Below are positions 1 through 64,000 of a stretch of 64,000 nucleotides of DNA, piece after piece. A program made the position numbers and the translations under genes. Below the pieces are notes generated by a model. The model saw only the letters and a program-made list of their open reading frames with translations, was not told the origin of the DNA and ran no database searches. Each line of letters starts with the position of its first letter. The stretch's first letter is position 1. Source of the stretch: Ensifer adhaerens (GTDB lineage Bacteria > Pseudomonadota > Alphaproteobacteria > Rhizobiales > Rhizobiaceae); assembly GCF_020035535.1 (NCBI RefSeq), contig NZ_CP083350.1, positions 62,001 to 126,000 on the forward strand, read 5' to 3'.

Positions 1-910
1 AGCTTGGGCGCACCTGCTGCAGGGTGCCGACGATCGCACCGGCATTGCCGGCGTTGCAGTCCGTATCCCAGCCGGCCATAGTGGCAATCTCGACGGTGCG
101 CGGCAGGTCGCCCTGACCGTAGATCAGGCTCATGACGAGCACGCCGGCATTCGGAATGATGTGGCAGACACCCGGATAGCGGTCATAGCCCCATTCAGCG
201 GTCAGCATGTCGCGGCAAGCGCGCCAGTCATTGGGGTTGCTGTCGTAGAAACGCAGCACCGCGCGCGAGACCTTGGCATAGAGCGAGTCGGCCGGGATTG
301 TCGCGAGACCCGTCTCGATCACGTCCTCGATGCTCTTGGCAACGAAGGCCTGGGCGATCGCCGCGGCACAGAAGCGGGCGCCATGCAGGCCCTCGCCGTC
401 ATGGGCGACACTTGCGGCACGCGCAGAGGCTTCCGCCGCTTTCTTCGGGTTGGCCGGATGCACCCAGCCCCAGCTGTCGATGAAGATCTGGCCGCCGATC
501 TGTTCGGCAACCGTCGTGCCGTTCTGGGCGATCGAGCCGGATTGTGGCGCCGGGATGCCTGCACGCAGGTTCTGGTAGGCGGTGTGTTCGGTCGAGTTGC
601 CGAAGCCGCCCCACCAGTACATGCCGTGTTCCTCGGCCGCATAGTTCAGCCAGGTCTTGCCGACCTCTTCGGCCGTGGCCCCGAGGCCGTAATCGCGCAG
701 CGCCCGGATGAAATAGACCGGGCCGTTGGTGTCATCATCCGCTGCGAAATTCTTGAAATCGCGCAGATATTCCGTCACCTCGCCATAGGTGTCCCGGATG
801 CGTTCATAGCTCCAGATCGTCGGCTCGACGGGTGCGCCCAAGCGCACGCCGATCGCCTTGCCGATGAAACCGGAATAGATACGCTCGAAGATTTCTGTGG
901 TGCTGAGCAT
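1..910 (-). CDS. ADP-ribosylglycohydrolase family protein, C-terminus cut by window edge
   Basis: The gene runs off the left edge, and 303 codons are visible. The start ATG at 910 lies 16 bases after the stop of the preceding gene in the same operon. The family (DraG/ARH type) hydrolyses N- or O-glycosidic bonds of ADP-ribose using two divalent metal ions. The N-terminal metal motif ADDDT lies at residues 57-61, and the second motif, GWDTDCNAGNAGA, lies near residues 285-297, so both halves of the metal site are present. It is a second, diverged paralogue of the enzyme encoded just upstream, and both sit at the distal end of a sugar ABC transporter operon. That suggests the real substrate is an imported glycoside rather than an ADP-ribosylated protein. 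The family call is firm; the substrate is unknown. Confidence 0.88.
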   Translation of the reverse strand, partial: MLSTTEIFERIYSGFIGKAIGVRLGAPVEPTIWSYERIRDTYGEVTEYLRDFKNFAADDDTNGPVYFIRALRDYGLGATAEEVGKTWLNYAAEEHGMYWWGGFGNSTEHTAYQNLRAGIPAPQSGSIAQNGTTVAEQIGGQIFIDSWGWVHPANPKKAAEASARAASVAHDGEGLHGARFCAAAIAQAFVAKSIEDVIETGLATIPADSLYAKVSRAVLRFYDSNPNDWRACRDMLTAEWGYDRYPGVCHIIPNAGVLVMSLIYGQGDLPRTVEIATMAGWDTDCNAGNAGAIVGTLQQVRPS

Positions 911-926
911 CGGATACTTTCGAATT

Positions 927-2132
927 CTAGAGACTGGAAACCTTGGTGAGTTCGGGAGCGGGAAAGAGCCCCGCGCGCGCCTGCGCCCGCGCTGTTTCGC
1001 GTGTGCGGTCCGCCGCCTGGATTGCCGTCACTGTTGCAGTAAAGGCATCGGCCGATCGGAAGAGATCGAGCCTGTTGACGCGGTCGAGCTGGGAGGCCAT
1101 CGCCCGGTCGATAATGCTTTCGCCGTACATGGCGCCAAGGATCGCACCCGCCATGACGCCGATGGAGTCCGTGTCGCGGCCGGAATTGATGCCGTCGACG
1201 ATCGTCTTGTAGAAATCGCCGTCATTGACCACGGCAAAGCCGAGCGCCAGCGGCAACTCCTCGATCGCGTGGAGGCGCGACGGCTGGTAGGCATCGGTGG
1301 CAATGCCTGCCTTCTGCGGCGTGTGCTGCACGTTGTCGCCCATGGGCGAATAGCGCGCGATGATGCGGTGGAATTCGGCGACGACAGTCGCATGATCCGC
1401 GCCCTTCAATGAGCGCGCAGCCTCGACGATAGCGACGATCGCATCGCGCGTGCCGTCCTTGGCGACGGCCAGCGTTTCTTCAATGACGGTATCGAGCGTG
1501 GTCCCCGGCACGAATGCGGCAGCGACTGCTGCTGCCAGTACGCCGGCAGCCTCCAGACCGAAGCTTTGCTGATGGCCGGAGGCAAAAGCGATCGCCTCGT
1601 CATAGGCTGCCTTCGGATCGCAGGCATTGGCAACGCCGATCGGCGCGATGTACATCGCAGCACCACAGTTCACCATGTTGCCGACACCGCCCTGGCGCGG
1701 ATCGCAGCCCGAAAGCTGATGACGCTGGAAGATCCACTTCTCCGGATAGAACAGACGCTCGATCAACATCGTTTCGCGCTGCAGTTCGGGCACCCAGCGT
1801 GGCGTCCAGGCAATCTCGCGCACCATGCCGGAAGCCATGTCCCAGGCATCGAGATGACGCTTCACGTCGTCATAGATCGACATGACGCAGAGCGTCATCA
1901 GCGTGTCGTCGGTGACGATCCCGCCACCGCGGACACGGCCGTTGCGGGCCGCCTCGCTCTGCTTCATGCGGTGCCACTCGGTATCGAGCGAAGCCACCCG
2001 GCCATAGCGTTCGCGGATTTCCGCGGCGGAGAGTTTTTCGACCGGCGCCCCGATGGCGTCGCCGTAGGCGACGCCAAAGAGAAGCGCCCGAACCCGTCCC
2101 TTGAGGGAGAGCCCTGCAGCATCATTTGTCAT
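927..2132 (-). CDS. ADP-ribosylglycohydrolase family protein
   Basis: A cytoplasmic hydrolase of the DraG/ARH family, 401 residues, with no signal peptide. The metal-binding motif TDDT is at about residues 74-77, and the C-terminal motif GRDTDSIGVMAGA is near residue 320; these are the two halves of the family's binuclear metal site. I chose the ATG at 2132 because AAGGA lies eight bases upstream. An in-frame ATG at 2150 would add six residues but has no ribosome-binding site. The gene overlaps the end of the solute-binding protein gene by 11 bases, so the two are probably translationally coupled. It is only distantly similar to the next gene, so the pair may act on different bonds or successive intermediates. 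Confidence 0.88.
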   Translation of the reverse strand: MTNDAAGLSLKGRVRALLFGVAYGDAIGAPVEKLSAAEIRERYGRVASLDTEWHRMKQSEAARNGRVRGGGIVTDDTLMTLCVMSIYDDVKRHLDAWDMASGMVREIAWTPRWVPELQRETMLIERLFYPEKWIFQRHQLSGCDPRQGGVGNMVNCGAAMYIAPIGVANACDPKAAYDEAIAFASGHQQSFGLEAAGVLAAAVAAAFVPGTTLDTVIEETLAVAKDGTRDAIVAIVEAARSLKGADHATVVAEFHRIIARYSPMGDNVQHTPQKAGIATDAYQPSRLHAIEELPLALGFAVVNDGDFYKTIVDGINSGRDTDSIGVMAGAILGAMYGESIIDRAMASQLDRVNRLDLFRSADAFTATVTAIQAADRTRETARAQARAGLFPAPELTKVSSL

Positions 2133-3543
2133 TGAGAACTGTCCTTGCATATTCGGTCATTTTCTCGCCGCCGGCAGCATTCCATTCGGAAACGAACTGG
2201 TCCCACTGGTCCATCTTGGCTTCGCCGGAGACGAACTTGTAAACCCAGGCCCGGTAGACGTTTTCCGTGGCGTCGATGTCGGTGGCGTATTCGGCAGGCC
2301 AGACGAAGGCGTTATCCGGCTTGAAGTCGGCTGAGATCGTCTTCAGCGATTGCTGCGCAGCATCGCTCAGCCACTGCACCGGCGGCTGCCAGTTGGCGGC
2401 AACGAGGAAGCGGGCATACCAGGTTGCGAGCTTGTCGGTCGGCTTGATGGTCTCGCCGTCCTTGGTGTACTGCTCACCCTCGAAGCCGAGCCGTTCGATC
2501 GCCTGGCCCTCGGGGCTCGCGATGAAATCGAGCAGCTTGACCACCTCTTCCTTGTGTTCCGAGGTCGTCGCGATCGCGAGGCCACGCGCTTCCTTGGAGA
2601 CGTCGAGCGCCATCAGGCCTTGCCCGGCCGGACCCTTCGGCGGTGAAAGGAGGCTCAGCGTCACGTCAGGATGGGCCTGGCGCATCTTGCCGCCATAGAT
2701 GTCGATGACTTCCGCTGAAGAACCGAAGATCACGCCGGCACGGCCGGAATAGAACTTGTCTTCCTTGACGTCCCACTTGGTGGTGATGAACTCCGGATCA
2801 TAGAGACCCTGTTCGCGCAGCGACGCATAGAAGGCGATCTTCGCCTTTTCCGCGGCCGAAACACGCGCATGGATCCATTCACCGGCGTCGTTCTTCAGCC
2901 AGGTGCCGGTCACGCCGAAGGCCTGGTTGAAGATCGCATCGAGTTCCTGGGTATTGTCGGCGGTGGTGACGCCGTAGCTGTCGGCCTTGCCGTTGCCGTC
3001 GAGATCGCCGTCCTTGATCGCCTTGAAGAGAGTGACGTAGTCGTCGGTGGTCTTCGGCGCCGCTACGCCCGACTTTTCAAGCCAATCCGTGCGGATGACC
3101 GGCTGCGGCATGCGTGGCGGATAGACGTAGAGCAGATAGGGATAGTTCTTGAGACGCTCGACATTGTGCGGAAAGAGCGCGTCCTTCAGATAGGTCGTCT
3201 TCGGCAGCCAGTTGTTCCAGTCCTCGAGCACGCCCTGCTCGGCCATCTTGGCATCGCCGCCCTGGAAATAGATGAGATCCGGGATATCGCCGGACAGAAG
3301 CATGGCGCTCAGCTTGTCGGCGTAGCCCGAGGACGGCAGGTCGATGACCTGGATGTGGATGTCGGTGCCCTTGGCCTTCAGCGCCTCCTCGTAGGCTTTC
3401 ATGAGCTTCACATCGTCCGGATTGCTCGTCGTGAGGTCCTTCGAGACGACGCGGATCGTCACCGGGTCAGCGAAGGCGGGCATCGCGACGCTCGCCATCA
3501 GCGCGACGGCGGTCGTTGCGCCCAGGATCAGTTTTCCAACCAT
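2122..3543 (-). CDS. Extracellular solute-binding protein of a CUT1/Lpl-type sugar ABC transporter
   Basis: A periplasmic receptor of 473 residues that would deliver a carbohydrate to the two permeases encoded just upstream. The N-terminus (MVGKLILG, a hydrophobic core, then MPAFA before DP) is a standard Sec signal peptide of about 25 residues without a lipobox cysteine. The mature part has the family 1 extracellular solute-binding pattern (LLSGDIPDLIYF, MAEQGVLEDW). The ATG at 3543 is preceded by GGGAGGA seven bases upstream; an upstream TTG in frame is less likely. The length is typical of LplA-like binding proteins, which usually take oligosaccharides or glycosides. No ATPase gene is present in this operon, as is usual for Lpl-type systems that share a common MsmX/UgpC-like ATPase. 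Confidence 0.9.
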   Translation of the reverse strand: MVGKLILGATTAVALMASVAMPAFADPVTIRVVSKDLTTSNPDDVKLMKAYEEALKAKGTDIHIQVIDLPSSGYADKLSAMLLSGDIPDLIYFQGGDAKMAEQGVLEDWNNWLPKTTYLKDALFPHNVERLKNYPYLLYVYPPRMPQPVIRTDWLEKSGVAAPKTTDDYVTLFKAIKDGDLDGNGKADSYGVTTADNTQELDAIFNQAFGVTGTWLKNDAGEWIHARVSAAEKAKIAFYASLREQGLYDPEFITTKWDVKEDKFYSGRAGVIFGSSAEVIDIYGGKMRQAHPDVTLSLLSPPKGPAGQGLMALDVSKEARGLAIATTSEHKEEVVKLLDFIASPEGQAIERLGFEGEQYTKDGETIKPTDKLATWYARFLVAANWQPPVQWLSDAAQQSLKTISADFKPDNAFVWPAEYATDIDATENVYRAWVYKFVSGEAKMDQWDQFVSEWNAAGGEKMTEYARTVLNDK

Positions 3544-3592
3544 GTTTGTTCCTCCCAATATGCTTTGGCCTTTATGTTTCGGTTCTGCATCG

Positions 3593-4495
3593 TCAGCCCT
3601 TCACCGCACCGCTCATGGTGCCCTTGGTGAAGAACTTCAGGATCAGCGGGTAGATCGCGAGGATCGGCGCGATGGTCAGCAGGATCATGCCTGCCTTCAG
3701 CGCGCGAATGTTGATCTGGCTCGCGCCGGTGTAGTTGTTGCTATCGACCACCCCGACCATGGCGAGCTTGTCGCCTTCGACCACGAACTGGCGGAGCACG
3801 ACCTGCAGCGGCCACTTAGACTGGTCGTTGAGATAGATCATCGCCCGGAAGAACTCGTTCCAGTGGAAGACGAAATAGAAGAGCGCGATGGTCGCAAGCG
3901 CCGACTTGGCGAGCGGCAGCGCCACGTACCAGAAAATCTGGAAGGGATTGGCACCGTCGAGTTCGGACGCCTCGATCAGTTCCTTCGGCACTTCCTCGAA
4001 GAAGCGCACCAGGATGATCAGGTACCAGGCGTTGACGACCTTGAAGAGGATCAGCGACCAGTAGCTGTCGAGCAGACCGAGGCGCTTGTTGATGAAGTAG
4101 TCGGGGATGATACCGGGCTCAAAGACGATCGTCACCAGCACGAAGACGAAGATGATGCGCCGGCCGGGCAAACCAGGACGCGAAAGCGCCCAGGCCATCA
4201 GCGCCGTCAGCACCACACCAAGGAAGGTGCTGACCAGAGTGATGAAGATCGAGTTGAAGAGACCACGCTGAACGGCGGAATTGCTGATCAGCAGGTTCCA
4301 GACCTCGGTCGAGAAGCCATTCGGGACGACCGTCAAGCCGCTCATCCCCGCTACCTTGCCCGGATCCGAAAACGAGATGGCGAGCAGGTTGAGGAGCGGC
4401 TGGACCGTCAGCACGACGAGGAACATGAGCGTCGAGACGATGATCGCATATTCGAGCCGCTCGAGCGGCGTTCTGCGGACGTTGTGGGCGGCCAT
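3593..4495 (-). CDS. Sugar ABC transporter inner-membrane permease (YtcP/LplC-like)
   Basis: A carbohydrate ABC permease of about 300 residues with six predicted membrane segments. The EAA loop that contacts the ATPase is visible as EASELDGANPFQIFWYVALP. The start is ambiguous: ATGGTGATG contains two candidates. The second ATG (4495) is better spaced from AAGGGGG and overlaps the upstream stop as TGATG; the ATG at 4501 would add two residues. It pairs with the LplB-like permease encoded immediately before it and with the downstream binding protein. Confidence 0.9.
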   Translation of the reverse strand: MAAHNVRRTPLERLEYAIIVSTLMFLVVLTVQPLLNLLAISFSDPGKVAGMSGLTVVPNGFSTEVWNLLISNSAVQRGLFNSIFITLVSTFLGVVLTALMAWALSRPGLPGRRIIFVFVLVTIVFEPGIIPDYFINKRLGLLDSYWSLILFKVVNAWYLIILVRFFEEVPKELIEASELDGANPFQIFWYVALPLAKSALATIALFYFVFHWNEFFRAMIYLNDQSKWPLQVVLRQFVVEGDKLAMVGVVDSNNYTGASQINIRALKAGMILLTIAPILAIYPLILKFFTKGTMSGAVKG

Positions 4496-5460
4496 CACCA
4501 TACCCCCTTGCCAGTAAGACGTTTGGAAAGAAGGTGTGCAGCGACGATCATCAGCATGCCGAGCAAGGCCTTGAAGAGACCTGCGGCCGTTGCAAGCGAG
4601 TATTCCCCCGTCTGCAGGCCGATGCGGTAGACATAGGTGTCGATGATATCGATCTTGCTGCGCACGACGTCGTTGGAGAAGTTGATCACCTGATTGAGGT
4701 CGGCATTCAGGAACATGCCGGCGTTCAGGATGAAGAGCGTCGCGATCGTTGGCACGATGCCGGGAATGGTGACGTAGCGTATCTTCTGCCAGCGATTGGC
4801 GCCGTCGATCTCGGCAGCGTCATAAAGCTCCTGGTCGATGGCGATAATGGCGGCGAGATAAAGGAGGCTGTCCCAACCGGCCGAGCGCCAGATTTCCGAA
4901 AAGACCAGTACCCAGCGGATCGAGCCGGTATCCGTCATGAAGGAGACCGGCTGCAGGCCGAAGAAACCAATGATATCGTTGACCGCGCCGTCGCTTGGCG
5001 AGAGCACGGCAATGAACACGCCGGCGATGACGACCCAGGACAGGAAGTGCGGCAGGTAGATCGCCGACTGGATGAATTTGCGAAAGGCGCCTCCCCGGAT
5101 CTCGTTGAGCAAAAGCGCGACGATGATCGGGATCGGAAAGAAGAAGACGATTTTCATCGTCGAGATGATCAGCGTGTTCGCCAGAACCTGCCAGAAAATC
5201 GGCGATGAGAAGAGCGTCTGGAAATGCTTGATACCGACCCAGATGTTCGGCGGGATGATGCGCAGCTGCTCGAAGGCGATCTTGGCTTCCCAGATCGGAA
5301 AGTAATGAAAGATCGCGAAGAAGATCAGGCCTGGGGCCATCATCAGGTAATAGGGCCACCATTGCCGCGCGCTTTTCGACAGGCTTTGGCCCCGAATTTT
5401 GGGAACGTTCCCATTTCGCGACATTGTTGCGTTCACCACAAGTTCGTTGCTTACCGCCAT
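4495..5460 (-). CDS. Sugar ABC transporter inner-membrane permease (LplB-like)
   Basis: A permease of 321 residues. It has an N-terminal cytoplasmic stretch, a first membrane segment (YLMMAPGLIFFAIFHYFPIW) and an EAA motif at AAEIDGANRWQKIRYVTIPG, typical of the LplB family. The start ATG at 5460 is preceded by AGGGAGG, which overlaps the stop codon of the LacI gene, leaving a three-base gap. The regulator and transporter are therefore cotranscribed and probably coupled. A perfect LacI-type palindrome lies inside this gene about 50 bases after its start, which could allow repressor looping to the upstream operator or a roadblock. Confidence 0.9.
   Translation of the reverse strand: MAVSNELVVNATMSRNGNVPKIRGQSLSKSARQWWPYYLMMAPGLIFFAIFHYFPIWEAKIAFEQLRIIPPNIWVGIKHFQTLFSSPIFWQVLANTLIISTMKIVFFFPIPIIVALLLNEIRGGAFRKFIQSAIYLPHFLSWVVIAGVFIAVLSPSDGAVNDIIGFFGLQPVSFMTDTGSIRWVLVFSEIWRSAGWDSLLYLAAIIAIDQELYDAAEIDGANRWQKIRYVTIPGIVPTIATLFILNAGMFLNADLNQVINFSNDVVRSKIDIIDTYVYRIGLQTGEYSLATAAGLFKALLGMLMIVAAHLLSKRLTGKGVW
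5400..5413. promoter_or_regulatory. Candidate intragenic LacI-type operator, perfect palindrome
   Basis: TGGGAACGTTCCCA is a perfect 14-bp inverted repeat with the central CG typical of LacI/GalR operators. It lies within the first 20 codons of the LplB-like permease gene. The same sequence with one mismatch occurs upstream of the adjacent lacI gene, so both are likely bound by that regulator. Confidence 0.6.
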
Positions 5461-5463
5461 TAT

Positions 5464-6513
5464 TTACCTCCCTGCCGCCATGCGCACGGATGCCGCCCCG
5501 GAAACATCGGCAACAGAGCCACGCTCCACCAATCGGCACGGCAGATAAATCCGTTCGCGCTGGCGTCCACCGGCGATCTGATCGATCAGACATTCCACCG
5601 CGCGAATGCCGATCTGCCGGCCGGGCTTCTCGATGGTCGTCAGACCCGGCCACGAAAAGGCCCCGGCCGGAATGCCGTCGAAGCCAAGGATCGAGATATC
5701 CTCAGGGCACCGCAGCCCCGCTTCGCGAACGGCGATCATCGCCCCAAGCGCCATGAGGTCGTTTGCAACGAACACGGCGCGGTTTCCTCTCCACTGCTTT
5801 GCAAGCAAGCGGGCCATCGCGCTGCGTCCGCCTTCGACCGTATAGTCGGACTCTTCGACGAGCAGGACTTCGGGATCCACATCGCGCGCGATGCAGTGCT
5901 CATGCACCGAACGCAGGAAGCGAGCGCGCGCCAGGCGCGACCTCGGCCCGAGCATCAAGGCCGGCGCCGGATGACCGCGCTCGGCGAGAATATCCATGCC
6001 GAGTCGAACCGCCTGCGCTATGTCGGAACCGACGCTCAAGGTATCGGGGAAACGCTCGGCACTCGAACCGATGAAAACGAAGGGCATGCCGAAACGGTCG
6101 AGGTCATCGAAATTGTCGGCAACAGGATTGATGATCGCGCCATCCACGCGGGCACGACGCAGGGCGCGCAGGTGGGTCGCCTCCTTGTGTGCGTCCCAAT
6201 CGGACGAGAAGATCAGAAGCGAAATGTCGTCCTTTGCCGCACGATCCTGCGCGCCACGGGCAACTTCGGCCCAAAACGGGTTGGTGATATCAGGGATGAC
6301 GATGCCGAGCAGACCGCTACGGCCGGAGCGCATGCCGACGGCAAGCTGATTGGGCTCGTAGCCCGTTGCGGCGACGGCCTTCAGCACGCGATCGCGTGCC
6401 TCCTCGGAAATATTGGCGGAACCGCCGAGAACACGCGCGACGGTGCTCTTCGAAACGCCTGCGCGTTTGGCAACGTCTATGATGGTCGCCCTTCGACCGG
6501 TCGCGTTGTTCAT
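5464..6513 (-). CDS. LacI-family transcriptional regulator
   Basis: A 349-residue repressor with an N-terminal helix-turn-helix (TIIDVAKRAGVSKSTVARVL) followed by the hinge and a periplasmic-binding-protein-like ligand domain (LLGIVIPDITNPFWAEVARG). The ATG at 6513 is preceded by GGGAGGA with seven-base spacing; an in-frame TTG further upstream would add seven residues but lacks a ribosome-binding site. It is the first gene of the operon leading into the Lpl-type transporter and two glycohydrolase-family genes. The matching palindromes at 6566-6579 and 5400-5413 suggest that it represses its own operon and is induced by the transported sugar or a product of it. The ligand is not identifiable from sequence. 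Confidence 0.92.
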   Translation of the reverse strand: MNNATGRRATIIDVAKRAGVSKSTVARVLGGSANISEEARDRVLKAVAATGYEPNQLAVGMRSGRSGLLGIVIPDITNPFWAEVARGAQDRAAKDDISLLIFSSDWDAHKEATHLRALRRARVDGAIINPVADNFDDLDRFGMPFVFIGSSAERFPDTLSVGSDIAQAVRLGMDILAERGHPAPALMLGPRSRLARARFLRSVHEHCIARDVDPEVLLVEESDYTVEGGRSAMARLLAKQWRGNRAVFVANDLMALGAMIAVREAGLRCPEDISILGFDGIPAGAFSWPGLTTIEKPGRQIGIRAVECLIDQIAGGRQRERIYLPCRLVERGSVADVSGAASVRMAAGR

Positions 6514-6565
6514 GGACTTCCTCCCGAAGTTCAACGACGCCTCTCCCGGGCCTCATTGAATTCTG

Positions 6566-6579
6566 TGGGAACGTTACCA
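6566..6579. promoter_or_regulatory. Candidate LacI-type operator upstream of the regulator gene
   Basis: TGGGAACGTTACCA, one mismatch from the perfect palindrome at 5400-5413. It lies 53 bases upstream of the lacI start, in the expected promoter region. Shared sequence and position support autoregulation of the operon. Confidence 0.6.
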
Positions 6580-6899
6580 TGAGAAATTTCGTGTTGGCAA
6601 GAGGCAGGCGAAAATATCCGGATCTTTGCAATAGCCTGCCCCCGGCCTTGCGGGGATGCCTATGGTGGCGCGAAGTTACCCTCGTCCGTTCACGCGCTGT
6701 CGAAACGGAAATTGCGGCTGAGAGAACCGAGCTGCCTTTGATGGACATTCGGATGGCCGGCACATACCCCTGTTACTGTCAACCGTGCGGTTGCGCGATG
6801 AGGCCTGGCGTGAACGCGTCTTCCGCATCCGAGGAGATGTCCCCGGACAGGCTTCCGGGACTGTGCCGTCACGAACGGACGACCTGCGTCAGCGTTTTC

Positions 6900-6924
6900 G
6901 CCGCCGAACACCAGGTTCGGCGGC
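6900..6924 (-). terminator. Strong hairpin after the dihydroxyacetone kinase gene
   Basis: GCCGCCGAAC and GTTCGGCGGC form a perfect ten-base-pair stem with a five-base loop, 22 bases beyond the kinase stop. There is no U-tract on the minus strand, so it may be a transcript-stabilising or Rho-assisted end rather than a classic intrinsic terminator. Confidence 0.5.
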
Positions 6925-6946
6925 GCCTTCGCAAGGTGATACCAGC

Positions 6947-8566
6947 CTAGGCGGCCAGATGTTCGAACAGCCGGGCGACGGCCTCGGCGCCCGGATCGAC
7001 ATGGCCTTCAAGCTGCTTTGCATTGATGTAGGCCGCACGGCCGGCCTTGGCGCGCGTCAGGGTCGAGGTGAAGTTCGCCCCCGATCGCGCGGCCGCCGCT
7101 GCCGCGACCACGCTGTCTTCGAGTGCATCGAGCGCCGGAGACAGCGCATCGATCATCGTGCGGTCGCCGATCTTGGCGCCACCGATCTCCTGCATGCGCG
7201 CAAGCCCGGTGCGAAGCGCCTCGCGCATCGGTAGCCCGCTGGATGCTCCGTCGCCGGCGGCTGCGAAGAAAATGGCAAGCAGCACGCCGGAGGAACCACC
7301 CATGGTCTGGCTGAGCTCCTGGCCGATCGCCCGCAGGAGCTGAGTGTGATCCGAAAGCGGCAGTCGATCGATGGCATTGATCAGCGCCCGGGCGGCACCG
7401 GCGAGCGTCGAGCCGGTATCGCCATCGCCGGACTTCGCATCGAGGGCATTGAGATCCTGTTCGGCGGCAATCAAGACCTTGCAGCAATCGATCAGGAACG
7501 CGCGCGTCGCACGGTGTTCGGATGCCATCGGCGTGATTGGCGTCAGCCCATCCGGCAAGGCGGCAACGGCGACCGGCCGAACCTCTGACACGCCCGGCCA
7601 GGCGGCGATCGCCACCGACGCCTTCAGAAGTTCCAGTTCCGCCTGGTCGGCAGCAAAGACCGAGACCGAGAAGCCCTGCATGTCGAGCGACGTCATCAGC
7701 GGCGCCGGGCCAATCGTGTGCGTGATCTTTTTTCCGAGCGGCAGGTGGATGAGGTCGTGGGCAAGCACCGACATCTCGAGAACCGAGGTGCCGCCGAGAT
7801 TGTTGATCAGGGCGACATGCTGGCCTTCGCCCATGACGGCCGCCAATCGCTCCGCCATGGTCGCCACCGACGCTCGGGCGCCAGCAAAATCGATCTGTTC
7901 CACACCGGCCTCACCGTGAATGCCGAGGCCAAGCTCCGCCTTGCCTTCCGGAATCCGCTCTTCCTTTGGCGAGCCCGGAACGCGGCAGGTGTCCAGCGAC
8001 ATGCCGATGCTGTGCGTGCCGGCAATCACCTTCTTGGCGGCAGCCGTCACCGTTTCGAGGTCGGCGCCGCGTTCGGCGAGCGCACCGGCGATCTTGTGCA
8101 CGAACAGGGTACCGGCAACGCCGCGGGCCTGCGGCAGGTCGGGAAGCGCTATGTCGTCACCGACGATCACCATACTGACCTTCAGCCCGAACGCGCGGGC
8201 GCGCTCGGCAGCAAGGCCGAAGTTCAGCCGGTCGCCGGTATAGTTCTTGACGACGAGCAGGCAGCCGGCGGGACCGGTCACGGCAAGGATACCGGCCAGC
8301 ACGGCGTCGACGCTCGGCGAGGCGAAGACATCGCCGCAGACGGCGGCCGTCAGCATGCCGCGCCCGACAAAACCGACATGGGCAGGCTCATGGCCGGATC
8401 CGCCGCCCGAGACGATCGCGACCTTGGACTTATCCCAGTCGGTGCGCAGCACGACCCGGATATGCGGATAGCCGTCAAGGCGGGTGAGCGCGCCGCCGGA
8501 CAGAGCCAGAACGCCATCGATCGCTTCCGTCACGACATCTTCCCGCTTGTTGATGAATTGCGCCAT
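6947..8566 (-). CDS. Dihydroxyacetone kinase family protein, DhaK-DhaL fusion
   Basis: A cytoplasmic ATP-dependent kinase of 539 residues. It has the DhaK substrate domain (about 8-330) fused to the DhaL nucleotide domain (about 365-535), as in the Citrobacter-type enzyme. GGGSGHEP is at residues 54-61. His217 in LGIHGEAG occupies the place of the His that binds the ketose covalently. GDGDTGSTL near residue 380 supplies the Mg-ATP aspartates, and GGSSG follows. The start ATG at 8566 has AAGGAG upstream overlapping the previous stop. It is the last gene of the transporter operon, so it probably phosphorylates the imported compound or its oxidation product. Members of this family use dihydroxyacetone or C4 ketoses such as erythrulose; the sequence does not decide between them. 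Confidence 0.9.
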   Translation of the reverse strand: MAQFINKREDVVTEAIDGVLALSGGALTRLDGYPHIRVVLRTDWDKSKVAIVSGGGSGHEPAHVGFVGRGMLTAAVCGDVFASPSVDAVLAGILAVTGPAGCLLVVKNYTGDRLNFGLAAERARAFGLKVSMVIVGDDIALPDLPQARGVAGTLFVHKIAGALAERGADLETVTAAAKKVIAGTHSIGMSLDTCRVPGSPKEERIPEGKAELGLGIHGEAGVEQIDFAGARASVATMAERLAAVMGEGQHVALINNLGGTSVLEMSVLAHDLIHLPLGKKITHTIGPAPLMTSLDMQGFSVSVFAADQAELELLKASVAIAAWPGVSEVRPVAVAALPDGLTPITPMASEHRATRAFLIDCCKVLIAAEQDLNALDAKSGDGDTGSTLAGAARALINAIDRLPLSDHTQLLRAIGQELSQTMGGSSGVLLAIFFAAAGDGASSGLPMREALRTGLARMQEIGGAKIGDRTMIDALSPALDALEDSVVAAAAAARSGANFTSTLTRAKAGRAAYINAKQLEGHVDPGAEAVARLFEHLAA

Positions 8567-8576
8567 TTCGAGCTCC

Positions 8577-9572
8577 TTAAGCCAAACGCATGCCTGCCGC
8601 GTCGAAGTAGAGCGGCTTCGAAGGTTGAATCTTGATCGTTTCACCGCCCTTAAGCCGCGTGTGGGCGTCCGTGACTGTGATGAGGTCGTGTTTCCTGAAG
8701 GTCAGGTGCAGACGTGTCTGGTCGCCGAGATGCTCGACGCGCTTGACCAGCGCCTCCTCCCCTTCGCCCTGACGGATGTGCTCCGGCCGGAGACCTATGC
8801 TTGCTGCGCCCGAGGGGGCGCCGGCGAAAATATCGGCCGGAAGCACGTTGATCCGAGGTTGTCCGAGGCGCGTGGCGGCATAGACGCTGACCGGGCGCTC
8901 ATAGACTTCGCGCGGCGAGCCGAATTGCACGAGCCTGCCCTCATTCAGCACGCCGACATGGGTCGCCATCGTCATCGCCTCGATCTGATCGTGGGTGACA
9001 TAGAGCAGCGTTGCCCCGGACCTTGCCTGAATGCGCTTGAGCTCGATGCGAAGGTCGGCCCTGAGCTTGGCGTCGAGCGAACTCAGCGGCTCGTCCATGA
9101 GGAAAATCTGCGGCTCACGAACGAGGGCACGGCCGATGGAAACGCGCTGCATCTCCCCGCCTGACAGCGCAGTCGCCTTGTTGTCGAGCTTGTGCGCGAT
9201 CTGCAGAACCTCGGCAACTTCCCTCACCTTCCGGTCGATCTCGTCCCTCGGCGTCTTCAGCAAGGGAGATTTCAGCGGAAACTCCAGATTCTGACGGACG
9301 GTGAGATGTGGATAGAGCGAATACTGCTGGAAAACCATGGCAACGTTGCGTTCGGCGGGCGCCAGCCCGCGCATCGGCTGTCCATCGATGTAGACTTCGC
9401 CGCGATCGGGTGTGTCGAGGCCGGAAACCATTCTCAGCGTCGTTGTCTTTCCGGCACCGGTCGGCCCGAGCAGCACGACAAAGGAGCCGTCGGGTACCGT
9501 CAATGAGACATTGTCGAGAGCGACTGTGCCGGCAAACGACTTCGTCACGTTTTCCAGGACGACTTCAGCCAT
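8577..9572 (-). CDS. Sugar ABC transporter ATP-binding protein (second ATPase)
   Basis: A MalK/UgpC-type ATPase of 331 residues. Walker A GPTGAGKTT is at 36-44, followed by the signature LSGGEMQRV, Walker B IFLMDEPLSSLD and a TOBE-like regulatory tail (IGLRPEHI). The ATG at 9572 is chosen because GGAG lies nine bases upstream; it overlaps the stop of the first ATPase gene by eight bases. Having two different ATPase genes in one operon is the arrangement of the rhizobial glycerol transporter GlpST and suggests a heterodimeric motor. Confidence 0.9.
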   Translation of the reverse strand: MAEVVLENVTKSFAGTVALDNVSLTVPDGSFVVLLGPTGAGKTTTLRMVSGLDTPDRGEVYIDGQPMRGLAPAERNVAMVFQQYSLYPHLTVRQNLEFPLKSPLLKTPRDEIDRKVREVAEVLQIAHKLDNKATALSGGEMQRVSIGRALVREPQIFLMDEPLSSLDAKLRADLRIELKRIQARSGATLLYVTHDQIEAMTMATHVGVLNEGRLVQFGSPREVYERPVSVYAATRLGQPRINVLPADIFAGAPSGAASIGLRPEHIRQGEGEEALVKRVEHLGDQTRLHLTFRKHDLITVTDAHTRLKGGETIKIQPSKPLYFDAAGMRLA

Positions 9573-10662
9573 GTCTGAGCACTCCTTCATTGCCGTCGGA
9601 TAGCAGCACCTTGCCGGTCTCCGCGTCGAAAATCGAAAGCGTCCTCGCGTCGAACTCGAGGCCCACCTGCTCGCCCTCCTTAACCCCGTGACCCGATGGG
9701 ATGCGCGCCTTCAGTTCGCCGTGGCTCGTTGCGAGCGTTACGATCTGCGTGGTCCCGAGGTATTCGACCGCACTCACCCGTCCCCGGTAGGTGCCATCGC
9801 TGATGAACTTCACGTGCTCCGGGCGGACGCCGAGCGTCAACCTTCCGGCGCGGCCTTCCCGTGACGTTGGCACCTTGACCTCGATGCCGCCGAGAGCGAT
9901 GGCGCCACCGCCCACGCCAATCATCCCCTCGAACTCGAGGAAGTTCATCGGGGGCGAGCCGATGAACTGAGCCACAAATTTCGTCGCGGGCCAGTCGTAG
10001 ATCTGCTGCGGCTTGCCGAACTGTTCGACGACGCCGTGGTTCATGACGACGATCTTGTCGCCCATCTGCATCGCTTCGAGCTGGTCATGGGTCACATAGA
10101 CGGTGGTCGCACCCATGCGATCATGCAGAGCTCGCAACTCTTCGGCCATGTGCTCGCGGAACTCGGCGTCGAGCGCGCCCAGCGGTTCGTCCATGAAGAA
10201 GGCCTTCGGACGCCGCACGATCGCGCGCCCGAGCGCGACGCGCTGCCGGTCGCCACCCGAGAGCCCACCGACGGGCTTGTCGAGAATGTTCTCGATCTTG
10301 AGAATGCGGGCAACTTCGGCGACGCGCGACCTGACCTCCTCGCCGCGCAAGCCTTGGCTCACCAGCGGATAGGAGATGTTCTTGCGGACATTCATATGCG
10401 GATAGAGCGCGAACATCTGGAAGACGAAGGCGATGTCGCGCTTGCTGGCGGGTTTCATCCCGACCTCTTCACCGTCGATAAAGATCTCGCCGCTGGTCGG
10501 CAGTTCCAGTCCCGCCATCATGCGCAAGGTCGTCGTCTTGCCGCAGCCGGATGGGCCGAGCAGCATGAAGAACTCGCCATCCTCGATGGTAAAGCTCGAA
10601 GAGCGCACCGCGGTAAAGGCGCCGAACTCCTTGCGCACGTTCTGAATTCTGATCTGCGCCAT
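9565..10662 (-). CDS. Sugar ABC transporter ATP-binding protein (first ATPase)
   Basis: A 365-residue ATPase with Walker A GPSGCGKTT at 36-44, a slightly altered signature LSGGDRQRV near 134-142, Walker B AFFMDEPLGALD and a C-terminal TOBE domain (LGVRPEHVKF). The Glu-to-Asp change in the signature relative to its partner (LSGGEMQ) and the differing Q-loops fit a non-identical ATPase pair. The ATG at 10662 has CGGAG upstream. It follows the small membrane protein gene by four bases. Confidence 0.9.
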   Translation of the reverse strand: MAQIRIQNVRKEFGAFTAVRSSSFTIEDGEFFMLLGPSGCGKTTTLRMMAGLELPTSGEIFIDGEEVGMKPASKRDIAFVFQMFALYPHMNVRKNISYPLVSQGLRGEEVRSRVAEVARILKIENILDKPVGGLSGGDRQRVALGRAIVRRPKAFFMDEPLGALDAEFREHMAEELRALHDRMGATTVYVTHDQLEAMQMGDKIVVMNHGVVEQFGKPQQIYDWPATKFVAQFIGSPPMNFLEFEGMIGVGGGAIALGGIEVKVPTSREGRAGRLTLGVRPEHVKFISDGTYRGRVSAVEYLGTTQIVTLATSHGELKARIPSGHGVKEGEQVGLEFDARTLSIFDAETGKVLLSDGNEGVLRHG

Positions 10663-10666
10663 CGGC

Positions 10667-10855
10667 TTACTCCGGAAAATGGCTGACGATGATGAACATC
10701 ACCGTGCCCAGCAAGGTTATGACGAAGGACCATGAGTAGAGGACGAGCGCGAAGGGCTGCATGAGCATGAAGACGCCAGTGGCAATCAGCGCCGACGCCA
10801 GCATTTCCCAGGCGCCGCGGCGCAAATGCAGCAATCCGTTGAAAAATCTTGTCAT
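10667..10855 (-). CDS. Small membrane protein of the sugar ABC transporter operon
   Basis: A 62-residue protein with two hydrophobic segments (ASALIATGVFMLMQPFALVL and WSFVITLLGTVMFIIV) after a short basic N-terminus. Its ATG overlaps the permease stop codon as ATGA, so translation is coupled. It occupies the position of the small membrane protein GlpU in the rhizobial glycerol transporter operon glpSTPQUV. I infer a similar accessory role in the membrane complex. Reading the frame further upstream (to 10966) gives a longer, unlikely protein. Confidence 0.78.
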   Translation of the reverse strand: MTRFFNGLLHLRRGAWEMLASALIATGVFMLMQPFALVLYSWSFVITLLGTVMFIIVSHFPE

Positions 10856-11793
10856 TTGCGTACGGCTCCGAAGGTGATGCCGCGCAGCAGGTGTTTGCGC
10901 AGAAGAATGGTGAAGACCATAACCGGGACAAGGAACAGGGTCGCTCCGGCCGCAACGGCCGGCCAATCCTGGCCGCTGACACCGATGATGGTCGGGATGA
11001 AAGGCGGCGCCGTCTGGGCGTTGCCCGAGGTCAGAAGCACCGCGAAGGCGTACTCGTTCCAGGCAAAGATCAGGCAGAAGATCGCTGTGGAGGCGATGCC
11101 GGTCGCCGCTTGCGGCAACACCACCTTGTAGAACGCCTGGAAGCGGGTGTAGCCATCGATGAGAGCCGCCTCCTCGTATTCGACCGGGATCTCGTCGATG
11201 AAGCCCTTGAGCAGCCAGACCGACAACGAAAGATTGACGGCGGTATAGAGCAGGATCATGCCCGCATGGGTATCGTTCAGCCCCAATGACCGGAACATCA
11301 GGAAGATCGGGATGGCAACGGCGATCGGCGGCATCATGCGCGTGGAAAGGATGAAGAACAGCAGATCGTCCTTCAGTGGAACCTTGAAACGCGAAAAGGC
11401 GTAGGCGGCGGCCGTGCCGAGCACGATGCAGAGCACCGTCGAGCCGAAGCCGATGATCACGGAATTGGTGAACCGCTCGGCAAACCGAGACGGACCGGAG
11501 ATGACCAAGCCATCCTTGCGAACCAGCTTGTCATACCAGGTCTGCGGCTCGCCGACCGCCTTCAATTGATCCTCAGTGAGCCGCGTGCGGGTCGTGAAGA
11601 CGTTGACATAGCCTTCAACCGTCGGCGTAAAGAAGGTCTTGGGCGGATAGGCGATCGCGTCGGACGGTGACTTGAAGCTCGTCGCGATGATCCAGACCAG
11701 GGGCAGGATCGTGATCAGGGCGTAGCCAACGACCAGGATCCCGGCGCACCATTTTTGCCGTCGCGACGGCTCGGTTACGGAATAGCTGCTCAT
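10852..11793 (-). CDS. Sugar ABC transporter permease (MalG-like)
   Basis: A CUT1 permease of 313 residues with six membrane segments. The EAA loop reads EEAALIDGYTRFQAFYKVVLP. The ATG at 11793 (MSSYSVTEP) overlaps the preceding permease stop as ATGA. A large periplasmic loop between the first two segments is usual for MalG-type proteins. It works with the MalF-like partner encoded immediately before. Confidence 0.9.
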   Translation of the reverse strand: MSSYSVTEPSRRQKWCAGILVVGYALITILPLVWIIATSFKSPSDAIAYPPKTFFTPTVEGYVNVFTTRTRLTEDQLKAVGEPQTWYDKLVRKDGLVISGPSRFAERFTNSVIIGFGSTVLCIVLGTAAAYAFSRFKVPLKDDLLFFILSTRMMPPIAVAIPIFLMFRSLGLNDTHAGMILLYTAVNLSLSVWLLKGFIDEIPVEYEEAALIDGYTRFQAFYKVVLPQAATGIASTAIFCLIFAWNEYAFAVLLTSGNAQTAPPFIPTIIGVSGQDWPAVAAGATLFLVPVMVFTILLRKHLLRGITFGAVRK

Positions 11794-12737
11794 CGTTGTT
11801 TGACCTTGTTCAGGGCTTTGACGTAGATCGACGCCAGACCGAAGACAGTGACGAAGAGGATGACGGCATAGGCAGAGGCGTAGCCGGTGCGCCACTTCTC
11901 GAAGGCCTCACGTTTCAGGTTGATCGAGGTGAGCTCGGTGATCGATCCCGGCCCCCCACCGGTCAACTGCACCACCAGGTCGAACATCTTGAAATTCTCG
12001 ATGCCGCGAAAGAGCACGGCGAGCATCAGGAACGGCAACACCAGCGGAATGGTGATCGTCCAGAATTGCCGCCATTTACTGGCGCGATCGCATTCGGCCG
12101 CCTCATAGATGCTACTCGGGATCGAACGAAGGCCCGCAAGGCAGATCAGCATCACGAAGGGCGTCCACATCCAGGTGTCGACGATGACGATTGCCCAGGG
12201 AGCAAGCGACACGTCGCCGATCATCGAGAAACTCGACGGATCGGCCCCCGTCAGGAAACCGACTGCGTAATTGAAGAGACCGATCTGCGGCTGGTAGAGG
12301 AACGTCCAGAAATTGCCGACCACCGCCGGGCTCAGCATCATCGGCAGGACGATGATCGTCGTCCAAAGATCGTTGCCGCGGAACTTCTTGTTGATCAAAT
12401 AGGCAAGGGAAAAACCGATCAGAACCTGAAGGACGATCGTCCAGATCAGGAAATGGGCCGTTGCCTGCATCGTCAGCCAAATGTCCTTGTCGGACAGGAT
12501 GCTCAGGTAGTTCTTGAGCCCGACGAACTCGACCTCGGCATTGGGCCGATTGACGCGAAAGTTGGTAAAGCTCAGCCGGATCGTCCAGATCAGCGGGAAG
12601 ATGTTGACCGCAAGAAGCAGGACGATCGAAGGAGCCACAAACAACCAGGCCAACGAGCGATCCGACAGACCTCGCACCCGTTTGGCAATGGCATGCGGCG
12701 TCGCTCCGGCGACCCGGTCCACTGTGGATTTCAGCAT
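11790..12737 (-). CDS. Sugar ABC transporter permease (MalF-like)
   Basis: A permease of 315 residues with the first membrane segment at SLAWLFVAPSIVLLLAVNIF. The EAA motif region YEAAECDRASKWRQFWTITI has Cys-Asp-Arg where Asp-Gly-Ala is usual, a mild deviation. The ATG at 12737 is preceded by GAGGGAA. It lies about 210 bases after the binding protein gene, a gap that carries a hairpin. Confidence 0.9.
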   Translation of the reverse strand: MLKSTVDRVAGATPHAIAKRVRGLSDRSLAWLFVAPSIVLLLAVNIFPLIWTIRLSFTNFRVNRPNAEVEFVGLKNYLSILSDKDIWLTMQATAHFLIWTIVLQVLIGFSLAYLINKKFRGNDLWTTIIVLPMMLSPAVVGNFWTFLYQPQIGLFNYAVGFLTGADPSSFSMIGDVSLAPWAIVIVDTWMWTPFVMLICLAGLRSIPSSIYEAAECDRASKWRQFWTITIPLVLPFLMLAVLFRGIENFKMFDLVVQLTGGGPGSITELTSINLKREAFEKWRTGYASAYAVILFVTVFGLASIYVKALNKVKQR

Positions 12738-12874
12738 TGGTATTCCCTCAGTTGACTGCAGCGCCGCGCTTCTCGCTGAACGAGCGAAGGTCGCTGCAAC
12801 ACTTTGAATTGCTGCATGTTTTGTCCTTCAACTGGCAACGGTCGAAGGAAACATGCGAGTTGGCGGCGACAGAA

Positions 12875-12891
12875 CCGGGGAAGATCCCCGG
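12875..12891 (-). terminator. Hairpin between binding-protein and permease genes
   Basis: CCGGGG-AAGAT-CCCCGG forms a six-base-pair stem about 55 bases after the stop of the binding protein gene, with no U-run. In binding-protein operons such hairpins typically protect the 5' message and cut down permease expression. Confidence 0.45.
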
Positions 12892-12945
12892 CTCCGTGTC
12901 GCGCCATGGTGCGCTGGGAGGTGCGCAGCCACGGCCTTGATGGCC

Positions 12946-14280
12946 TTAGTACTTGCCTTCGTCGTCGAAGATCTGCGTCCAATCCTTGGCAAGACCGTCG
13001 AGCGCATCCTGCGCAGAGCCCTGGCCGGCAACCACATAGTCGTGGAAGCGCTTCTGTGTCGCCTGGAGCAGCGAGGCATAGGAGGGCTCGGCCCAGAAAT
13101 CCTTCACGATCGCCATGGAGTCGAGGAAGGTTTGGGCATAGGGCTGGCTCGTTGCAAAGCCCGGATCTTCGACCACCTTGCGCAGTGCCGAATAGCCGCC
13201 CATCTGCCACCATTTCTGCTGGATTTCCGGCTGGGCGAACCACTTGATGTAGGCGAGCGCATCGTCCTGCTTTTCGGAGGCCGCGACCACGGAGATGCCC
13301 TGACCGCCGAGCTGCGCGAAGGCGACGCCGTCCGGACCGGCCGGGTTCGGGAAATAGCCCGACTTGTCGCCACCGACATTGGCGTCGGCATTGATGCCAG
13401 GCCAGGTAAAGGCGAAGTTCATGTGCAGCGCGACCTGGCCGGATTTATAGGCGTCAATGTCCTCGGACATGTAAGCGTCGGAATGCCCGGGCGGTGTGCA
13501 GCAGTCGTAGAGCGTCTTATAGAACTCCAACCCCTGCACCGCCTTGGCGGAATTCACATATCCCTCGAGTTCATAGGGCTTATTCGGGTTCTGATACTCG
13601 AAGCCGAAACTGTAGAGCACATCCATCGCGCCCATGGTGATGCCTTCGGACCCGCGCTCGGTATAGATCGCGGCGCCGTAGACCGTCTTGCCGTCGATCT
13701 CCCGCTTCTGGAAGAATTCGGCGATGTCCTTGAGCTCAGCAAAGGTCTTCGGCACAGCAAGGTCGCGGCCATATTTGCCCTTGAACTCGGCCTGCAGCTC
13801 GGGGCGCGCGAACCAGTCCTTGCGGTAACTCCAGCCGACGACGTCGCCAAACGCCGGCAGCGCCCAGTAGTTCGGCGAGTTCTTCGGCCATTCGGCATAA
13901 CCGACCACGGTTGCCGGGATGAAGTCGCTCATCTTGATTCCTTCCTTGTCGAAGAAATCGTTGAGCTTGACGTATTGGCCGTTTTCCGCGGCGCCGCCGA
14001 TCCACTGACTGTCGCCGATCATCAGGTCGCACAGTTTGCCGCCGGAGTTCAGTTCATTGAGCATGCGGTCGGCGAAGTTCGGCCACGGCACGAACTCATA
14101 TTTCATCTTGATGCCGCTCTTGGCCTCGAAGTCCTTGCTGAGTTCGACAAGAGCGTTTGCCGGATCCCAGGCCGCCCAGCAGAGGGTCAGCTCGGCTGCG
14201 CTTGCGTGGCCAGTATTTGCGGCACTTGCCGAGAGCAACGCGCCAAATGCAGCCAATGATTTGAAATGACGAAGTTTCAT
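12946..14280 (-). CDS. Extracellular solute-binding protein of a CUT1 sugar/polyol ABC transporter
   Basis: A periplasmic receptor of 444 residues. The N-terminus MKLRHFKSLAAFGALLSASA with GHASA before AELTL is a Sec signal peptide. The mature protein has the family 1 binding-protein pattern, including DLMIGDSQWIGG and a C-terminal WAEPSYA segment. The ATG at 14280 is preceded by GGGGAGGAGG. It is the promoter-proximal gene of the operon that ends in the dihydroxyacetone-type kinase, so the ligand is probably a small polyol or ketose; this is inference from context. Confidence 0.9.
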   Translation of the reverse strand: MKLRHFKSLAAFGALLSASAANTGHASAAELTLCWAAWDPANALVELSKDFEAKSGIKMKYEFVPWPNFADRMLNELNSGGKLCDLMIGDSQWIGGAAENGQYVKLNDFFDKEGIKMSDFIPATVVGYAEWPKNSPNYWALPAFGDVVGWSYRKDWFARPELQAEFKGKYGRDLAVPKTFAELKDIAEFFQKREIDGKTVYGAAIYTERGSEGITMGAMDVLYSFGFEYQNPNKPYELEGYVNSAKAVQGLEFYKTLYDCCTPPGHSDAYMSEDIDAYKSGQVALHMNFAFTWPGINADANVGGDKSGYFPNPAGPDGVAFAQLGGQGISVVAASEKQDDALAYIKWFAQPEIQQKWWQMGGYSALRKVVEDPGFATSQPYAQTFLDSMAIVKDFWAEPSYASLLQATQKRFHDYVVAGQGSAQDALDGLAKDWTQIFDDEGKY

Positions 14281-14431
14281 AGCTGGGGCCTCCTCCCCGT
14301 TCCTTCCGACCTCCATCGGAAGCTGAAAACGCCTGCGGCGAATAGCGGCCGTAAAGCGACGTTCCCGCATGGGTTCGGCTTCCGCGCACCGCTTCGTGGC
14401 CTCACGCACTCCTCTGGCAGCCACAATAAGA

Positions 14432-14460
14432 TTCATATTGAGGTGCGCACCTCAATGCAA
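14432..14460 (-). promoter_or_regulatory. Sigma-70-like promoter for the sugar/polyol transporter operon
   Basis: On the minus strand TTGCAT (-35) is followed by exactly 17 bases and then TATGAA (-10). The whole spacer is the left part of the perfect operator palindrome, so bound repressor would block RNA polymerase directly. The transcript would begin about 145 bases before the binding-protein ATG. Confidence 0.6.
14437..14456. promoter_or_regulatory. Candidate LacI operator 1, perfect palindrome
   Basis: TTGAGGTGCGCACCTCAA (core 14438-14455) is a perfect inverted repeat, extended by one more A/T pair at each end. It overlaps the spacer of the promoter on the minus strand and lies between the divergent transporter operon and lacI gene. 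Confidence 0.75.
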
Positions 14461-14467
14461 GCAAATT

Positions 14468-14485
14468 TTGAGGTGCGCACATCAA
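14468..14485. promoter_or_regulatory. Candidate LacI operator 2, one mismatch
   Basis: TTGAGGTGCGCACATCAA repeats operator 1 with a single broken pair. The centres of the two sites are exactly 30 bp apart, close to three helical turns, so both would face the same side of the DNA and could be bound cooperatively. It is nearer to the divergent regulator gene. Confidence 0.7.
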
Positions 14486-14554
14486 TTCTTGATTTTCGAT
14501 TGCTTTTGTTGGAGGAATCGCCCTGAAGGATCGTGAGCAAAGAGAAGCGATAGA

Positions 14555-15592
14555 ATGCGTCCTACCGCGAAAGACCTGGCAGAGGCCGCCGGCGTAAGCC
14601 TGGCCACCGTCGACCGTGTGCTGAATGACCGCCCGAATGTCAGCAAGAAGGCTTTTCGCAAGGTCAACGACGCCATCGAGCGCATCGGCTTCGTCAGGAA
14701 CCCGGCGGCCGTCGCACTGGCGCGCAACAAGACCTACCGGTTTCGCTTCGTCCTTCCCGTCTCGGGTGACCAATATCTGAGCGAGCTCATCGGGCGCGTC
14801 ACCGAGGCACGCGATGCGCTGCGCGCCGATTCCACCGAGGTGGAAGCCGTGCAGATACCGATGACAGATCCGCACCACGTCGCGAAATATCTGAGCCTCA
14901 TTGACCACGAAGCTGTCGATGGGGTCGCGGTGATGGCACCTGAATCGCCGCAGGTCCGCGACGCGCTGGTGCGGCTCGTGGAGCGGGGGGTAAGGGTCGT
15001 GCAGTTCCTGTCGGGGCAGGAGCGACTGGAAAGCGCCGACTATGTCGGCATCGACAATTTTGCTGCAGGCGCCACGGCCGGCAAGATCGCAGGCCGCTTC
15101 ATCGGCAACCGGTCCGGCAAGATCATGGTCGTGGCGGAAACCATGATGGCGCTCGACAGCATTCAGCGCCGCCTCGGCTTCGACAGCATCATCAACGCGC
15201 AGTTCCCGCATCTCCAATGCCTGCCGTCGCTCGAAACCTATGCCGACGAGAAGCGCGCCGAACTGATCATTCACCGGACGCTGGAGCACAATCCGGATAC
15301 CCTCGCTGTCTACGTCCTAAGTTCCGAGGCGCGCGCGCCATTGACGGCGGTCGGGAATGCGCAGGGCTCCCGTCAACTCACCGTCGTTGCCCACGAACGC
15401 ACGCCCTTCAGCGAGCGGGCGCTGATGGACGAACGCATCGACGCCCTGATTGCCCAGGACCCCGGGCATGCAGTGCGAAGCGCGTTGCGCATCATGCGCG
15501 CCCGTGCCGACCACCGCGAACTCCTGGCCTCGCAGGAGAGGATCCGCATCGAGATCCTTCTAAAAGAAAATCTTCTGCTGCAGGCCCCTTAG
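14555..15592 (+). CDS. LacI-family transcriptional regulator
   Basis: A 345-residue regulator with the helix-turn-helix at the extreme N-terminus (TAKDLAEAAGVSLATVDRVL) and a C-terminal sugar-binding domain of the ribose/periplasmic-binding type (VDGVAVMAPESPQVRDALVR). It is transcribed divergently from the polyol/ketose transporter operon. The two matching palindromes in between are its likely targets, with repression relieved by the transported compound or a phosphorylated product. The ribosome-binding site is weak. Confidence 0.92.
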   Translation: MRPTAKDLAEAAGVSLATVDRVLNDRPNVSKKAFRKVNDAIERIGFVRNPAAVALARNKTYRFRFVLPVSGDQYLSELIGRVTEARDALRADSTEVEAVQIPMTDPHHVAKYLSLIDHEAVDGVAVMAPESPQVRDALVRLVERGVRVVQFLSGQERLESADYVGIDNFAAGATAGKIAGRFIGNRSGKIMVVAETMMALDSIQRRLGFDSIINAQFPHLQCLPSLETYADEKRAELIIHRTLEHNPDTLAVYVLSSEARAPLTAVGNAQGSRQLTVVAHERTPFSERALMDERIDALIAQDPGHAVRSALRIMRARADHRELLASQERIRIEILLKENLLLQAP

Positions 15593-15608
15593 GGCGGCGT
15601 CAGCCGCC
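15593..15608. terminator. Hairpin between convergent lacI and Sel1-repeat genes
   Basis: GGCGGC-GTCA-GCCGCC begins one base after the lacI stop codon and lies between two convergent genes. There is no U-tract, so it is only a candidate transcript end. Confidence 0.4.
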
Positions 15609-15684
15609 ATAAGCCACACCACGCCCGTGTCAATTGCGGCCGAGACGTCGCGAAAGGGCCCGCAAACCCACCTGCAAAGCTGCT

Positions 15685-18600
15685 TTAAAACATCTGAGCA
15701 ACCGTCTCGACGACCCGCGGCGTCGAGACACCTTGATTGCATTGGCGAGCTGGAAGGAGTGTGCGGCATTGCCGGACCAACGCCGCTTGGGCCGCCCCGT
15801 TCAACCGCCCGTCAAGTGGCCCGACGCGCACGCCGCTTTGGCGCAGCCGTATCTCGATCACATAGGCAAAAAGCTGGGGGTTCGTCCTCGACAAGTCACG
15901 CACGACCCGCTGACGTTCCGGTTGGGTGAGGGTCGTGAACCTGTTGCTGAGTGCCTCAAACGCGCTTGTTTTTGCCGTCGAGGCATCCAAAAGGAAGGTC
16001 TGAATGCTCATTTCCGGGCCGGAAAGCAGGTCTGCCGAAGCGGCCAAGGCCGACTTCGCCTTGGCGCTGTCCTTGCGTACAAGTTGCGTCCGACCGTCGC
16101 GCTTGCCGTCGCGATAGGCCTCGATCAAATCGATCGCTGCAATCCGATCCCCCTCTTTCGCGGCCTTCTGCAGGACTGAAACGGCCTCCTTGCTGCTGCG
16201 CGCCGCGCCCTGCCCGTAGAAGAGGGCCTCGGCGACGGCTGATGATGCACCGCCCACGTTTTCGTCAACGGAGCGTCGCAGCAGGACGACGCCTGCCGCC
16301 GCGGCCTTTCCGGTCTTTGTCGACGCATTGAAGCGGCCGAGTGCCAAGGAGGCACCCGGGTTCCCCGTTTCGAAAGCCATTTTGTAGTATTTTTCAGCTT
16401 GCTTCACATTGCGCGGAGCGAGACGACCGCTATTATAAGCGTCACCGAGCCTGAGCATTGCTGAGACGCTGCCCTTCGCCGCGGCGTCCTGATAGTATGT
16501 CAGGGCCAACTTCGGATCGAGCGCGGTTACTTGCCCTCCGCCATAAAGATCGCCAAGCGAAAGCAAGGCTGACGCCGACCCGTCTGCTGCCAGTGCTGTT
16601 AACGCGTGGACTGCCGAAGCGACGTCCTTGTTCATGCCTTGGCCTCGTGCCTCCATCTCGGCAAGACGTATCTTGGCGTCTACATCGCCCTGTTCTGCCG
16701 CCTGACGGTAGTGCTCGAGCGCAATGCCGTAGTCCGCTTTCACGTCCTGTCCCTCGACATAAAGATCGCCAAGGCGCAAATGCGCTCGAATAGATCCGAA
16801 CTGCGTTGCCTTTTCGAGCGCCGCCACAGCGAGGCTCGGCTGCAAGGGTATGCGACCGGAAAGGTACAGCTCAGCGAGCGCGACCAGGATGTCCGGACTT
16901 GCACTGGTCCCTAGCGCACGCAGTTCCGCCATCCCGCCAGATACGTCGCGTCCTGTCCCTTCGCCCCGTATCGTCAGTTCGGCGACGCGTAGCCGACCCT
17001 CCATGTTGCCCTGATCCGCGGCTGCGCCGTAGGACGCGAACGCCTTGGCCGGATCTTCCGCCCGATAGCCGTCGCCAAGCCGCAACATGGCTCGCACGCT
17101 GCCTTGCCCGGCAGCTTGTTGGTAGTATTGTCGCGCGCGCCCAGCATCAACCGGCACCGTTTGGCCCTTAGTATAAAGGTCTCCCAGCGAGTAAGCGGCG
17201 CCTGCTTCACCTTGCGCGGCGAGCATCGCCAATTCGCCCGTAGCAGACCCGGCGTCCGGAGCCATGCCACGACCGAGCGCCTTCATCTCCGCAAGCCGTA
17301 CCTTCGCCTCAAGGTTCCCTTGTCCCGCCGCCTGTCGATAGTGCTCGAGCGCAAGCGAATAGTTGAGTGCCACCGCGTCTCCAGCGGCGTATAGATCGCC
17401 AAGCCGCACATGCGCATCGACAGAACCGACATTTGCCGCACGCTCCAAGGCTGCAACGCCAAGTTCCGGCTGCATTGGCACGCGACCGGACAAGCAGAGG
17501 TCGGCCAGTGCTTCAAGCACGCTCGGGCTGTCACTTTTTGCGAGCAAGCGTAAATTCGCCACGCCTTGCGAAACATCCTGCAATGTCCCCTCGCCACGGA
17601 TCGTCAGCTCCGCAACCCGCAGGCTTCCATCCAGACTGCCCTGCTTTGCGGCTGCGCTGTAAGCGGCGAAGGCCTTGATTGGTTCGTGCGCTCGATAGGC
17701 ATCGCCGAGCCGCAGCAGTGCAGTCAAGCTTCCCTGTTTTGCTGCCTGTTCGTAGTAGCGGATTGCCTGGCCAGAATCGACGGGGATTGCGTCCGCGCGT
17801 CCATAGAGATCACCAAGGGCGAGCGCAGCGCTCGCTTCACCTCGGTCAGCAAGCGCCGCCAACTCGGACTTGGCCGCGTCCGCGTTCTGCGCACCGCCTT
17901 GCCCTCTGGCCTGCATCTCTGCAAGCCGTATCTTTGCCGCGACATTCCCCTGTTCTGCAGCGCGACGATAATAGCTTTGTGCGAGCGTGAAGTCTGTCGT
18001 GGCCGCCTGGCTTTCCGAGTAGAAGTCGCCGAGCCGCAGTAGTGCCGCGACGTTGCCTTGCGCTGCCGCCTGTCGGTAATAGTCCGCGGCTCGAGCGCGG
18101 TCCGCCGGCACGGCTTCGCCCTTGCTGTAAAGATCGCCGACGGCAAGCGACGCCTCGGCCCCTCCGCGCGCGGCAAGGTTGTCAAGCTCTATTTTCGCAG
18201 CGGAGAGGTCCTGTGGTATCCCTTTACCCTGCGCCCTCATTTCCGCGAGCCGAACCTTTGCCTCCAGATTCCCGCGCTCGGCTGCACGGCGATAGTGGTC
18301 GAAGGCAGTCGCAAAATCCGTCGTCACCCCTTTGCCGGCGAAATAGAGATCCCCCATTCGAACATTCGCCGTCGTGCTGCCCTGCGACGCGGCCTGGCGG
18401 AAATACTCTAGTGCCTGGGCAGGATCAGCCGGGACGACCTTGCCGTCGCTGTAGAGATCACCCAACGCCAGCGAAGCCTCCTGTCGGCCGGTCGCAGCAA
18501 GGCTCTTGAGCTCGGCCTGAGCGGATGCGAGGTCCTGCGTAACGCCAAGGCCGCGCGCCTTCATTTCCGCAAGCCGGACCTTCGCCTCCACGCTACCCTG

Positions 18601-21600
18601 GCCTGCGGCCTGGCGGTAAAAGTCCCGCGCACGAGCGTAGTCGGTCATGGTCGTCTCGCTCATGGAGTAGAGTTCGCCGAGCCGTAGCAGCGCCGTCAGG
18701 CTGCCTCGGCCGGCCGCCTGCCGATAATAGTCGACTGTGCGCTCCGGATCGGCCTTTACCACCTCCCCCTTGCGGTAGAGTTCACCCAGGGAAAGGGCAG
18801 CCGCCGCTTCCCCCTGTTCTGCCAGAGCAGCCAACTCTTGTGTCGCCGACGTCACGTCTCGAGACACGCCCTGTCCGCGGGCCTTCATTTCCGCAAGCCG
18901 GACTGCGGCCTCAGCGCTCCCCTGCCCGGCAGCCTGCCGATAATAGTTTTGGGCCAAGGCAAAATCCGCCACTGGCGATTCACTTTCCGAATAGTATCCG
19001 CCCAGTCGCAGCAACGCGCTAACGCTGCCTTCCTCGGCGGCCTGCCGATAATAATGCAGCGCTCTTACCGGATCAGAAGGCACCACCTCTCCCGCACCGT
19101 AAAGATCCCCCAGCGAGATTGCTGCGGCCGTGTCGCCACTGTCGGCAAGCGCCGTCAATGCACGCGTCGCCGACACTACATCCTGGGTCGCGCCTAGGCC
19201 CCGCGCTGTCATTTCTGCAAGCCGGATCTTTGCCTCGTTGCTACCCCGCTCTGCCGCCTGACGATATTGCTCGAACGCTTCAGCGTAGTCCGTCGCGAAC
19301 AGACCCCCGGCGGAGTAGAGATTGCCCAACCGAAGATGCGCGGTTGAGCTACCCTGTGAGATCGCCTGCCGATAATATTTCAGGGCGACAGGTGGATCAG
19401 ACTGTACGATCTTTCCCTCGGCATAGAGATCACCAAGGACAAGGGACGCGCTGGCCTCTCCTCCCTTTGCAAGTGCCGCAAGTTCAGCGGTGGCAGCGGA
19501 CACATTTTGCGCGACGCCCTGTCCTCTTGCCTTCATCTCCGCGAGCCGGACTCTTGCCTCGACGCTGCCAAGCTCCGCGGCCTGGCGGTAATAACCGGCC
19601 GCGCGGGTCGGATCGGCAGAGACGACCTGCCCGTTGCTATAGAGCTCGCCCAATGCAACTGCTGCGGCCTTTTCGCCTCCGTCTGCCAGGACGGTCAACT
19701 CGCTTGTTGCAGAAGCGACATCCTGCGCCACGCCCTGGCCTCGCGCCTTCATTTCCGCGAGCCGGACCTTTGCCACTGAATTTCCTCGGCTGGCAGCCCG
19801 CCGATAGTGATCGAGCGCTGCGGCATAGTCCGTTGTCGATGTCCTGCCGGCAGAATAGACGTCTCCCAGTCGCAGATACGCCGTCATGCTGCCTTGCGTG
19901 GCCGCTTGACGATAGTATTGCAGACCTTGTGTTGGATCCGCAGATACGGCCTCTCCCCTGCCGTAGAGATCACCCAATGCGAGAGCGGCCGCAGTCTCGC
20001 CCCGCTGCGCAAGCTCGGCCAGTTCCCGCGTCGCGGTCGCCACATCGCCGGCAACGCCCTGCCCACGCGCCTGCATTTCAGCGAGCCGGATCTTGGCGTT
20101 CACGCTCCCCCGGCCGACCGCCTGACGGTAAAACTCCTGCGCAAGCCCATAGTTGACCATCGTTGGTTGCCCTTGGGAGTATAAGTCACCAAGCCGCAAC
20201 AAGGCGGTTACGCTGCCCACATCTGCGGCCTGCTGATACCAGTACAGGGCTTTGTGCGGATCGACTGCAACGACCTCGCCTCTACCGTAGAGATCGCCAA
20301 GGGCCAAGGACGCATCTGCATCACCCCCCGCCGCAAGTTGCTCGAGATCTGTCTTAGCGGAGGCGATGTCCTGGGGGACTCCGCGCCCACGCGCCTTCAT
20401 TTCAGCGACCCGCACCTTCGCGCCGACGTTTCCGGTCTCTGCGGCCTTGCGAAAGAACTCCATCGCGCGCCCGTAGTCGGCAGCGGACCGCTCACCGTCG
20501 GAATAGAACTCGCCGAGCCGAAGAAGCGCCGACACACTGCCCTGTGCAACAGCCTTCTGAAAGTAAGTCACAGCCCGCGCCGGCTCGGCCGGTATCGCCT
20601 GTCCGTCGCTATAGAGATTGCCGAGAGCCAGAGAGGCACCAGCCTCCCCCGCTGCGGCCAATGCATCCAATTCGGCCTTCGCGGTGGATATGTCCTGTAC
20701 TGTACCGCGTCCCCTTGCCTTCATTTCCGAAAGGCGCACCTTCGCGCCGGCATTTCCCCTGGCCGCCGCCTGTTCATAGCTTACGATTGCAGTCCCGTAG
20801 TCGCCCGTCAGTGCGCCCTGGGCGGCGTAAAGATCGCCCAGCCGAACCAAAGCCGTTGTGCTTCCGAGCGCGGCAGCTTGCTGGTAATAACCGATTGCGC
20901 GTGCCGGATCAGCCCGCACGACCCCTCCGCCGTAGTAGAGGTTCCCCAAGGTGAGGGCCGCGGCCGGTTCCCCTCGTTCAGCGAGTGACATCAACGTACG
21001 GGTTGCCAATGATACGTTTTGAACGGTTCCCTGTCCGTGAGCCTCCATTTCCGCAAGCCGCACTTGCGCATTTGCGCTGCCCCTGCCAACGGCGCGGCGG
21101 TAATAATCCTGGGCGAGCGTGTAGTCAGGCTTGGACGTGTCATTCGAGGAGTAGAGATCCCCGAGCCGCGTCAGCGCCGGAACACTCCCCTGATCGGCAG
21201 CGCGCCGATAATGAAGCCAGGCTTGGGCAGCATCTACCGGCATGACATCCCCTCGCGCGTAGAGATCGCCCAGAATAAGTGACGCCTCCCCCTCGCCCTG
21301 TGCCGCCAAGCCTTCCAGTTTGGCTTTGGCAGAGGCAACGTCCTGCGCCACGCCCCCACCCCTCGCCTCCATTTCGGCTAAACGCACCTTGGCGCTGGCA
21401 CTACCCCTCTCGATTGCTGCACGATAGTATTCGAGCGCCCGCCCATATTCGGGCCGTGACAATTCCCCTTCCGAATGAAATTCGCCGAGCCTTAGCAATG
21501 CCGTTACGCTGCCTTGAGCGGCGGCCTGACGATAGTAGATTAGCGCCTTGGCGGGCTCGATCGCGAGTGCCCGACCGTCCCCATAGAGGTCACCGAGCGC

Positions 21601-22845
21601 CAAGGAGGCAGCGGCTTCTCCCGTACTGGCAAGCGAGATCAACTCCGTCGTCGCACTGGCGAGGTCCCGCGACATGCCGCGTCCTCTCGCCTTCATCTCT
21701 GCAAGCCGCACCCTTGCCCCGACATTGCCGGTCGCCGCAGCTTGGCGGTAACTTGCAACAGCTGGACCATAATCACCACTCACCGCCGCTTGATCCGCGT
21801 ACAGATCGCCAAGCTGCATTAGCGCCGTCCCACTACCATGGGCGGCGGCCTGACGGTAGTATTCCACCGCGCGGTGCCAATCCGCCGGGATGACATCGCC
21901 TTTGAGATAGAAACTTCCGAGCGAGAGGTCGGCGATTGGCGCACCGAGATCGGCCAGGGCCTGCAGTTCACCGATCGCTTGCTTCACATTGCGTGCCATC
22001 CCTTGACCGCGTGCCTGCATTTCTGCAAGCCGGACCTTCGCTTCCACATTCCCTTGTTCAGCGGCCAGGCGATAATGAACGACCGCCGCGGCGTAGTCAG
22101 TCGCCAGGACCGTTCCGGAATAATAAAGGTCTCCCAGCCTGACCTGCGCGCTTGTCGAGCCAAGAGCTGCGGCCTTGCGAAGCGCGGCAACAGCGATCTC
22201 CCCCTGCTCCGGGACGCGCCCGGATAGACAAAGATCAGCCAGTTGCTCAAGGACACCTGGATTGTCGGATCCGCCGACCGAGCGCAAGTTTGCCGCTCCT
22301 GCCGCCACGTCACGTTGCGTGCCTTCGCCGCGGATCAACAACTCCGCGACCCGCAACTGCCCAGCGACGACCCCTTGATTTGCCGCCTTGGTGTACGCGG
22401 CGAATGCCTTTGTGGGGTCATGCGCCACGAGTTCGCCACGACTGTAGAGATCTCCCAGGCCGATCAGCGCACCCCGATACCCATAGGCTGCCGCCCGTGA
22501 GTAGAGCTTGAGGACGCGGGCGCCGTCGGGAGCATCATTGACAACCTCACCTCCGGTTTTCGGCTGCGACACTGCTATGATCGCATCCGGCCCGGCGTTG
22601 CGCAGCAAGTCTTCATACTCCACGAACAGCCGATCGACGGTCGCGGCGTCGATCCGGCGTGCGAGGTAGAGATCAGCCAGTTGTGAGAGCGCTCGACCGA
22701 GGTTGGGCTGGAAAACCTGGTCTCCGTCAGACAGATCGGTTTGCGAATTAGGCAGATTTGCGGAGGTTTGTGGCGTAGCGGCTGACGCCGACCCCGCCCA
22801 AAGGAAGCCAACCGCGACAAGGCCGATCCATCCCGCTGAACGCAT
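15685..22845 (-). CDS. Giant exported Sel1-repeat protein with C-terminal peptidoglycan-binding-like segment
   Basis: A protein of 2386 residues. MRSAGWIGLVAVGFLWAG with ASA before ATPQ is a Sec signal peptide, so the protein is periplasmic or outer-membrane associated. Nearly all the rest is Sel1-type helical repeats of about 36 residues, roughly 60 in number, grouped in about 16 super-units of 108 residues. Each super-unit contains RLAEMKARGQG, LALGDLYSDG and DYARALDHYRQAA-like segments. Three divergent units carry LRVAELTIRGEGT. The last 60 or so residues (RLRQSGVRVGPLDGRLNGAA) resemble a peptidoglycan-binding-domain-like fold. The ATG at 22845 overlaps the deacetylase stop as TGATG. By analogy with AlgK in alginate export and BcsC/PelB in cellulose and Pel export, I infer a periplasmic scaffold for polysaccharide assembly. 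Confidence 0.88.
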   Translation of the reverse strand: MRSAGWIGLVAVGFLWAGSASAATPQTSANLPNSQTDLSDGDQVFQPNLGRALSQLADLYLARRIDAATVDRLFVEYEDLLRNAGPDAIIAVSQPKTGGEVVNDAPDGARVLKLYSRAAAYGYRGALIGLGDLYSRGELVAHDPTKAFAAYTKAANQGVVAGQLRVAELLIRGEGTQRDVAAGAANLRSVGGSDNPGVLEQLADLCLSGRVPEQGEIAVAALRKAAALGSTSAQVRLGDLYYSGTVLATDYAAAVVHYRLAAEQGNVEAKVRLAEMQARGQGMARNVKQAIGELQALADLGAPIADLSLGSFYLKGDVIPADWHRAVEYYRQAAAHGSGTALMQLGDLYADQAAVSGDYGPAVASYRQAAATGNVGARVRLAEMKARGRGMSRDLASATTELISLASTGEAAASLALGDLYGDGRALAIEPAKALIYYRQAAAQGSVTALLRLGEFHSEGELSRPEYGRALEYYRAAIERGSASAKVRLAEMEARGGGVAQDVASAKAKLEGLAAQGEGEASLILGDLYARGDVMPVDAAQAWLHYRRAADQGSVPALTRLGDLYSSNDTSKPDYTLAQDYYRRAVGRGSANAQVRLAEMEAHGQGTVQNVSLATRTLMSLAERGEPAAALTLGNLYYGGGVVRADPARAIGYYQQAAALGSTTALVRLGDLYAAQGALTGDYGTAIVSYEQAAARGNAGAKVRLSEMKARGRGTVQDISTAKAELDALAAAGEAGASLALGNLYSDGQAIPAEPARAVTYFQKAVAQGSVSALLRLGEFYSDGERSAADYGRAMEFFRKAAETGNVGAKVRVAEMKARGRGVPQDIASAKTDLEQLAAGGDADASLALGDLYGRGEVVAVDPHKALYWYQQAADVGSVTALLRLGDLYSQGQPTMVNYGLAQEFYRQAVGRGSVNAKIRLAEMQARGQGVAGDVATATRELAELAQRGETAAALALGDLYGRGEAVSADPTQGLQYYRQAATQGSMTAYLRLGDVYSAGRTSTTDYAAALDHYRRAASRGNSVAKVRLAEMKARGQGVAQDVASATSELTVLADGGEKAAAVALGELYSNGQVVSADPTRAAGYYRQAAELGSVEARVRLAEMKARGQGVAQNVSAATAELAALAKGGEASASLVLGDLYAEGKIVQSDPPVALKYYRQAISQGSSTAHLRLGNLYSAGGLFATDYAEAFEQYRQAAERGSNEAKIRLAEMTARGLGATQDVVSATRALTALADSGDTAAAISLGDLYGAGEVVPSDPVRALHYYRQAAEEGSVSALLRLGGYYSESESPVADFALAQNYYRQAAGQGSAEAAVRLAEMKARGQGVSRDVTSATQELAALAEQGEAAAALSLGELYRKGEVVKADPERTVDYYRQAAGRGSLTALLRLGELYSMSETTMTDYARARDFYRQAAGQGSVEAKVRLAEMKARGLGVTQDLASAQAELKSLAATGRQEASLALGDLYSDGKVVPADPAQALEYFRQAASQGSTTANVRMGDLYFAGKGVTTDFATAFDHYRRAAERGNLEAKVRLAEMRAQGKGIPQDLSAAKIELDNLAARGGAEASLAVGDLYSKGEAVPADRARAADYYRQAAAQGNVAALLRLGDFYSESQAATTDFTLAQSYYRRAAEQGNVAAKIRLAEMQARGQGGAQNADAAKSELAALADRGEASAALALGDLYGRADAIPVDSGQAIRYYEQAAKQGSLTALLRLGDAYRAHEPIKAFAAYSAAAKQGSLDGSLRVAELTIRGEGTLQDVSQGVANLRLLAKSDSPSVLEALADLCLSGRVPMQPELGVAALERAANVGSVDAHVRLGDLYAAGDAVALNYSLALEHYRQAAGQGNLEAKVRLAEMKALGRGMAPDAGSATGELAMLAAQGEAGAAYSLGDLYTKGQTVPVDAGRARQYYQQAAGQGSVRAMLRLGDGYRAEDPAKAFASYGAAADQGNMEGRLRVAELTIRGEGTGRDVSGGMAELRALGTSASPDILVALAELYLSGRIPLQPSLAVAALEKATQFGSIRAHLRLGDLYVEGQDVKADYGIALEHYRQAAEQGDVDAKIRLAEMEARGQGMNKDVASAVHALTALAADGSASALLSLGDLYGGGQVTALDPKLALTYYQDAAAKGSVSAMLRLGDAYNSGRLAPRNVKQAEKYYKMAFETGNPGASLALGRFNASTKTGKAAAAGVVLLRRSVDENVGGASSAVAEALFYGQGAARSSKEAVSVLQKAAKEGDRIAAIDLIEAYRDGKRDGRTQLVRKDSAKAKSALAASADLLSGPEMSIQTFLLDASTAKTSAFEALSNRFTTLTQPERQRVVRDLSRTNPQLFAYVIEIRLRQSGVRVGPLDGRLNGAAQAALVRQCRTLLPARQCNQGVSTPRVVETVAQMF

Positions 22846-23675
22846 CACCCCCCACTTTCTGACCCGGCCACCTGGCGTCGTGGAAACACCGACCGGTGCA
22901 AGGCACGCATGCGTCTTGCCGCACGCCATCCGGTGGCAATGAGGCGATCGACCGGTGGCGCGACGGGCAGTTGCGGCATCTCGATCAGATCCATGAGCGC
23001 GTCCGGTGTTACCTCACTGGTGACAACGATGCGAGACAGCGCAAAGAGATCTTCCGTCTGGCTACTCAGCGCATGGCGAACGCGGCAAGCCGCAAGGTAT
23101 CCTGCCTCTTGCGCAATGCGGCGTGTTTCGTTTGACGCGTAACCGTGGGGGTAGGCAAATGTGGTGACGGGAGCACCCAAACCGTCTTCCAGGGCCTTTT
23201 TGCTATCTCGAAGCTCCCTTGTAGCTTTTGCCCGCGAAAGCGTGTCAAGTTCCGGATGGCTCACGGAATGCGCGCCAATCTCGACACCTGCGCGTTGCAG
23301 ATCACGCAACGCGCCCCAGTCGAGCATCGGACGATTTCCCTCGCCAAGATCTGAAAGCCATCGAGCGGTCTTCCCTACAAATCCCGTGGCGACATAGAGG
23401 GTAGCGGCGAATTTGCGGGCGGCCAGAACAGGCAGTGCGGCTTCGGAAAAATCCCGAAGACCATCGTCGAAGGTGATCAAGCAGGTGCGCGGAGGAACCA
23501 ATTGTCCGCGGCTTCGCAACAACGCGAGGTCGGCAACCGTAATCGAGCGGTATCCGCGCTGCGACAAGGCACGTAGATGCGCGTCCAACTCCCGCTCGGT
23601 CACCATCCAGCGTCGATATGCCGGGGCACAATCACGACCGACACTATGATAGACCAAAATCGGGATAGATTGCAT
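22845..23675 (-). CDS. Polysaccharide deacetylase (NodB-homology, carbohydrate esterase family 4)
   Basis: A 276-residue metal-dependent deacetylase. Motif 1 TFDDG (Asp70, Asp71) and the His pair His136/His140 in HSVSH are both intact, followed by FAYPHG. It would remove N- or O-acetyl groups from a sugar polymer or lipid-linked precursor. No clear signal peptide is seen, so it may act on a cytoplasmic intermediate or be exported otherwise. The ATG at 23675 has AAAGAGG upstream and lies one base after the stop of the glycosyltransferase gene. It is coupled to the Sel1 gene downstream, which fits a role in the same polysaccharide pathway. Confidence 0.9.
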   Translation of the reverse strand: MQSIPILVYHSVGRDCAPAYRRWMVTERELDAHLRALSQRGYRSITVADLALLRSRGQLVPPRTCLITFDDGLRDFSEAALPVLAARKFAATLYVATGFVGKTARWLSDLGEGNRPMLDWGALRDLQRAGVEIGAHSVSHPELDTLSRAKATRELRDSKKALEDGLGAPVTTFAYPHGYASNETRRIAQEAGYLAACRVRHALSSQTEDLFALSRIVVTSEVTPDALMDLIEMPQLPVAPPVDRLIATGWRAARRMRALHRSVFPRRQVAGSESGG

Positions 23676-23676
23676 A

Positions 23677-25845
23677 TCACACCTCTTTTTGGGCTGGTCG
23701 CCTCGCGTCGAGGCCGCTGCGCGGCCGGTCGTCGCGCCTGCGCTTCGCGAGACTTCTAAAGTAGCCCGGGATTCCTGCGAGGATGCCGAGACGCTCCATC
23801 CAAATCAGCCGCAGCGGATAGTCACTGGGTAACCGGGCCGTCTTCTGCGAGGTTGGCCCCGCCATGTGGAGGATGCCCGCTGGAAATGCCTTGGCAAGTC
23901 GGAAAGCCCGACGCGGTTCGTCGACAATGATCTTCGTCAGGTAGGCACCTAGCCCCATGCCATAACAAAAAGCTTGGCGGCGCATGCCTTCTTCGCCCCG
24001 GCGGTGGTAATGCCAGACGATGCCCTGTGGCTGGTATACCAGCTGGAAACCGCCGCTTATGATCGCGAAGAATGCGGCGAGGTCATCGCCACCGCGCGCC
24101 AGCGTTCCAGCACCAAGCGCCGCATCGAAACCACCAACTCGACGCAACGCACTTGCTCGGAAAGCCATGTTTGCACCGGAGCCGAACTGACCGGCCGTGA
24201 AGGGAAAAAGCATGCCTTTTGGCCGGTTTTCCTCCAAATCATAGACGCGGCGCTGAAAGCCCTTGCCGAAACCACCGTGCTGTTCCGTCCAGACTTGCGC
24301 CCGGGTTTCGAGTTCGGCGGGCAGGATCAAGCCGGTCACGCAACCGACGGCATTGTCCTCCTCCATCGGCCCGGCCATCGCTTCGACCCAATGCTGGTCG
24401 AGTACAACGTCGTCATCGGTGAAGAGGACGATGTCACTCGACACGTAACGCAGGCCGGTATTGTGCGCTCGGCCGAGCCCCGGGGTCGGCTCAAGCACAT
24501 AATGCACCCGTCCCCGGTAACGCGCCGAAATCAGATCCACTGTTGCCGTCGACGCCGGTGCGTTGTCTACGACATGCACCTCGTCGGGTGCACGGGTTTG
24601 ATTGAAAAGAGACGCGAGGCAGCGATCCAGGCTTTCAGCACGGTCGCGTGTTGCTATCACAACAGCCACCTTTTCACGCACGGGGACAGGTCCGGCCGCG
24701 GTCGCCGGCAAAGAGCGATCGGGACCTATCCGCGACCGTAGGTCAGCGGGTTCAATGACAGGGCCAGAATGCTGAAGCTCGACAATCCGGAGCGGTTCTG
24801 GCCCGGAGCGAACCAAACAGAAGATACCACCATATCGCCCGCCATTCGGCCGCCGGAGATCGATCGCCGGAAGGGGTTTTGTGTGATCTACGCTGACAAT
24901 CTTGATGGGGTGGAACGGGTTCACTCGTCTGGAGAGTTTTGCCGCGAGATACGCTGCTGTCGTAAACATGAGCCCCGCAACGATGGCGAAAGCTCGGGCC
25001 GGTCCAAAGGGATCAAGCCGGGTCACCATATCACTCACGCCGCGCAGGACGCCTGCCGGCAACGTCCGGGTGACATAGGCACGCTCGGTGCCAAGTTCCT
25101 CGCTCGCCCCTTCAGTTCCGGCCACCGCATTTTTCGAGCGTCCCTCGGCCTGGCATCGCTTTCGGAAGTAGGCCCACCGCGTTCTTTCTGCGGTGACGTG
25201 ATGGTGAACAACCGCTTGGGGATCATAAAGGATCACAGCGTCGGGAAGATGCCGGCGCGCGCGAATACACAGTTCGGTTTCTTCGCATCCGGCGGCATCC
25301 TGTCCGCTGCGACCGAGACCCTCAAGAAAGCCGCCAACGACATCGAAAACCATCCGCCGAAACGACATATTGCAGCCGATCGGGTTGCGGACCGGGCTTA
25401 GCCTTGTCGGCAAGCCATCATAACTGCAACCAACCACCCACAGGAATTCTTCCGGGAACCACCGTGGTCGCCCGACTTGCCAAAGTGGCAATACCTTGCC
25501 GCCGACACCGATTACCTTCGGATCAGCATAATGTATCGCAAGCCGTTCCAGCCAATCAGCCTCAGCAATGGCGTCGTCGTCAAGAAATGCAACGACATCG
25601 CTCGGGAAAGCGGCGCGCACACCCGTGTTTCGCGCACCCGAAAGGCCGCGCGCCCCATCATTGGCGATTACCTCGACATCAGGGTAAGACGCCCGCATCG
25701 CACACAACAAGTCCTCGTTGTGGTCGATGACGATGACAAGCCGGTCGGCTTGCCGTGTCTGATTGAGTATCGAGTTGATAGCGTCGCCAAGTTGGAGGCG
25801 GCGCTCATCGGAATAAGCGCAGATCACAACCGCAATCGAATTCAT
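23677..25845 (-). CDS. Bifunctional glycosyltransferase, two fused GT2 domains
   Basis: A 722-residue protein with two GT-A glycosyltransferase family 2 domains. The first starts at SIAVVICAYSDERR and carries DDD in AFLDDDAIAEADW. The second starts near residue 395 (KVAVVIATRDRAESLDRCLA) and carries FTDDDVVLDQHW. A linker of about 130 residues with one hydrophobic segment (AFAIVAGLMFTTAAYLAAKL) separates them. Such double GT2 proteins add two successive sugars during assembly of a repeat unit or build alternating polymers. The ATG at 25845 has GAGG upstream and follows the previous stop by eight bases. Donor sugars are unknown. Confidence 0.87.
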   Translation of the reverse strand: MNSIAVVICAYSDERRLQLGDAINSILNQTRQADRLVIVIDHNEDLLCAMRASYPDVEVIANDGARGLSGARNTGVRAAFPSDVVAFLDDDAIAEADWLERLAIHYADPKVIGVGGKVLPLWQVGRPRWFPEEFLWVVGCSYDGLPTRLSPVRNPIGCNMSFRRMVFDVVGGFLEGLGRSGQDAAGCEETELCIRARRHLPDAVILYDPQAVVHHHVTAERTRWAYFRKRCQAEGRSKNAVAGTEGASEELGTERAYVTRTLPAGVLRGVSDMVTRLDPFGPARAFAIVAGLMFTTAAYLAAKLSRRVNPFHPIKIVSVDHTKPLPAIDLRRPNGGRYGGIFCLVRSGPEPLRIVELQHSGPVIEPADLRSRIGPDRSLPATAAGPVPVREKVAVVIATRDRAESLDRCLASLFNQTRAPDEVHVVDNAPASTATVDLISARYRGRVHYVLEPTPGLGRAHNTGLRYVSSDIVLFTDDDVVLDQHWVEAMAGPMEEDNAVGCVTGLILPAELETRAQVWTEQHGGFGKGFQRRVYDLEENRPKGMLFPFTAGQFGSGANMAFRASALRRVGGFDAALGAGTLARGGDDLAAFFAIISGGFQLVYQPQGIVWHYHRRGEEGMRRQAFCYGMGLGAYLTKIIVDEPRRAFRLAKAFPAGILHMAGPTSQKTARLPSDYPLRLIWMERLGILAGIPGYFRSLAKRRRDDRPRSGLDARRPAQKEV

Positions 25846-25853
25846 AACGGGCC

Positions 25854-26645
25854 TCAACCTGCCCGCTGCGTACGGTTTCGGACGGCTTCGCCAGCACGAC
25901 TGCGCTCGCCGAGGCCCAGCCGAGCGATTGTTTTCAGGACGCGCCACCCATCGGGTATTGTGCGTAAATTGCTGACACCATGGATGCGCGCATATTCGCG
26001 GCTTGGGAGTTCCGCAATCGCGAGACCGGCTTGCAGTGCACGGATGTTCATCTGCGTTTCGATTTCGAAACCTGTAGCGGACTCGACACGCAAATGAGGC
26101 AACACGTCACGCCAAAAGGCATTATACCCGTAGCAAAGATCACTGTAGCGACCGCCGAAACGCAGGCGCACCAATTGCAATAAGCCCCAATTCCCCAGGC
26201 GTCGATACCATTCCATGTCACGCGTGTCGCCGCCCTGCAGGAAGCGCGACCCCTTGACGAAATCGGCTCCGGCAAGCAGCGCGCCCACGAAACCGGTCAT
26301 CTCCTCCGGGTCCGCCGAGCCATCGGCGTCGAGGGTAATAAGGATGTCGCCACGGGCCGCCGCGAAACCAGCGGCAAGCGCAACACCTTTTCCAAGGCGC
26401 GCTTGCTCGATCACGACGATGTCGGGCATAAGCTCTCGCGCAATCGCGACCGTTCCGTCGTTGGAATCGCCGTCGACAAGAATTACTTCGTCGATCCAGG
26501 CGGGAATACGTGGCAATACGTGTGGAAGGTTTTGCGCCTCATTTACCGTTGGGACGATAACACTAACCCTCGGTACTAAAATGGCCTTGTCCATAACGGA
26601 CGGGCGGAGGGCTGCTCTTAATGACTCGTGAAATTGTTCGCCCAT
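25854..26645 (-). CDS. Glycosyltransferase family 2 (dolichol-phosphate mannose synthase-like)
   Basis: A 263-residue GT2 enzyme without obvious membrane segments. It begins with RVSVIVPTVNEAQNLPHVLP and carries ITLDADGSADPEEM, where the aspartates bind the metal and nucleotide sugar; TGFEIETQMNIRALQAG is the acceptor-side motif of the polyprenyl-phosphate glycosyltransferase group. It could make a lipid-linked sugar donor used by a GT-C enzyme in the same locus. The start at 26645 is uncertain: GGAGGA lies 12 bases upstream, a long spacing, and a downstream ATG at 26594 has no ribosome-binding site. Confidence 0.87.
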   Translation of the reverse strand: MGEQFHESLRAALRPSVMDKAILVPRVSVIVPTVNEAQNLPHVLPRIPAWIDEVILVDGDSNDGTVAIARELMPDIVVIEQARLGKGVALAAGFAAARGDILITLDADGSADPEEMTGFVGALLAGADFVKGSRFLQGGDTRDMEWYRRLGNWGLLQLVRLRFGGRYSDLCYGYNAFWRDVLPHLRVESATGFEIETQMNIRALQAGLAIAELPSREYARIHGVSNLRTIPDGWRVLKTIARLGLGERSRAGEAVRNRTQRAG

Positions 26646-27361
26646 TTCGCTTCAAATTCCTCCACTCAAAAAAATGAAAGCAAAAAAATATGGATCCCCA
26701 GCCATGTATATGACCGTGGAAGGGAAAAGCTTGAATTACTTGTACGCATTCAGCTTTATTACAATATTCTAACTTTGTAAACCATCACATTCTTTTCTTG
26801 AAAATGGCCCGCCCGCGAAGCAAGTCTTTATTATTATTGATATATTCGAATACCTACTTCCAGCGAACCTTTTGTTTCAGAATTATATCAAAGTATATCA
26901 CGCGGCATTTGCCGATTTCGGAAAATTTCCGGCAAACAATCCTGGGGAGAGACGTAAATTCTCCGGAGACTTTATATTCGTACCCTTCGTTTTCTTCTTG
27001 AAAGCGATCAAGTTTCCGCAAACAGAAACATAAATGACAATATCATGGATAGCTTAGATACAGAGGATTTCAGGCGGTTCATGGGAGCGAACGCCCCACG
27101 CAAGAAGCGTGGAGATGCTGACTTTCTACACACGTTCTCGTGACCTCAATCGTGCGGTTTGGACGCGACGGAATGGATGTATCGCATCAGCGACGAGGAG
27201 ATCGCCTCCAATCTAACTGATCGAAATCGCACCGCTCCGAATGCGTGATGGTTCTTTGCGACCAACCACAGCTGCAAGATCGATGGCGTAGCAAGAGGGA
27301 ATCGCGTACTATAAGGGATGAAGCAGTATGTTGAGATTACGACGCAAATTAAAGGCAAGCG
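26646..27361. other. AT-rich gene-poor island upstream of the polysaccharide operon
   Basis: About 700 bases, clearly lower in GC than the surroundings up to about 27050, with runs such as TTATTATTATTGATATATTC. It must hold the promoter of the minus-strand glycosyltransferase operon, but I cannot single out one pair of -35/-10 boxes. No convincing protein gene is seen. Confidence 0.5.
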
Positions 27362-27667
27362 ATGCCGATGCAATCGGAAGAACATACCGCAAAGGCTCCC
27401 AAAACGGACCCCGTTCAGCGGTGGATGAAACTGATGACAGAGTGGAACGCGCTCACTGCTCAAGTGAAAGAAGTACGGCGCGCCATCGCGACATCGGTTG
27501 GCGAGAAATCTGAACTGATCCAGACCGAGGCCGCCCTCGTCGCTAAAGGTCACGCGCTCAAGGAAGAAATCGACGCGGTTCTCGCAGAGGCTGCCAGTCA
27601 ACGCCAACCGATCACGGGGCCACTGATTGTTGGAACCCTTATTCCGTCGCCCAAAGGCGACCGTTAG
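27362..27667 (+). CDS. Hypothetical small coiled-coil protein
   Basis: A 101-residue protein rich in Ala, Glu, Lys and Gln (LIQTEAALVAKGHALKEEID) with coiled-coil character and no signal peptide or membrane segment. AAGG lies seven bases before the ATG. It is convergent with the POTRA-protein gene. I do not recognise a family, and it may be a species-level gene or a chance frame. A longer antisense frame (27146-27607) looks less protein-like. Confidence 0.45.
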   Translation: MPMQSEEHTAKAPKTDPVQRWMKLMTEWNALTAQVKEVRRAIATSVGEKSELIQTEAALVAKGHALKEEIDAVLAEAASQRQPITGPLIVGTLIPSPKGDR

Positions 27668-27688
27668 CGACTGTATAAGGCGCGCGCC

Positions 27689-28684
27689 TCAAGCGAGGAA
27701 GCTTGCTAGCCGAAGGGTGGCCAGAACTGCAAATACAAACAAGGAAGCGGTCGTGACCCAAATTAATGGGCGCAGGCGAGATCGGACAATGCCAGCCTGC
27801 GTCCCGACCTGTACCAAAAGAAGACCCGCCATCGCGACGAGGCCACTTCCAACGTCGATTGGGTCTGTATGACGGAGCGCTTCGAGATTTGCAGGCGCTT
27901 CACGGATCCGAACATCGATCGGGAGCATTCCGTCTTGGTCTTTTCCGATGGCGATGTTTACTGACTTCACCGTCTGAAGAGCTTCAAGGTTGCGGCGCAA
28001 TTCTTCGACGCGTGAGGCACTGTATCGTTCGCCCGGCCGAAAAGGAACGAGGCGCTGGAGTTCGGATTGCATGCGCAGCGCACCGCTAAACTGGACAGAC
28101 CCGAAACGAGCGCGGGGACCCAAATCAACGCCGATGACGGCGGTCACCATGCCCGTGCCCTTGCGGACCCACTCCGTTTTGTAACTCTGTGCAAGCGCGA
28201 AGTCCTCCGCACTGACCGTTTGCAGAATGCGCCGCGTGAATGTCTCAGCGACAAAAGTCGTCGCGGGCTGCCCGACGAACTCTGCGATGATCGCGGCCAG
28301 CCTATCTACGACTTCACGCTCCAGTTCCGACTGTCGGATTCCCTTCAATTCGACGGATGTCACCCTGTAGAGATCACCAAGCTTCGGCCGAAGAACTGTT
28401 TTTCCGGCCTGATGCTCTTCAACGATATCTCCATCCAAGTAGCCGAAATCCGCGATCACACCTCGCAACCGCGCTTTCTCTGTCGCCAGCGCCTCTTGAC
28501 GTTTGGACGGTGTGGATTTTGCGTCAATCAGAAGCGGCAGTTGGTAAGCCTGTTGAAGCACGGTCCCCAGATGAGGCAACGATATCCCGTCGGTGTCCAG
28601 AACCACAGACTGGGCTGCAGCTGGCAAGACGGCAGCCATCCACAAGGCCCCAACGATCAGCAGCCGAGCCTTGCGTAAGCTCAT
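27689..28684 (-). CDS. TamA-like POTRA-domain protein lacking a beta-barrel
   Basis: About 331 residues. MSLRKARLLIVGALWMAAVLPAAAQ is a signal peptide. Segments resembling POTRA domains follow. The clearest is ARFGSVQFSGALRMQSELQR with FRPGERYSASRVEELRRNLE, matching the pattern in TamA/BamA, where POTRA domains bind partner proteins in the periplasm. Instead of the C-terminal outer-membrane barrel there are only about 60 residues with two hydrophobic segments (SGLVAMAGLLLVQVG and LIWVTTASLFVFAVLATLRL), so it is probably anchored in the inner membrane. An alternative ATG at 28738 has GGAG at good spacing and would add 18 residues. Its position in the polysaccharide locus suggests an envelope-spanning assembly role. 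Confidence 0.7.
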   Translation of the reverse strand: MSLRKARLLIVGALWMAAVLPAAAQSVVLDTDGISLPHLGTVLQQAYQLPLLIDAKSTPSKRQEALATEKARLRGVIADFGYLDGDIVEEHQAGKTVLRPKLGDLYRVTSVELKGIRQSELEREVVDRLAAIIAEFVGQPATTFVAETFTRRILQTVSAEDFALAQSYKTEWVRKGTGMVTAVIGVDLGPRARFGSVQFSGALRMQSELQRLVPFRPGERYSASRVEELRRNLEALQTVKSVNIAIGKDQDGMLPIDVRIREAPANLEALRHTDPIDVGSGLVAMAGLLLVQVGTQAGIVRSRLRPLIWVTTASLFVFAVLATLRLASFLA

Positions 28685-28913
28685 TCTTTCGAGTTCGCAT
28701 ACCGTTTCGAATAGATGTCTTCGCAATCGGTGAGGCATTCGCGGGCTCCAAGCATAGCCTGCCACTTCACTTTTTCGCGCCCAGTAAAGCACAAAATTGT
28801 GAGATTGCACGCCCCCCGACAGATCAATCTGAGGCATTTCATTTCCTGCTTAATCGTCCTATGCTTGCGAAAGCTATCGATAATGGACCAGAAGGAAGTG
28901 CTGGATCGACAGT

Positions 28914-30002
28914 ATGATTTCGGAGACGGCATTGACGCAACCGATCGGTCCAAACGCCTTTGGACACCTCATTCATTCCAGTGGGCCGGCTTCAGATGCC
29001 ATGTGGCTCAATCTCTATCAACACGACCGGGCGGCAGTCCCCAGCCAATCCCCGCGATGGGGACAGGCAGTCGCGGCCGCCGGCAACTACCGGTGTAACC
29101 CGCAAGACTTCCATTTCGCCGACGGCAGTCATGCCGTTCTGCCTCTGTTTACCAGGGGGGTCGCTTCTTTGCGCTACGCTTGGTCGCCGCCGCCGGCCTG
29201 GGGGTTTGGCGGGCTGCTTTCGGATGAGGAGATCTCGCCTGACAAGTTACGCTCCGTACTCGCTCATCTAGAGACATTGCCCTATGTCGGAGTGAAGGTC
29301 CGACCAAACCCTCTCAAAGAGCACGTTTGGGCAGAGGCAATGCGACCGGGCTGGGCATCCATTCCTCGCCTGGCGCATGTCATCGATCTGACCGGCGGCT
29401 TTGAAGCAGTAAAAGCGCGATTTCGGTCCAACGCAGGAACCAACATCAGACGTGCGCAAAAGTATGGCGTGGAGGTGGAAGCTGGCAACAGTGATCGATT
29501 GATCGACGAATTCCATGGCCTGCTCGAACTTTCCTTTGTGCGCTGGGCACGCAAACAGCATGAACCGGCTGCACTTGCTCGCTTCCGTGGGCTTCGCCGC
29601 GATCCTCGCTCGAAGTTCGCTACAATGGCCGCCAATCTGGGCGAGGGCTTTCGCCTCTATGTCGCCCGGCTTGGAGGCCGCCCCGTTGCTGCAATATTGG
29701 TGCTCATGCATCATCAAGCACATTATACGCGCGGCGCGATCGACGAGGGGCTCGCAGGCGAAAGCCGCGCCACGTATCTGCTTCAGGCCACGGCCATTGA
29801 AGAGGCCTGCCGGCTCGGCAGTACGCATTATCACATGGGTGAGACGGGGAATTCTGCCTCTCTCGCACAATTTAAATCTCGCTTCGGTGCAATCGCCATT
29901 CCCTATGCAGAGTATCGATATGAGCGCGTTCCGCTCGCAAGCATCGATAGTTTCGCCCGAAGTACCGTTAAACGCGTGGTAGGGTTTCGTGATGCGTCTT
30001 AG
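28914..30002 (+). CDS. FemAB/BioF2-like GNAT acyl- or aminoacyltransferase
   Basis: A 362-residue cytoplasmic protein with a C-terminal GNAT-like fold of the FemAB/BioF2 group: FRLYVARLGGRPVAAILVLM, then SRATYLLQATAIEEACRLGS and GETGNSASLAQFKSRFGA. FemAB-type proteins transfer acyl or aminoacyl groups, and relatives are standard companions of exopolysaccharide loci. It probably decorates a sugar precursor. It is a paralogue of the gene at 36668-37747, sharing the GNSASL...FK.RFGA motif. The gene overlaps the next by 11 bases. The start is supported only by a weak GGAT box; an ATG at 28999 is an alternative. Confidence 0.8.
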   Translation: MISETALTQPIGPNAFGHLIHSSGPASDAMWLNLYQHDRAAVPSQSPRWGQAVAAAGNYRCNPQDFHFADGSHAVLPLFTRGVASLRYAWSPPPAWGFGGLLSDEEISPDKLRSVLAHLETLPYVGVKVRPNPLKEHVWAEAMRPGWASIPRLAHVIDLTGGFEAVKARFRSNAGTNIRRAQKYGVEVEAGNSDRLIDEFHGLLELSFVRWARKQHEPAALARFRGLRRDPRSKFATMAANLGEGFRLYVARLGGRPVAAILVLMHHQAHYTRGAIDEGLAGESRATYLLQATAIEEACRLGSTHYHMGETGNSASLAQFKSRFGAIAIPYAEYRYERVPLASIDSFARSTVKRVVGFRDAS

Positions 30003-30834
30003 CCGATCGGTTGCCATCGCCGGCATCTTTCTGTCCATCTTTCTACCGTTTTCGGCGGCGCGCGCCGACGGGCCGGTTCCGATCGCCGAAAAGGGCTCAT
30101 GGCGACTCGTGTTCGGGGATGACTTCGACGGCCGCCAGCTTGACCGGGACAAGTGGACGACTTGTTATTGGTGGAACAAGGACGGCTGCACTAATCTCGG
30201 CAATGCCGAACTGCAATGGTACCGGCCCGAAAACGTCTCGCTTTCCGACGGCCATCTCCGCCTGACTGCCCGACGACAAAAGGCCAAGGGGATTGAAGGG
30301 CGCACATTCGATTACACCTCCGGTATCGTCACCACAGGGCGTGACTACGACGAATTGCCTCGGCCATCGCGCGTGCGGTTTCGCTATGGGCACGTCGAGG
30401 TCAAAGCCAAAGTCCCAGCGGGCAAGGGATTCTGGGCTGCGATATGGCTCCTGCCCGAGAGCCGAGAATCCCGACCGGAGATTGACCTCATGGAGGTTCT
30501 TGGAGATTCTGCCTCCACGCTGCGGATGCACTATCATTACGTCGACGCAGCCTTGGAGAAAAAAAGCGTCGGAAAGGATGTTGAGACGGCAGACTTGTCG
30601 GCGGGTTGGCACGTCTACAGCCTCACCTGGGACCCGGATAAGATCATCTGGTACCTCGACGGCAAGGAGGTTTGGCGCCAAACCGACGCCGCAGCGATAT
30701 CCAGCGAAGAGATGTATCTGCTCCTAAACTTGGCAGTTGGGGGTGAGTGGGCGGGCTCCCCGCCCAAGTCTACGAAGTTTCCCTCGCAATACCTCATCGA
30801 CTACGTACGAATCTGGCAACGGGACGACGGCTGA
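29992..30834 (+). CDS. Glycoside hydrolase family 16 (secreted beta-glucanase-like)
   Basis: A 280-residue enzyme with a signal peptide (MRLSRSVAIAGIFLSIFLPF, cleavage after ARA) and the GH16 catalytic signature EIDLMEVLG. Glu163 is the likely nucleophile, Asp165 assists and Glu168 is the acid/base. The C-terminal beta-jelly-roll strands end with YLIDYVRIWQ as in the family. It would cleave beta-1,3/1,4-linked glucans in the periplasm or outside, most likely trimming the polymer made by this locus, as ExoK does for succinoglycan. The ATG at 29992 is preferred over the GTG at 29989. Confidence 0.92.
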   Translation: MRLSRSVAIAGIFLSIFLPFSAARADGPVPIAEKGSWRLVFGDDFDGRQLDRDKWTTCYWWNKDGCTNLGNAELQWYRPENVSLSDGHLRLTARRQKAKGIEGRTFDYTSGIVTTGRDYDELPRPSRVRFRYGHVEVKAKVPAGKGFWAAIWLLPESRESRPEIDLMEVLGDSASTLRMHYHYVDAALEKKSVGKDVETADLSAGWHVYSLTWDPDKIIWYLDGKEVWRQTDAAAISSEEMYLLLNLAVGGEWAGSPPKSTKFPSQYLIDYVRIWQRDDG

Positions 30835-33356
30835 TGTTGCAACGCAAAGACCACAACACCGCCAACTTCGTGTCCCGAATTTCACGTGCGTATCCGGCAA
30901 TAGCGGCCCTCGCCCACTCGTCGCTTTTGAAAAACGGTTACGCGCTGGTCGCGAGCGCCGGGCTCACATCGGCACTTGGACTCGTTTTCTGGGGGCTGGC
31001 ATCACGCTTTTATACCCCCGAGCAAGTGGGACTGGGCGCCGCGCTTATCTCTACCATGCTGGCGCTTGGGAATATTTCGCAACTCAACATGGGCAATTTT
31101 TTGAACCGCTACCTGCCTGCCACCGGGCAGAATGGCGCTGTTCGGCTAGTGCTTTGGGCCTATACATTGGCCGCCGCTGCGGCGGCTCTTCTTTCCACGC
31201 TTGCCATTATGTTCATCTCCCGCCTCACCCCAGAGCTGGGTTTCCTGAGCGAGCAACCCGTCGCGGCTGCCGCCTTCGTGGTCGCAACGGTCGCATGGAC
31301 GCTCTTTGCCCTCCAAGACAGTGTCCTTGCGGGCTTGCGTCGCGCGACCGTTGTCCCCGTTGAAAACGCGGTGTTCGCTGTCGCCAAGCTGCTGCTGCTG
31401 ACGCTTTTTGCGGGTTCCTCCATCTTAGGCGCGGGGCTCTACGCAGCGTGGGTATTGCCACTTCCGCTCTTGTTGGCCGGCATCAATTGGTTGATTTTCT
31501 TTCGCTTTCTTCCCCAACACCGAATCAATGGTGACACCGAGAGAGCTGACCGCCGAGCACTCACCCGCTATTTTGGTTGGGACTATCTGGGGACCCTCGC
31601 TTCGATGACGGCAATGGGAACAGCGCCACTCGTGGTCCTCCACTATGGCGGCTCGGCCAATCTGGCGGTCTATTATATTTGCTGGGAGATCGTTTACGGG
31701 GTCTACCTCATCAGTCGTTCGATGGGCATCTCCCTCTTGGCAGAGATTGCATTCGACAAGACGAAGTTGCATCGGCTCGCGGTCGATGCACTAATTTATA
31801 CCATTGCACCGTTGGCGGGCGTTGTATTCTTGCTCATTCTTGCTGCACCGCTGCTCCTGTCCGTGCTTGGAATGGAAGTTTCGGCTGCAAATTCTACGCT
31901 GCTGCGGCTGCTTGCCATCTCATGCCTGCCTTGGAGCCTTGTCACGCTCATGCTTGCCGTCGCCCGTGCGACAGGTCAAACGCAGATCGTCGCGCTAGCT
32001 CAAGTGGTAACGTTGGCCATTGTGCTTGGCCTTGGCACTCCGCTTGTCGTCATCCATGGCGCGGTCGGGATGGCAGCAGCGTGGCTTGTTGCCCATAGCA
32101 TCACCGCTGCGGGCCTGTTGGCTGACCTTTCGCACCGGCTCGGGCCAGCTGGCAGGATTGATCTCACGTTGCGCTTGCTGTCGTCGCTGGCGCGGCTGTG
32201 GAGCAATCTCCGGCCCCGACGCCATTCGTCGCCGCCGCTTCAGGCGTCAATTGCAAGCTTCTGTGCTGCGACCGGGCTCGAAATGCCGGATCCGCAAACG
32301 GTGCAAGAATTCTACCGGGAGAGCGATGTGCGGACAGGCATGTTCCGTACGGCCCGCCCGCCCGCCGAACTCCTTGTCTTCAAGGCGTCGACCTCACCAG
32401 AGGGACACAGGGCGGTCACTCGACACATCAAAAGGAGCCAGGAGTTAGCCGCCAACCCCGCGCTTGCTCAACTTGATTTCGCGGTATCCACGATCGTTGC
32501 GAGCTCCATTGATTCATCGGGAGCCAGGCTCGCAGAACGCGCCCTGCCGGGCGAAGACGGACGTTCGATCTTTGCCAAGTCCGAACAGTATATTCCGGCT
32601 CTCGCCCAGTCGATAAACGCCATCCACGTCATGCACTCGCGTACAGCGGCAAAGCGGATCATCAACGACGATTGGCTAGAACGCTGGCTCGATTTTGGAG
32701 CCGAAACCGTACGCGCGTCGCGCTCACCTTTGCTGGGCGAGCCAGCACGCGCTGATGCGCTCGCCATTTTTCGACAACAGCAATACCAGTTCTGGCACGG
32801 CCGCTCCCTGTCTCTCGGCCTCGGGCACGGTGACTTCGCTCCTGGAAACTTGCTTTTTACGAACGGGCCAGGTGATGCAGATGTTCGCCTGAGCGCAGTC
32901 ATTGACTGGGAGACCGCCACCCAAGACACCCCTCCAGGCCTTGATGCCATGTTCTTGTTGCTGACGGCACGCGCAGCGCGCAGTGGTGAAGATCTGGGAT
33001 TTGTTGTCCGCCGGGTTTTGGAAACACCGCTTCTGTCGCCCGATGAATTGACAGGAATGGCACCGTTGAATGCTGCACTGGAGGAGAGCTACGGTGCCCT
33101 ATCTGACCCAGCGGTCTTGCGCGCATTGTGCGGGCTGGCCTGGTGGCATCATGTTGCAACCAATCTCACCAAATCAGCCTGCTTTGCTGACAAGGCGTTG
33201 TGGCTCGCAGTCAACATCGACCTCGTCTTGGCCTGGTACGGCGGAAAGGTGACCGCAGCACCGCACTCGCTTGCGATCGGCTGCCTCCGGCGACAAAGGA
33301 GCCGCCCAAGTGTGACGAGCTCCGAACCTGTCTCCGTTGCCACAAGGAAGGGCTAG
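30834..33356 (+). CDS. Flippase-kinase fusion: Wzx/MATE-type exporter with C-terminal phosphotransferase domain
   Basis: An 840-residue fusion. Residues 1 to about 440 contain some 12 hydrophobic segments with the pattern of polysaccharide flippases (ASRFYTPEQVGLGAALISTM). About residues 490-810 are soluble and contain LGHGDFAPGNLLF and VIDWETA, the catalytic loop (HGDxxxxN) and metal-binding Asp of the aminoglycoside/choline phosphotransferase (APH) fold. The ATG at 30834 overlaps the GH16 stop as TGATG. The flippase half would move lipid-linked oligosaccharide across the inner membrane. The kinase-like half may phosphorylate the glycan or its lipid, or sense it. Key kinase residues look intact. 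I know of no standard exopolysaccharide gene with this architecture. Confidence 0.83.
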   Translation: MLQRKDHNTANFVSRISRAYPAIAALAHSSLLKNGYALVASAGLTSALGLVFWGLASRFYTPEQVGLGAALISTMLALGNISQLNMGNFLNRYLPATGQNGAVRLVLWAYTLAAAAAALLSTLAIMFISRLTPELGFLSEQPVAAAAFVVATVAWTLFALQDSVLAGLRRATVVPVENAVFAVAKLLLLTLFAGSSILGAGLYAAWVLPLPLLLAGINWLIFFRFLPQHRINGDTERADRRALTRYFGWDYLGTLASMTAMGTAPLVVLHYGGSANLAVYYICWEIVYGVYLISRSMGISLLAEIAFDKTKLHRLAVDALIYTIAPLAGVVFLLILAAPLLLSVLGMEVSAANSTLLRLLAISCLPWSLVTLMLAVARATGQTQIVALAQVVTLAIVLGLGTPLVVIHGAVGMAAAWLVAHSITAAGLLADLSHRLGPAGRIDLTLRLLSSLARLWSNLRPRRHSSPPLQASIASFCAATGLEMPDPQTVQEFYRESDVRTGMFRTARPPAELLVFKASTSPEGHRAVTRHIKRSQELAANPALAQLDFAVSTIVASSIDSSGARLAERALPGEDGRSIFAKSEQYIPALAQSINAIHVMHSRTAAKRIINDDWLERWLDFGAETVRASRSPLLGEPARADALAIFRQQQYQFWHGRSLSLGLGHGDFAPGNLLFTNGPGDADVRLSAVIDWETATQDTPPGLDAMFLLLTARAARSGEDLGFVVRRVLETPLLSPDELTGMAPLNAALEESYGALSDPAVLRALCGLAWWHHVATNLTKSACFADKALWLAVNIDLVLAWYGGKVTAAPHSLAIGCLRRQRSRPSVTSSEPVSVATRKG

Positions 33357-33360
33357 AAGT

Positions 33361-35235
33361 ATGACCGTCCTTGCTAACGTCGAAGACATTGCCTCCAACA
33401 CAGGAGTGGAAGCAGTATCGCGACGGCCTGCCGGGCGATATGATGTGGCCCTGACCGCTATACTCTCCGCGACACTCCTTCTCTGGACGGTGTCGCTGCC
33501 TGCGATAGACCCCGACCGCATGACCGACGTCGGGTTGGTATCGGTTCTGCCACGAAGCTTTTTTCTTTCACTAACGTTGCTTGCAGCCGGTTTTGCCTGG
33601 TTGGTTTGCGGGGGACGAACGCGCGGCCCGTTGCCCATTCTCTATCTGATGACGCTGGTTATTATCCTGCACGGTACGCCGCCGATCGTGTACGGAACGT
33701 TGCGTTATTCTTGGGCCTGGAAGCATCTGGGCGTTATCGATTACATACAACGTTATGATGCCGTTGACCGAAATGCGTCATTTCTTGCAGCCTATCACAA
33801 TTGGCCTGGGCTTTTCGCGGCAACAGCTTGGCTTGCCGACCGCTTCGGCCTGAGATCAGTCGATCTCGCGCCAATTGTGAGTTTTACCCCACCTGTCCTG
33901 ACGCTCGGCCTTGTCGGAGCGTTCCTGCAAGTGGTCAAAAGACTGTCGGCGGACCGCCGCCTTCAACTGACGGCCTGCTGGTTATTCGTCGCAGCCAACT
34001 GGGTGGGCCAGGATTACTTCTCGCCCCAAGGCGTCACATTTCTTTGTTACCTCATTCTCATCGGTCTGTTTCTTGGCCCACTGCGCAAAAACGAAACAAC
34101 ATGGGCGGCGCGAAGACCTCGCTTTCTGAATGTGCTCGGCCCGCCCGCACTGCCCGGCGGCCTGCCGTCTTGGACGGGTGGTCGGTTAACCCGTGCGCTT
34201 TCGGCCCTGCTCGCCATGACACTTATTTCCGTCATCGTGGTCACGCATCAGTTGACGCCTCTCATGATTATCCTTGCCGCGGCAGCTTTAACCGTGCTCG
34301 GATGGCTTTCGCCCGCCTATCTGATCTTTGCTATCATCACTGAAGTCTTGTGGCTTCTCTGGCCCGCGGCCCCTTTCGTCTACGAACAAATATTGAGCGA
34401 ACTGGCCAGCATGGGGACCCTTGCTGAAGCGACGAGCAAGCTGGCGAACGTGGCCGACGTGAGTGCCGATCGTGCTTGGGTCGTCCTGTTCGGGCGCGCG
34501 CTGTCGGCAGGTGTCATTGTCTTTGCGCTTCTGGGCGGATTGCGCCGGCTGCTGAATGGTCACTGGGACCTCACTGCCGCAGCACTCCTGCTCTCACCAA
34601 TGCCGCTTATCGCCGTAGCGTATGGCGGAGAGTCGATTTTCCGTGTTTATCTCTTCGCATCGCCCTTCCTCGCCTTCTTCGCCGCCACAGCGTTCTTTCC
34701 GTCAGCGCGGGCGGGGACCCCGGCTTATGTCTTTGCACCACTTGCCGCTATTCTCTTACTTTCAACCGTCGGCTTCCTGTTTGCGAACAACGGCAAGGAT
34801 CGCGAGTACCGCTTTGCGCAGGATGAGGTCGCGGTGGCTGAATGGCTCTACCGTTCGGCTCCGGAAGATACACTCCTCATCGAGGGCTCGCGTAGCTACC
34901 CCTCGCAGTTCATGAACTACGAAAACTTCTACTATTTGGCGATCGCACTGGAATCCGAAGCCACTCGAAAAGAAATCATCGCCAACCCGTCCAGTGTCTT
35001 TTTGCGCTGGATGGACAATCCACGCTGGCGCGACGCCTATGTAATTTTGACGCGCAGCCAGAAGGCCTCCCTGGAGGCCAACGGGCAAATGCGGCCGGGT
35101 GACTTCGATCGCATCGAGCAAGATTTACTTATGTCGTCTCGTTTCAAGCTGGTGCGGGCATCCGCGAATGCGAAAATTTTTCGGCTCCTGCCCGCGACGG
35201 CCGATGGTAGTGCCCTTGGTAATCGGTATCACTAG
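33361..35235 (+). CDS. Polytopic membrane protein, GT-C glycosyltransferase or polysaccharide polymerase-like
   Basis: A 624-residue protein with about 12 hydrophobic segments and a soluble C-terminal part from about residue 485. The first periplasmic loop contains YIQRYDAVDRNASFLAAYHN followed by WPGLFAATAWLADRFG, an arrangement seen in GT-C transferases and O-antigen polymerase-like proteins. In a locus with a flippase but no other candidate, it is the best guess for the polymerase or a lipid-linked-sugar-dependent transferase. The ATG at 33361 is preceded by AAGGAAGGG, four bases after the flippase-kinase stop. I cannot assign a precise family. Confidence 0.72.
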   Translation: MTVLANVEDIASNTGVEAVSRRPAGRYDVALTAILSATLLLWTVSLPAIDPDRMTDVGLVSVLPRSFFLSLTLLAAGFAWLVCGGRTRGPLPILYLMTLVIILHGTPPIVYGTLRYSWAWKHLGVIDYIQRYDAVDRNASFLAAYHNWPGLFAATAWLADRFGLRSVDLAPIVSFTPPVLTLGLVGAFLQVVKRLSADRRLQLTACWLFVAANWVGQDYFSPQGVTFLCYLILIGLFLGPLRKNETTWAARRPRFLNVLGPPALPGGLPSWTGGRLTRALSALLAMTLISVIVVTHQLTPLMIILAAAALTVLGWLSPAYLIFAIITEVLWLLWPAAPFVYEQILSELASMGTLAEATSKLANVADVSADRAWVVLFGRALSAGVIVFALLGGLRRLLNGHWDLTAAALLLSPMPLIAVAYGGESIFRVYLFASPFLAFFAATAFFPSARAGTPAYVFAPLAAILLLSTVGFLFANNGKDREYRFAQDEVAVAEWLYRSAPEDTLLIEGSRSYPSQFMNYENFYYLAIALESEATRKEIIANPSSVFLRWMDNPRWRDAYVILTRSQKASLEANGQMRPGDFDRIEQDLLMSSRFKLVRASANAKIFRLLPATADGSALGNRYH

Positions 35236-35327
35236 CCGCCGGCCGGATAGGTCCCGGTCACAGCCGGCCAGTCTACTGGCGTTCGGTTCAATGGTGGGCG
35301 CTGCGATCGCCGTGACGTCACGGCAAG

Positions 35328-36266
35328 CTATCGCCGATCCGGCGCCAGCAACTGTGCCAATCCAACGCGAAGATCCGTTCGGCATCGATAGTCGAGCGCC
35401 TCTTGAAATGCCCGCACGCACCCTTGGGATCGCCTAACTTCGCCGAGCAGGCCGTCGACGTAGTCGATACCGCAACCAGATTTCGTCTCTTCGATCATTA
35501 TTCGTGCGAGATCATTAATCGACGTCTCTACACCACTGCAAACGTTCAAGACCCGGGCACCAACGGGAGGGCGCTCCACCGAGCGGATAAGCGCTTCAAC
35601 CACATCTTCGACGTAAACGAAATCGCGTGTCTGCGTGCCGTCGCCATAGATCACGATATTTTCGTCTCTGCTCAGCCTTTGCGCAAACTTGGTGATCACC
35701 CCAGAATAGGGCGACCGCGGATCCTGGCCCGGCCCGAAGACGTTGAAGAAACGAAGGCCTGTCGTCGAAATGCCGTAGACTTCATAGGCAGCGCGGGCGT
35801 GCAACTCGCATGAGAATTTGTCGGCACCGTAGGGTGACAGAGGAACGCACCTTCCCTCTTCAGAAAGCGGCAGGCTTTGGCTGGCCCCATAGACGGCGGC
35901 CGAAGAGGCATAGACAAGCGGCTGCTTGGTACCGGAATTCGCAATTGCCTCAACGAGGTTTAAGAACCCGGTTATGTTGACTGCATGAGAAGACGTTAGT
36001 TGCTGGTTGCACCTTTCGACCGAAGCGACCGCCGCCAAGTGGATACAGGCATCAACCAAGGCAAGCGCCTCACGAACGGCCTCCATATCCAGTACAGAGC
36101 CTTTGATGAAGGTGGCGGCCGGGGGTACATTGTCCTGCTTTCCTGAGCTTAGATCGTCTAGGACCACAACCTGACGACCAGTTTCCAACAATCGCCGCGC
36201 GAGATGCGCACCAATGAACCCGGCTCCGCCGGTCACCAAGATCGTTTCGAAGCCGTTTCCACTCAT
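35328..36266 (-). CDS. NAD-dependent nucleotide-sugar epimerase/dehydratase (UDP-glucose 4-epimerase-like)
   Basis: A 312-residue extended short-chain dehydrogenase. It has GGAGFIG at 13-19 for NAD binding, catalytic Tyr146 and Lys150 in YGADK, and FNVFGPGQDPRSPYSGVI in the substrate loop. The closest recognisable types are UDP-glucose/UDP-N-acetylglucosamine 4-epimerases. It would supply UDP-galactose or UDP-GalNAc for the locus. It is convergent with the polytopic protein gene and probably transcribed from its own promoter in the AT-rich gap upstream. Confidence 0.88.
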   Translation of the reverse strand: MSGNGFETILVTGGAGFIGAHLARRLLETGRQVVVLDDLSSGKQDNVPPAATFIKGSVLDMEAVREALALVDACIHLAAVASVERCNQQLTSSHAVNITGFLNLVEAIANSGTKQPLVYASSAAVYGASQSLPLSEEGRCVPLSPYGADKFSCELHARAAYEVYGISTTGLRFFNVFGPGQDPRSPYSGVITKFAQRLSRDENIVIYGDGTQTRDFVYVEDVVEALIRSVERPPVGARVLNVCSGVETSINDLARIMIEETKSGCGIDYVDGLLGEVRRSQGCVRAFQEALDYRCRTDLRVGLAQLLAPDRR

Positions 36267-36667
36267 GACATTTCGTCCCGGCTAGAGTTGTCCAGACACA
36301 ATGCAAAGCAAGAGCACACACACGAGCCAATGGAAACGGGCAGCGCCGCTGCTGGCCGCCAGGTGACCGAAACTCGTTACACGTCAGCTCAATCCTTTAT
36401 TCTCGCGGTCGTGCAGTCAAGCCACTGATGTCCGTAGGCGTTCTCCACCCGTGAGAAGACACAACGCCGGCGAGATTATGGGCAGGGGGGGCCTTTTCAT
36501 AAATTAAAACATGCGTAATATATATAATGCCTAAGTTTACCCAACCGCAAAGACTTCCGGGCTGTTAGTTTATTCGCTGGCCGTTCCTCTACGTCAGACC
36601 TCGCATCAGATATTTGAATTATTTGAATTTCTCGATCTTAAGAGTCCAATTTTCTTGTGTAGGGCCA
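36267..36667. other. Gene-free divergent promoter region
   Basis: About 400 bases between the epimerase and the second FemAB-like gene, with an AT-rich segment around 36495-36545 that contains a TATAAT (36523-36528) on the plus strand. It lacks a well-spaced -35 box, so I do not call a promoter. No protein gene is seen. Confidence 0.45.
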
Positions 36668-37747
36668 ATGCAATACACTCCTGATGATCGGATTACGTCA
36701 ACTATTTGCTACCGGGTCACCAGCCCTGCGCCGCGTGACGCCTGGAAGCAATTGATGACGCGTGACCACGAGGCGATGCCCTATCAATCGCCGGAGTGGA
36801 ACAAGGCGATTTGCGCTGAGGGCAAGTTCAAAGATATCAGCCGCTACTACGTATTCGAAGACGGTTGCCAGGTTATAGTTCCGCTCGTAACCACGACGGC
36901 CATAGGTCCGGTGGACCTTGTTGCGGGTTCTTATCCCGATGGTTGCGGAATGGGAGGGGCGGTGTGCTGCGACAACACAGCCATCCGCCACCTCAGGGAG
37001 GTACTGAAGGACCTCATGGCATTGCGTTTCCTCAGCATTCGGGTCAGGCCGAACCCTTTGCAGGGTAAACGGTGGTCCGAAGCGGCGCACGGCCTGGGTC
37101 TGATGATGAAACCGCGCCGTGCCCATGTGATCGATCTGAAGGAAGGGTTCGACCACGTCTATGGCAAGCTCTTCACCAAAGCGACAAGGGTCAGTATTCG
37201 CAAAGCCGAGCGAGAGGCCGTCATCGTAAAAAGCAGCAGCAACGGCGAACTAATCCCCCTCCTTCACAACTTGCTTGAGAGGTCCGTCAAGCGGTGGGCT
37301 GAACAGCAAAACGAACCGCTCTGGCTAGCGAAGTTCCGCTTTGGCAGGCGAGATCCCATCAAAAAGCTCTATCAAATCCAGGAGGCGCTCGGTGCGAACT
37401 GCAAGGTCTGGGCAGCATGGGTGAATGGGCAACCGGTCGCGGCATCCCTCGTTTTGATGGGAAGAAACGTGAATGACGCCCGGGGCGCAATCGACCGAGT
37501 TGCATTGGGAACGTCTCGCGCCAACGATCTTCTCCAAAAACTCTCAATCGAAGACGCGTGTCGGACGGGCTGTCGTTACTATCACCTCGGCGAGAGCGGC
37601 AATTCGGCATCGCTTTCACATTTCAAGGAGCGTTTCGGAGCGACGCACTACGATTACTCCGAGATATTTATCGAGCGGCTCCCGATTTCTCAGGCCGAAA
37701 AACTACTCAAGTCGGGCGTTAAGAGAGCGATCGGCTTCAAGGACTGA
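36668..37747 (+). CDS. FemAB/BioF2-like GNAT acyl- or aminoacyltransferase (second copy)
   Basis: A 359-residue protein with the same FemAB/BioF2-like GNAT architecture as the gene at 28914: KVWAAWVNGQPVAASLVLMG, then SRANDLLQKLSIEDACRTG and GESGNSASLSHFKERFGA. The two proteins share motif order over their whole length but are well diverged, so they may act on different sugars of one repeat unit. The ATG at 36668 is preceded by AGGG; a start 54 bases upstream has no ribosome-binding site. It stands alone, flanked by long gene-free regions. Confidence 0.8.
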   Translation: MQYTPDDRITSTICYRVTSPAPRDAWKQLMTRDHEAMPYQSPEWNKAICAEGKFKDISRYYVFEDGCQVIVPLVTTTAIGPVDLVAGSYPDGCGMGGAVCCDNTAIRHLREVLKDLMALRFLSIRVRPNPLQGKRWSEAAHGLGLMMKPRRAHVIDLKEGFDHVYGKLFTKATRVSIRKAEREAVIVKSSSNGELIPLLHNLLERSVKRWAEQQNEPLWLAKFRFGRRDPIKKLYQIQEALGANCKVWAAWVNGQPVAASLVLMGRNVNDARGAIDRVALGTSRANDLLQKLSIEDACRTGCRYYHLGESGNSASLSHFKERFGATHYDYSEIFIERLPISQAEKLLKSGVKRAIGFKD

Positions 37748-38317
37748 ATCTACGTTCCTCTCCCCATCAAAGGTGCGCACCGAATTCAATACGGTCCGTG
37801 GCACTGGAGGCCTGGGATGGACGCCGATCAGGTGTTTGCGGTTTGCGCGCGAGTACCCGCCGCTTGAGCAAGCAGCAAATCTAGATACGGCAGCGACCTT
37901 TTCCGCGCGAGATAGCACGCGCGGTGTCATAGATGGCGGCACGTCCATATTTTTGGTGGTTCACTATCTAACAGGAGACGGCAGCGGCATCTCCAGATGG
38001 AACCTGCAAATTAACCGTTTCTTAAGCGTGCACTTTAAAACGCACCTCTATTGCACTACTATAATTTAGGGGGCAGCGATAAGCGGCGGTCTCCATCGAA
38101 TTATCGGCGTATCGGGCGCGCTGGAGGGCATACCGAAAAAGAAAATCGACTTCGTCTACGCCTAGCCGTTCAATGTATTCGATATCAATACTTTGAGTAC
38201 GAATTTATATTTCAGCGTTCCATACAGCATGTACGACCAATATATCGATCGCATGGAAGTCGTCTCTCTGCATCGTAGGGTTGATAATTTACAAATTGCC
38301 GTCGGAGAGCAAAAAAT
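37748..38317. other. Gene-free stretch between FemAB-like and response-regulator genes
   Basis: About 570 bases. A TATAAT at 38060-38065 on the plus strand could serve the response regulator gene, but no matching -35 is seen. Open frames here have poor codon patterns and no ribosome-binding sites, so I see no gene. Confidence 0.45.
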
Positions 38318-38989
38318 ATGTCTATTTCAGTCGCATTTGTCGACGACCATCCGATATTACTTGAAGGGCTGGTCAGCTTATACTCCGGGAAAAGCGATCT
38401 CAATATCGTCGCCAAGGGCGAGAATGCGGTCGACGCTTTAAAGATCGTCGAAGAACATTCACCCCATGTCCTCGTGCTCGACCTGAGCATGCCGGGCGAC
38501 ACAGTTGCCGCCATCGAGGTGATTGCACAGAAATATCAGGGGACGCGGATCATCGTCTTCACAGCGAATTCGAGCATCGAAACGGCGATCCAGGTGCTGA
38601 ACCAAGGCGTCGCAGGCTACGTGCTCAAAGGCAGTTCCGCTAGCGATCTGCATCAAGCGATACGCACGGTCTACGATGGCGACACATTCATCACCGCGGG
38701 CTTTGCCACCAAAGTCATCATGGCGATGAAGACCGCGGAACTGCGCCGACGCAAGCAGGCGCAACAGCGGCTGAGTTTGCGCGAAGAACAGATTGTCCGT
38801 CACCTGATGCGCGGCAGCACCAATCGCGAAATCGCCAGATGTCTTGATATCAGCGAAAAGACCGTCAAGCACTACATGACATTGCTGATGCAGAAACTCG
38901 ACGTGAGGAACCGGCTGGAAGTGGTGCTGGCGGCCCAACGCCTCGAAGTTCTGCCGGACGGTACTGTCGATCGCGGACGGATCAACTAA
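38318..38989 (+). CDS. Orphan NarL/FixJ-type response regulator
   Basis: A 223-residue two-domain regulator. The receiver has Asp9/Asp10 in FVDDHP, phosphoacceptor Asp55 in VLVLDLSMPG and Lys104 in GYVLKGSS. The LuxR-type helix-turn-helix is near residues 150-210 (REIARCLDISEKTVKHYMTL). GGAG lies ten bases before the ATG. No kinase gene is adjacent on the same strand, so it may be phosphorylated by the kinase at 39887-41437 or by a distant one. It borders the polysaccharide locus and may control it; this is inference. Confidence 0.92.
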   Translation: MSISVAFVDDHPILLEGLVSLYSGKSDLNIVAKGENAVDALKIVEEHSPHVLVLDLSMPGDTVAAIEVIAQKYQGTRIIVFTANSSIETAIQVLNQGVAGYVLKGSSASDLHQAIRTVYDGDTFITAGFATKVIMAMKTAELRRRKQAQQRLSLREEQIVRHLMRGSTNREIARCLDISEKTVKHYMTLLMQKLDVRNRLEVVLAAQRLEVLPDGTVDRGRIN

Positions 38990-39228
38990 AGCGCCCTACC
39001 CTCGCATGGATCGGCGGGCCGACGCTCGATACCGGCTGCGCCGTTCTACGCCAGCGAGCGCCGCCTCGCCCCTCCGTCACCCGGACAGAAGCCTCCCCCC
39101 TTTTCAAGGATTGGGCGGACAATCCCAAAAGCCGCCGGCGTCCCCCATTGCCATGACCGGCGGCAAGAGGGCCGTCACGACCGTCCCATTGCCCCGGGAT
39201 CGTACGCATTGGCCGGCCAGTGCCTGTC

Positions 39229-39894
39229 TCAGGCTTTGCGATTTGACGAAAGCTTCAAGTGACGCTGTGCCAAGAGGGCCGCCTCGACGCGGTTCTTTGC
39301 ACCGAGTTTCGCGAGCAGGCGGCCGACATGGAATTTCACCGTCTTGACCTGCACGTCCATTTCCTCGGCGATCGTCCGATTGGTGCAACCGCGCCCGAGC
39401 AAGCGGAAGACAATTGCCTCCTTCGGCGTCAGCTTGTCGATCAGCCGTTCCACCCTGTGTCCTTCGGTGCGATTGCGAATGACGCCGAAGAGGCGCATGC
39501 CAAGCGCAGGCGAAAGATATGCCTGCCCCTCGGCAACGGTCGAGATCGCCGCAATCAAGTCGGGTGCAGGCGCGCCCTTCAGCACATAACCCGCCGCTCC
39601 AGCATCGAGCGCCTCCAGCACGTCGTCGTCTTCCTCCGAAACCGTCAGCATCACGACTTTCGTCTCGGGCCAACGCGTGGAGATTTCGCGCGCCGCATCG
39701 ATCCCGTTGCCGGGCATGGAAATGTCGAGCAGCGCCACATCAGGCAGCAGTTTTTCGACGAGCCGGAGCGCCTCGTCCTTCGAGGCGCCCTCGCCGACCA
39801 CGGCAAAATGTTTCTGCAACCCGAGTGCCTGTAGCACGCCCATTCGAAAGAGCGCGTGATCATCGACGACGATAACCGACGTGGGTTCACCCAT
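39229..39894 (-). CDS. NarL/FixJ-type response regulator, partner of the adjacent kinase
   Basis: A 221-residue regulator with acidic pocket DD at 11-12, phosphoacceptor Asp57 in VALLDISMPG, Lys106 in GYVLKGAP and a C-terminal LuxR-type helix-turn-helix (TIAEEMDVQVKTVKFHVGRL). Its ATG overlaps the kinase stop by eight bases (ATGGGTGA), so the pair is coupled. The neighbouring T1SS operon is divergent and a natural target. Confidence 0.93.
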   Translation of the reverse strand: MGEPTSVIVVDDHALFRMGVLQALGLQKHFAVVGEGASKDEALRLVEKLLPDVALLDISMPGNGIDAAREISTRWPETKVVMLTVSEEDDDVLEALDAGAAGYVLKGAPAPDLIAAISTVAEGQAYLSPALGMRLFGVIRNRTEGHRVERLIDKLTPKEAIVFRLLGRGCTNRTIAEEMDVQVKTVKFHVGRLLAKLGAKNRVEAALLAQRHLKLSSNRKA

Positions 39895-41437
39895 CGAGTA
39901 TTCCTCCTCCGAGATCCAGCGTCATCTTGAGTTCCGCACCGTTCTGCCGCTGGATGAAATTTAATGTACCGCCGAGGCTTTCGACCCTTTGCTGCAGGCC
40001 GTGGATACCCAGGCCCCCGCCACCCGGCTTTTCGGCAGAATGCCCGTCACCCGACTGGCGGCCGCGATCCGAAACACTGAGCACCAGGGTCGCGCCGTCG
40101 ACGCGACAGCGGACTGCCTGCCCCTGCCCGCCAGCGTGGCGGTAGGCATTGTTCAGGCCTTCCTGCACGAAACGGTAGACGCAGGTCTTGATGACCGCCG
40201 GCAACGTCAACTTGCTGCCGCTGGCTTCGATATCGACTTGGGTTCCAGTCCGCGCTTCATGAAGTCTTGTGGCCCGAGCGATGACCTGATCGAGGTCTAG
40301 GCGCTCGATATCCGGCAAGAGCAACGACCGCGCGATCAGGCGGATTTCCTTCAAGGTCTCTTCAAGCGTCCCTCCGATCACATTCAGAGCCTCGTCGCGC
40401 TCGGCCTTGGACCGTGCCAGGCGTACCGGCTCCATCTGCAAAACGGCAAAGCCGATCAACTGCGCCGGACCATCGTGCAGGTCGGCGCCAATTCCGCGCG
40501 TAAGCCGCTCGTTGAAATCCGTCATTCGTAAGGAGGCAATCCTTGCGCGATCGCGCAGCACCCGGACTTCCTCGGAGACCCGCTCGGCCTCCTCGGCGCG
40601 TTGCTCCAGCCGGAGGCGTTGCTGCTCGATCGTCGCGCTGCCGCGATGCACTATGCCGAACAGGCCGAGCATGATCAGGGTGGAGGCGCCCGCAACCACC
40701 GTCCAACCGATCAGGCGAACCTTGAAGATCTCCCAATGCAGGATGTCCGTATCCTCGTGTATTTCCGCGACGGCAACGACTTCCCCCGTGTCGGCCCGGC
40801 GTACGGGGCTATAGATTTCGAGATAGCGGGCGTTGAGGCTTCGAAGCGTGTGCTCGCTTGCCGTCAAATCCGCGTAATCGGCCGCGACGTCGCCGCGCAG
40901 CGCCTGAACGAGCCCCGGCGGCGGATTGAACCGGCGACCGATCAGCTCCTTGGAGGTGGAATAGGCGACCGTGGCATCCGGCAACCACAATTCGAAATAG
41001 GGAAAGCGGCCCTTGAACTGCGGCTCGGCAAAGAGCTGGTCGAGGCGCGCGCGGCGCTCCGGAGAAAGCTCCCCCGCCCGGGCCAACTCGTTTCCGACCG
41101 GCTCGAGTATGCTTTGCATGAAGAGTGCCGTCGCCGCGGCGCGATCGCCCGCTGCATTCTGGGAAACTTCGCGGGAAATGAGGTAGCCGGAGACCCCGGC
41201 GACCAGCAGGATCAACACGCTGCTTGCGAGCAGGAACTGCACGGAGAGAGTCTGCCGACCAAACCATTCCCGCAGCGGCGGCAGCAAGCGACGACGGACC
41301 ATGACCGCCGGCTTCGCCGGCACGGCGATCTCGTGCGAAATGCCCCGTGAATGCTCAGTCACGCTGCGCGGTTTCCTCTCGGATTGCTGCGGCGGAAACG
41401 CAATGTCCCAACCGAGCCGCCGCGGAGATGATGGCAT
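39887..41437 (-). CDS. Membrane sensor histidine kinase, NarL-partner (HisKA_3) type
   Basis: A 516-residue kinase. Membrane segments at about 66-86 and 241-263 enclose a periplasmic sensor domain of about 150 residues. A coiled stretch precedes the HisKA_3 dimerisation domain, with His321 in DLHDGPAQL as the phosphorylated residue. The ATPase domain has its N box at EGLNNAYRHAGG (426-437) and G box at GGGGLGIHGL. The start is uncertain: a short CGGAA precedes the ATG at 41437, and an ATG at residue 46 just before the first membrane segment is possible. The signal is unknown. Confidence 0.9.
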   Translation of the reverse strand: MPSSPRRLGWDIAFPPQQSERKPRSVTEHSRGISHEIAVPAKPAVMVRRRLLPPLREWFGRQTLSVQFLLASSVLILLVAGVSGYLISREVSQNAAGDRAAATALFMQSILEPVGNELARAGELSPERRARLDQLFAEPQFKGRFPYFELWLPDATVAYSTSKELIGRRFNPPPGLVQALRGDVAADYADLTASEHTLRSLNARYLEIYSPVRRADTGEVVAVAEIHEDTDILHWEIFKVRLIGWTVVAGASTLIMLGLFGIVHRGSATIEQQRLRLEQRAEEAERVSEEVRVLRDRARIASLRMTDFNERLTRGIGADLHDGPAQLIGFAVLQMEPVRLARSKAERDEALNVIGGTLEETLKEIRLIARSLLLPDIERLDLDQVIARATRLHEARTGTQVDIEASGSKLTLPAVIKTCVYRFVQEGLNNAYRHAGGQGQAVRCRVDGATLVLSVSDRGRQSGDGHSAEKPGGGGLGIHGLQQRVESLGGTLNFIQRQNGAELKMTLDLGGGILDG

Positions 41438-41778
41438 TATTCCGCAAAATTGAAAGACCTTGCCCAGTTAATATCCAGGGTCCAAAGAAGAACTGGACCT
41501 AGGTCCAGCTTTTCTATTGGTCCAATGCCACAAATGCCGCGTCCGCAAGTCGGAAATGCGCTCCGCCCTTCGTCGGCAATCTCGTCCGACCTTGCGACGT
41601 TTCTTTCCTGGGCTTCTGCGCCCACCATACAAGCATCAGCAGAAATGCCCGTGGCTCACGAACCGGGCAGTCCGGAACACAGCAACCGGCGCGCCGGGGG
41701 GACAGCCTCGCCGTCGGACGGTGGAACTTTGTTTGAAACGGGCGGCCGCGGCTTCGCGATGCGCCGATGGAGGGAAAA
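41438..41778. other. Divergent regulatory region between kinase and RTX operon
   Basis: About 340 bases without a protein gene. The kinase-proximal half holds a cluster of GGTCCA half-sites, including a perfect 16-bp palindrome. The half next to the RTX gene would be its leader, ending in GGAGGG. Confidence 0.5.
41479..41526. promoter_or_regulatory. Cluster of GGTCCA sites with a perfect 16-bp palindrome
   Basis: CTGGACCTAGGTCCAG at 41493-41508 is a perfect inverted repeat. Further copies of the half-site lie at 41479-41485 (GGTCCAA) and 41519-41525 (GGTCCAA), exactly 40 bp apart, the latter within ATTGGTCCAAT. It starts about 40 bp upstream of the kinase gene and is shared with the divergent RTX gene. 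A dimeric regulator, possibly the response regulator next door, is the likely ligand. Confidence 0.5.
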
Positions 41779-44700
41779 ATGGTAAAGCTCAACCGGAACG
41801 ATCTCGACTTCATCCTGAAGCAAATCAAGATCGCAGAGGCTCACACGGCAGCCATCGACGGCGGCGCCGATCCGCGCGTTGCCCTTGCAGAGCTTGTTTC
41901 CAACCCGCTCCTTCCATACGGCCTTCGCACGGTCGACGGCTCGTTCAACAACTTCCAGCCAAACATGACGCATCTCGGCTCATCGGATCAAACGATGGTG
42001 CGGCTGCTGACGCCGAACTATGCGCCGGCCGAGATCAACCCCCGGAACGGGCAGCAGACCAGCTATGCCGATCCGACTGGTTCGGTTTACGACAGCCAGC
42101 CGCGGTTGATCTCCAACATCGTTGCCGACCAGTCTTTGAACAACCCCGCGGCAATCGCTGCTGCGCTTGCTTCCCTCGATATCAAGGGCGCGGAAGCACT
42201 CAGCATCGTTCGCACCGTCATGGACCTTCAGGCAGCGGCACGCGCAGCGCATGCCGCCGTAGCAAATGCGGCGGCGAATGCCGATGCGGCGGCCGCCGCC
42301 GCCGATGTCGTCGTCGCCAATGCGCAGGCGGCGCAGACATCGGCACAGGCGACGTATGATGCGGCTGTGGCCTCACAGTCGGGAGCAACGCAGGCACTCG
42401 CAAGCGCCAATGCCGCCTTGGCCTCGGCAATCGCCGCACGCGACGCACATGCTCCTGCGGTCGCAAGTGCCCAGGCGGCGGCTGCCACAGCACTTGCAGC
42501 CAGCCAGGCTGCAGCGTCGACAGTGTCCGACGCAACGGATGCACGCAACATCGCCTTTGCCAATCTCGCATTGGCCCAGCAGGCAGAGGGCGCTGCCCTT
42601 ACGGCGTTCCAGAACGCTCCGACGCCCCAAAACAGCGCGCTCTACCAAGCCGCTGTTGATGCCCGAGAAGACGCGCAAATCGCCTACGCTCTGTCGGTCG
42701 AGAACCTAGAGGATGCTTCGGCTGCGCTCACGGCCGCACAGGCTGAACATGCGACTGCTGTCGCCACCTTGCAGGACACCATTGCCGAACAGCAGACATT
42801 GACCAGCGCTGTGGAAAGCGCCCAGAGCGCTGCCGCAAGCGCCACTGCTGCGCTTGCGAGCGCCGACGCAACGTTGAGCGCTGCGGCAAGCGATCTGGCA
42901 GAAGCGACGACCAACCTGAATGAAGCCGTTGCGGCGCGCGAAGCAATCCTGACGGGAGACGGCGCAACCGAAGCCGCACAAGCGTTAGCGGAGGCCGCCG
43001 ATGCCGCCGTCATCGACGAGCTTTCCTCTCATGGTGTGACGATGGATGGTGACAACGTCTTCATCAAGAACATCGCAGCCGACCTTGGCGACACGGCCTC
43101 GTTCAACGGGTTCATGACTATTTTCGGTCAGTTCTTCGACCACGGCCTCGACCTGACCTCGAAGGGAGGCAGCGGCAACGTCATCATCCCCCTGCAGCCG
43201 GACGATCCGCTCTATGTCGCGGGTAGCCCGACCAACTTCATGATCCTCACTCGCGCAACGAATGAGGCCGGCCCGGATGGACAACTCGGGACGCCCGACG
43301 ACATCCGCGATCACCGCAACGAGACCACGCCGTGGATCGATCTCAACCAGGTCTACACGTCCAACCCGTCGCACCAGGTCTTCCTGCGCCAGTATGTGCT
43401 CGTGGAAGGCAAGCCCCTGGCAACCGGCGAGATGCTGCAGGGCGCTACCGGTGGACCGCCGACCTGGGCCGACATCAAGAACCAGGCAAGAGACCTGCTC
43501 GGCATCGAACTGAGCGACATGAACGTGCATAGCGTGCCACTCCTGGTCACGGACCTCTACGGCGAATTCGTGCGCGGACCCAACGGCCTGCCGCTGATGA
43601 TGACCGCCACGGGACCTGTCGAGGGTAACATTGCGAACCCGATCGATGCCGTGACGGCCCTCAGCGCGGGACGCGCCTTCCTTAACGACATCGCTCACAG
43701 CGCCGTACCGAGCGGACCGGTGGATCACGACCGAAACCCGGCGACGGCGCCGGTCGCCGTGCTGCCGGATTCAGACGACGTTGCCGGCAACCCGATCCTT
43801 CCGAACGCCTTCGGCGTCAACGTCACCTATGACGACGAACTGCTCGATGCCCACTTCGTCGTCGGCGATGGTCGCGGCAACGAGAACATCGCGCTGACGG
43901 CGACCCATTCCGTCTTCCACAGCGAACACAACCGTCAGGTCAGCGCCATCAAGGCGACGGTGCTCGCCGAAGGGGACCTGGTGCTGCTCAACGAGTGGCT
44001 GCTGGTCGACGTGACCACGTTCCCGACCAGTTCTGCTGGCCTCGTATGGGACGGCGAGCGTCTCTTCCAGGCGGCACGCTTCTCGACGGAGATGGTCTAT
44101 CAGCATCTCGTCTTCGAGGAGTTCGTTCGCGCCGTCGCCCCGCAGATCGATGCCTTCGTGTTCTCGCATTCCGTCGAAATCGACGGCGCGATTTTCGAGG
44201 AGTTCGCCCAGGTCGTCTATCGCTTCGGCCACTCGATGCTCAATGAAAACGTCGAGATGCTGAAGCTCAGCGCCCAGGGAGCGGCGACGCCTGAAGAAAT
44301 CGGCCTGATCGATGCCTTCCTCAACCCGATGGCCTTCAACAACGCCGGTGTCGATGCCCATGCTGCCTCCGGCGCCATCATCCGTGGCATGACCCAGCAG
44401 GTCGGCAACGAGATCGACGAGTTCATGACCAGCGCGTTGCGCAACAACCTCGTCGGCCTGCCGCTCGATCTGGCCACGGTCAACATCGCCCGTGCTCGCG
44501 AAACCGGCATCCCCTCGCTCAACGAGGCACGGCGCCAGATCTACGAACAGACGAACGACAGCTACCTCAAGCCCTACGAGAGCTGGGCCGATTTCGCCCT
44601 GCACATCAAGAACCCGCTCTCGATCGTCAACTTCATCGCCGCCTACGGCACGCATGAAACGATCCTCGCCGCAACCACAGCCGACGCCAAGCGCGACGCC

Positions 44701-47700
44701 GCCTGGGAACTCGTCTTCGGCGCTGCCGGCGAAACACAAGCGGAGCGCCAGGCGCGGCTCGACTATCTGAATTCGACCGGCACATGGGCAACGCGCGAAA
44801 CCGGTCTCAACAAGGTGGACTTCTGGATTGGCGGCCTCGCCGAGGCGCTGATGCCCTTCGGCGGCATGTTGGGCTCGACCTTCACCTTCGTCTTCGAGCT
44901 GCAGATCCAGAACCTCCAGAACGGTGACCGTTTCTATTATCTCAGCCGCACGCAAGGGCAGAACCTGCTCAACGAACTCGAGGCAGACAGCTTCGCCGAT
45001 CTCATCCGCCGCAACACCGACACCGAGGACAGCGGTCTTCACATCAACGGCTCGGCCTTCCAAACTGCCGACTACGTCATCACGATGGACCAGTCCAAAC
45101 AGTGGAACCACGGGCTCGGCAGTGCGGATCCGACCCGTGAGGCGGATGTGATCTCTGCTGTCACGGGCACCGACTCCCTCGTCATTCGCGGCACGAACTA
45201 TCTCCGCTTCACCGGCGAGGAACACGTGGTGCTCGGCGGCACGAATGCCGGCGAAACCCTGATCGGCGGCGCTGGCGACGACACGATCTGGGGCGAAGGC
45301 GGCGATGACCGTATCGAGGGTGGCTTCGGTGTCGACCATCTGCACGGCGGCGACGGCGACGATATCATCACCGATAGCGGAACCGACATTGGCGCCAGCG
45401 ACGTGATCAAGGGCGAGGGTGGCGACGACGTCATCAATGGCGGCATGGGCCTGGATCTGATCTTCGGTGGTGACGGCAACGACGTGCTTGCCGGCGGCGA
45501 GGATCAGAAGACGCTTTCGGGCGGTCAGGGCAACGACTTCATCCGCGCGCCCACCGGTGGTGGCGGCGCCATCCTCGGCAACGAGGGCGACGACTGGATG
45601 GAAGCCCAGGGCAACATGACGACGCTTACCGGCGATAACTCTGAACTGTTCTTCAACTCGCGCATCATCGGCCATGACGTGATGATCGCCGGCGAGAACG
45701 ATACCGACTTCGACGCCGAATCCGGCGACGACATCATGGTTCAGGGTATCGGCATCAACCGTTCGAACGGCATGGCCGGCTTCGACTGGACGACGTTCAA
45801 GAACAACAACTACGACGCCGATGCAAACATGAACATCAGCATCTTCGTCAACCAACAGAACAACATCCTCCGCGACCGCTATGACCTGGTCGAAGGACTT
45901 TCCGGCTGGGACCGCAACGACACCCTCACCGGCCGCGACGTGGTCATCGGCGGGTACGATCCGAACGGAAACGCCTCCCAGGTCGATGCCGACGCACCGA
46001 TCGAGAGCTTCTCCAACGCGCTGCTCGAAAAGAACGTCGACCGGATCGCAGGCCTGCGGGAGCTGGTCGCCCACCTCCCGCGCTTCGACCTCTACAATCC
46101 GCACAATCTCGATGCCAATGGCCTTCCGATCAATCCCGCGGGAGCAAGGGAGATCGCGGTCATGGATACGTCCGACGGCTCGGACATCATCCTTGGCGGC
46201 GGCGGCTCGGACATGATCCGCGGCATGGGCGGCAACGACATCATCGACGGCGACAAGTGGCTCAACGTACGCATCCTCGTCACGCCGCGTGAAGGCCAGG
46301 GATGGTCTGCTTTCAGCATCGACTCGATCGCCCAAATTCAGAGCCGCCTGTTCTCCGGCGAGATCAAGCCGAGCCAGTTGCAGGTCGTCCGAGAGATCCT
46401 CGACGGCGGCAAGGAAGGCGATATCGACACGGCCGTCTATTACGACAACTTCGAGAATTACGAGATCACCTACAACGCGGACGGCAGCGTGACGGTCGCC
46501 CACGTCAACCCGACCGTCGGCATCATCGACCCGGCAACCGGCCGCAACCTCGAATCCGAGGGGACAGACCGCCTCTTCAACATCGAACGCATTCAGTTTG
46601 CCGATCGGGTGCTGGACCTTCGCGGCCCTTCCATCGACCTGCATGCGTTTGACAGTGCAAACTACCGTGATGCATTCGGTTCGGCGAATTACGCCAACTC
46701 CAACGGATCGGCAGCCTGGACCACGCCATGGATAGAAGCTGGCGACCGTGCGGGCAATGCGGCAACCACGGGCGAAATTCGCATCAGTGGTGGACAGCTC
46801 GAATTCCGCCAGGATACCGGAGCCGGCTCGACCCCACCCGGAGCCACGATCACCCGGACGGTCGATCTTTCCATGGTTGGCGCCGGCACTGCGACGCTGC
46901 GCTTCGATTACGAAGAAAGCGGCCTGGACAACGGCGAGACCCTGCAGGTGCAGTTCTCGAGCGACGGCATCACGTTCACCACACTTGAGACGATCACAGG
47001 CGCTTCCAACAACGGCGGCCCGAGCTTCGCGCTGACCGGTCCCTTCTCGGCGACATCGGCGATCCGCTTTGTCTTCAGTGGCGTGAACAACAGCAACGAG
47101 ACGGTGCGGATCGACAATGTCAATGTTGAGTACACCACGCCGGTCGATGACGGTTCGACGGGTTGGGGCGGCACCTTCACGGAAGATCAGGGTGCGGTCG
47201 GCATCTCGAGCCTTTCCGGCATTTCGACAAGCGAGACGATCGCGTCGGCTCGCATCGTGCTGAAGAACATGGCGGACGGAGACACGTTGACAGCGACGAC
47301 GGCCAATGGCCGCCCCGCCGCCATAGCAGCCTCGCAGGCGGTGATCAGCGGCGAATTCGTCCTGCTGCTCACCGGTCAGGCGAGCGCCGCCGATTACCAG
47401 CGCGCGATCGACTCCGTTCGCTTCTCCAATTCGTCCGACACCCCGGCCACGACAGCGCGCACCATCGAGGTGACGGTGAATGATGGTATCCGCGACAGCC
47501 AGGCGGCGACGGCGACGATCAACGTCGTTGCGGTGGACGACCCCATGATCGCAAACAACGATCGGATCGTGACGAACTGGACCAACGGCAACCCGTTCAC
47601 GATCCCGAATTGGGCCCTGCTTGCCAACGATATCGATCCCGACAGCCCGCTGGCGATCTCGGCCATCACGCAGACAAGCAGCCTCACGGCAACCCTCGGC

Positions 47701-49542
47701 GCAGGCGGCGTGACGATCACCGATACGGGCAACGGAAATGGCAATAACGGCGGCAGCTTTACCTACCGCGGAACGGGGACTGATACGGCCAACGTCGATG
47801 TGGTGCGCGACACCGCCGGATCGATCGACGGCGGGAACGGCAACGACATTCTGGTCGGTGACAACGCGGCAAACACGCTGAATGGCAGCGGAGGCAACGA
47901 CATTATCTTCGCCGGTGGCGGCAACGACACCATCAATCAAAGCAGCACGCAGGGCCGCGACACCATCGACGGTGGCGCCGGCAGCGACACCTATATCCTG
48001 TCGGGGAACGCAGCCGCCGAGCTGTTCCGCATCTATGCCGTCACCGCCGGGCAAAACGCCAACCTGGCAGCAAACCTGAATACTACCTTCCTGGCGTCGA
48101 CGGAGATCGTGATTACCCGCACGGTCGGTGGTGTCGAAACCGTCGTTGCTGAGCTCGACAACATCGAAGAGATTACCGTCAACACGTTGGACGTAACCAA
48201 CAACAACAACAATGGCGGTCCTGACCAGGGGCCCAGCCAGGGCGACACGATCCAGGTCATCGGCAACTTCGACACGACCAGCCTGAACTACTCGACGATC
48301 ACCATCGAAGGTTCGGACGGCAACGATGTCATCGACATATCGAGCCTGTCGTCGGCGCACCGCATCGTCTTCCGCAGCAATGGCGGTCAGGACACCATCG
48401 TCGGTGCGTTGCGTCCCCAGGACGTGATCGAGATTCCGGCAGGCGCCGACCCCGCCGGCTACGCGGAAACCGACAACGGCAACGGCACCACGACACTCTC
48501 GAACGGCACTCATTCCATCACCTTCGGCGGCAATACGCCGACCCTCGTCGTCAACGACGACCAAGACGACGACGATGACGATGACGGCGCTGGCTCTGGC
48601 GATGATGATGGTGACGGTGATGGTTCTGGTTTGCCGTTGCCGGTTGCGGCGCGGACGGTTGTCGGGACTGGTGCGTCGGATGTGCTGTTGGGGGGTGCGG
48701 GTTCCGACATCCTGCTTGGCGGGGCGTCCAGCGACATTCTGTCGGGTGACGGCGGAGCTGACGTGCTGCGCGGCGAGGATGGCGACGATGTGCTGAGTGG
48801 CGGCGACGGCGACGATGTGGCGTCGGGCGGGTCCGGCGACGACGAGGTCCATGGCGGGGCCGGTGCCGACATGCTGTTCGGCAATGGCGGCGCCGACCTG
48901 ATCTACGGCGATGCCGGCAACGACATCATCGAAGGCGGTGCGGGGGCCGACAAGGTCTGGGCCGGCGACGGCGACGACATCGTGCTGGCCACGCTCAACG
49001 ACGGCTCGGACAGCTACTGGGGCGGCGATGGCGTCGACACGCTCGACTATTCGGTGGCGACCGGCAACCTCAAGGTGGACCTCGGCAACGGCTTCATGGG
49101 CCGCGGCCAGGTGGTGGGGGCCGAGGTCGGCAACGACACGATCTACGGCTTCGAGAACATCATCGCCGGTTCGGGGCACGACGAGATCACCGCCTCGACG
49201 GCCGTCAACATCATGGACGGCGGGCTTGGTGACGACGTCTTCCGCTTCACCTCGGTGGCGGCGGCCGATGGCGACACGATCTACGGCTTCTCGCCGGGCG
49301 ACCGGATCGACTTCTCGGCGATCGATGCCAACGGCGGACAGGCGGGCAAGCAGGGCTTCACGCTTTCCAGCGGCACGACGCTCACGGGCGCCGGCCAGAT
49401 CGTGGTGACGCACGAGACCCGCGACGGCGCCGACGTGACGGTGATCCGCGGCAGCGTCGATGCCGATCCGGATGCCGAGTTCGCACTGACGCTCGACGGC
49501 ACCCACAACCTCAAGGTCGCCGACTTCAACGGCGTCTCGTGA
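41779..49542 (+). CDS. Giant haem peroxidase-RTX protein, type I secretion substrate
   Basis: About 2587 residues. The start at 41779 is set by GGAGGG four bases upstream. The N-terminal third is an animal-type haem peroxidase: distal His455 in FFDHGLD, catalytic Arg699 with Glu702 in GRGNENIAL, and proximal His818 in RFGHSML. An Ala-rich coiled coil of about 250 residues (about 150-400) interrupts it. RTX calcium-binding nonapeptides (GGDGDD type) lie near 1155-1280, 2020-2060 and 2300-2420. Between them are a jelly-roll-like module and a cadherin-like module. An Asp-rich linker near 2260-2280 precedes the secretion end. No signal peptide is present, as expected for T1SS cargo. It is probably a surface or extracellular peroxidase or adhesin. 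Confidence 0.9.
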   Translation: MVKLNRNDLDFILKQIKIAEAHTAAIDGGADPRVALAELVSNPLLPYGLRTVDGSFNNFQPNMTHLGSSDQTMVRLLTPNYAPAEINPRNGQQTSYADPTGSVYDSQPRLISNIVADQSLNNPAAIAAALASLDIKGAEALSIVRTVMDLQAAARAAHAAVANAAANADAAAAAADVVVANAQAAQTSAQATYDAAVASQSGATQALASANAALASAIAARDAHAPAVASAQAAAATALAASQAAASTVSDATDARNIAFANLALAQQAEGAALTAFQNAPTPQNSALYQAAVDAREDAQIAYALSVENLEDASAALTAAQAEHATAVATLQDTIAEQQTLTSAVESAQSAAASATAALASADATLSAAASDLAEATTNLNEAVAAREAILTGDGATEAAQALAEAADAAVIDELSSHGVTMDGDNVFIKNIAADLGDTASFNGFMTIFGQFFDHGLDLTSKGGSGNVIIPLQPDDPLYVAGSPTNFMILTRATNEAGPDGQLGTPDDIRDHRNETTPWIDLNQVYTSNPSHQVFLRQYVLVEGKPLATGEMLQGATGGPPTWADIKNQARDLLGIELSDMNVHSVPLLVTDLYGEFVRGPNGLPLMMTATGPVEGNIANPIDAVTALSAGRAFLNDIAHSAVPSGPVDHDRNPATAPVAVLPDSDDVAGNPILPNAFGVNVTYDDELLDAHFVVGDGRGNENIALTATHSVFHSEHNRQVSAIKATVLAEGDLVLLNEWLLVDVTTFPTSSAGLVWDGERLFQAARFSTEMVYQHLVFEEFVRAVAPQIDAFVFSHSVEIDGAIFEEFAQVVYRFGHSMLNENVEMLKLSAQGAATPEEIGLIDAFLNPMAFNNAGVDAHAASGAIIRGMTQQVGNEIDEFMTSALRNNLVGLPLDLATVNIARARETGIPSLNEARRQIYEQTNDSYLKPYESWADFALHIKNPLSIVNFIAAYGTHETILAATTADAKRDAAWELVFGAAGETQAERQARLDYLNSTGTWATRETGLNKVDFWIGGLAEALMPFGGMLGSTFTFVFELQIQNLQNGDRFYYLSRTQGQNLLNELEADSFADLIRRNTDTEDSGLHINGSAFQTADYVITMDQSKQWNHGLGSADPTREADVISAVTGTDSLVIRGTNYLRFTGEEHVVLGGTNAGETLIGGAGDDTIWGEGGDDRIEGGFGVDHLHGGDGDDIITDSGTDIGASDVIKGEGGDDVINGGMGLDLIFGGDGNDVLAGGEDQKTLSGGQGNDFIRAPTGGGGAILGNEGDDWMEAQGNMTTLTGDNSELFFNSRIIGHDVMIAGENDTDFDAESGDDIMVQGIGINRSNGMAGFDWTTFKNNNYDADANMNISIFVNQQNNILRDRYDLVEGLSGWDRNDTLTGRDVVIGGYDPNGNASQVDADAPIESFSNALLEKNVDRIAGLRELVAHLPRFDLYNPHNLDANGLPINPAGAREIAVMDTSDGSDIILGGGGSDMIRGMGGNDIIDGDKWLNVRILVTPREGQGWSAFSIDSIAQIQSRLFSGEIKPSQLQVVREILDGGKEGDIDTAVYYDNFENYEITYNADGSVTVAHVNPTVGIIDPATGRNLESEGTDRLFNIERIQFADRVLDLRGPSIDLHAFDSANYRDAFGSANYANSNGSAAWTTPWIEAGDRAGNAATTGEIRISGGQLEFRQDTGAGSTPPGATITRTVDLSMVGAGTATLRFDYEESGLDNGETLQVQFSSDGITFTTLETITGASNNGGPSFALTGPFSATSAIRFVFSGVNNSNETVRIDNVNVEYTTPVDDGSTGWGGTFTEDQGAVGISSLSGISTSETIASARIVLKNMADGDTLTATTANGRPAAIAASQAVISGEFVLLLTGQASAADYQRAIDSVRFSNSSDTPATTARTIEVTVNDGIRDSQAATATINVVAVDDPMIANNDRIVTNWTNGNPFTIPNWALLANDIDPDSPLAISAITQTSSLTATLGAGGVTITDTGNGNGNNGGSFTYRGTGTDTANVDVVRDTAGSIDGGNGNDILVGDNAANTLNGSGGNDIIFAGGGNDTINQSSTQGRDTIDGGAGSDTYILSGNAAAELFRIYAVTAGQNANLAANLNTTFLASTEIVITRTVGGVETVVAELDNIEEITVNTLDVTNNNNNGGPDQGPSQGDTIQVIGNFDTTSLNYSTITIEGSDGNDVIDISSLSSAHRIVFRSNGGQDTIVGALRPQDVIEIPAGADPAGYAETDNGNGTTTLSNGTHSITFGGNTPTLVVNDDQDDDDDDDGAGSGDDDGDGDGSGLPLPVAARTVVGTGASDVLLGGAGSDILLGGASSDILSGDGGADVLRGEDGDDVLSGGDGDDVASGGSGDDEVHGGAGADMLFGNGGADLIYGDAGNDIIEGGAGADKVWAGDGDDIVLATLNDGSDSYWGGDGVDTLDYSVATGNLKVDLGNGFMGRGQVVGAEVGNDTIYGFENIIAGSGHDEITASTAVNIMDGGLGDDVFRFTSVAAADGDTIYGFSPGDRIDFSAIDANGGQAGKQGFTLSSGTTLTGAGQIVVTHETRDGADVTVIRGSVDADPDAEFALTLDGTHNLKVADFNGVS

Positions 49543-49555
49543 ACATGACGCACAG

Positions 49556-49583
49556 GTCCCGGCCGGCCGAGGTCGGCCGGGAC
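49556..49583 (+). terminator. Strong hairpin between RTX cargo and transporter genes
   Basis: GTCCCGGCCG and CGGCCGGGAC pair perfectly over ten bases around an eight-base loop, 14 bases after the RTX stop and 47 bases before the transporter gene. There is no U-run. It could reduce read-through so that transporter is made in smaller amounts than cargo. Confidence 0.5.
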
Positions 49584-49630
49584 GTCTGCTGGGCGGACAA
49601 CTGGGCGGGCGGGCAAAAGGGGATCTCATC

Positions 49631-51382
49631 ATGAGCAAGAAGAAAGAGCCGCAACACAAGATCGGCGGCATGCGCGGTATCCTGATCTATCTCTTCGGCC
49701 TATCGGGCATCATCAACATCCTGGCGCTGACCGGCGCCTTCTACATGCTGCAGATCTACGACCGGGCGCTGACCAGCGGCAGCATCTCCACCCTGGTGGC
49801 GCTGTCGGTGCTGGCGATCGGGCTTTACCTGTTCCAGGGCCTGTTCGACGTCATCCGCTCGCAGATCCTGGTGCGCCTCGGCGCCCGTCTCGACGCGGAA
49901 CTGGCGCCGCTCGCCCACAAGGTGGTGATCGAGATGCCGCGGTTCGGCTATTCGACGGCGGAGGCGACGGAACGCGGCCGCGACGTCGACACGCTGCGCG
50001 GCTTTCTCGCCGGCCAGGGACCGGTGGCGCTGTTCGACCTGCCCTGGATCCCGATCTACCTCGCCTTCGTCTGGCTGCTGCACCCGATGCTGGGCTACCT
50101 CACGCTCGGCGGCGCCCTGGTGCTGGCGCTGCTGACGGTGATTGCCGAGGTGATGACGCGGCGTCATTCCAGCCCGATGATCAAGGCGTCGGTGGCGCGC
50201 AGCTCGATTGCCGAGAGCAATGCCCGCAACAGCGACGTGCTGCACGCCATGGGCATGACCGGCCGGGCAGTGGCCCGCTTCGAGACGGCCAACCGCCGCC
50301 ACCTCGACTGCCAGACCAAGACCTCGGATGTCGGCGGCACGCTGTCGGGGTTGTCGAAGGTGCTGCGCATGATCCTGCAATCGGCGATCCTCGGGCTCGG
50401 CGCCTATCTGGCGATCCGCGGCCAGATGTCGGCCGGTTCGATCATCGCCTCGTCGATCGTGACGGCGCGGGCGCTGGCGCCGGTCGACCTGGCGATCGCG
50501 CAGTGGAAGGGCGTCGTTGCCGCCCGCCGCAGCTATCACCGCCTCAACGAGACACTCGGCGTGCTCGACGAACGCAGCGGCAATCTCGACCTGCCGGCGC
50601 CGCAGCTAAGCCTCAGCCTCGACAAGGTGACGACGGTCGCGCCCTCGACCGGTGCTGTGCTTCTGAGCGAGGTGAGCCTGGAACTGAAGGCCGGCCAGGC
50701 GCTCGGGCTGATCGGCCCGTCGGGCGGCGGCAAGACGACGCTCGCCCGCACCATGCTCGGCATCTGGCCGGTCTTACGCGGCGCGGTGCGCATCGACGGC
50801 GCCGATCTCAACCAGTGGCCGGAAGTGCTGTTCAACCAGCATGTCGGCTACCTGCCGCAGGACGTGGCGCTGATGGATGGCACCGTGTCCGACAACATCT
50901 CGCGCTTCGCCGAGGCGCCGAACGCGCGGGCGATCATCCGCGCCGCCAAGGCCGCCGGCATCCACGAGATGATCGTGCATCTGCCGAACGGCTATCAGAC
51001 CGAACTTGGTCCCCATGGAACCGCCCTGTCCGCGGGCCAGAGGCAGCGCATCGCGCTGGCCCGCGCACTGTATGGGGACCCCTTTCTCGTGGTGCTCGAC
51101 GAGCCCAACTCCAACCTGGATGCCGAAGGCGAGGAAGCGCTCAACCGGGCGATCCTCAAGGTGCGCGAGCGCGGCGGCATCGTCGTCATCGTCGCCCACC
51201 GCCCGAGCGCCTTGCAGACGGTCGACATGATCGGCCTGGTGCAGGCTGGCCGGCTGGTCGCCTTCGGTCCGAAGGAGGAGATCCTGCCGCAGCAAAAGAC
51301 CCGGCCACTGGTGGTCGAGAAGACGCGGCGCACCGACGTCGGCGGGCAACCGCCGCAACGGGTGTCGGCTGCGGCGGAGTGA
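49631..51382 (+). CDS. Type I secretion system permease/ATPase (PrtD/HlyB family)
   Basis: A 583-residue half-transporter. The N-terminal membrane domain begins with LIYLFGLSGIINILALTGAF. The nucleotide-binding domain has Walker A GPSGGGKTT near 364, signature LSAGQRQRIALARAL and Walker B VVLDEPNSNLD. The N-terminus lacks the C39-like peptidase domain of HlyB and is of the shorter PrtD type. AAGGGG precedes the ATG. It works with the HlyD-type adaptor at 54423; the outer-membrane TolC partner is not in the window. Confidence 0.94.
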   Translation: MSKKKEPQHKIGGMRGILIYLFGLSGIINILALTGAFYMLQIYDRALTSGSISTLVALSVLAIGLYLFQGLFDVIRSQILVRLGARLDAELAPLAHKVVIEMPRFGYSTAEATERGRDVDTLRGFLAGQGPVALFDLPWIPIYLAFVWLLHPMLGYLTLGGALVLALLTVIAEVMTRRHSSPMIKASVARSSIAESNARNSDVLHAMGMTGRAVARFETANRRHLDCQTKTSDVGGTLSGLSKVLRMILQSAILGLGAYLAIRGQMSAGSIIASSIVTARALAPVDLAIAQWKGVVAARRSYHRLNETLGVLDERSGNLDLPAPQLSLSLDKVTTVAPSTGAVLLSEVSLELKAGQALGLIGPSGGGKTTLARTMLGIWPVLRGAVRIDGADLNQWPEVLFNQHVGYLPQDVALMDGTVSDNISRFAEAPNARAIIRAAKAAGIHEMIVHLPNGYQTELGPHGTALSAGQRQRIALARALYGDPFLVVLDEPNSNLDAEGEEALNRAILKVRERGGIVVIVAHRPSALQTVDMIGLVQAGRLVAFGPKEEILPQQKTRPLVVEKTRRTDVGGQPPQRVSAAAE

Positions 51383-51421
51383 AAGACCCGAGAGGTTCGG
51401 CCCCGAGCCGAGGAGGATGTC

Positions 51422-54358
51422 ATGGACGAGAAGCTCATCCTGAAGCGACCCGACAGCCAGCAGGCGATCGCGCCGATGAACCGGTACGCGATCGCCGACA
51501 AGCCTGAGCGCAAGCGCGGGCGGCTGGTGCTGTCGGCGCTGTTTCTCGGCGCGCTCGGTTCGGTGCTCGGCAGCAAGGACGGCGAAAGCGAACCGGCAAA
51601 CCACGATCGCGATCCCGAGCCCGTCGGTTCAGAGCCGCCGGGCGAAGCGCTCGACATGTCCGGTGCGCTCGAGGCGATCGAGGATGCCGCCGCCTACATC
51701 CAGGGGCTGCTGGCCGACCTGGCGTTTCCGGACGAGGTCATGCCGGCAAAGCTCGGCCGCCTGCGCTCCTCGGTGCGGCTTGCCTTCGACGACGGTGCGC
51801 CCAACACCGACCTCATCGACGAGCGGCCGTTCAAGACCGGCACGCGGCCGGCCAACGACAACGGCCTGCAGGGCTTCGACTTCCCCGGGCTTGCGTCCTT
51901 CGGCAGCCCGCCGTCCGGCAGAAGCGACGGCAATGATGATGACGACGATGACGGCGGCAGTCCCGGCGGCGGCGATGACGACGACGACAATGGTGGTCCG
52001 GGCGGTCCCGGCGGTCCTGGTGGCGACGACGATGATGACGACGGCAGTGCCCGCAGCAACCGGCTGCCTGTCGTCACCGGGCGCAATGTGCTCGCCAACG
52101 GCCTGATGAACCTCTCGGCCGTCATCCTTTTGGACGACCTGCTCGCCAATACCGTCGATCCGGACGGCGACAGGCTGTCGATCGCCAACCTGACGGTCTC
52201 CAATGGCTCGGTCCGCGCCTATGGCGAGGGCATGTGGCTCTACACGCCGGAACGCGGCGATCTCGGTGAGGTCACCTTCACCTATTCGGTCTTCGATGGC
52301 ACCGGCCGTTCCGTCAATGGCGCGCTGATGACGCTGATGGACTGGCCGGCAAACGAGATCCGGGGCACCGAGGGCGACGACGTGATGCGCGGCACGCCGC
52401 AAAAGGACATCATCGCTGCCCTTGGCGGCGACGACATCGTCTATGGCCGTGAAGCCGACGACATCATTCTGGGGGGCAGCGGCGACGATACGCTCATTGG
52501 CGGCGACGGCAACGACACGCTTTACGGTGAGGCCGGCAACGACCGTCTCTATGGCGGGCGCGGCAACGACATCCTGTTCGGTGGGACCGGGGACGACCAC
52601 CTCTATGGCGAGGAGGGCGACGACATCCTGCTTGGCGAGGCCGGCGACGACTATCTCTCCGGCGGCGACGGCGACGATCGCCTGTTCGGCGAGGAAGGCC
52701 GTGACGTTCTCGATGGCGATGCCGGCAACGACCTGCTCGACGGCGGCGCCGGCAGCGACCGGCTGACCGGCGGCGCCGGCAAAGACACCGTGCTTGCCGG
52801 CGCCGGAGACGACATCATCGTCACCGGTCTCAGCGCCGAGGAGGCCCGCAGCGCCTTGCCGCCGAGCAGCGACGGCAATGACCACTATTCCGGTGGCGAG
52901 GGCCACGACACGCTCGATGCCAGCAGTGCACGCGAGACCGTCGTCATCGACCTCCAAGCCGGAACCGCCACCGGCGCGGAGATCGGCTCCGATACGATCG
53001 ACAGCATCGAAAGCGTGATTGCCGGCTCGGGGGACGACCAGCTCAAGGGCAACGACGCCGACAACACGTTCGTCGGCGGCGCCGGCAACGATGTGGTCAG
53101 TGCCGGCGCCGGCGACGACACGATCATTGTCGCCGTGCAGGCACCGTCGTCTCAGGGTGACGACGGCGACGACCACTACGACGGCGGGACCGGCAACGAC
53201 ACGCTCGATGCCGGCAGCGCACGCGAGACGGTGATCATCGATCTCGAGGCGGGCATCGCCACCGGTGCGGAGATCGGTTCCGACACCCTTGCCAACATCG
53301 AGAACGTGATCGCCGGTTCCGGCAACGACGTCATCACCGGCGACGACGGCTGCAACACGCTGATCGGCGGCAATGGCGACGACGTCGTCTCCGGCGGCGG
53401 CGGCAACGACACGATCGTGGTTGTCGCCTTTGATGGCAGCGGCGACGCCGACCATGACGGCAACGACAGCTATAGCGGTGGCGATGGCATCGACACGCTC
53501 GACCTGTCCGCGCTGGTGCAGGCGGTTCTCGCCGACATGGAGGCCGGCATCGCCACTGGCGAGGAGATCGGCGAGGATCGCATCGACGACTTCGAGATCA
53601 TCGTCGGCGGGCGCGGCAGCGACCGGATCTCCGGCAGCCGCGGCAACGACATGCTGTTCGGCGGCCACGGCAACGACCGGCTGCGCGGCCGCGACGGCGA
53701 TGACGTGCTGGTCGGCGGCGCCGGCGACGACGAGTTGAAGGGCGAAGACGGCAACGACACCTTCGTCGTCGTCCTTCTGCCCGGCACCAGCGACGGCGAC
53801 GATACGATCGACGGCGGCGCCGGCGTCGATGGCTACGACGCATCGGCGGCGACGCAGGCCGTGGTGATCGATCTCGATCGCGGCATCGCCGCCGGCGCCG
53901 AGATCGGCAACGACAGCTTGAGATCGGTCGAGACCGCAGTCGGCGGCAAGGGCAACGACATCATCGTCGCCAGCGATGCCGTCAACTTCCTGGCCGGAGG
54001 TGCGGGGGCGGATATCTTCGTCTTCCGCAGCCTTGCCGCCCTTGCCAATGGCGGGGAGGGCCGCGACGAGATCCGCGACTTTGAGGTCGGCGACCGCATC
54101 GACCTGTCGAAGATCGCCGAAGCCCTCGGCGGCCTTGCCTTTGCGCCGTTTGCCGACGACGGCAGCCCGGCGCCGGTCAACCGCATCACCTTCTACCACG
54201 AGACCTTCAGCGACAGCGAGCGCACGGTCGTGCGCGCCGTCATCGATCTCGAGCGCGACGAGGACCTCGAGTTCCTGATCGCCGGCCGCCACGCGCTGAC
54301 CGAACAGGACTTCATCCTCGCGGCCTTCGAGACCGCCGCAGAGCAGAGAGACGCCTGA
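51422..54358 (+). CDS. RTX calcium-binding protein with cadherin-like domain
   Basis: A 978-residue protein. The first 60 residues include a hydrophobic segment (RLVLSALFLGALGSVLG, about 34-50), unusual for T1SS cargo. An Asp/Gly-rich low-complexity linker follows (about 165-210), then a cadherin-like tandem module (LLDDLLANTVDPDGDRLSI) and a long array of RTX nonapeptides (GGDGNDTLYG, GGAGDDELKG). The C-terminal block, with IFVFRSLAALANGG and FEVGDRIDLSKI, is the usual T1SS secretion end. GAGGAGG precedes the ATG. Its place between the transporter and adaptor genes suggests it is secreted by, or a structural component of, this system. Confidence 0.87.
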   Translation: MDEKLILKRPDSQQAIAPMNRYAIADKPERKRGRLVLSALFLGALGSVLGSKDGESEPANHDRDPEPVGSEPPGEALDMSGALEAIEDAAAYIQGLLADLAFPDEVMPAKLGRLRSSVRLAFDDGAPNTDLIDERPFKTGTRPANDNGLQGFDFPGLASFGSPPSGRSDGNDDDDDDGGSPGGGDDDDDNGGPGGPGGPGGDDDDDDGSARSNRLPVVTGRNVLANGLMNLSAVILLDDLLANTVDPDGDRLSIANLTVSNGSVRAYGEGMWLYTPERGDLGEVTFTYSVFDGTGRSVNGALMTLMDWPANEIRGTEGDDVMRGTPQKDIIAALGGDDIVYGREADDIILGGSGDDTLIGGDGNDTLYGEAGNDRLYGGRGNDILFGGTGDDHLYGEEGDDILLGEAGDDYLSGGDGDDRLFGEEGRDVLDGDAGNDLLDGGAGSDRLTGGAGKDTVLAGAGDDIIVTGLSAEEARSALPPSSDGNDHYSGGEGHDTLDASSARETVVIDLQAGTATGAEIGSDTIDSIESVIAGSGDDQLKGNDADNTFVGGAGNDVVSAGAGDDTIIVAVQAPSSQGDDGDDHYDGGTGNDTLDAGSARETVIIDLEAGIATGAEIGSDTLANIENVIAGSGNDVITGDDGCNTLIGGNGDDVVSGGGGNDTIVVVAFDGSGDADHDGNDSYSGGDGIDTLDLSALVQAVLADMEAGIATGEEIGEDRIDDFEIIVGGRGSDRISGSRGNDMLFGGHGNDRLRGRDGDDVLVGGAGDDELKGEDGNDTFVVVLLPGTSDGDDTIDGGAGVDGYDASAATQAVVIDLDRGIAAGAEIGNDSLRSVETAVGGKGNDIIVASDAVNFLAGGAGADIFVFRSLAALANGGEGRDEIRDFEVGDRIDLSKIAEALGGLAFAPFADDGSPAPVNRITFYHETFSDSERTVVRAVIDLERDEDLEFLIAGRHALTEQDFILAAFETAAEQRDA

Positions 54359-54422
54359 TCCATCGCCAGGCGACACCACCCGCATCAAACCACAGCTGTC
54401 ACGCGTTACCCGGGAGAAGGCC

Positions 54423-55748
54423 ATGACCACCAGAGAGAACAACAAGACGATCGCCAGGGCCGACGGCACGATCGCAAAGGACGGCAACCAGTTCGGCATC
54501 ACCTCGCGCGTCGTCGTCTCCGCCGTGTTTGCCGCCACGCTGCTGTTCGGCGTCGGCGGCTGGGCCGCCCATGCCCGGCTTTCCGGCGCCGTCATCACCC
54601 AGGGCCAGGTCGCCATCTCCCAGCAGGTCAAGCTGATCCAGCACCGCGACGGCGGCATCGTCTCCGACATTGCGGTGCGCAACGGCGACCACGTCCGCAA
54701 GGGGGACGTCCTCATCCGCCTCGACGAGACCCAGACCCGGGTGGAACTGGCGATCGTGCGCGGCCAGTTGCAGCAGTTCTACGCCATGCGCGCCCGGCTG
54801 AAGGCCGAGCGCGACGGCGACACAGCCGTCTCCTTCGACGGCCTCGATGTCAGCGAGGTGCTCAAGGTCAGCGAACTCAAGCTGTTTGAGGCCAACCGCC
54901 GGATGATCACCAGCCAGGAAGAGCAGATGCGGCTGCAGATCACCCAGCTCGAGGAGCAGATCCGCGGTCTCAAGGCCCAGACCGGCTCGAGCGACGCGGA
55001 ACGGGAGATCGTCATCAAGGAGATCGCCAAGCTCGAGACCCTGCTGAAGAGCGACCTGGTGCCGATCTCCGAACACCGCGACCTCCTGCGCCAGATGGCC
55101 CGCATCGACGGCTCCAAGGGCGAACTCGTCGCCCGCATCGCCGAGGCGGTCGGCCAGATCAGCGAGCTGCGCATCAAATTGATGGCGATCGACCAGAACA
55201 CCCGCAAGGAAACCCAGACCCAGATCGTCGGCATCGAGGCCAAGATCGCCGAACTCAGCGAACGCGAGGTCGCCGCCCGCGACCGGCTGTCGCGCATGGA
55301 CGTGCGCGCCCCCGTCGACGGCCTCGTCTACGACCTGCAGGTCCACACCATCGGCGGCATCATCGCCCCCGGCGCCAGCGTGATGTCGATCGTGCCTGAG
55401 GACGACGACCTCACCGTCGAGATCCGCATCCCGCCGGCCGACATCGACCGCATCGCCCCCGGCCAGGCCAGCCGCATGCGCTTTACCGCCTTCAACCAGC
55501 GCACCACCCCGGAACTCGACGGCAGGATCGACGTCGTCGCCGCCGCAACCACCATCGACCGGGCAACCGGACAACCCTACTACCTCGCAACCGTCGAAAT
55601 CACCGACCCGATCGAAAGGCTCGGCAACCGCAAGCTCTTGCCAGGCATGCCCGTCGAAGTCTTCGTCCAGACCGACGAACGAACCGCTATCTCCTATATC
55701 AGCAAACCATTCACAGACCAGATGATGCGCGCATTCAGAGAAGAATGA
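54423..55748 (+). CDS. Type I secretion membrane fusion protein (HlyD family)
   Basis: A 441-residue adaptor. It has a short cytoplasmic N-terminus, one membrane segment (VVVSAVFAATLLFGVGGWAA), a lipoyl half-motif (KLIQHRDGGIVSDIAVRNGD), a long coiled-coil hairpin (about 110-290) and a C-terminal beta-barrel domain (RMDVRAPVDGLVYDLQVHTI). It links the inner-membrane ABC transporter to a TolC-type channel. GGGAGAAGG precedes the ATG. It is the last gene of the T1SS operon. Confidence 0.93.
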   Translation: MTTRENNKTIARADGTIAKDGNQFGITSRVVVSAVFAATLLFGVGGWAAHARLSGAVITQGQVAISQQVKLIQHRDGGIVSDIAVRNGDHVRKGDVLIRLDETQTRVELAIVRGQLQQFYAMRARLKAERDGDTAVSFDGLDVSEVLKVSELKLFEANRRMITSQEEQMRLQITQLEEQIRGLKAQTGSSDAEREIVIKEIAKLETLLKSDLVPISEHRDLLRQMARIDGSKGELVARIAEAVGQISELRIKLMAIDQNTRKETQTQIVGIEAKIAELSEREVAARDRLSRMDVRAPVDGLVYDLQVHTIGGIIAPGASVMSIVPEDDDLTVEIRIPPADIDRIAPGQASRMRFTAFNQRTTPELDGRIDVVAAATTIDRATGQPYYLATVEITDPIERLGNRKLLPGMPVEVFVQTDERTAISYISKPFTDQMMRAFREE

Positions 55749-56321
55749 ACCCGTTATCGCAAATGCCGACCGGGCGGCTCATCGGTAGCCGCTATCCGGC
55801 AGATGTGGCCGCAGACTGGTCGGTGAAGCCGAGCAGGCTTGGACACCTGCAACACGCCCGTCCACTATCCGCCTAATCATGGTTCATTAGATCCGGGCGA
55901 ACCAAGACAAAGCCAGCGACACCGGAAACGGTGCCACCCCTCGCCCTTCGCCCTTCGCCTGCCCGGCGGCATTGAGCGGCCATTTTTCGCGTCAATTTAA
56001 CAACTTGACTATGGCTGCGTGCGGCGCACAATCGGCAAAAAGTTCAGGAAGCACGCAAGGATTGTTGCCGAGATGGACGGTTCCAGCAGTCGACCTAGAA
56101 GCAGCCTGCCCGCGCTCCTGCGGACCTGACCTTTCGCGTCCGGTTCACCGGTCCCAGCAGGCAGGCTCGGGATTGAAAGGTGAGCCATGCGGTCCCAAAC
56201 CTTCCGCATTCGCCAGTCCGCCCCTCGGTTTGCCGACCGCGAGGACCGAATAGAACTGTGACGCCAGGACACGGCGCCCCACGCATGGACTCGTTCTCAT
56301 TTGATATGACGAGCTGTCAAA
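55749..56321. other. Gene-free stretch after the secretion operon
   Basis: About 570 bases between the adaptor gene and the frameshifted permease. It holds a hairpin soon after the adaptor stop and a short CGCCCTT tandem repeat near 55940. I see no gene or clear promoter. Confidence 0.45.
55772..55801 (+). terminator. Hairpin after the secretion operon
   Basis: CCGG-GCGGCT and AGCCGC-TAT-CCGG pair around a seven-base loop with a small bulge, 24 bases after the adaptor stop. It lacks a U-tract, so it is a tentative operon end. Confidence 0.4.
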
Positions 56322-58057
56322 ATGACCATGCATCATCCCGCCATGGAAGCCGTTCGCCGGTATCGCTATGCACCCAATCTATGGGATGCGTTTGCATTCG
56401 GCCTGCTTTTCGGCAGCCTCATCCTCATCATTCGGGGTGGGCACGAGACGCTCGCGCCGCTCACTTCGCTTGCGGCGTCGCCCGTTTCTCTCGATCCGGC
56501 CATGTTGCCGGAATACGCATTGCGCACCACCATGCGCATGCTGGCGGCGATCGCCGCCTCACTGGCCTTCACCTTCGTCTACGGGGCGCTCGCGGCGAAG
56601 AGCCGCCGTGCCGAGCTGGTGTTGATCCCGCTCCTCGACATCCTCCAGTCGGTGCCCGTGCTGGGATTTCTGTCTTTCACCGTTCTCGGGTTCATGTCCC
56701 TTTTCCCCGGGAACGTATTCGGTGTGGAGCTAGCAGCAATCTTCGCCATCTTCACCAGCCAGGCCTGGAACATGACCTTCAGCTTCTACCAGTCGCTGAA
56801 GACCGCCCCGGGCAACCTGGATGAGGCAGCACGCAGCTTCCGTCTTTCTGCATGGCAACGCTTCTGGCGTCTTGAGGTCCCGTTTTCGATGCCGGGCCTT
56901 GTCTGGAACACGATGATGTCGATGTCGGGCGGGTGGTTCTTCGTCGTCGCGTCGGAAGCAATTTCAGTCGGCAACACGACCGTCACCCTGCCGGGCATAG
57001 GTTCCTATGTCGCGCTCGCCATCGCGCAACAAGACCTTGCCGCCGTAGGCTGGGCGGTGACGACCATGCTCGCGGTGATCCTCATCTACGATCAATTGCT
57101 GTTCCGCCCACTTGTAGCCTGGAGCGACAAGTTCCGCGTCGAACTTTCGGCAAGCGGAACGGCGCCCCGCTCATGGCTCCTGTACGCGGTTCGCAGAACG
57201 CGGTTGTTTCAAATTCTGCTTGCGCCTGTCGGAATGCTCTTCGCCCGCCTGCCGCAGCAGCGCCTTGCTATCCCCTCCGTCTTGCCGCCCCAACTCCACG
57301 GGGCCAAGGCGACTGCTTTCGGGGATCGCGTCTGGCTTGCGCTCGTCGCCATCGTTTCGGCTTATGCATTCTGGCTGATTGCCCGCTTCATCGGCACCGA
57401 GCTAGCCTTCCGCGATGTTGCATTGGTGCTGGGGCTTGGACTTCTGACCATGCTGCGTGTCATCGTCCTGATGACGCTTGCCACGCTGATCTGGGTTCCG
57501 ATCGGTGTCTGGGTCGGGCTGAGGTCGCGGGTGGCCGAGCGCGTCCAGCCGCTCGCACAGTTCCTGGCCGCATTTCCGGCCAACATCGTCTTTCCGTTCG
57601 CCGTCGCCGGGATCGTCCACCTGGGGCTGAACCCGGACATCTGGCTGTCGCCGCTCATGGTGCTTGGCGCGCAATGGTACATCCTCTTCAACGTGATTGC
57701 CGGAGCGAGCGCCTTTCCGAACGATCTCAAGGAGGCGGCGGCAACCTTCCACATCCACGGCTGGAACTGGTGGCGCAAGGTCATCCTGCCGGGGATCTTC
57801 CCCTAAACGTGACCGGTGCGATCACCGCGAGCGGCGGGTCCTGGAACGCGTCGATCGTCGCCGAGGTTGTTGGCTGGGGCAATACCACGCTCACGGCACA
57901 TGGCCTTGGCGCCTACATCGCCGAAGCGACCAAGGCGGGCGATTATCCCCGCATCGTGCTCGGCATTGCCGTCATGTCGCTGTTCGTCATCCTGTTCAAC
58001 CGTCTGCTCTGGCGTCCGCTCTACGCCTTTTCCGGCCGCCACCTGCGTCTCGACTGA
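56322..58057 (+). pseudogene. NitT/TauT-type ABC transporter double permease, frameshifted
   Basis: Two fused permease domains of the nitrate/sulfonate/taurine group, each with an EAA motif: LDEAARSFRLSAWQRFWRLE and LKEAAATFHIHGWNWWRKVI. The first frame stops at 57804-57806 after GIFP. The expected continuation (VTGAITASGGSWNASIVAEV and a final membrane segment, about 83 residues) is in the -1 frame and ends at 58057. Restoring one base in CCCTAAACGTG gives an uninterrupted protein of about 578 residues, the normal length. The lesion is either a one-base deletion that kills the gene, a sequencing error, or less likely a programmed shift. The downstream ATPase gene is intact. The start at 56322 has no strong ribosome-binding site. 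Confidence 0.82.
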
Positions 58058-58071
58058 GAGAGGTTTCCCAC

Positions 58072-59415
58072 ATGGCTTCGGTCGAAATCACAAAACCCCG
58101 CATCCACCTAGCCAACGAAAGGCTCGTCGAACTGGAAGGCGTGCGCCAGATCTATCACAAGAGCGACAGTCCCGACCTTGTCGCGCTCGACGACGTCGCG
58201 CTCTCGATCAGTGAAGGTGAAATCGTCGGACTGCTTGGGCGTTCAGGCTCCGGAAAGTCGACGCTGTTGCGCATCGTTGCCGGATTGATCGCGCCAACCA
58301 CCGGCTCCGTGCTCTGGCGCGGCCTGCCGGTTACCGGCCCCTGCGAAGGCGTCGCGATGGTGTTCCAGAGCTTCGCACTCTTCCCCTGGCTCAGCGTACT
58401 CGAGAATGTCGAGCTCGGGCTCGAGGCGCTTGGCGTTCCTGCGGCCGAACGCCGTCGCCGCGCGATCGATGCGATCGACCTGATCGGCCTCGACGGCTTC
58501 GAAAGTGCCTACCCGAAGGAGTTGTCCGGCGGCATGCGCCAACGCGTCGGCTTTGCCCGGGCGCTCGTCGTCCATCCACGCCTCATGCTCATGGACGAAC
58601 CCTTCTCGGCGCTCGATGTCCTGACCGCGGAAACGCTCCGCACCGACCTTATCGACCTCTGGATCGAGGGGCGCCTACCGATCAGATCGATCCTGATGGT
58701 CACGCACAACATCGAGGAGGCCGTGCTCATGTGCGATCGCATCCTGATCTTCTCCTCCAATCCGGGGCGCGTCGCTGCCGAGATCAAGGTCGACCTCGTC
58801 CACCCGCGCAACCGACTCGATCCGGCCTTCCGGCAATTGGTCGACGACATCTATGCGCGGATGACACAGCGCGCGCCGAAGGAAAAGATGGAGAAACATG
58901 CCGCAAGCGGCTTCGCCGGCGTTGGTATCGCCATGGCGCTTCCGCGCCTGTCGACCAACCGACTTGCCGGCCTCATAGAAGCGCTCGCCCTGCCGCCATA
59001 CGACGGTAGGGCCGATCTCCCCGATCTGGCCTCGACACTTCAGATGGAGGCGGGCGAACTGTTTTCGATCCTCGAAACGCTGCAACTGATGCGATTTGCC
59101 GAATTGGAAGAGGGAGACGTGAAGCTGACGGAGGCTGGGCAACACTGCGCTGGCGCCGAGGTCGATGCCCGCAAGCGCCTGTTCGCTGAACATCTTCTCG
59201 CTTACGTGCCTCTCGCCGCCCTCATCCGGCGGGTGCTCGACGAACGCCCGAGCCACCGCGCGCCGTTCACGCGTTTTTCGGAGGAACTCGAGGACTACAT
59301 GTCGGAGGAAAACGCCGAACACACGGTGCGTGCAGTCATTTCATGGGGCCGCTACGCGGAACTCTTCGGCTACGACGAAGAGTTGCGGCAATTCAATCTG
59401 GAGAACCCGAGCTGA
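58072..59415 (+). CDS. NitT/TauT-type ABC transporter ATP-binding protein with C-terminal AAA-associated domain
   Basis: A 447-residue protein. The ATPase domain (about 15-270) has Walker A GRSGSGKST, signature LSGGMRQRVGFARAL and Walker B LMLMDEPFSALD. The C-terminal 160 residues (GLIEALALPPYDGRADLPDL) form the winged-helix-like AAA-associated domain found in a subset of these ATPases. The ATG at 58072 has GAGAGG upstream and follows the permease end by 14 bases. No solute-binding protein gene is near. The substrate is unknown. Confidence 0.9.
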   Translation: MASVEITKPRIHLANERLVELEGVRQIYHKSDSPDLVALDDVALSISEGEIVGLLGRSGSGKSTLLRIVAGLIAPTTGSVLWRGLPVTGPCEGVAMVFQSFALFPWLSVLENVELGLEALGVPAAERRRRAIDAIDLIGLDGFESAYPKELSGGMRQRVGFARALVVHPRLMLMDEPFSALDVLTAETLRTDLIDLWIEGRLPIRSILMVTHNIEEAVLMCDRILIFSSNPGRVAAEIKVDLVHPRNRLDPAFRQLVDDIYARMTQRAPKEKMEKHAASGFAGVGIAMALPRLSTNRLAGLIEALALPPYDGRADLPDLASTLQMEAGELFSILETLQLMRFAELEEGDVKLTEAGQHCAGAEVDARKRLFAEHLLAYVPLAALIRRVLDERPSHRAPFTRFSEELEDYMSEENAEHTVRAVISWGRYAELFGYDEELRQFNLENPS

Positions 59416-59463
59416 CGGCAGCCCCCGCCGTTTCCATGCGGCGACCTGGCACCCAACCGGGTG

Positions 59464-59494
59464 ACACAGGCGCCGCGTTTCGCAGCGCCTGTGT
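59464..59494. terminator. Bidirectional terminator-like hairpin
   Basis: ACACAGGCGC and GCGCCTGTGT pair perfectly over ten bases with an 11-base loop. It lies between the convergent ATPase and aldolase/dehydrogenase genes, 48 bases after one stop and 10 after the other. Confidence 0.65.
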
Positions 59495-59504
59495 TCGGTC
59501 TACT

Positions 59505-61553
59505 CTATCGCATCATGGCCGCGACATTGCCGCCGTCGACGGTGATAACCGCGCCGGTGCTGGTGCGCGCCTTGGCGAGATGCACGAAAGCGTCGGCGAC
59601 GTCCTTGGCGGCAACCTCGCGATGGACGAGGTTCCCGCGCATGTAGGCATCCGGCGAAATACCGCGGGCACGACTGCGCTCCTCGACCATCTGGTCGGTC
59701 ATGAGGCCGGTTCGGATACGATCGGCATTGACGGCGTTTGACGTGATCCCGTCAGCGCCATGCTCGACCGCGTATTGCCGCATCAGCGCCATGAGGGCGG
59801 CTTTCGAGGTGCCGTAAGGACCGAAATCAGGCCCGGGATTGACGGCTTGCTTGGACACGTTGAACACCAGCGCACCGCCAGTGCGCTGCGCCTTCATGAT
59901 CTTTGTCGCAGTGCGCGCAATGTAGTGATGTCCCCAGAAATTCAGCGCGAAGGCCTTCTGGAAAATCTCGTCGGACACCTCGCTGATAGCGCCCTGGAAG
60001 GCGGCACCGGCGTTGGAAATGACGATGTCGACGCCACCGAAATGTTCGGCAACTCCGGCAAGGGCGGCTGCGACTGCCTCCGGTTTGGTCACGTCGCAGG
60101 CCAGGCCAAGTCCGCCAAGCCGGGCAGCCTCCTTCTTCACCGCTGCTTCGGCGAGATCGAACAGTGCGATCTCAGCCCCTTCGGCACGCAACGCCTCGGC
60201 GATCGCAAGCCCCAGTCCGCCTGCGCCCCCCGTCACCACCGCAACCTGCCGGCTGAGCGGCTTCTCCACCTGCTTCGTCAGTTTGACCTGCTCGAGCGAC
60301 CAATACTCGATATCGAACAGATCCTCTTCTGAAAGCGCCTCGAAGCTTTCGATCCCTTCGGCATTGCGTATGACGTTGATCGTCGCCTCGGCGACGTCGG
60401 CGCCTACCCGCGCAGCCTTCTTCGTCGGCCCGGCTGCAAAGAGCCCAACGCCGGATACGTAGAAAACGCGCGGCATGGGGTCCAGCATCTTCTTGTTGCC
60501 ACCGACGCGGGCATTGTTGCGTTCAAAGTAGGACCGGTACTCGGCGATATAGTCTGCCACCGCCGCACGGACGCTCTCCGCCCAGACGGCAGTGTCGCCG
60601 GCGACCGGTGCGGGCAGAACAAGGCCGAAGCGCTTGATGTGAATGACGTGTTCCGGCGTCGCATTGCCCCGCCGCGCCATATCCGCGGCATTCTCGGCAT
60701 TGCAGAATTCGAGTACGGCCTCGGTTGCGCGATGCTCCAAGACGAAGCGCTTCGGGGAGCCTTCGACGTCCGTATCGATCGCAATTGCGCCACGCAGGAT
60801 GGGGGCAATTTCGGCAGCCGTCGCGAGACCTGAAGGTTGCCTGACTTGAACGAAGGGCCGCGGATTGCCCTTTGCAATGCGGCGCTCGGCCTTGTCGATC
60901 GCTGCGATCATCTTGTCGTAGGATTCGCGCGGGTCTTCAGACCAGGTAAAGATCCCGTGCTTCAAGAGGATCATGCCGTCCGCAGTCGGATCGGCGCGGA
61001 AAGCCTCGTCGCAAACCTTGGCGAGATCGAAGCCGGGCATGACATAGGGAATGATGATCGAATTGGGGAAGAGTTCGCGGACGATCTCCTCGCCATGCGG
61101 CTGGTTTGTCAACGAGACGATCGCGTTGGCATGGGTGTGGTCGATATGCTTGAACGGCAGGTTGGCATGCAGGATCGCCTCCACCGACGGGTTGGGAGCG
61201 GCAGGATCAAGCAGCAATCGGCGCTGCAGCATGACCATGTCGTCGTCGCTGAGCGTCGGGAAACCGACCATCGCCTGCAGCGGCTGCAGGCGGACGGCCG
61301 GCAGACCTGCCGGCTCGATCGTGCCCATGTCCCAACCGCTTCCCTTGACACAAAGAACCGGAATTTCAGAACCGTCGAGGTCGACATACGTGGTCTTCAC
61401 CGAGGTATTGCCGCCACCATGAAGGACGAGCTCGGGATCGGATCCGAGAAGGCGCGTCGTGTAGGTGCGGATCGCCAGGTCGCGGTTGATGCCGTTGCGC
61501 ACATAGGTATCGACGACATTGGCGTGGTCGGTCTCGGACCATCTCGACTTCAT
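59505..61553 (-). CDS. Bifunctional class II aldolase / short-chain dehydrogenase (rhamnulose-phosphate aldolase/dehydrogenase-like)
   Basis: A 682-residue fusion. The N-terminal class II aldolase has HGGGNTSVKTT at 45-55 and Zn ligands at His139 and His141 (HTH) and His199 (LLKHGIFTW). The C-terminal short-chain dehydrogenase has TGGAGGLG at 441-448 and Tyr580/Lys584 in YGTSK. The architecture and length match the RhaEW/YuxG-type enzyme that splits rhamnulose-1-phosphate to dihydroxyacetone phosphate and lactaldehyde and then oxidises the latter. The ATG at 61553 has AGAGGAG upstream. No rhamnose isomerase, kinase or transporter is nearby, so another deoxy-sugar or polyol phosphate is possible. 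It is divergent from the SorC-type regulator. Confidence 0.88.
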   Translation of the reverse strand: MKSRWSETDHANVVDTYVRNGINRDLAIRTYTTRLLGSDPELVLHGGGNTSVKTTYVDLDGSEIPVLCVKGSGWDMGTIEPAGLPAVRLQPLQAMVGFPTLSDDDMVMLQRRLLLDPAAPNPSVEAILHANLPFKHIDHTHANAIVSLTNQPHGEEIVRELFPNSIIIPYVMPGFDLAKVCDEAFRADPTADGMILLKHGIFTWSEDPRESYDKMIAAIDKAERRIAKGNPRPFVQVRQPSGLATAAEIAPILRGAIAIDTDVEGSPKRFVLEHRATEAVLEFCNAENAADMARRGNATPEHVIHIKRFGLVLPAPVAGDTAVWAESVRAAVADYIAEYRSYFERNNARVGGNKKMLDPMPRVFYVSGVGLFAAGPTKKAARVGADVAEATINVIRNAEGIESFEALSEEDLFDIEYWSLEQVKLTKQVEKPLSRQVAVVTGGAGGLGLAIAEALRAEGAEIALFDLAEAAVKKEAARLGGLGLACDVTKPEAVAAALAGVAEHFGGVDIVISNAGAAFQGAISEVSDEIFQKAFALNFWGHHYIARTATKIMKAQRTGGALVFNVSKQAVNPGPDFGPYGTSKAALMALMRQYAVEHGADGITSNAVNADRIRTGLMTDQMVEERSRARGISPDAYMRGNLVHREVAAKDVADAFVHLAKARTSTGAVITVDGGNVAAMMR

Positions 61554-61930
61554 GAAAGGCTCCTCTGCTGCCGGCGCTCGCACATCCTCTGCAAGGCTCC
61601 GGACAAAAATTGGTGTGGCACGACCGCTCCCACCGAACCGCACACGGCTGGCAGGGGAAGGCGCGCTTGGGAAGCATTGGGGGCGGCAACCGGCACGGAC
61701 CGCACCTGGAGGCCGGTTCCCATCCTGCGTTTGCCTCGGCCTCCCTTAGGCGCACGTCCGCATTCGCGGCGGACTGCCCAAGCGAGAATCCGATGTCGAT
61801 TGTCCGTTGCAACGTGACGCAAACAAATGACAACATAGCGTGTCAAATGTCAATTCAGCTTTCGAATTTGTTTGACGTCAGAGGTTTTTCCGGTTTGAGG
61901 TGGCGCAAATGATATCAGGCGGGGTGAAGG
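61554..61930. other. Divergent promoter region of the aldolase gene and SorC-type regulator
   Basis: About 375 bases. The regulator-proximal third is AT-rich and contains several TTGAC/TGTCA half-sites (61820-61890) suited to a SorC-type regulator. No gene is seen. Confidence 0.5.
61828..61845. promoter_or_regulatory. Candidate regulator site, TGACA-N8-TGTCA inverted repeat
   Basis: TGACAACATAGCGTGTCA has five-base arms around eight bases. A further TGTCA copy follows at about 61849, and a TGACGTCA palindrome occurs near 61873. It is likely to be bound by the SorC-type regulator. Confidence 0.4.
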
Positions 61931-62920
61931 ATGACGGACAGCGGACGGGCAAGCTGGATGATCGGCGAAGGCAAATCGCTGCCGCCCGAGTTCGACGACG
62001 GCGTCGTATGGGCCGCATGGCTCTACTACGTCGATCAACTGACCCAGAGCGACATTGCCAAGATCCTCGGCATGTCGCGCGCAACCATCGTCAACTATCT
62101 GCAGGAAGCGCGTGAGCGGGGGCTCGTTTCGATCCGCGTCAACACCGACATCGGCGGGCGCGTTGCAATTGCGCGAAAGCTCAAAGAGGCTTTCGGGCTT
62201 GAAGGCGCGCTGGTCATTCCCGCAGGCGAGCCGAGCTCGCTGGTCACGAGGCTCGGCGAAGCAGGCGCGCGCCTGCTTGCGGATATGGTGAAGGAAGGCG
62301 ACACGATCGGCGTGGCCTGGGGGCGAACCGTGCTTGCCGTCGCCGACCAGATTTCGCTGGCAGAGCCCCTCGGCGGTCTTACGGTGGTCCAGGTATCGGG
62401 CAGCTCGATCGCCAATCCCGAGTTTTCGCCGGAATTCTGCACCTCGCTGATGTCGCAGCGGATCCATGCGCGGTGCGTCAACCTGCTTGCACCTGCGCTG
62501 CTCTCGACGCCGGAACTCAAGCGCTGGCTGCTTGCGGAACCTGTGCTCGTCAAGCAATTCGAGCTCATCCATTCCACCAATATCCTGGTCTTCGGCGTCG
62601 GCGACATCGGGCCTGACACGCTGATCCGTTCGGCGAATGTGGCAAGCCAGGAAGACTTCGATTCCTATCAGGCACACGGCGCTGTCGCAGTTCTGATCTG
62701 CCGTTTCATCGATGAAGCGGGCCGTCAGGTAAACGGCGAACTCGACGACCGCATGGTCGGCATCGAACTCGATGAACTCGTACGCATCCCGAGCCGGCTT
62801 TGCGTTGCCGGCGGCGCGAACAAAGTCGCCGCTATCCGCGCGACGATGAAAGGCGGCTACGCCACGCACCTCGTCACCGACACGGAAACCGCCGAGCTGC
62901 TGCTGGCGGAGGGCGCTTGA
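61931..62920 (+). CDS. SorC/DeoR-type sugar-responsive transcriptional regulator
   Basis: A 329-residue regulator with an N-terminal helix-turn-helix (LTQSDIAKILGMSRATIVNY) and the SorC sugar-phosphate-binding domain, recognised by GDTIGVAWGRTVLAVADQI and NILVFGVGDIG. Members such as EryD and DeoR-like SorC respond to phosphorylated sugars or polyols. It is divergent from the aldolase/dehydrogenase and convergent with the PfkB kinase. The start is preceded by GGGGTGAAGG with short spacing. Confidence 0.92.
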   Translation: MTDSGRASWMIGEGKSLPPEFDDGVVWAAWLYYVDQLTQSDIAKILGMSRATIVNYLQEARERGLVSIRVNTDIGGRVAIARKLKEAFGLEGALVIPAGEPSSLVTRLGEAGARLLADMVKEGDTIGVAWGRTVLAVADQISLAEPLGGLTVVQVSGSSIANPEFSPEFCTSLMSQRIHARCVNLLAPALLSTPELKRWLLAEPVLVKQFELIHSTNILVFGVGDIGPDTLIRSANVASQEDFDSYQAHGAVAVLICRFIDEAGRQVNGELDDRMVGIELDELVRIPSRLCVAGGANKVAAIRATMKGGYATHLVTDTETAELLLAEGA

Positions 62921-62943
62921 GGCGCTCGCAACGGAGCGCCTCA
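62918..62943. terminator. Bidirectional terminator-like hairpin
   Basis: TGAGGCGCT and AGCGCCTCA form a perfect nine-base-pair stem with an eight-base loop. It starts within the regulator stop codon and ends 11 bases before the kinase stop, separating convergent genes. Confidence 0.6.
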
Positions 62944-62953
62944 GGGATCGGCC

Positions 62954-63901
62954 TCAGTTCGCCTTGACGCGCGCCGTTCGCATGAATTCCAGCGTCGCCT
63001 CGAAGGAGGTGATGCCGGCATCGGACCCGAGACCCGTCGCCACCAGTGCCGCAGATGCCTGAGCGAACTTGAGCGAGGTTTCCGTGTCCATGCGGTGGTG
63101 CAGGCCCGCGATGAAGCCGGCATTGAAGGCGTCGCCGCAGCCGGTCGTATCAACGATATCAATCTCGAATGCCGGCAACTTCAGGCTCTTTCTCGCGGGG
63201 TCCATGAAGTAGACACCGTCGCCACCCAGCGTGAAGACGCAATGTTGAACGCCGAGATCGGCGAAGAACAGTGCTGCATCCTCGGCTGTCTTGCGCCCGG
63301 AAATCAACATGGCTTCCTCTACGGAGGGCATGAAATAGTCGATGTAGGGGAAGAGCGGACGGATGAGGGAAAGTGTCTTCTCGCTGGCGCCGAGAAGGTC
63401 GAAGGTGACGGTCTTTCCCTTGCGCTTTGCTTCTTCGAGAAGCACACGGCTCGGCTCGCCGTCGAGGCGATCGAGCAGGCCCGTCCCGCCGAGGTGAACG
63501 ATCGACGCCATCGTCACGCGATCGAGCGCGTCGGGCGCGATTTCGAAATGGCCCGATGCGCCGCGGACGTGAAGCGCCGGCCTTTCGCCGTTGCGGCGAA
63601 TATTAAGGATCGTCGCGGAGGTCGGAACACCCGGGAGCCGCTGCATTTCCGCCGTATCGACACCGAAGCGTTGAAGCGTCGAAATGACGAAATCGGCTTT
63701 TTCGTCGTCGCCGACAGCGCCGACGGCCAGGCAGTTGAGGCCGAGTTTCGCCAGGTCCACAACGGTGCCGCCGGCAGTACCGGCGACGGTCAGGCGGATT
63801 TCATCAATGAATTCGACATTGCCGCCCGCAGGAATGCGGTCGACGGGGCGACCAAGAATGTCGAGGATGTAAAGTCCGATTACCGATACATCGTGCGCCA
63901 T
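62954..63901 (-). CDS. PfkB-family carbohydrate kinase
   Basis: A 315-residue sugar kinase of the ribokinase/PfkB family. TAGGTVVDLAKLG is at about 42-54, and the second signature DTTGCGDAFNAG is at 251-262, with catalytic Asp257. AAAGG precedes the ATG. It could phosphorylate the sugar whose phosphate is cleaved by the neighbouring aldolase, but the two genes are in separate transcripts and the link is inference. The substrate is not identifiable. The remaining 99 bases to the window end show no gene. Confidence 0.92.
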   Translation of the reverse strand: MAHDVSVIGLYILDILGRPVDRIPAGGNVEFIDEIRLTVAGTAGGTVVDLAKLGLNCLAVGAVGDDEKADFVISTLQRFGVDTAEMQRLPGVPTSATILNIRRNGERPALHVRGASGHFEIAPDALDRVTMASIVHLGGTGLLDRLDGEPSRVLLEEAKRKGKTVTFDLLGASEKTLSLIRPLFPYIDYFMPSVEEAMLISGRKTAEDAALFFADLGVQHCVFTLGGDGVYFMDPARKSLKLPAFEIDIVDTTGCGDAFNAGFIAGLHHRMDTETSLKFAQASAALVATGLGSDAGITSFEATLEFMRTARVKAN

Positions 63902-64000
63902 GCGTTCAAACCTTTCTCTTGAAACTTAGTAGTCGACCGACATCGGCCCCAGCCGCCTTACCAGCGACCGCAGGCCGGGCCGTCATGATTGTTTGCCGCG

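Follow-up and report, generated by a model that had tools for sequence, protein, structure and literature searches.

Exopolysaccharide assembly is usually classed into Wzx/Wzy, ABC-transporter and synthase routes, according to PMC9943897. As described in two further sources, the promonan cluster contains Wza and Wzz/CapB, and the Pap exporter consists of a tyrosine kinase and an outer-membrane protein (PMC11340318, PMC7716237). The Ensifer adhaerens locus analyzed here, located in a window of 64,000 nucleotides, resembles Wzx/Wzy pathways (succinoglycan, Sphingomonas promonan, Pseudomonas Pap) in its MOP-type flippase, its accessory GH16 and deacetylase enzymes and, by prediction, its lipid-linked oligosaccharide and periplasmic assembly. 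Unlike them, the block encodes neither a primer nor a Wzy_C polymerase, and neither Wzc nor Wza; a GT-C enzyme, here called Pol, stands in Wzy's place. Predicted DPM/AglJ-like lipid-monophosphate loading, an AglG-like GT2 and a GT-C enzyme with a predicted OST fold recall haloarchaeal Agl N-glycosylation and the Haloarcula AepG exopolysaccharide. According to PMC9943897, AglJ/AglG-type genes of Haloarcula are located with an aglB homologue, and the DPM-like gene of the archaeal cluster acts in exopolysaccharide, not in S-layer glycans. The present locus differs in being bacterial, in encoding a flippase-fused kinase, deacetylase, GH16, POTRA and Sel1 proteins, and in that Pol has no sequence match to any solved structure.

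Single components have other relatives. The Caulobacter holdfast, whose export is of the Wza/Wzc type, likewise combines a deacetylase (HfsH) with a FemAB-like modifier (HfsK), but the HfsH score obtained here was weak (37 bits against a cut-off of 400). Like TamA and BamA of the Omp85 family, whose rows tie within 1 Z, the POTRA protein has three POTRA domains; unlike them, it has two C-terminal helices in place of a β-barrel and is fused to an inner-membrane glycosyltransferase in one relative (G794). AlgK of the alginate system and its kin are periplasmic Sel1/TPR scaffolds in synthase-dependent export, whereas the present Sel1 protein is far larger, had no barrel partner that was found in the block and accompanies a different synthesis route. 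No published description of this gene set was found in the open-licence literature, among the matches listed. On balance, we lean towards the view that the locus encodes an undescribed flippase-dependent envelope glycan pathway, with POTRA seated on the GT-C enzyme and Sel1 as a periplasmic scaffold.

Gene content and predicted functions

An ORF and Pfam check of the window recovered, in place, every gene named in a preliminary description of this DNA (glycosyltransferases, deacetylase, Sel1, POTRA, GH16, flippase-kinase, polymerase-like protein, epimerase and two FemAB-like transferases; Table 1). Neighboring genes within each of the two operons overlap or have 1 bp between them, and the POTRA, epimerase and FemAB2 genes are set apart. 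The 1043-bp stretch between the GT2 operon and the POTRA gene (48% GC) contains a small ORF with no Pfam match; ORFs in L011 and L006 each share 74% identity with it, and one in L067 shares 60%. No RNA family reached the Rfam gathering threshold in the window.

Table 1. Features of the E. adhaerens locus (window coordinates)
Feature	Position	Strand	Size or support
Sel1-repeat giant protein	15685-22929	-	2414 aa; PF08238 1.1e-160
Polysaccharide deacetylase	22845-23675	-	PF01522 4.5e-27
Double GT2	23677-25947	-	NF041394 AglG 2.7e-77; TIGR03965 6.8e-47
GT2c, DPM/AglJ-like GT2	25854-26645	-	TIGR04182 AglJ 9.9e-33
Small conserved ORF (accessory)	27362-27667	+	101 aa; no Pfam match
POTRA protein	27689-28837	-	PF07244 7.9e-7
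FemAB/GNAT-like transferase 1 (FemAB1)	28914-30002	+	PF13480 9.5e-12
GH16 enzyme	29989-30834	+	PF00722 4.6e-22
Wzx/MOP-type flippase fused to APH-type kinase	30747-33356	+	PF01636 1.3e-14; homologues
Pol, polytopic GT-C membrane glycosyltransferase	33337-35235	+	predicted OST-like fold, C-terminal globular domain
GalE/TviC-like nucleotide-sugar epimerase (accessory)	35328-36266	-	PF01370 2.6e-58; TIGR01179 2.1e-44 (below cut-off)
FemAB/GNAT-like transferase 2 (FemAB2, accessory)	36614-37747	+	PF13480 1.9e-5

The double GT2 combines an AglG-like N-terminal half (NF041394) with an MftF-like C-terminal half (TIGR03965), both below the curated cut-offs; GT2c also scored below the AglJ cut-off (TIGR04182) and matched the Dol-P-Man synthase 5mlz (1.5e-18). 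AglJ/AglG-like GT2s are present in actinobacterial members as well as in the window. The resemblance of the GT2s to haloarchaeal AglJ and AglG suggests priming on a lipid monophosphate: GT2c is predicted to put the first sugar on polyprenyl monophosphate, and GT2 kinship makes a lipid monophosphate the putative carrier.

Pol was modelled as a GT-C enzyme whose closest folds are oligosaccharyltransferases, and the model combines a GT-C fold with a C-terminal globular domain, as in OSTs (GT66). It had no Pfam or NCBIfam match at E 0.01, including Wzy_C (PF04932), and no match by sequence to solved structures in the PDB. The protein had been described as polymerase-like; a Wzy was rejected on the missing Wzy_C match and the modelled GT-C fold. 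OST family membership by motif also failed, a WWDYG-like motif (WW[DE][YWNF]) occurring in 0/38 and 0/120 sequences. D135 was invariant across the 31 rows of one alignment; in 38 rows, H304, E432 and R436 reached 85% column conservation and D135 did not, so that strict conservation of a first-loop GT-C catalytic acid was not confirmed.

Because Pfam detects the APH half alone, with no flippase match in the window protein, identification of the flippase half rests on homologues, some of which carry PF01943 and are annotated in their sources as, for example, "O-antigen/teichoic acid export membrane protein". Kinase motifs were present in 26 of 32 sequences, as scored by a regular expression. The GH16 enzyme has a signal peptide (by eye) and an intact catalytic EIDLME motif, which was found in 13/13 sequences and suggests a polymer product. 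FemAB2 is 41% identical to FemAB1 and, together with the epimerase, occupies the same place in L006 and L011, which are Ensifer relatives; both were rejected as core parts, being variable and accessory or peripheral.

The POTRA protein has a signal peptide (by eye), and its true start is probably downstream, since conservation does not extend to the N-terminal ~50 residues of the ORF. Its model comprises three POTRA domains with TamA/BamA-like folds (about residues 77-316) and two C-terminal helices (326-347 and 352-381) predicted to be transmembrane; a C-terminal β-barrel is absent from the model, in agreement with the earlier term barrel-less. A short hydrophobic-looking tail ends all 14 aligned POTRA proteins (by eye). 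An outer-membrane porin or secretion barrel was rejected on the basis of this tail and the barrel-less model, from which the protein is predicted to be inner-membrane-anchored and not a pore. In G794, POTRA follows Pol's predicted periplasmic C-terminal domain in a natural fusion, the match starting at POTRA profile position 59, past the signal peptide. Given the predicted anchor and this fusion, POTRA looks like a partner of Pol and not like an outer-membrane pore.

The Sel1 protein contains 35 repeats (home-made repeat profile), an N-terminal signal/anchor helix (by eye), and a C-terminal region that is conserved in 7 of 10 aligned Sel1 proteins or pieces and that we take to resemble PG_binding_1 (no Pfam match); it is most likely a periplasmic scaffold. 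The deacetylase retains its TFDD and HSVSH motifs, showed no signal peptide by eye and is predicted to be cytoplasmic. It is fused behind the flippase-APH protein in P0064 and P0067 and to Sel1 in G794, where a weak hydrophobic segment (mean KD 1.29) separates the two parts. The arrangements of the Pol-POTRA and deacetylase-Sel1 fusions are therefore consistent with the predicted topology.

Distribution, fusions and phylogeny

Seventeen alphaproteobacterial strains carry the block in complete or partial form, and in 11 of them all ten families that were scored are present (GT2c, both GT2 halves, deacetylase, FemAB, GH16, flippase, Pol, POTRA and Sel1). The preliminary description had proposed a search for Sel1, POTRA and flippase-kinase genes together in other genomes. 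POTRA is present at the loci of 17/17 strains and Sel1 at those of 13/17 (not found in L010, L012, L017 and L018, the last a 14-kb contig). L010 lacks deacetylase, FemAB, GH16 and Sel1 across its whole 45.6-kb contig, flippase and FemAB were not seen near the block of G794, and FemAB was not seen in G395. The block is rare in the order: Pol occurs in at least 3/397 genomes and full-length POTRA in at least 3/394, the same three, the order, class and phylum counts being lower bounds because scoring was limited in each genome to the top 3 candidates for Pol and the top 5 for POTRA. The other 20 POTRA-profile matches in the order are partial, inside ORFs of 640-708 aa.

The actinobacterial and chloroflexal loci have GT2s, flippase and Pol, and some add deacetylase, kinase, GH16 or FemAB. 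POTRA occurred in 14/14 alphaproteobacterial rows versus 0/7 actinobacterial or chloroflexal genomes, and neither POTRA nor Sel1 was found in the 28 other loci, two of which are labelled Acidobacteria. Many of these 28 loci are without the kinase half, deacetylase, GH16 or FemAB, so that the shared center consists of the GT2s, flippase and Pol only. The two loci labelled Acidobacteria (L033 and L042), nominally diderm, have a partial core without POTRA or Sel1; the Pol of L033 is very close to actinobacterial rows, and a binning error is therefore possible there. The restriction of Sel1 and POTRA to loci of an outer-membrane lineage is as a trans-envelope role would predict. This agrees in part with the earlier proposal that the two might form a trans-envelope route, POTRA being predicted here as an inner-membrane partner of Pol.

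Natural fusions join flippase to Pol, deacetylase or GT2, Pol to POTRA, and deacetylase to Sel1. A survey of 19 homologues, chosen for unusual length or domains, comprised flippase-Pol (10), flippase-APH-deacetylase (2), flippase-GT2 (3), flippase only (1) and Pol with an unmatched N-terminal extension (3); L105 carries a flippase-GT2-Pol fusion. Because the same families co-recur in other genomes, their grouping is more than chance, and the locus genes form one conserved system, upholding the earlier suggestion of a single, apparently undescribed one. Families recurring in at least three alphaproteobacterial neighborhoods outside the block were ABC importers, regulators, ManC-like and DAO-like enzymes, the small ORF and antisense frames, with no Wza, Wzc, Wzy_C or primer among them.

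In a Pol tree of 38 rows (L007, L079, L081 and L025 not included; L015 dropped by a 350-residue length filter), a branch (100/100) separated the 14 alphaproteobacterial rows from the others; they adjoined Nocardioides (91/81, not starred) within a 100/99 group containing Dietzia, Acidimicrobiia and one Chloroflexi row. As the root is the midpoint, any direction of transfer is only inferred.

Proposed pathway and alternative explanations

Gene content, conservation, fusions, domain calls, predicted folds and the taxonomic split underlie the pathway reading, and from them we infer all of its biochemical steps and its product. The AglJ/DPM-like GT2 would attach a sugar to polyprenyl monophosphate, and the halves of the double GT2 would add two more, one perhaps a uronic acid. 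The lipid-linked oligosaccharide would be modified in the cytoplasm by the deacetylase, FemAB-like transferase and APH kinase, translocated by the flippase, and polymerized or handed to an acceptor in the periplasm by the OST-fold GT-C enzyme, after which exported GH16 may trim or transglycosylate the polymer. In alphaproteobacteria, POTRA, anchored beside the GT-C enzyme, and the giant Sel1 scaffold, inner-membrane-tethered and perhaps peptidoglycan-bound, may help guide the product into the envelope. More tentatively, and as a possibility we would not call probable, this could be a distinct bacterial assembly route for envelope polysaccharide with polyprenyl-monophosphate priming (AglJ/AglG-like), a flippase (often kinase-fused) and OST-fold GT-C polymerization. 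Such a route, common in Actinobacteria, would have entered the alphaproteobacteria a single time and gained there POTRA as a co-polymerase and the giant Sel1 protein as a scaffold, the two taking the product towards the outer membrane independently of Wza/Wzc.

The block itself does not encode an outer-membrane exit. Its proteins include no Wzc and no processive c-di-GMP-controlled synthase with outer-membrane porin (Pfam/NCBIfam), no sugar-phosphate primer (PHPT) was found among its genes or identified recurrent neighbors, and Wza had no match in the window, as first described. All five Wza (Poly_export) genes of the genome lie outside the window; three Wzc-type proteins and three sugar-phosphate primers are encoded close to them. 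It is therefore conceivable, though rather unlikely, that the locus makes an exopolysaccharide in Wzx/Wzy-like fashion and relies on a Wza/Wzc exporter encoded elsewhere, for instance at a UPP-like or succinoglycan-like locus, with POTRA and Sel1 as accessories. Wza does accompany the cluster in 14/14 alphaproteobacterial rows versus 0/7 others, but it is near ceiling in the order regardless (57/61 genomes), too common for co-occurrence to decide dependence. No Wza lies near the block in the 14 rows, the closest on the same contig being ~72 kb away (G392), and Pol has no Wzy_C match. Two of the genome's own Wza loci do encode Wzy_C proteins. Three of these loci carry a sugar-phosphate primer and so look like independent, self-standing pathways. 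Wza and Wzc-type genes elsewhere, part of what was named at the outset as counter-evidence, thus exist and might serve this locus.

Transfer of the oligosaccharide en bloc onto envelope proteins by the OST-fold enzyme, as in haloarchaeal Agl N-glycosylation, appears decidedly unlikely. The AglJ- and AglG-like GT2s and the OST-like fold do parallel AglJ-AglG-AglB, and such genes accompany an aglB homologue in Haloarcula, but the archaeal DPM-like gene serves exopolysaccharide, not S-layer glycans (both PMC9943897), Pol lacks a WWDYG-like motif and a sequence match to solved structures, and the intact GH16 motif would point to a polymer. That genes of separate known pathways merely lie side by side is very improbable: the epimerase and FemAB2 are variable and L010 lacks four families, but the block is conserved across families and the fusions among its members largely refute this reading.

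Under the favored flippase-dependent pathway, outer-membrane bacteria appear to supplement a shared core with two envelope proteins, POTRA and Sel1. Because this core occurs both in lineages that have an outer membrane and in lineages that lack one, it offers a natural experiment on the parts that diderms must add. A conserved pathway with another transferase class and probably another lipid chemistry, common to actinobacteria, chloroflexi and some rhizobia, would extend the three-route scheme of exopolysaccharide assembly.

Occurrence of the block in Alphaproteobacteria

The window belongs to contig 2 of a three-contig genome of 8.1 Mb, and the closest plasmid DNA found was the Ensifer adhaerens CTYH.Ch1 megaplasmid, approximately 81% identical at window positions 15.7–27.0 and 27.7–35.2 kb. 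All genes named in the preliminary description were confirmed, and the block recurs, whole or in part, elsewhere. A profile from 32 flippase-kinase proteins, applied to one genome per species, identified 48 loci, ten of them alphaproteobacterial (L008–L014, L016–L018). Adding the window, two genomes, and four plasmid records, one from E. adhaerens and three others, brought the total to 17 strains (window, L006–L014, L016–L018, G395 [L067/L068], G794 [L069/L070], L079, and L081; the duplicates L006 = G392, L011 = G397, and L012 = G797 were counted once). Two S. fredii strains (L007, L013) gave identical profile scores.

In a recount with home-made profiles (E 1e-8), POTRA was present in 17/17 strains, as two broken pieces in L079, and Sel1 in 13/17, the profiles not finding it in L010, L012, L017, and L018. 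All ten scored families (GT2c, both halves of the double GT2, deacetylase, FemAB, GH16, flippase, Pol, POTRA, and Sel1) occurred together in 11 strains, and the eight-family core was whole in 12. The recount did not find deacetylase, FemAB, and GH16 in L010, FemAB in G395, or either flippase or FemAB in G794; the GT2 operon was absent from the sequence scanned in L012 and L018. Several block genes of L079, a plasmid of Rhizobium sp. RCAM05350, appear split into many ORFs, through either decay or sequencing errors. The distribution of the block is sparse: Pol, the predicted GT-C membrane glycosyltransferase, was detected in 4/16 genomes of the genus, 3/397 of the order, 1/387 of the class, and 1/398 of the phylum. 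For class and phylum alike, the one match came from the genome that carries the window.

Loci outside the Alphaproteobacteria

The class to which Nocardioides genome G412 belongs often carried Pol (12/60 genomes, G412 included), and Pol occurred in 28 of 29 non-alphaproteobacterial loci recounted. POTRA and Sel1 were found in none of these 28 by profile (E 1e-8), with L100 and L102 sharing one genome, L015, L033, L097, L107, and L108 being shorter than 12 kb, and L033 and L042 labelled Acidobacteria. Kinase, deacetylase, GH16, and FemAB appear mainly in the closest relatives of the alphaproteobacterial form (Nocardioides, Dietzia, Acidimicrobiia, and Chloroflexi), because the flippase profile matched in 27/28 loci with scores fitting the flippase half alone in most, deacetylase in 10/28, and FemAB in 3/28. 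Across whole genomes, full-length POTRA and Wza were each present in 14/14 alphaproteobacterial rows (G397 and G405 being one genome) versus 0/7 others. Actinobacteria and most Chloroflexi have no outer membrane.

GT2 front end and neighboring genes

GT2c matched AglJ (E 9.9e-33) and the N half of the double GT2 matched AglG (E 2.7e-77), which points to kinship rather than identity, since both scores fell under the curated cut-offs. Scores were similar in Nocardioides and another actinobacterium, with an AglJ-like match in a third. Haloferax AglJ is described as placing the first sugar onto dolichol phosphate and AglG as adding GlcA onto glucose-charged dolichol phosphate, and a DPM-like enzyme as working for an archaeal exopolysaccharide (PMC9943897).

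The ManC-like genes near two blocks hint at GDP-mannose use. The response regulators and histidine kinase beyond FemAB2 are possible regulators of the block, and the genes at 41767–54358 resemble a type I secretion group.

Features in and around the block
Sequence	Position	Strand	Feature
Window	27362–27667	+	101-aa ORF beside POTRA; no Pfam match; 74% identical in L011, 74% in L006, 60% in L067
Window	38318–38989, 39229–39894, 39887–41437	+, -, -	Two LuxR-type response regulators and histidine kinase, directly downstream of FemAB2
Window	41767–49542	+	Large RTX-repeat protein carrying animal haem peroxidase domains
Window	49631–51382, 51422–54358	+, +	ABC transporter and second RTX/cadherin-like protein, adjoining the preceding gene
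L012	722–2266	-	ManC-like mannose-1-phosphate guanylyltransferase/isomerase
L069	11360–12799	+	ManC-like mannose-1-phosphate guanylyltransferase/isomerase
L067 (G395)	8501–13131		Two separate Sel1 proteins instead of one giant, between epimerase and Pol

Wza exporters, fusions, and the predicted envelope route

A Wza/Wzc set elsewhere in the genome might serve the block. The genome's five Wza genes all lie in other loci. Wza accompanies Wzc, Wzy_C, and a primer in L062, which we take to be UPP-like; the L063/L064 region, presumably succinoglycan-like, holds Wzy_C, a flippase, Wzc (presumably ExoP-type), and a primer (presumably ExoY-type), and L064 carries one more Wza gene; in L065 Wza adjoins a 2501-aa ORF, putatively kin to rkpA; and L066 combines Wza with Wzc and a primer. 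For this block these sets are candidates only. Wza occurred in 57/61 genomes of the order, and among the 14 alphaproteobacterial rows its nearest copy to POTRA on the same contig was approximately 72 kb away (G392).

Among 19 homologues picked for odd length or domains, 10 were flippase-Pol fusions, three flippase and GT2 fusions, and two flippase-APH and deacetylase fusions; three were Pol with an unmatched extension, and in one the flippase alone was recognized. The Pol homologues P0099, P0101, and P0103 carry approximately 210 extra N-terminal residues matching no block protein. In a single genome, G794, one ORF joins Pol (26–621) to POTRA (630–929, E 1.8e-29), POTRA tail included, and a second joins deacetylase to Sel1, both without internal stops.

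The block is most likely an undescribed but coherent pathway, and its alphaproteobacterial branch is set apart by POTRA and, mostly, Sel1. The trans-envelope route proposed for these two proteins in the preliminary description is a prediction for living cells, and both the distribution and the fusions fit it, supporting POTRA and Sel1 as a putative route across the envelope.
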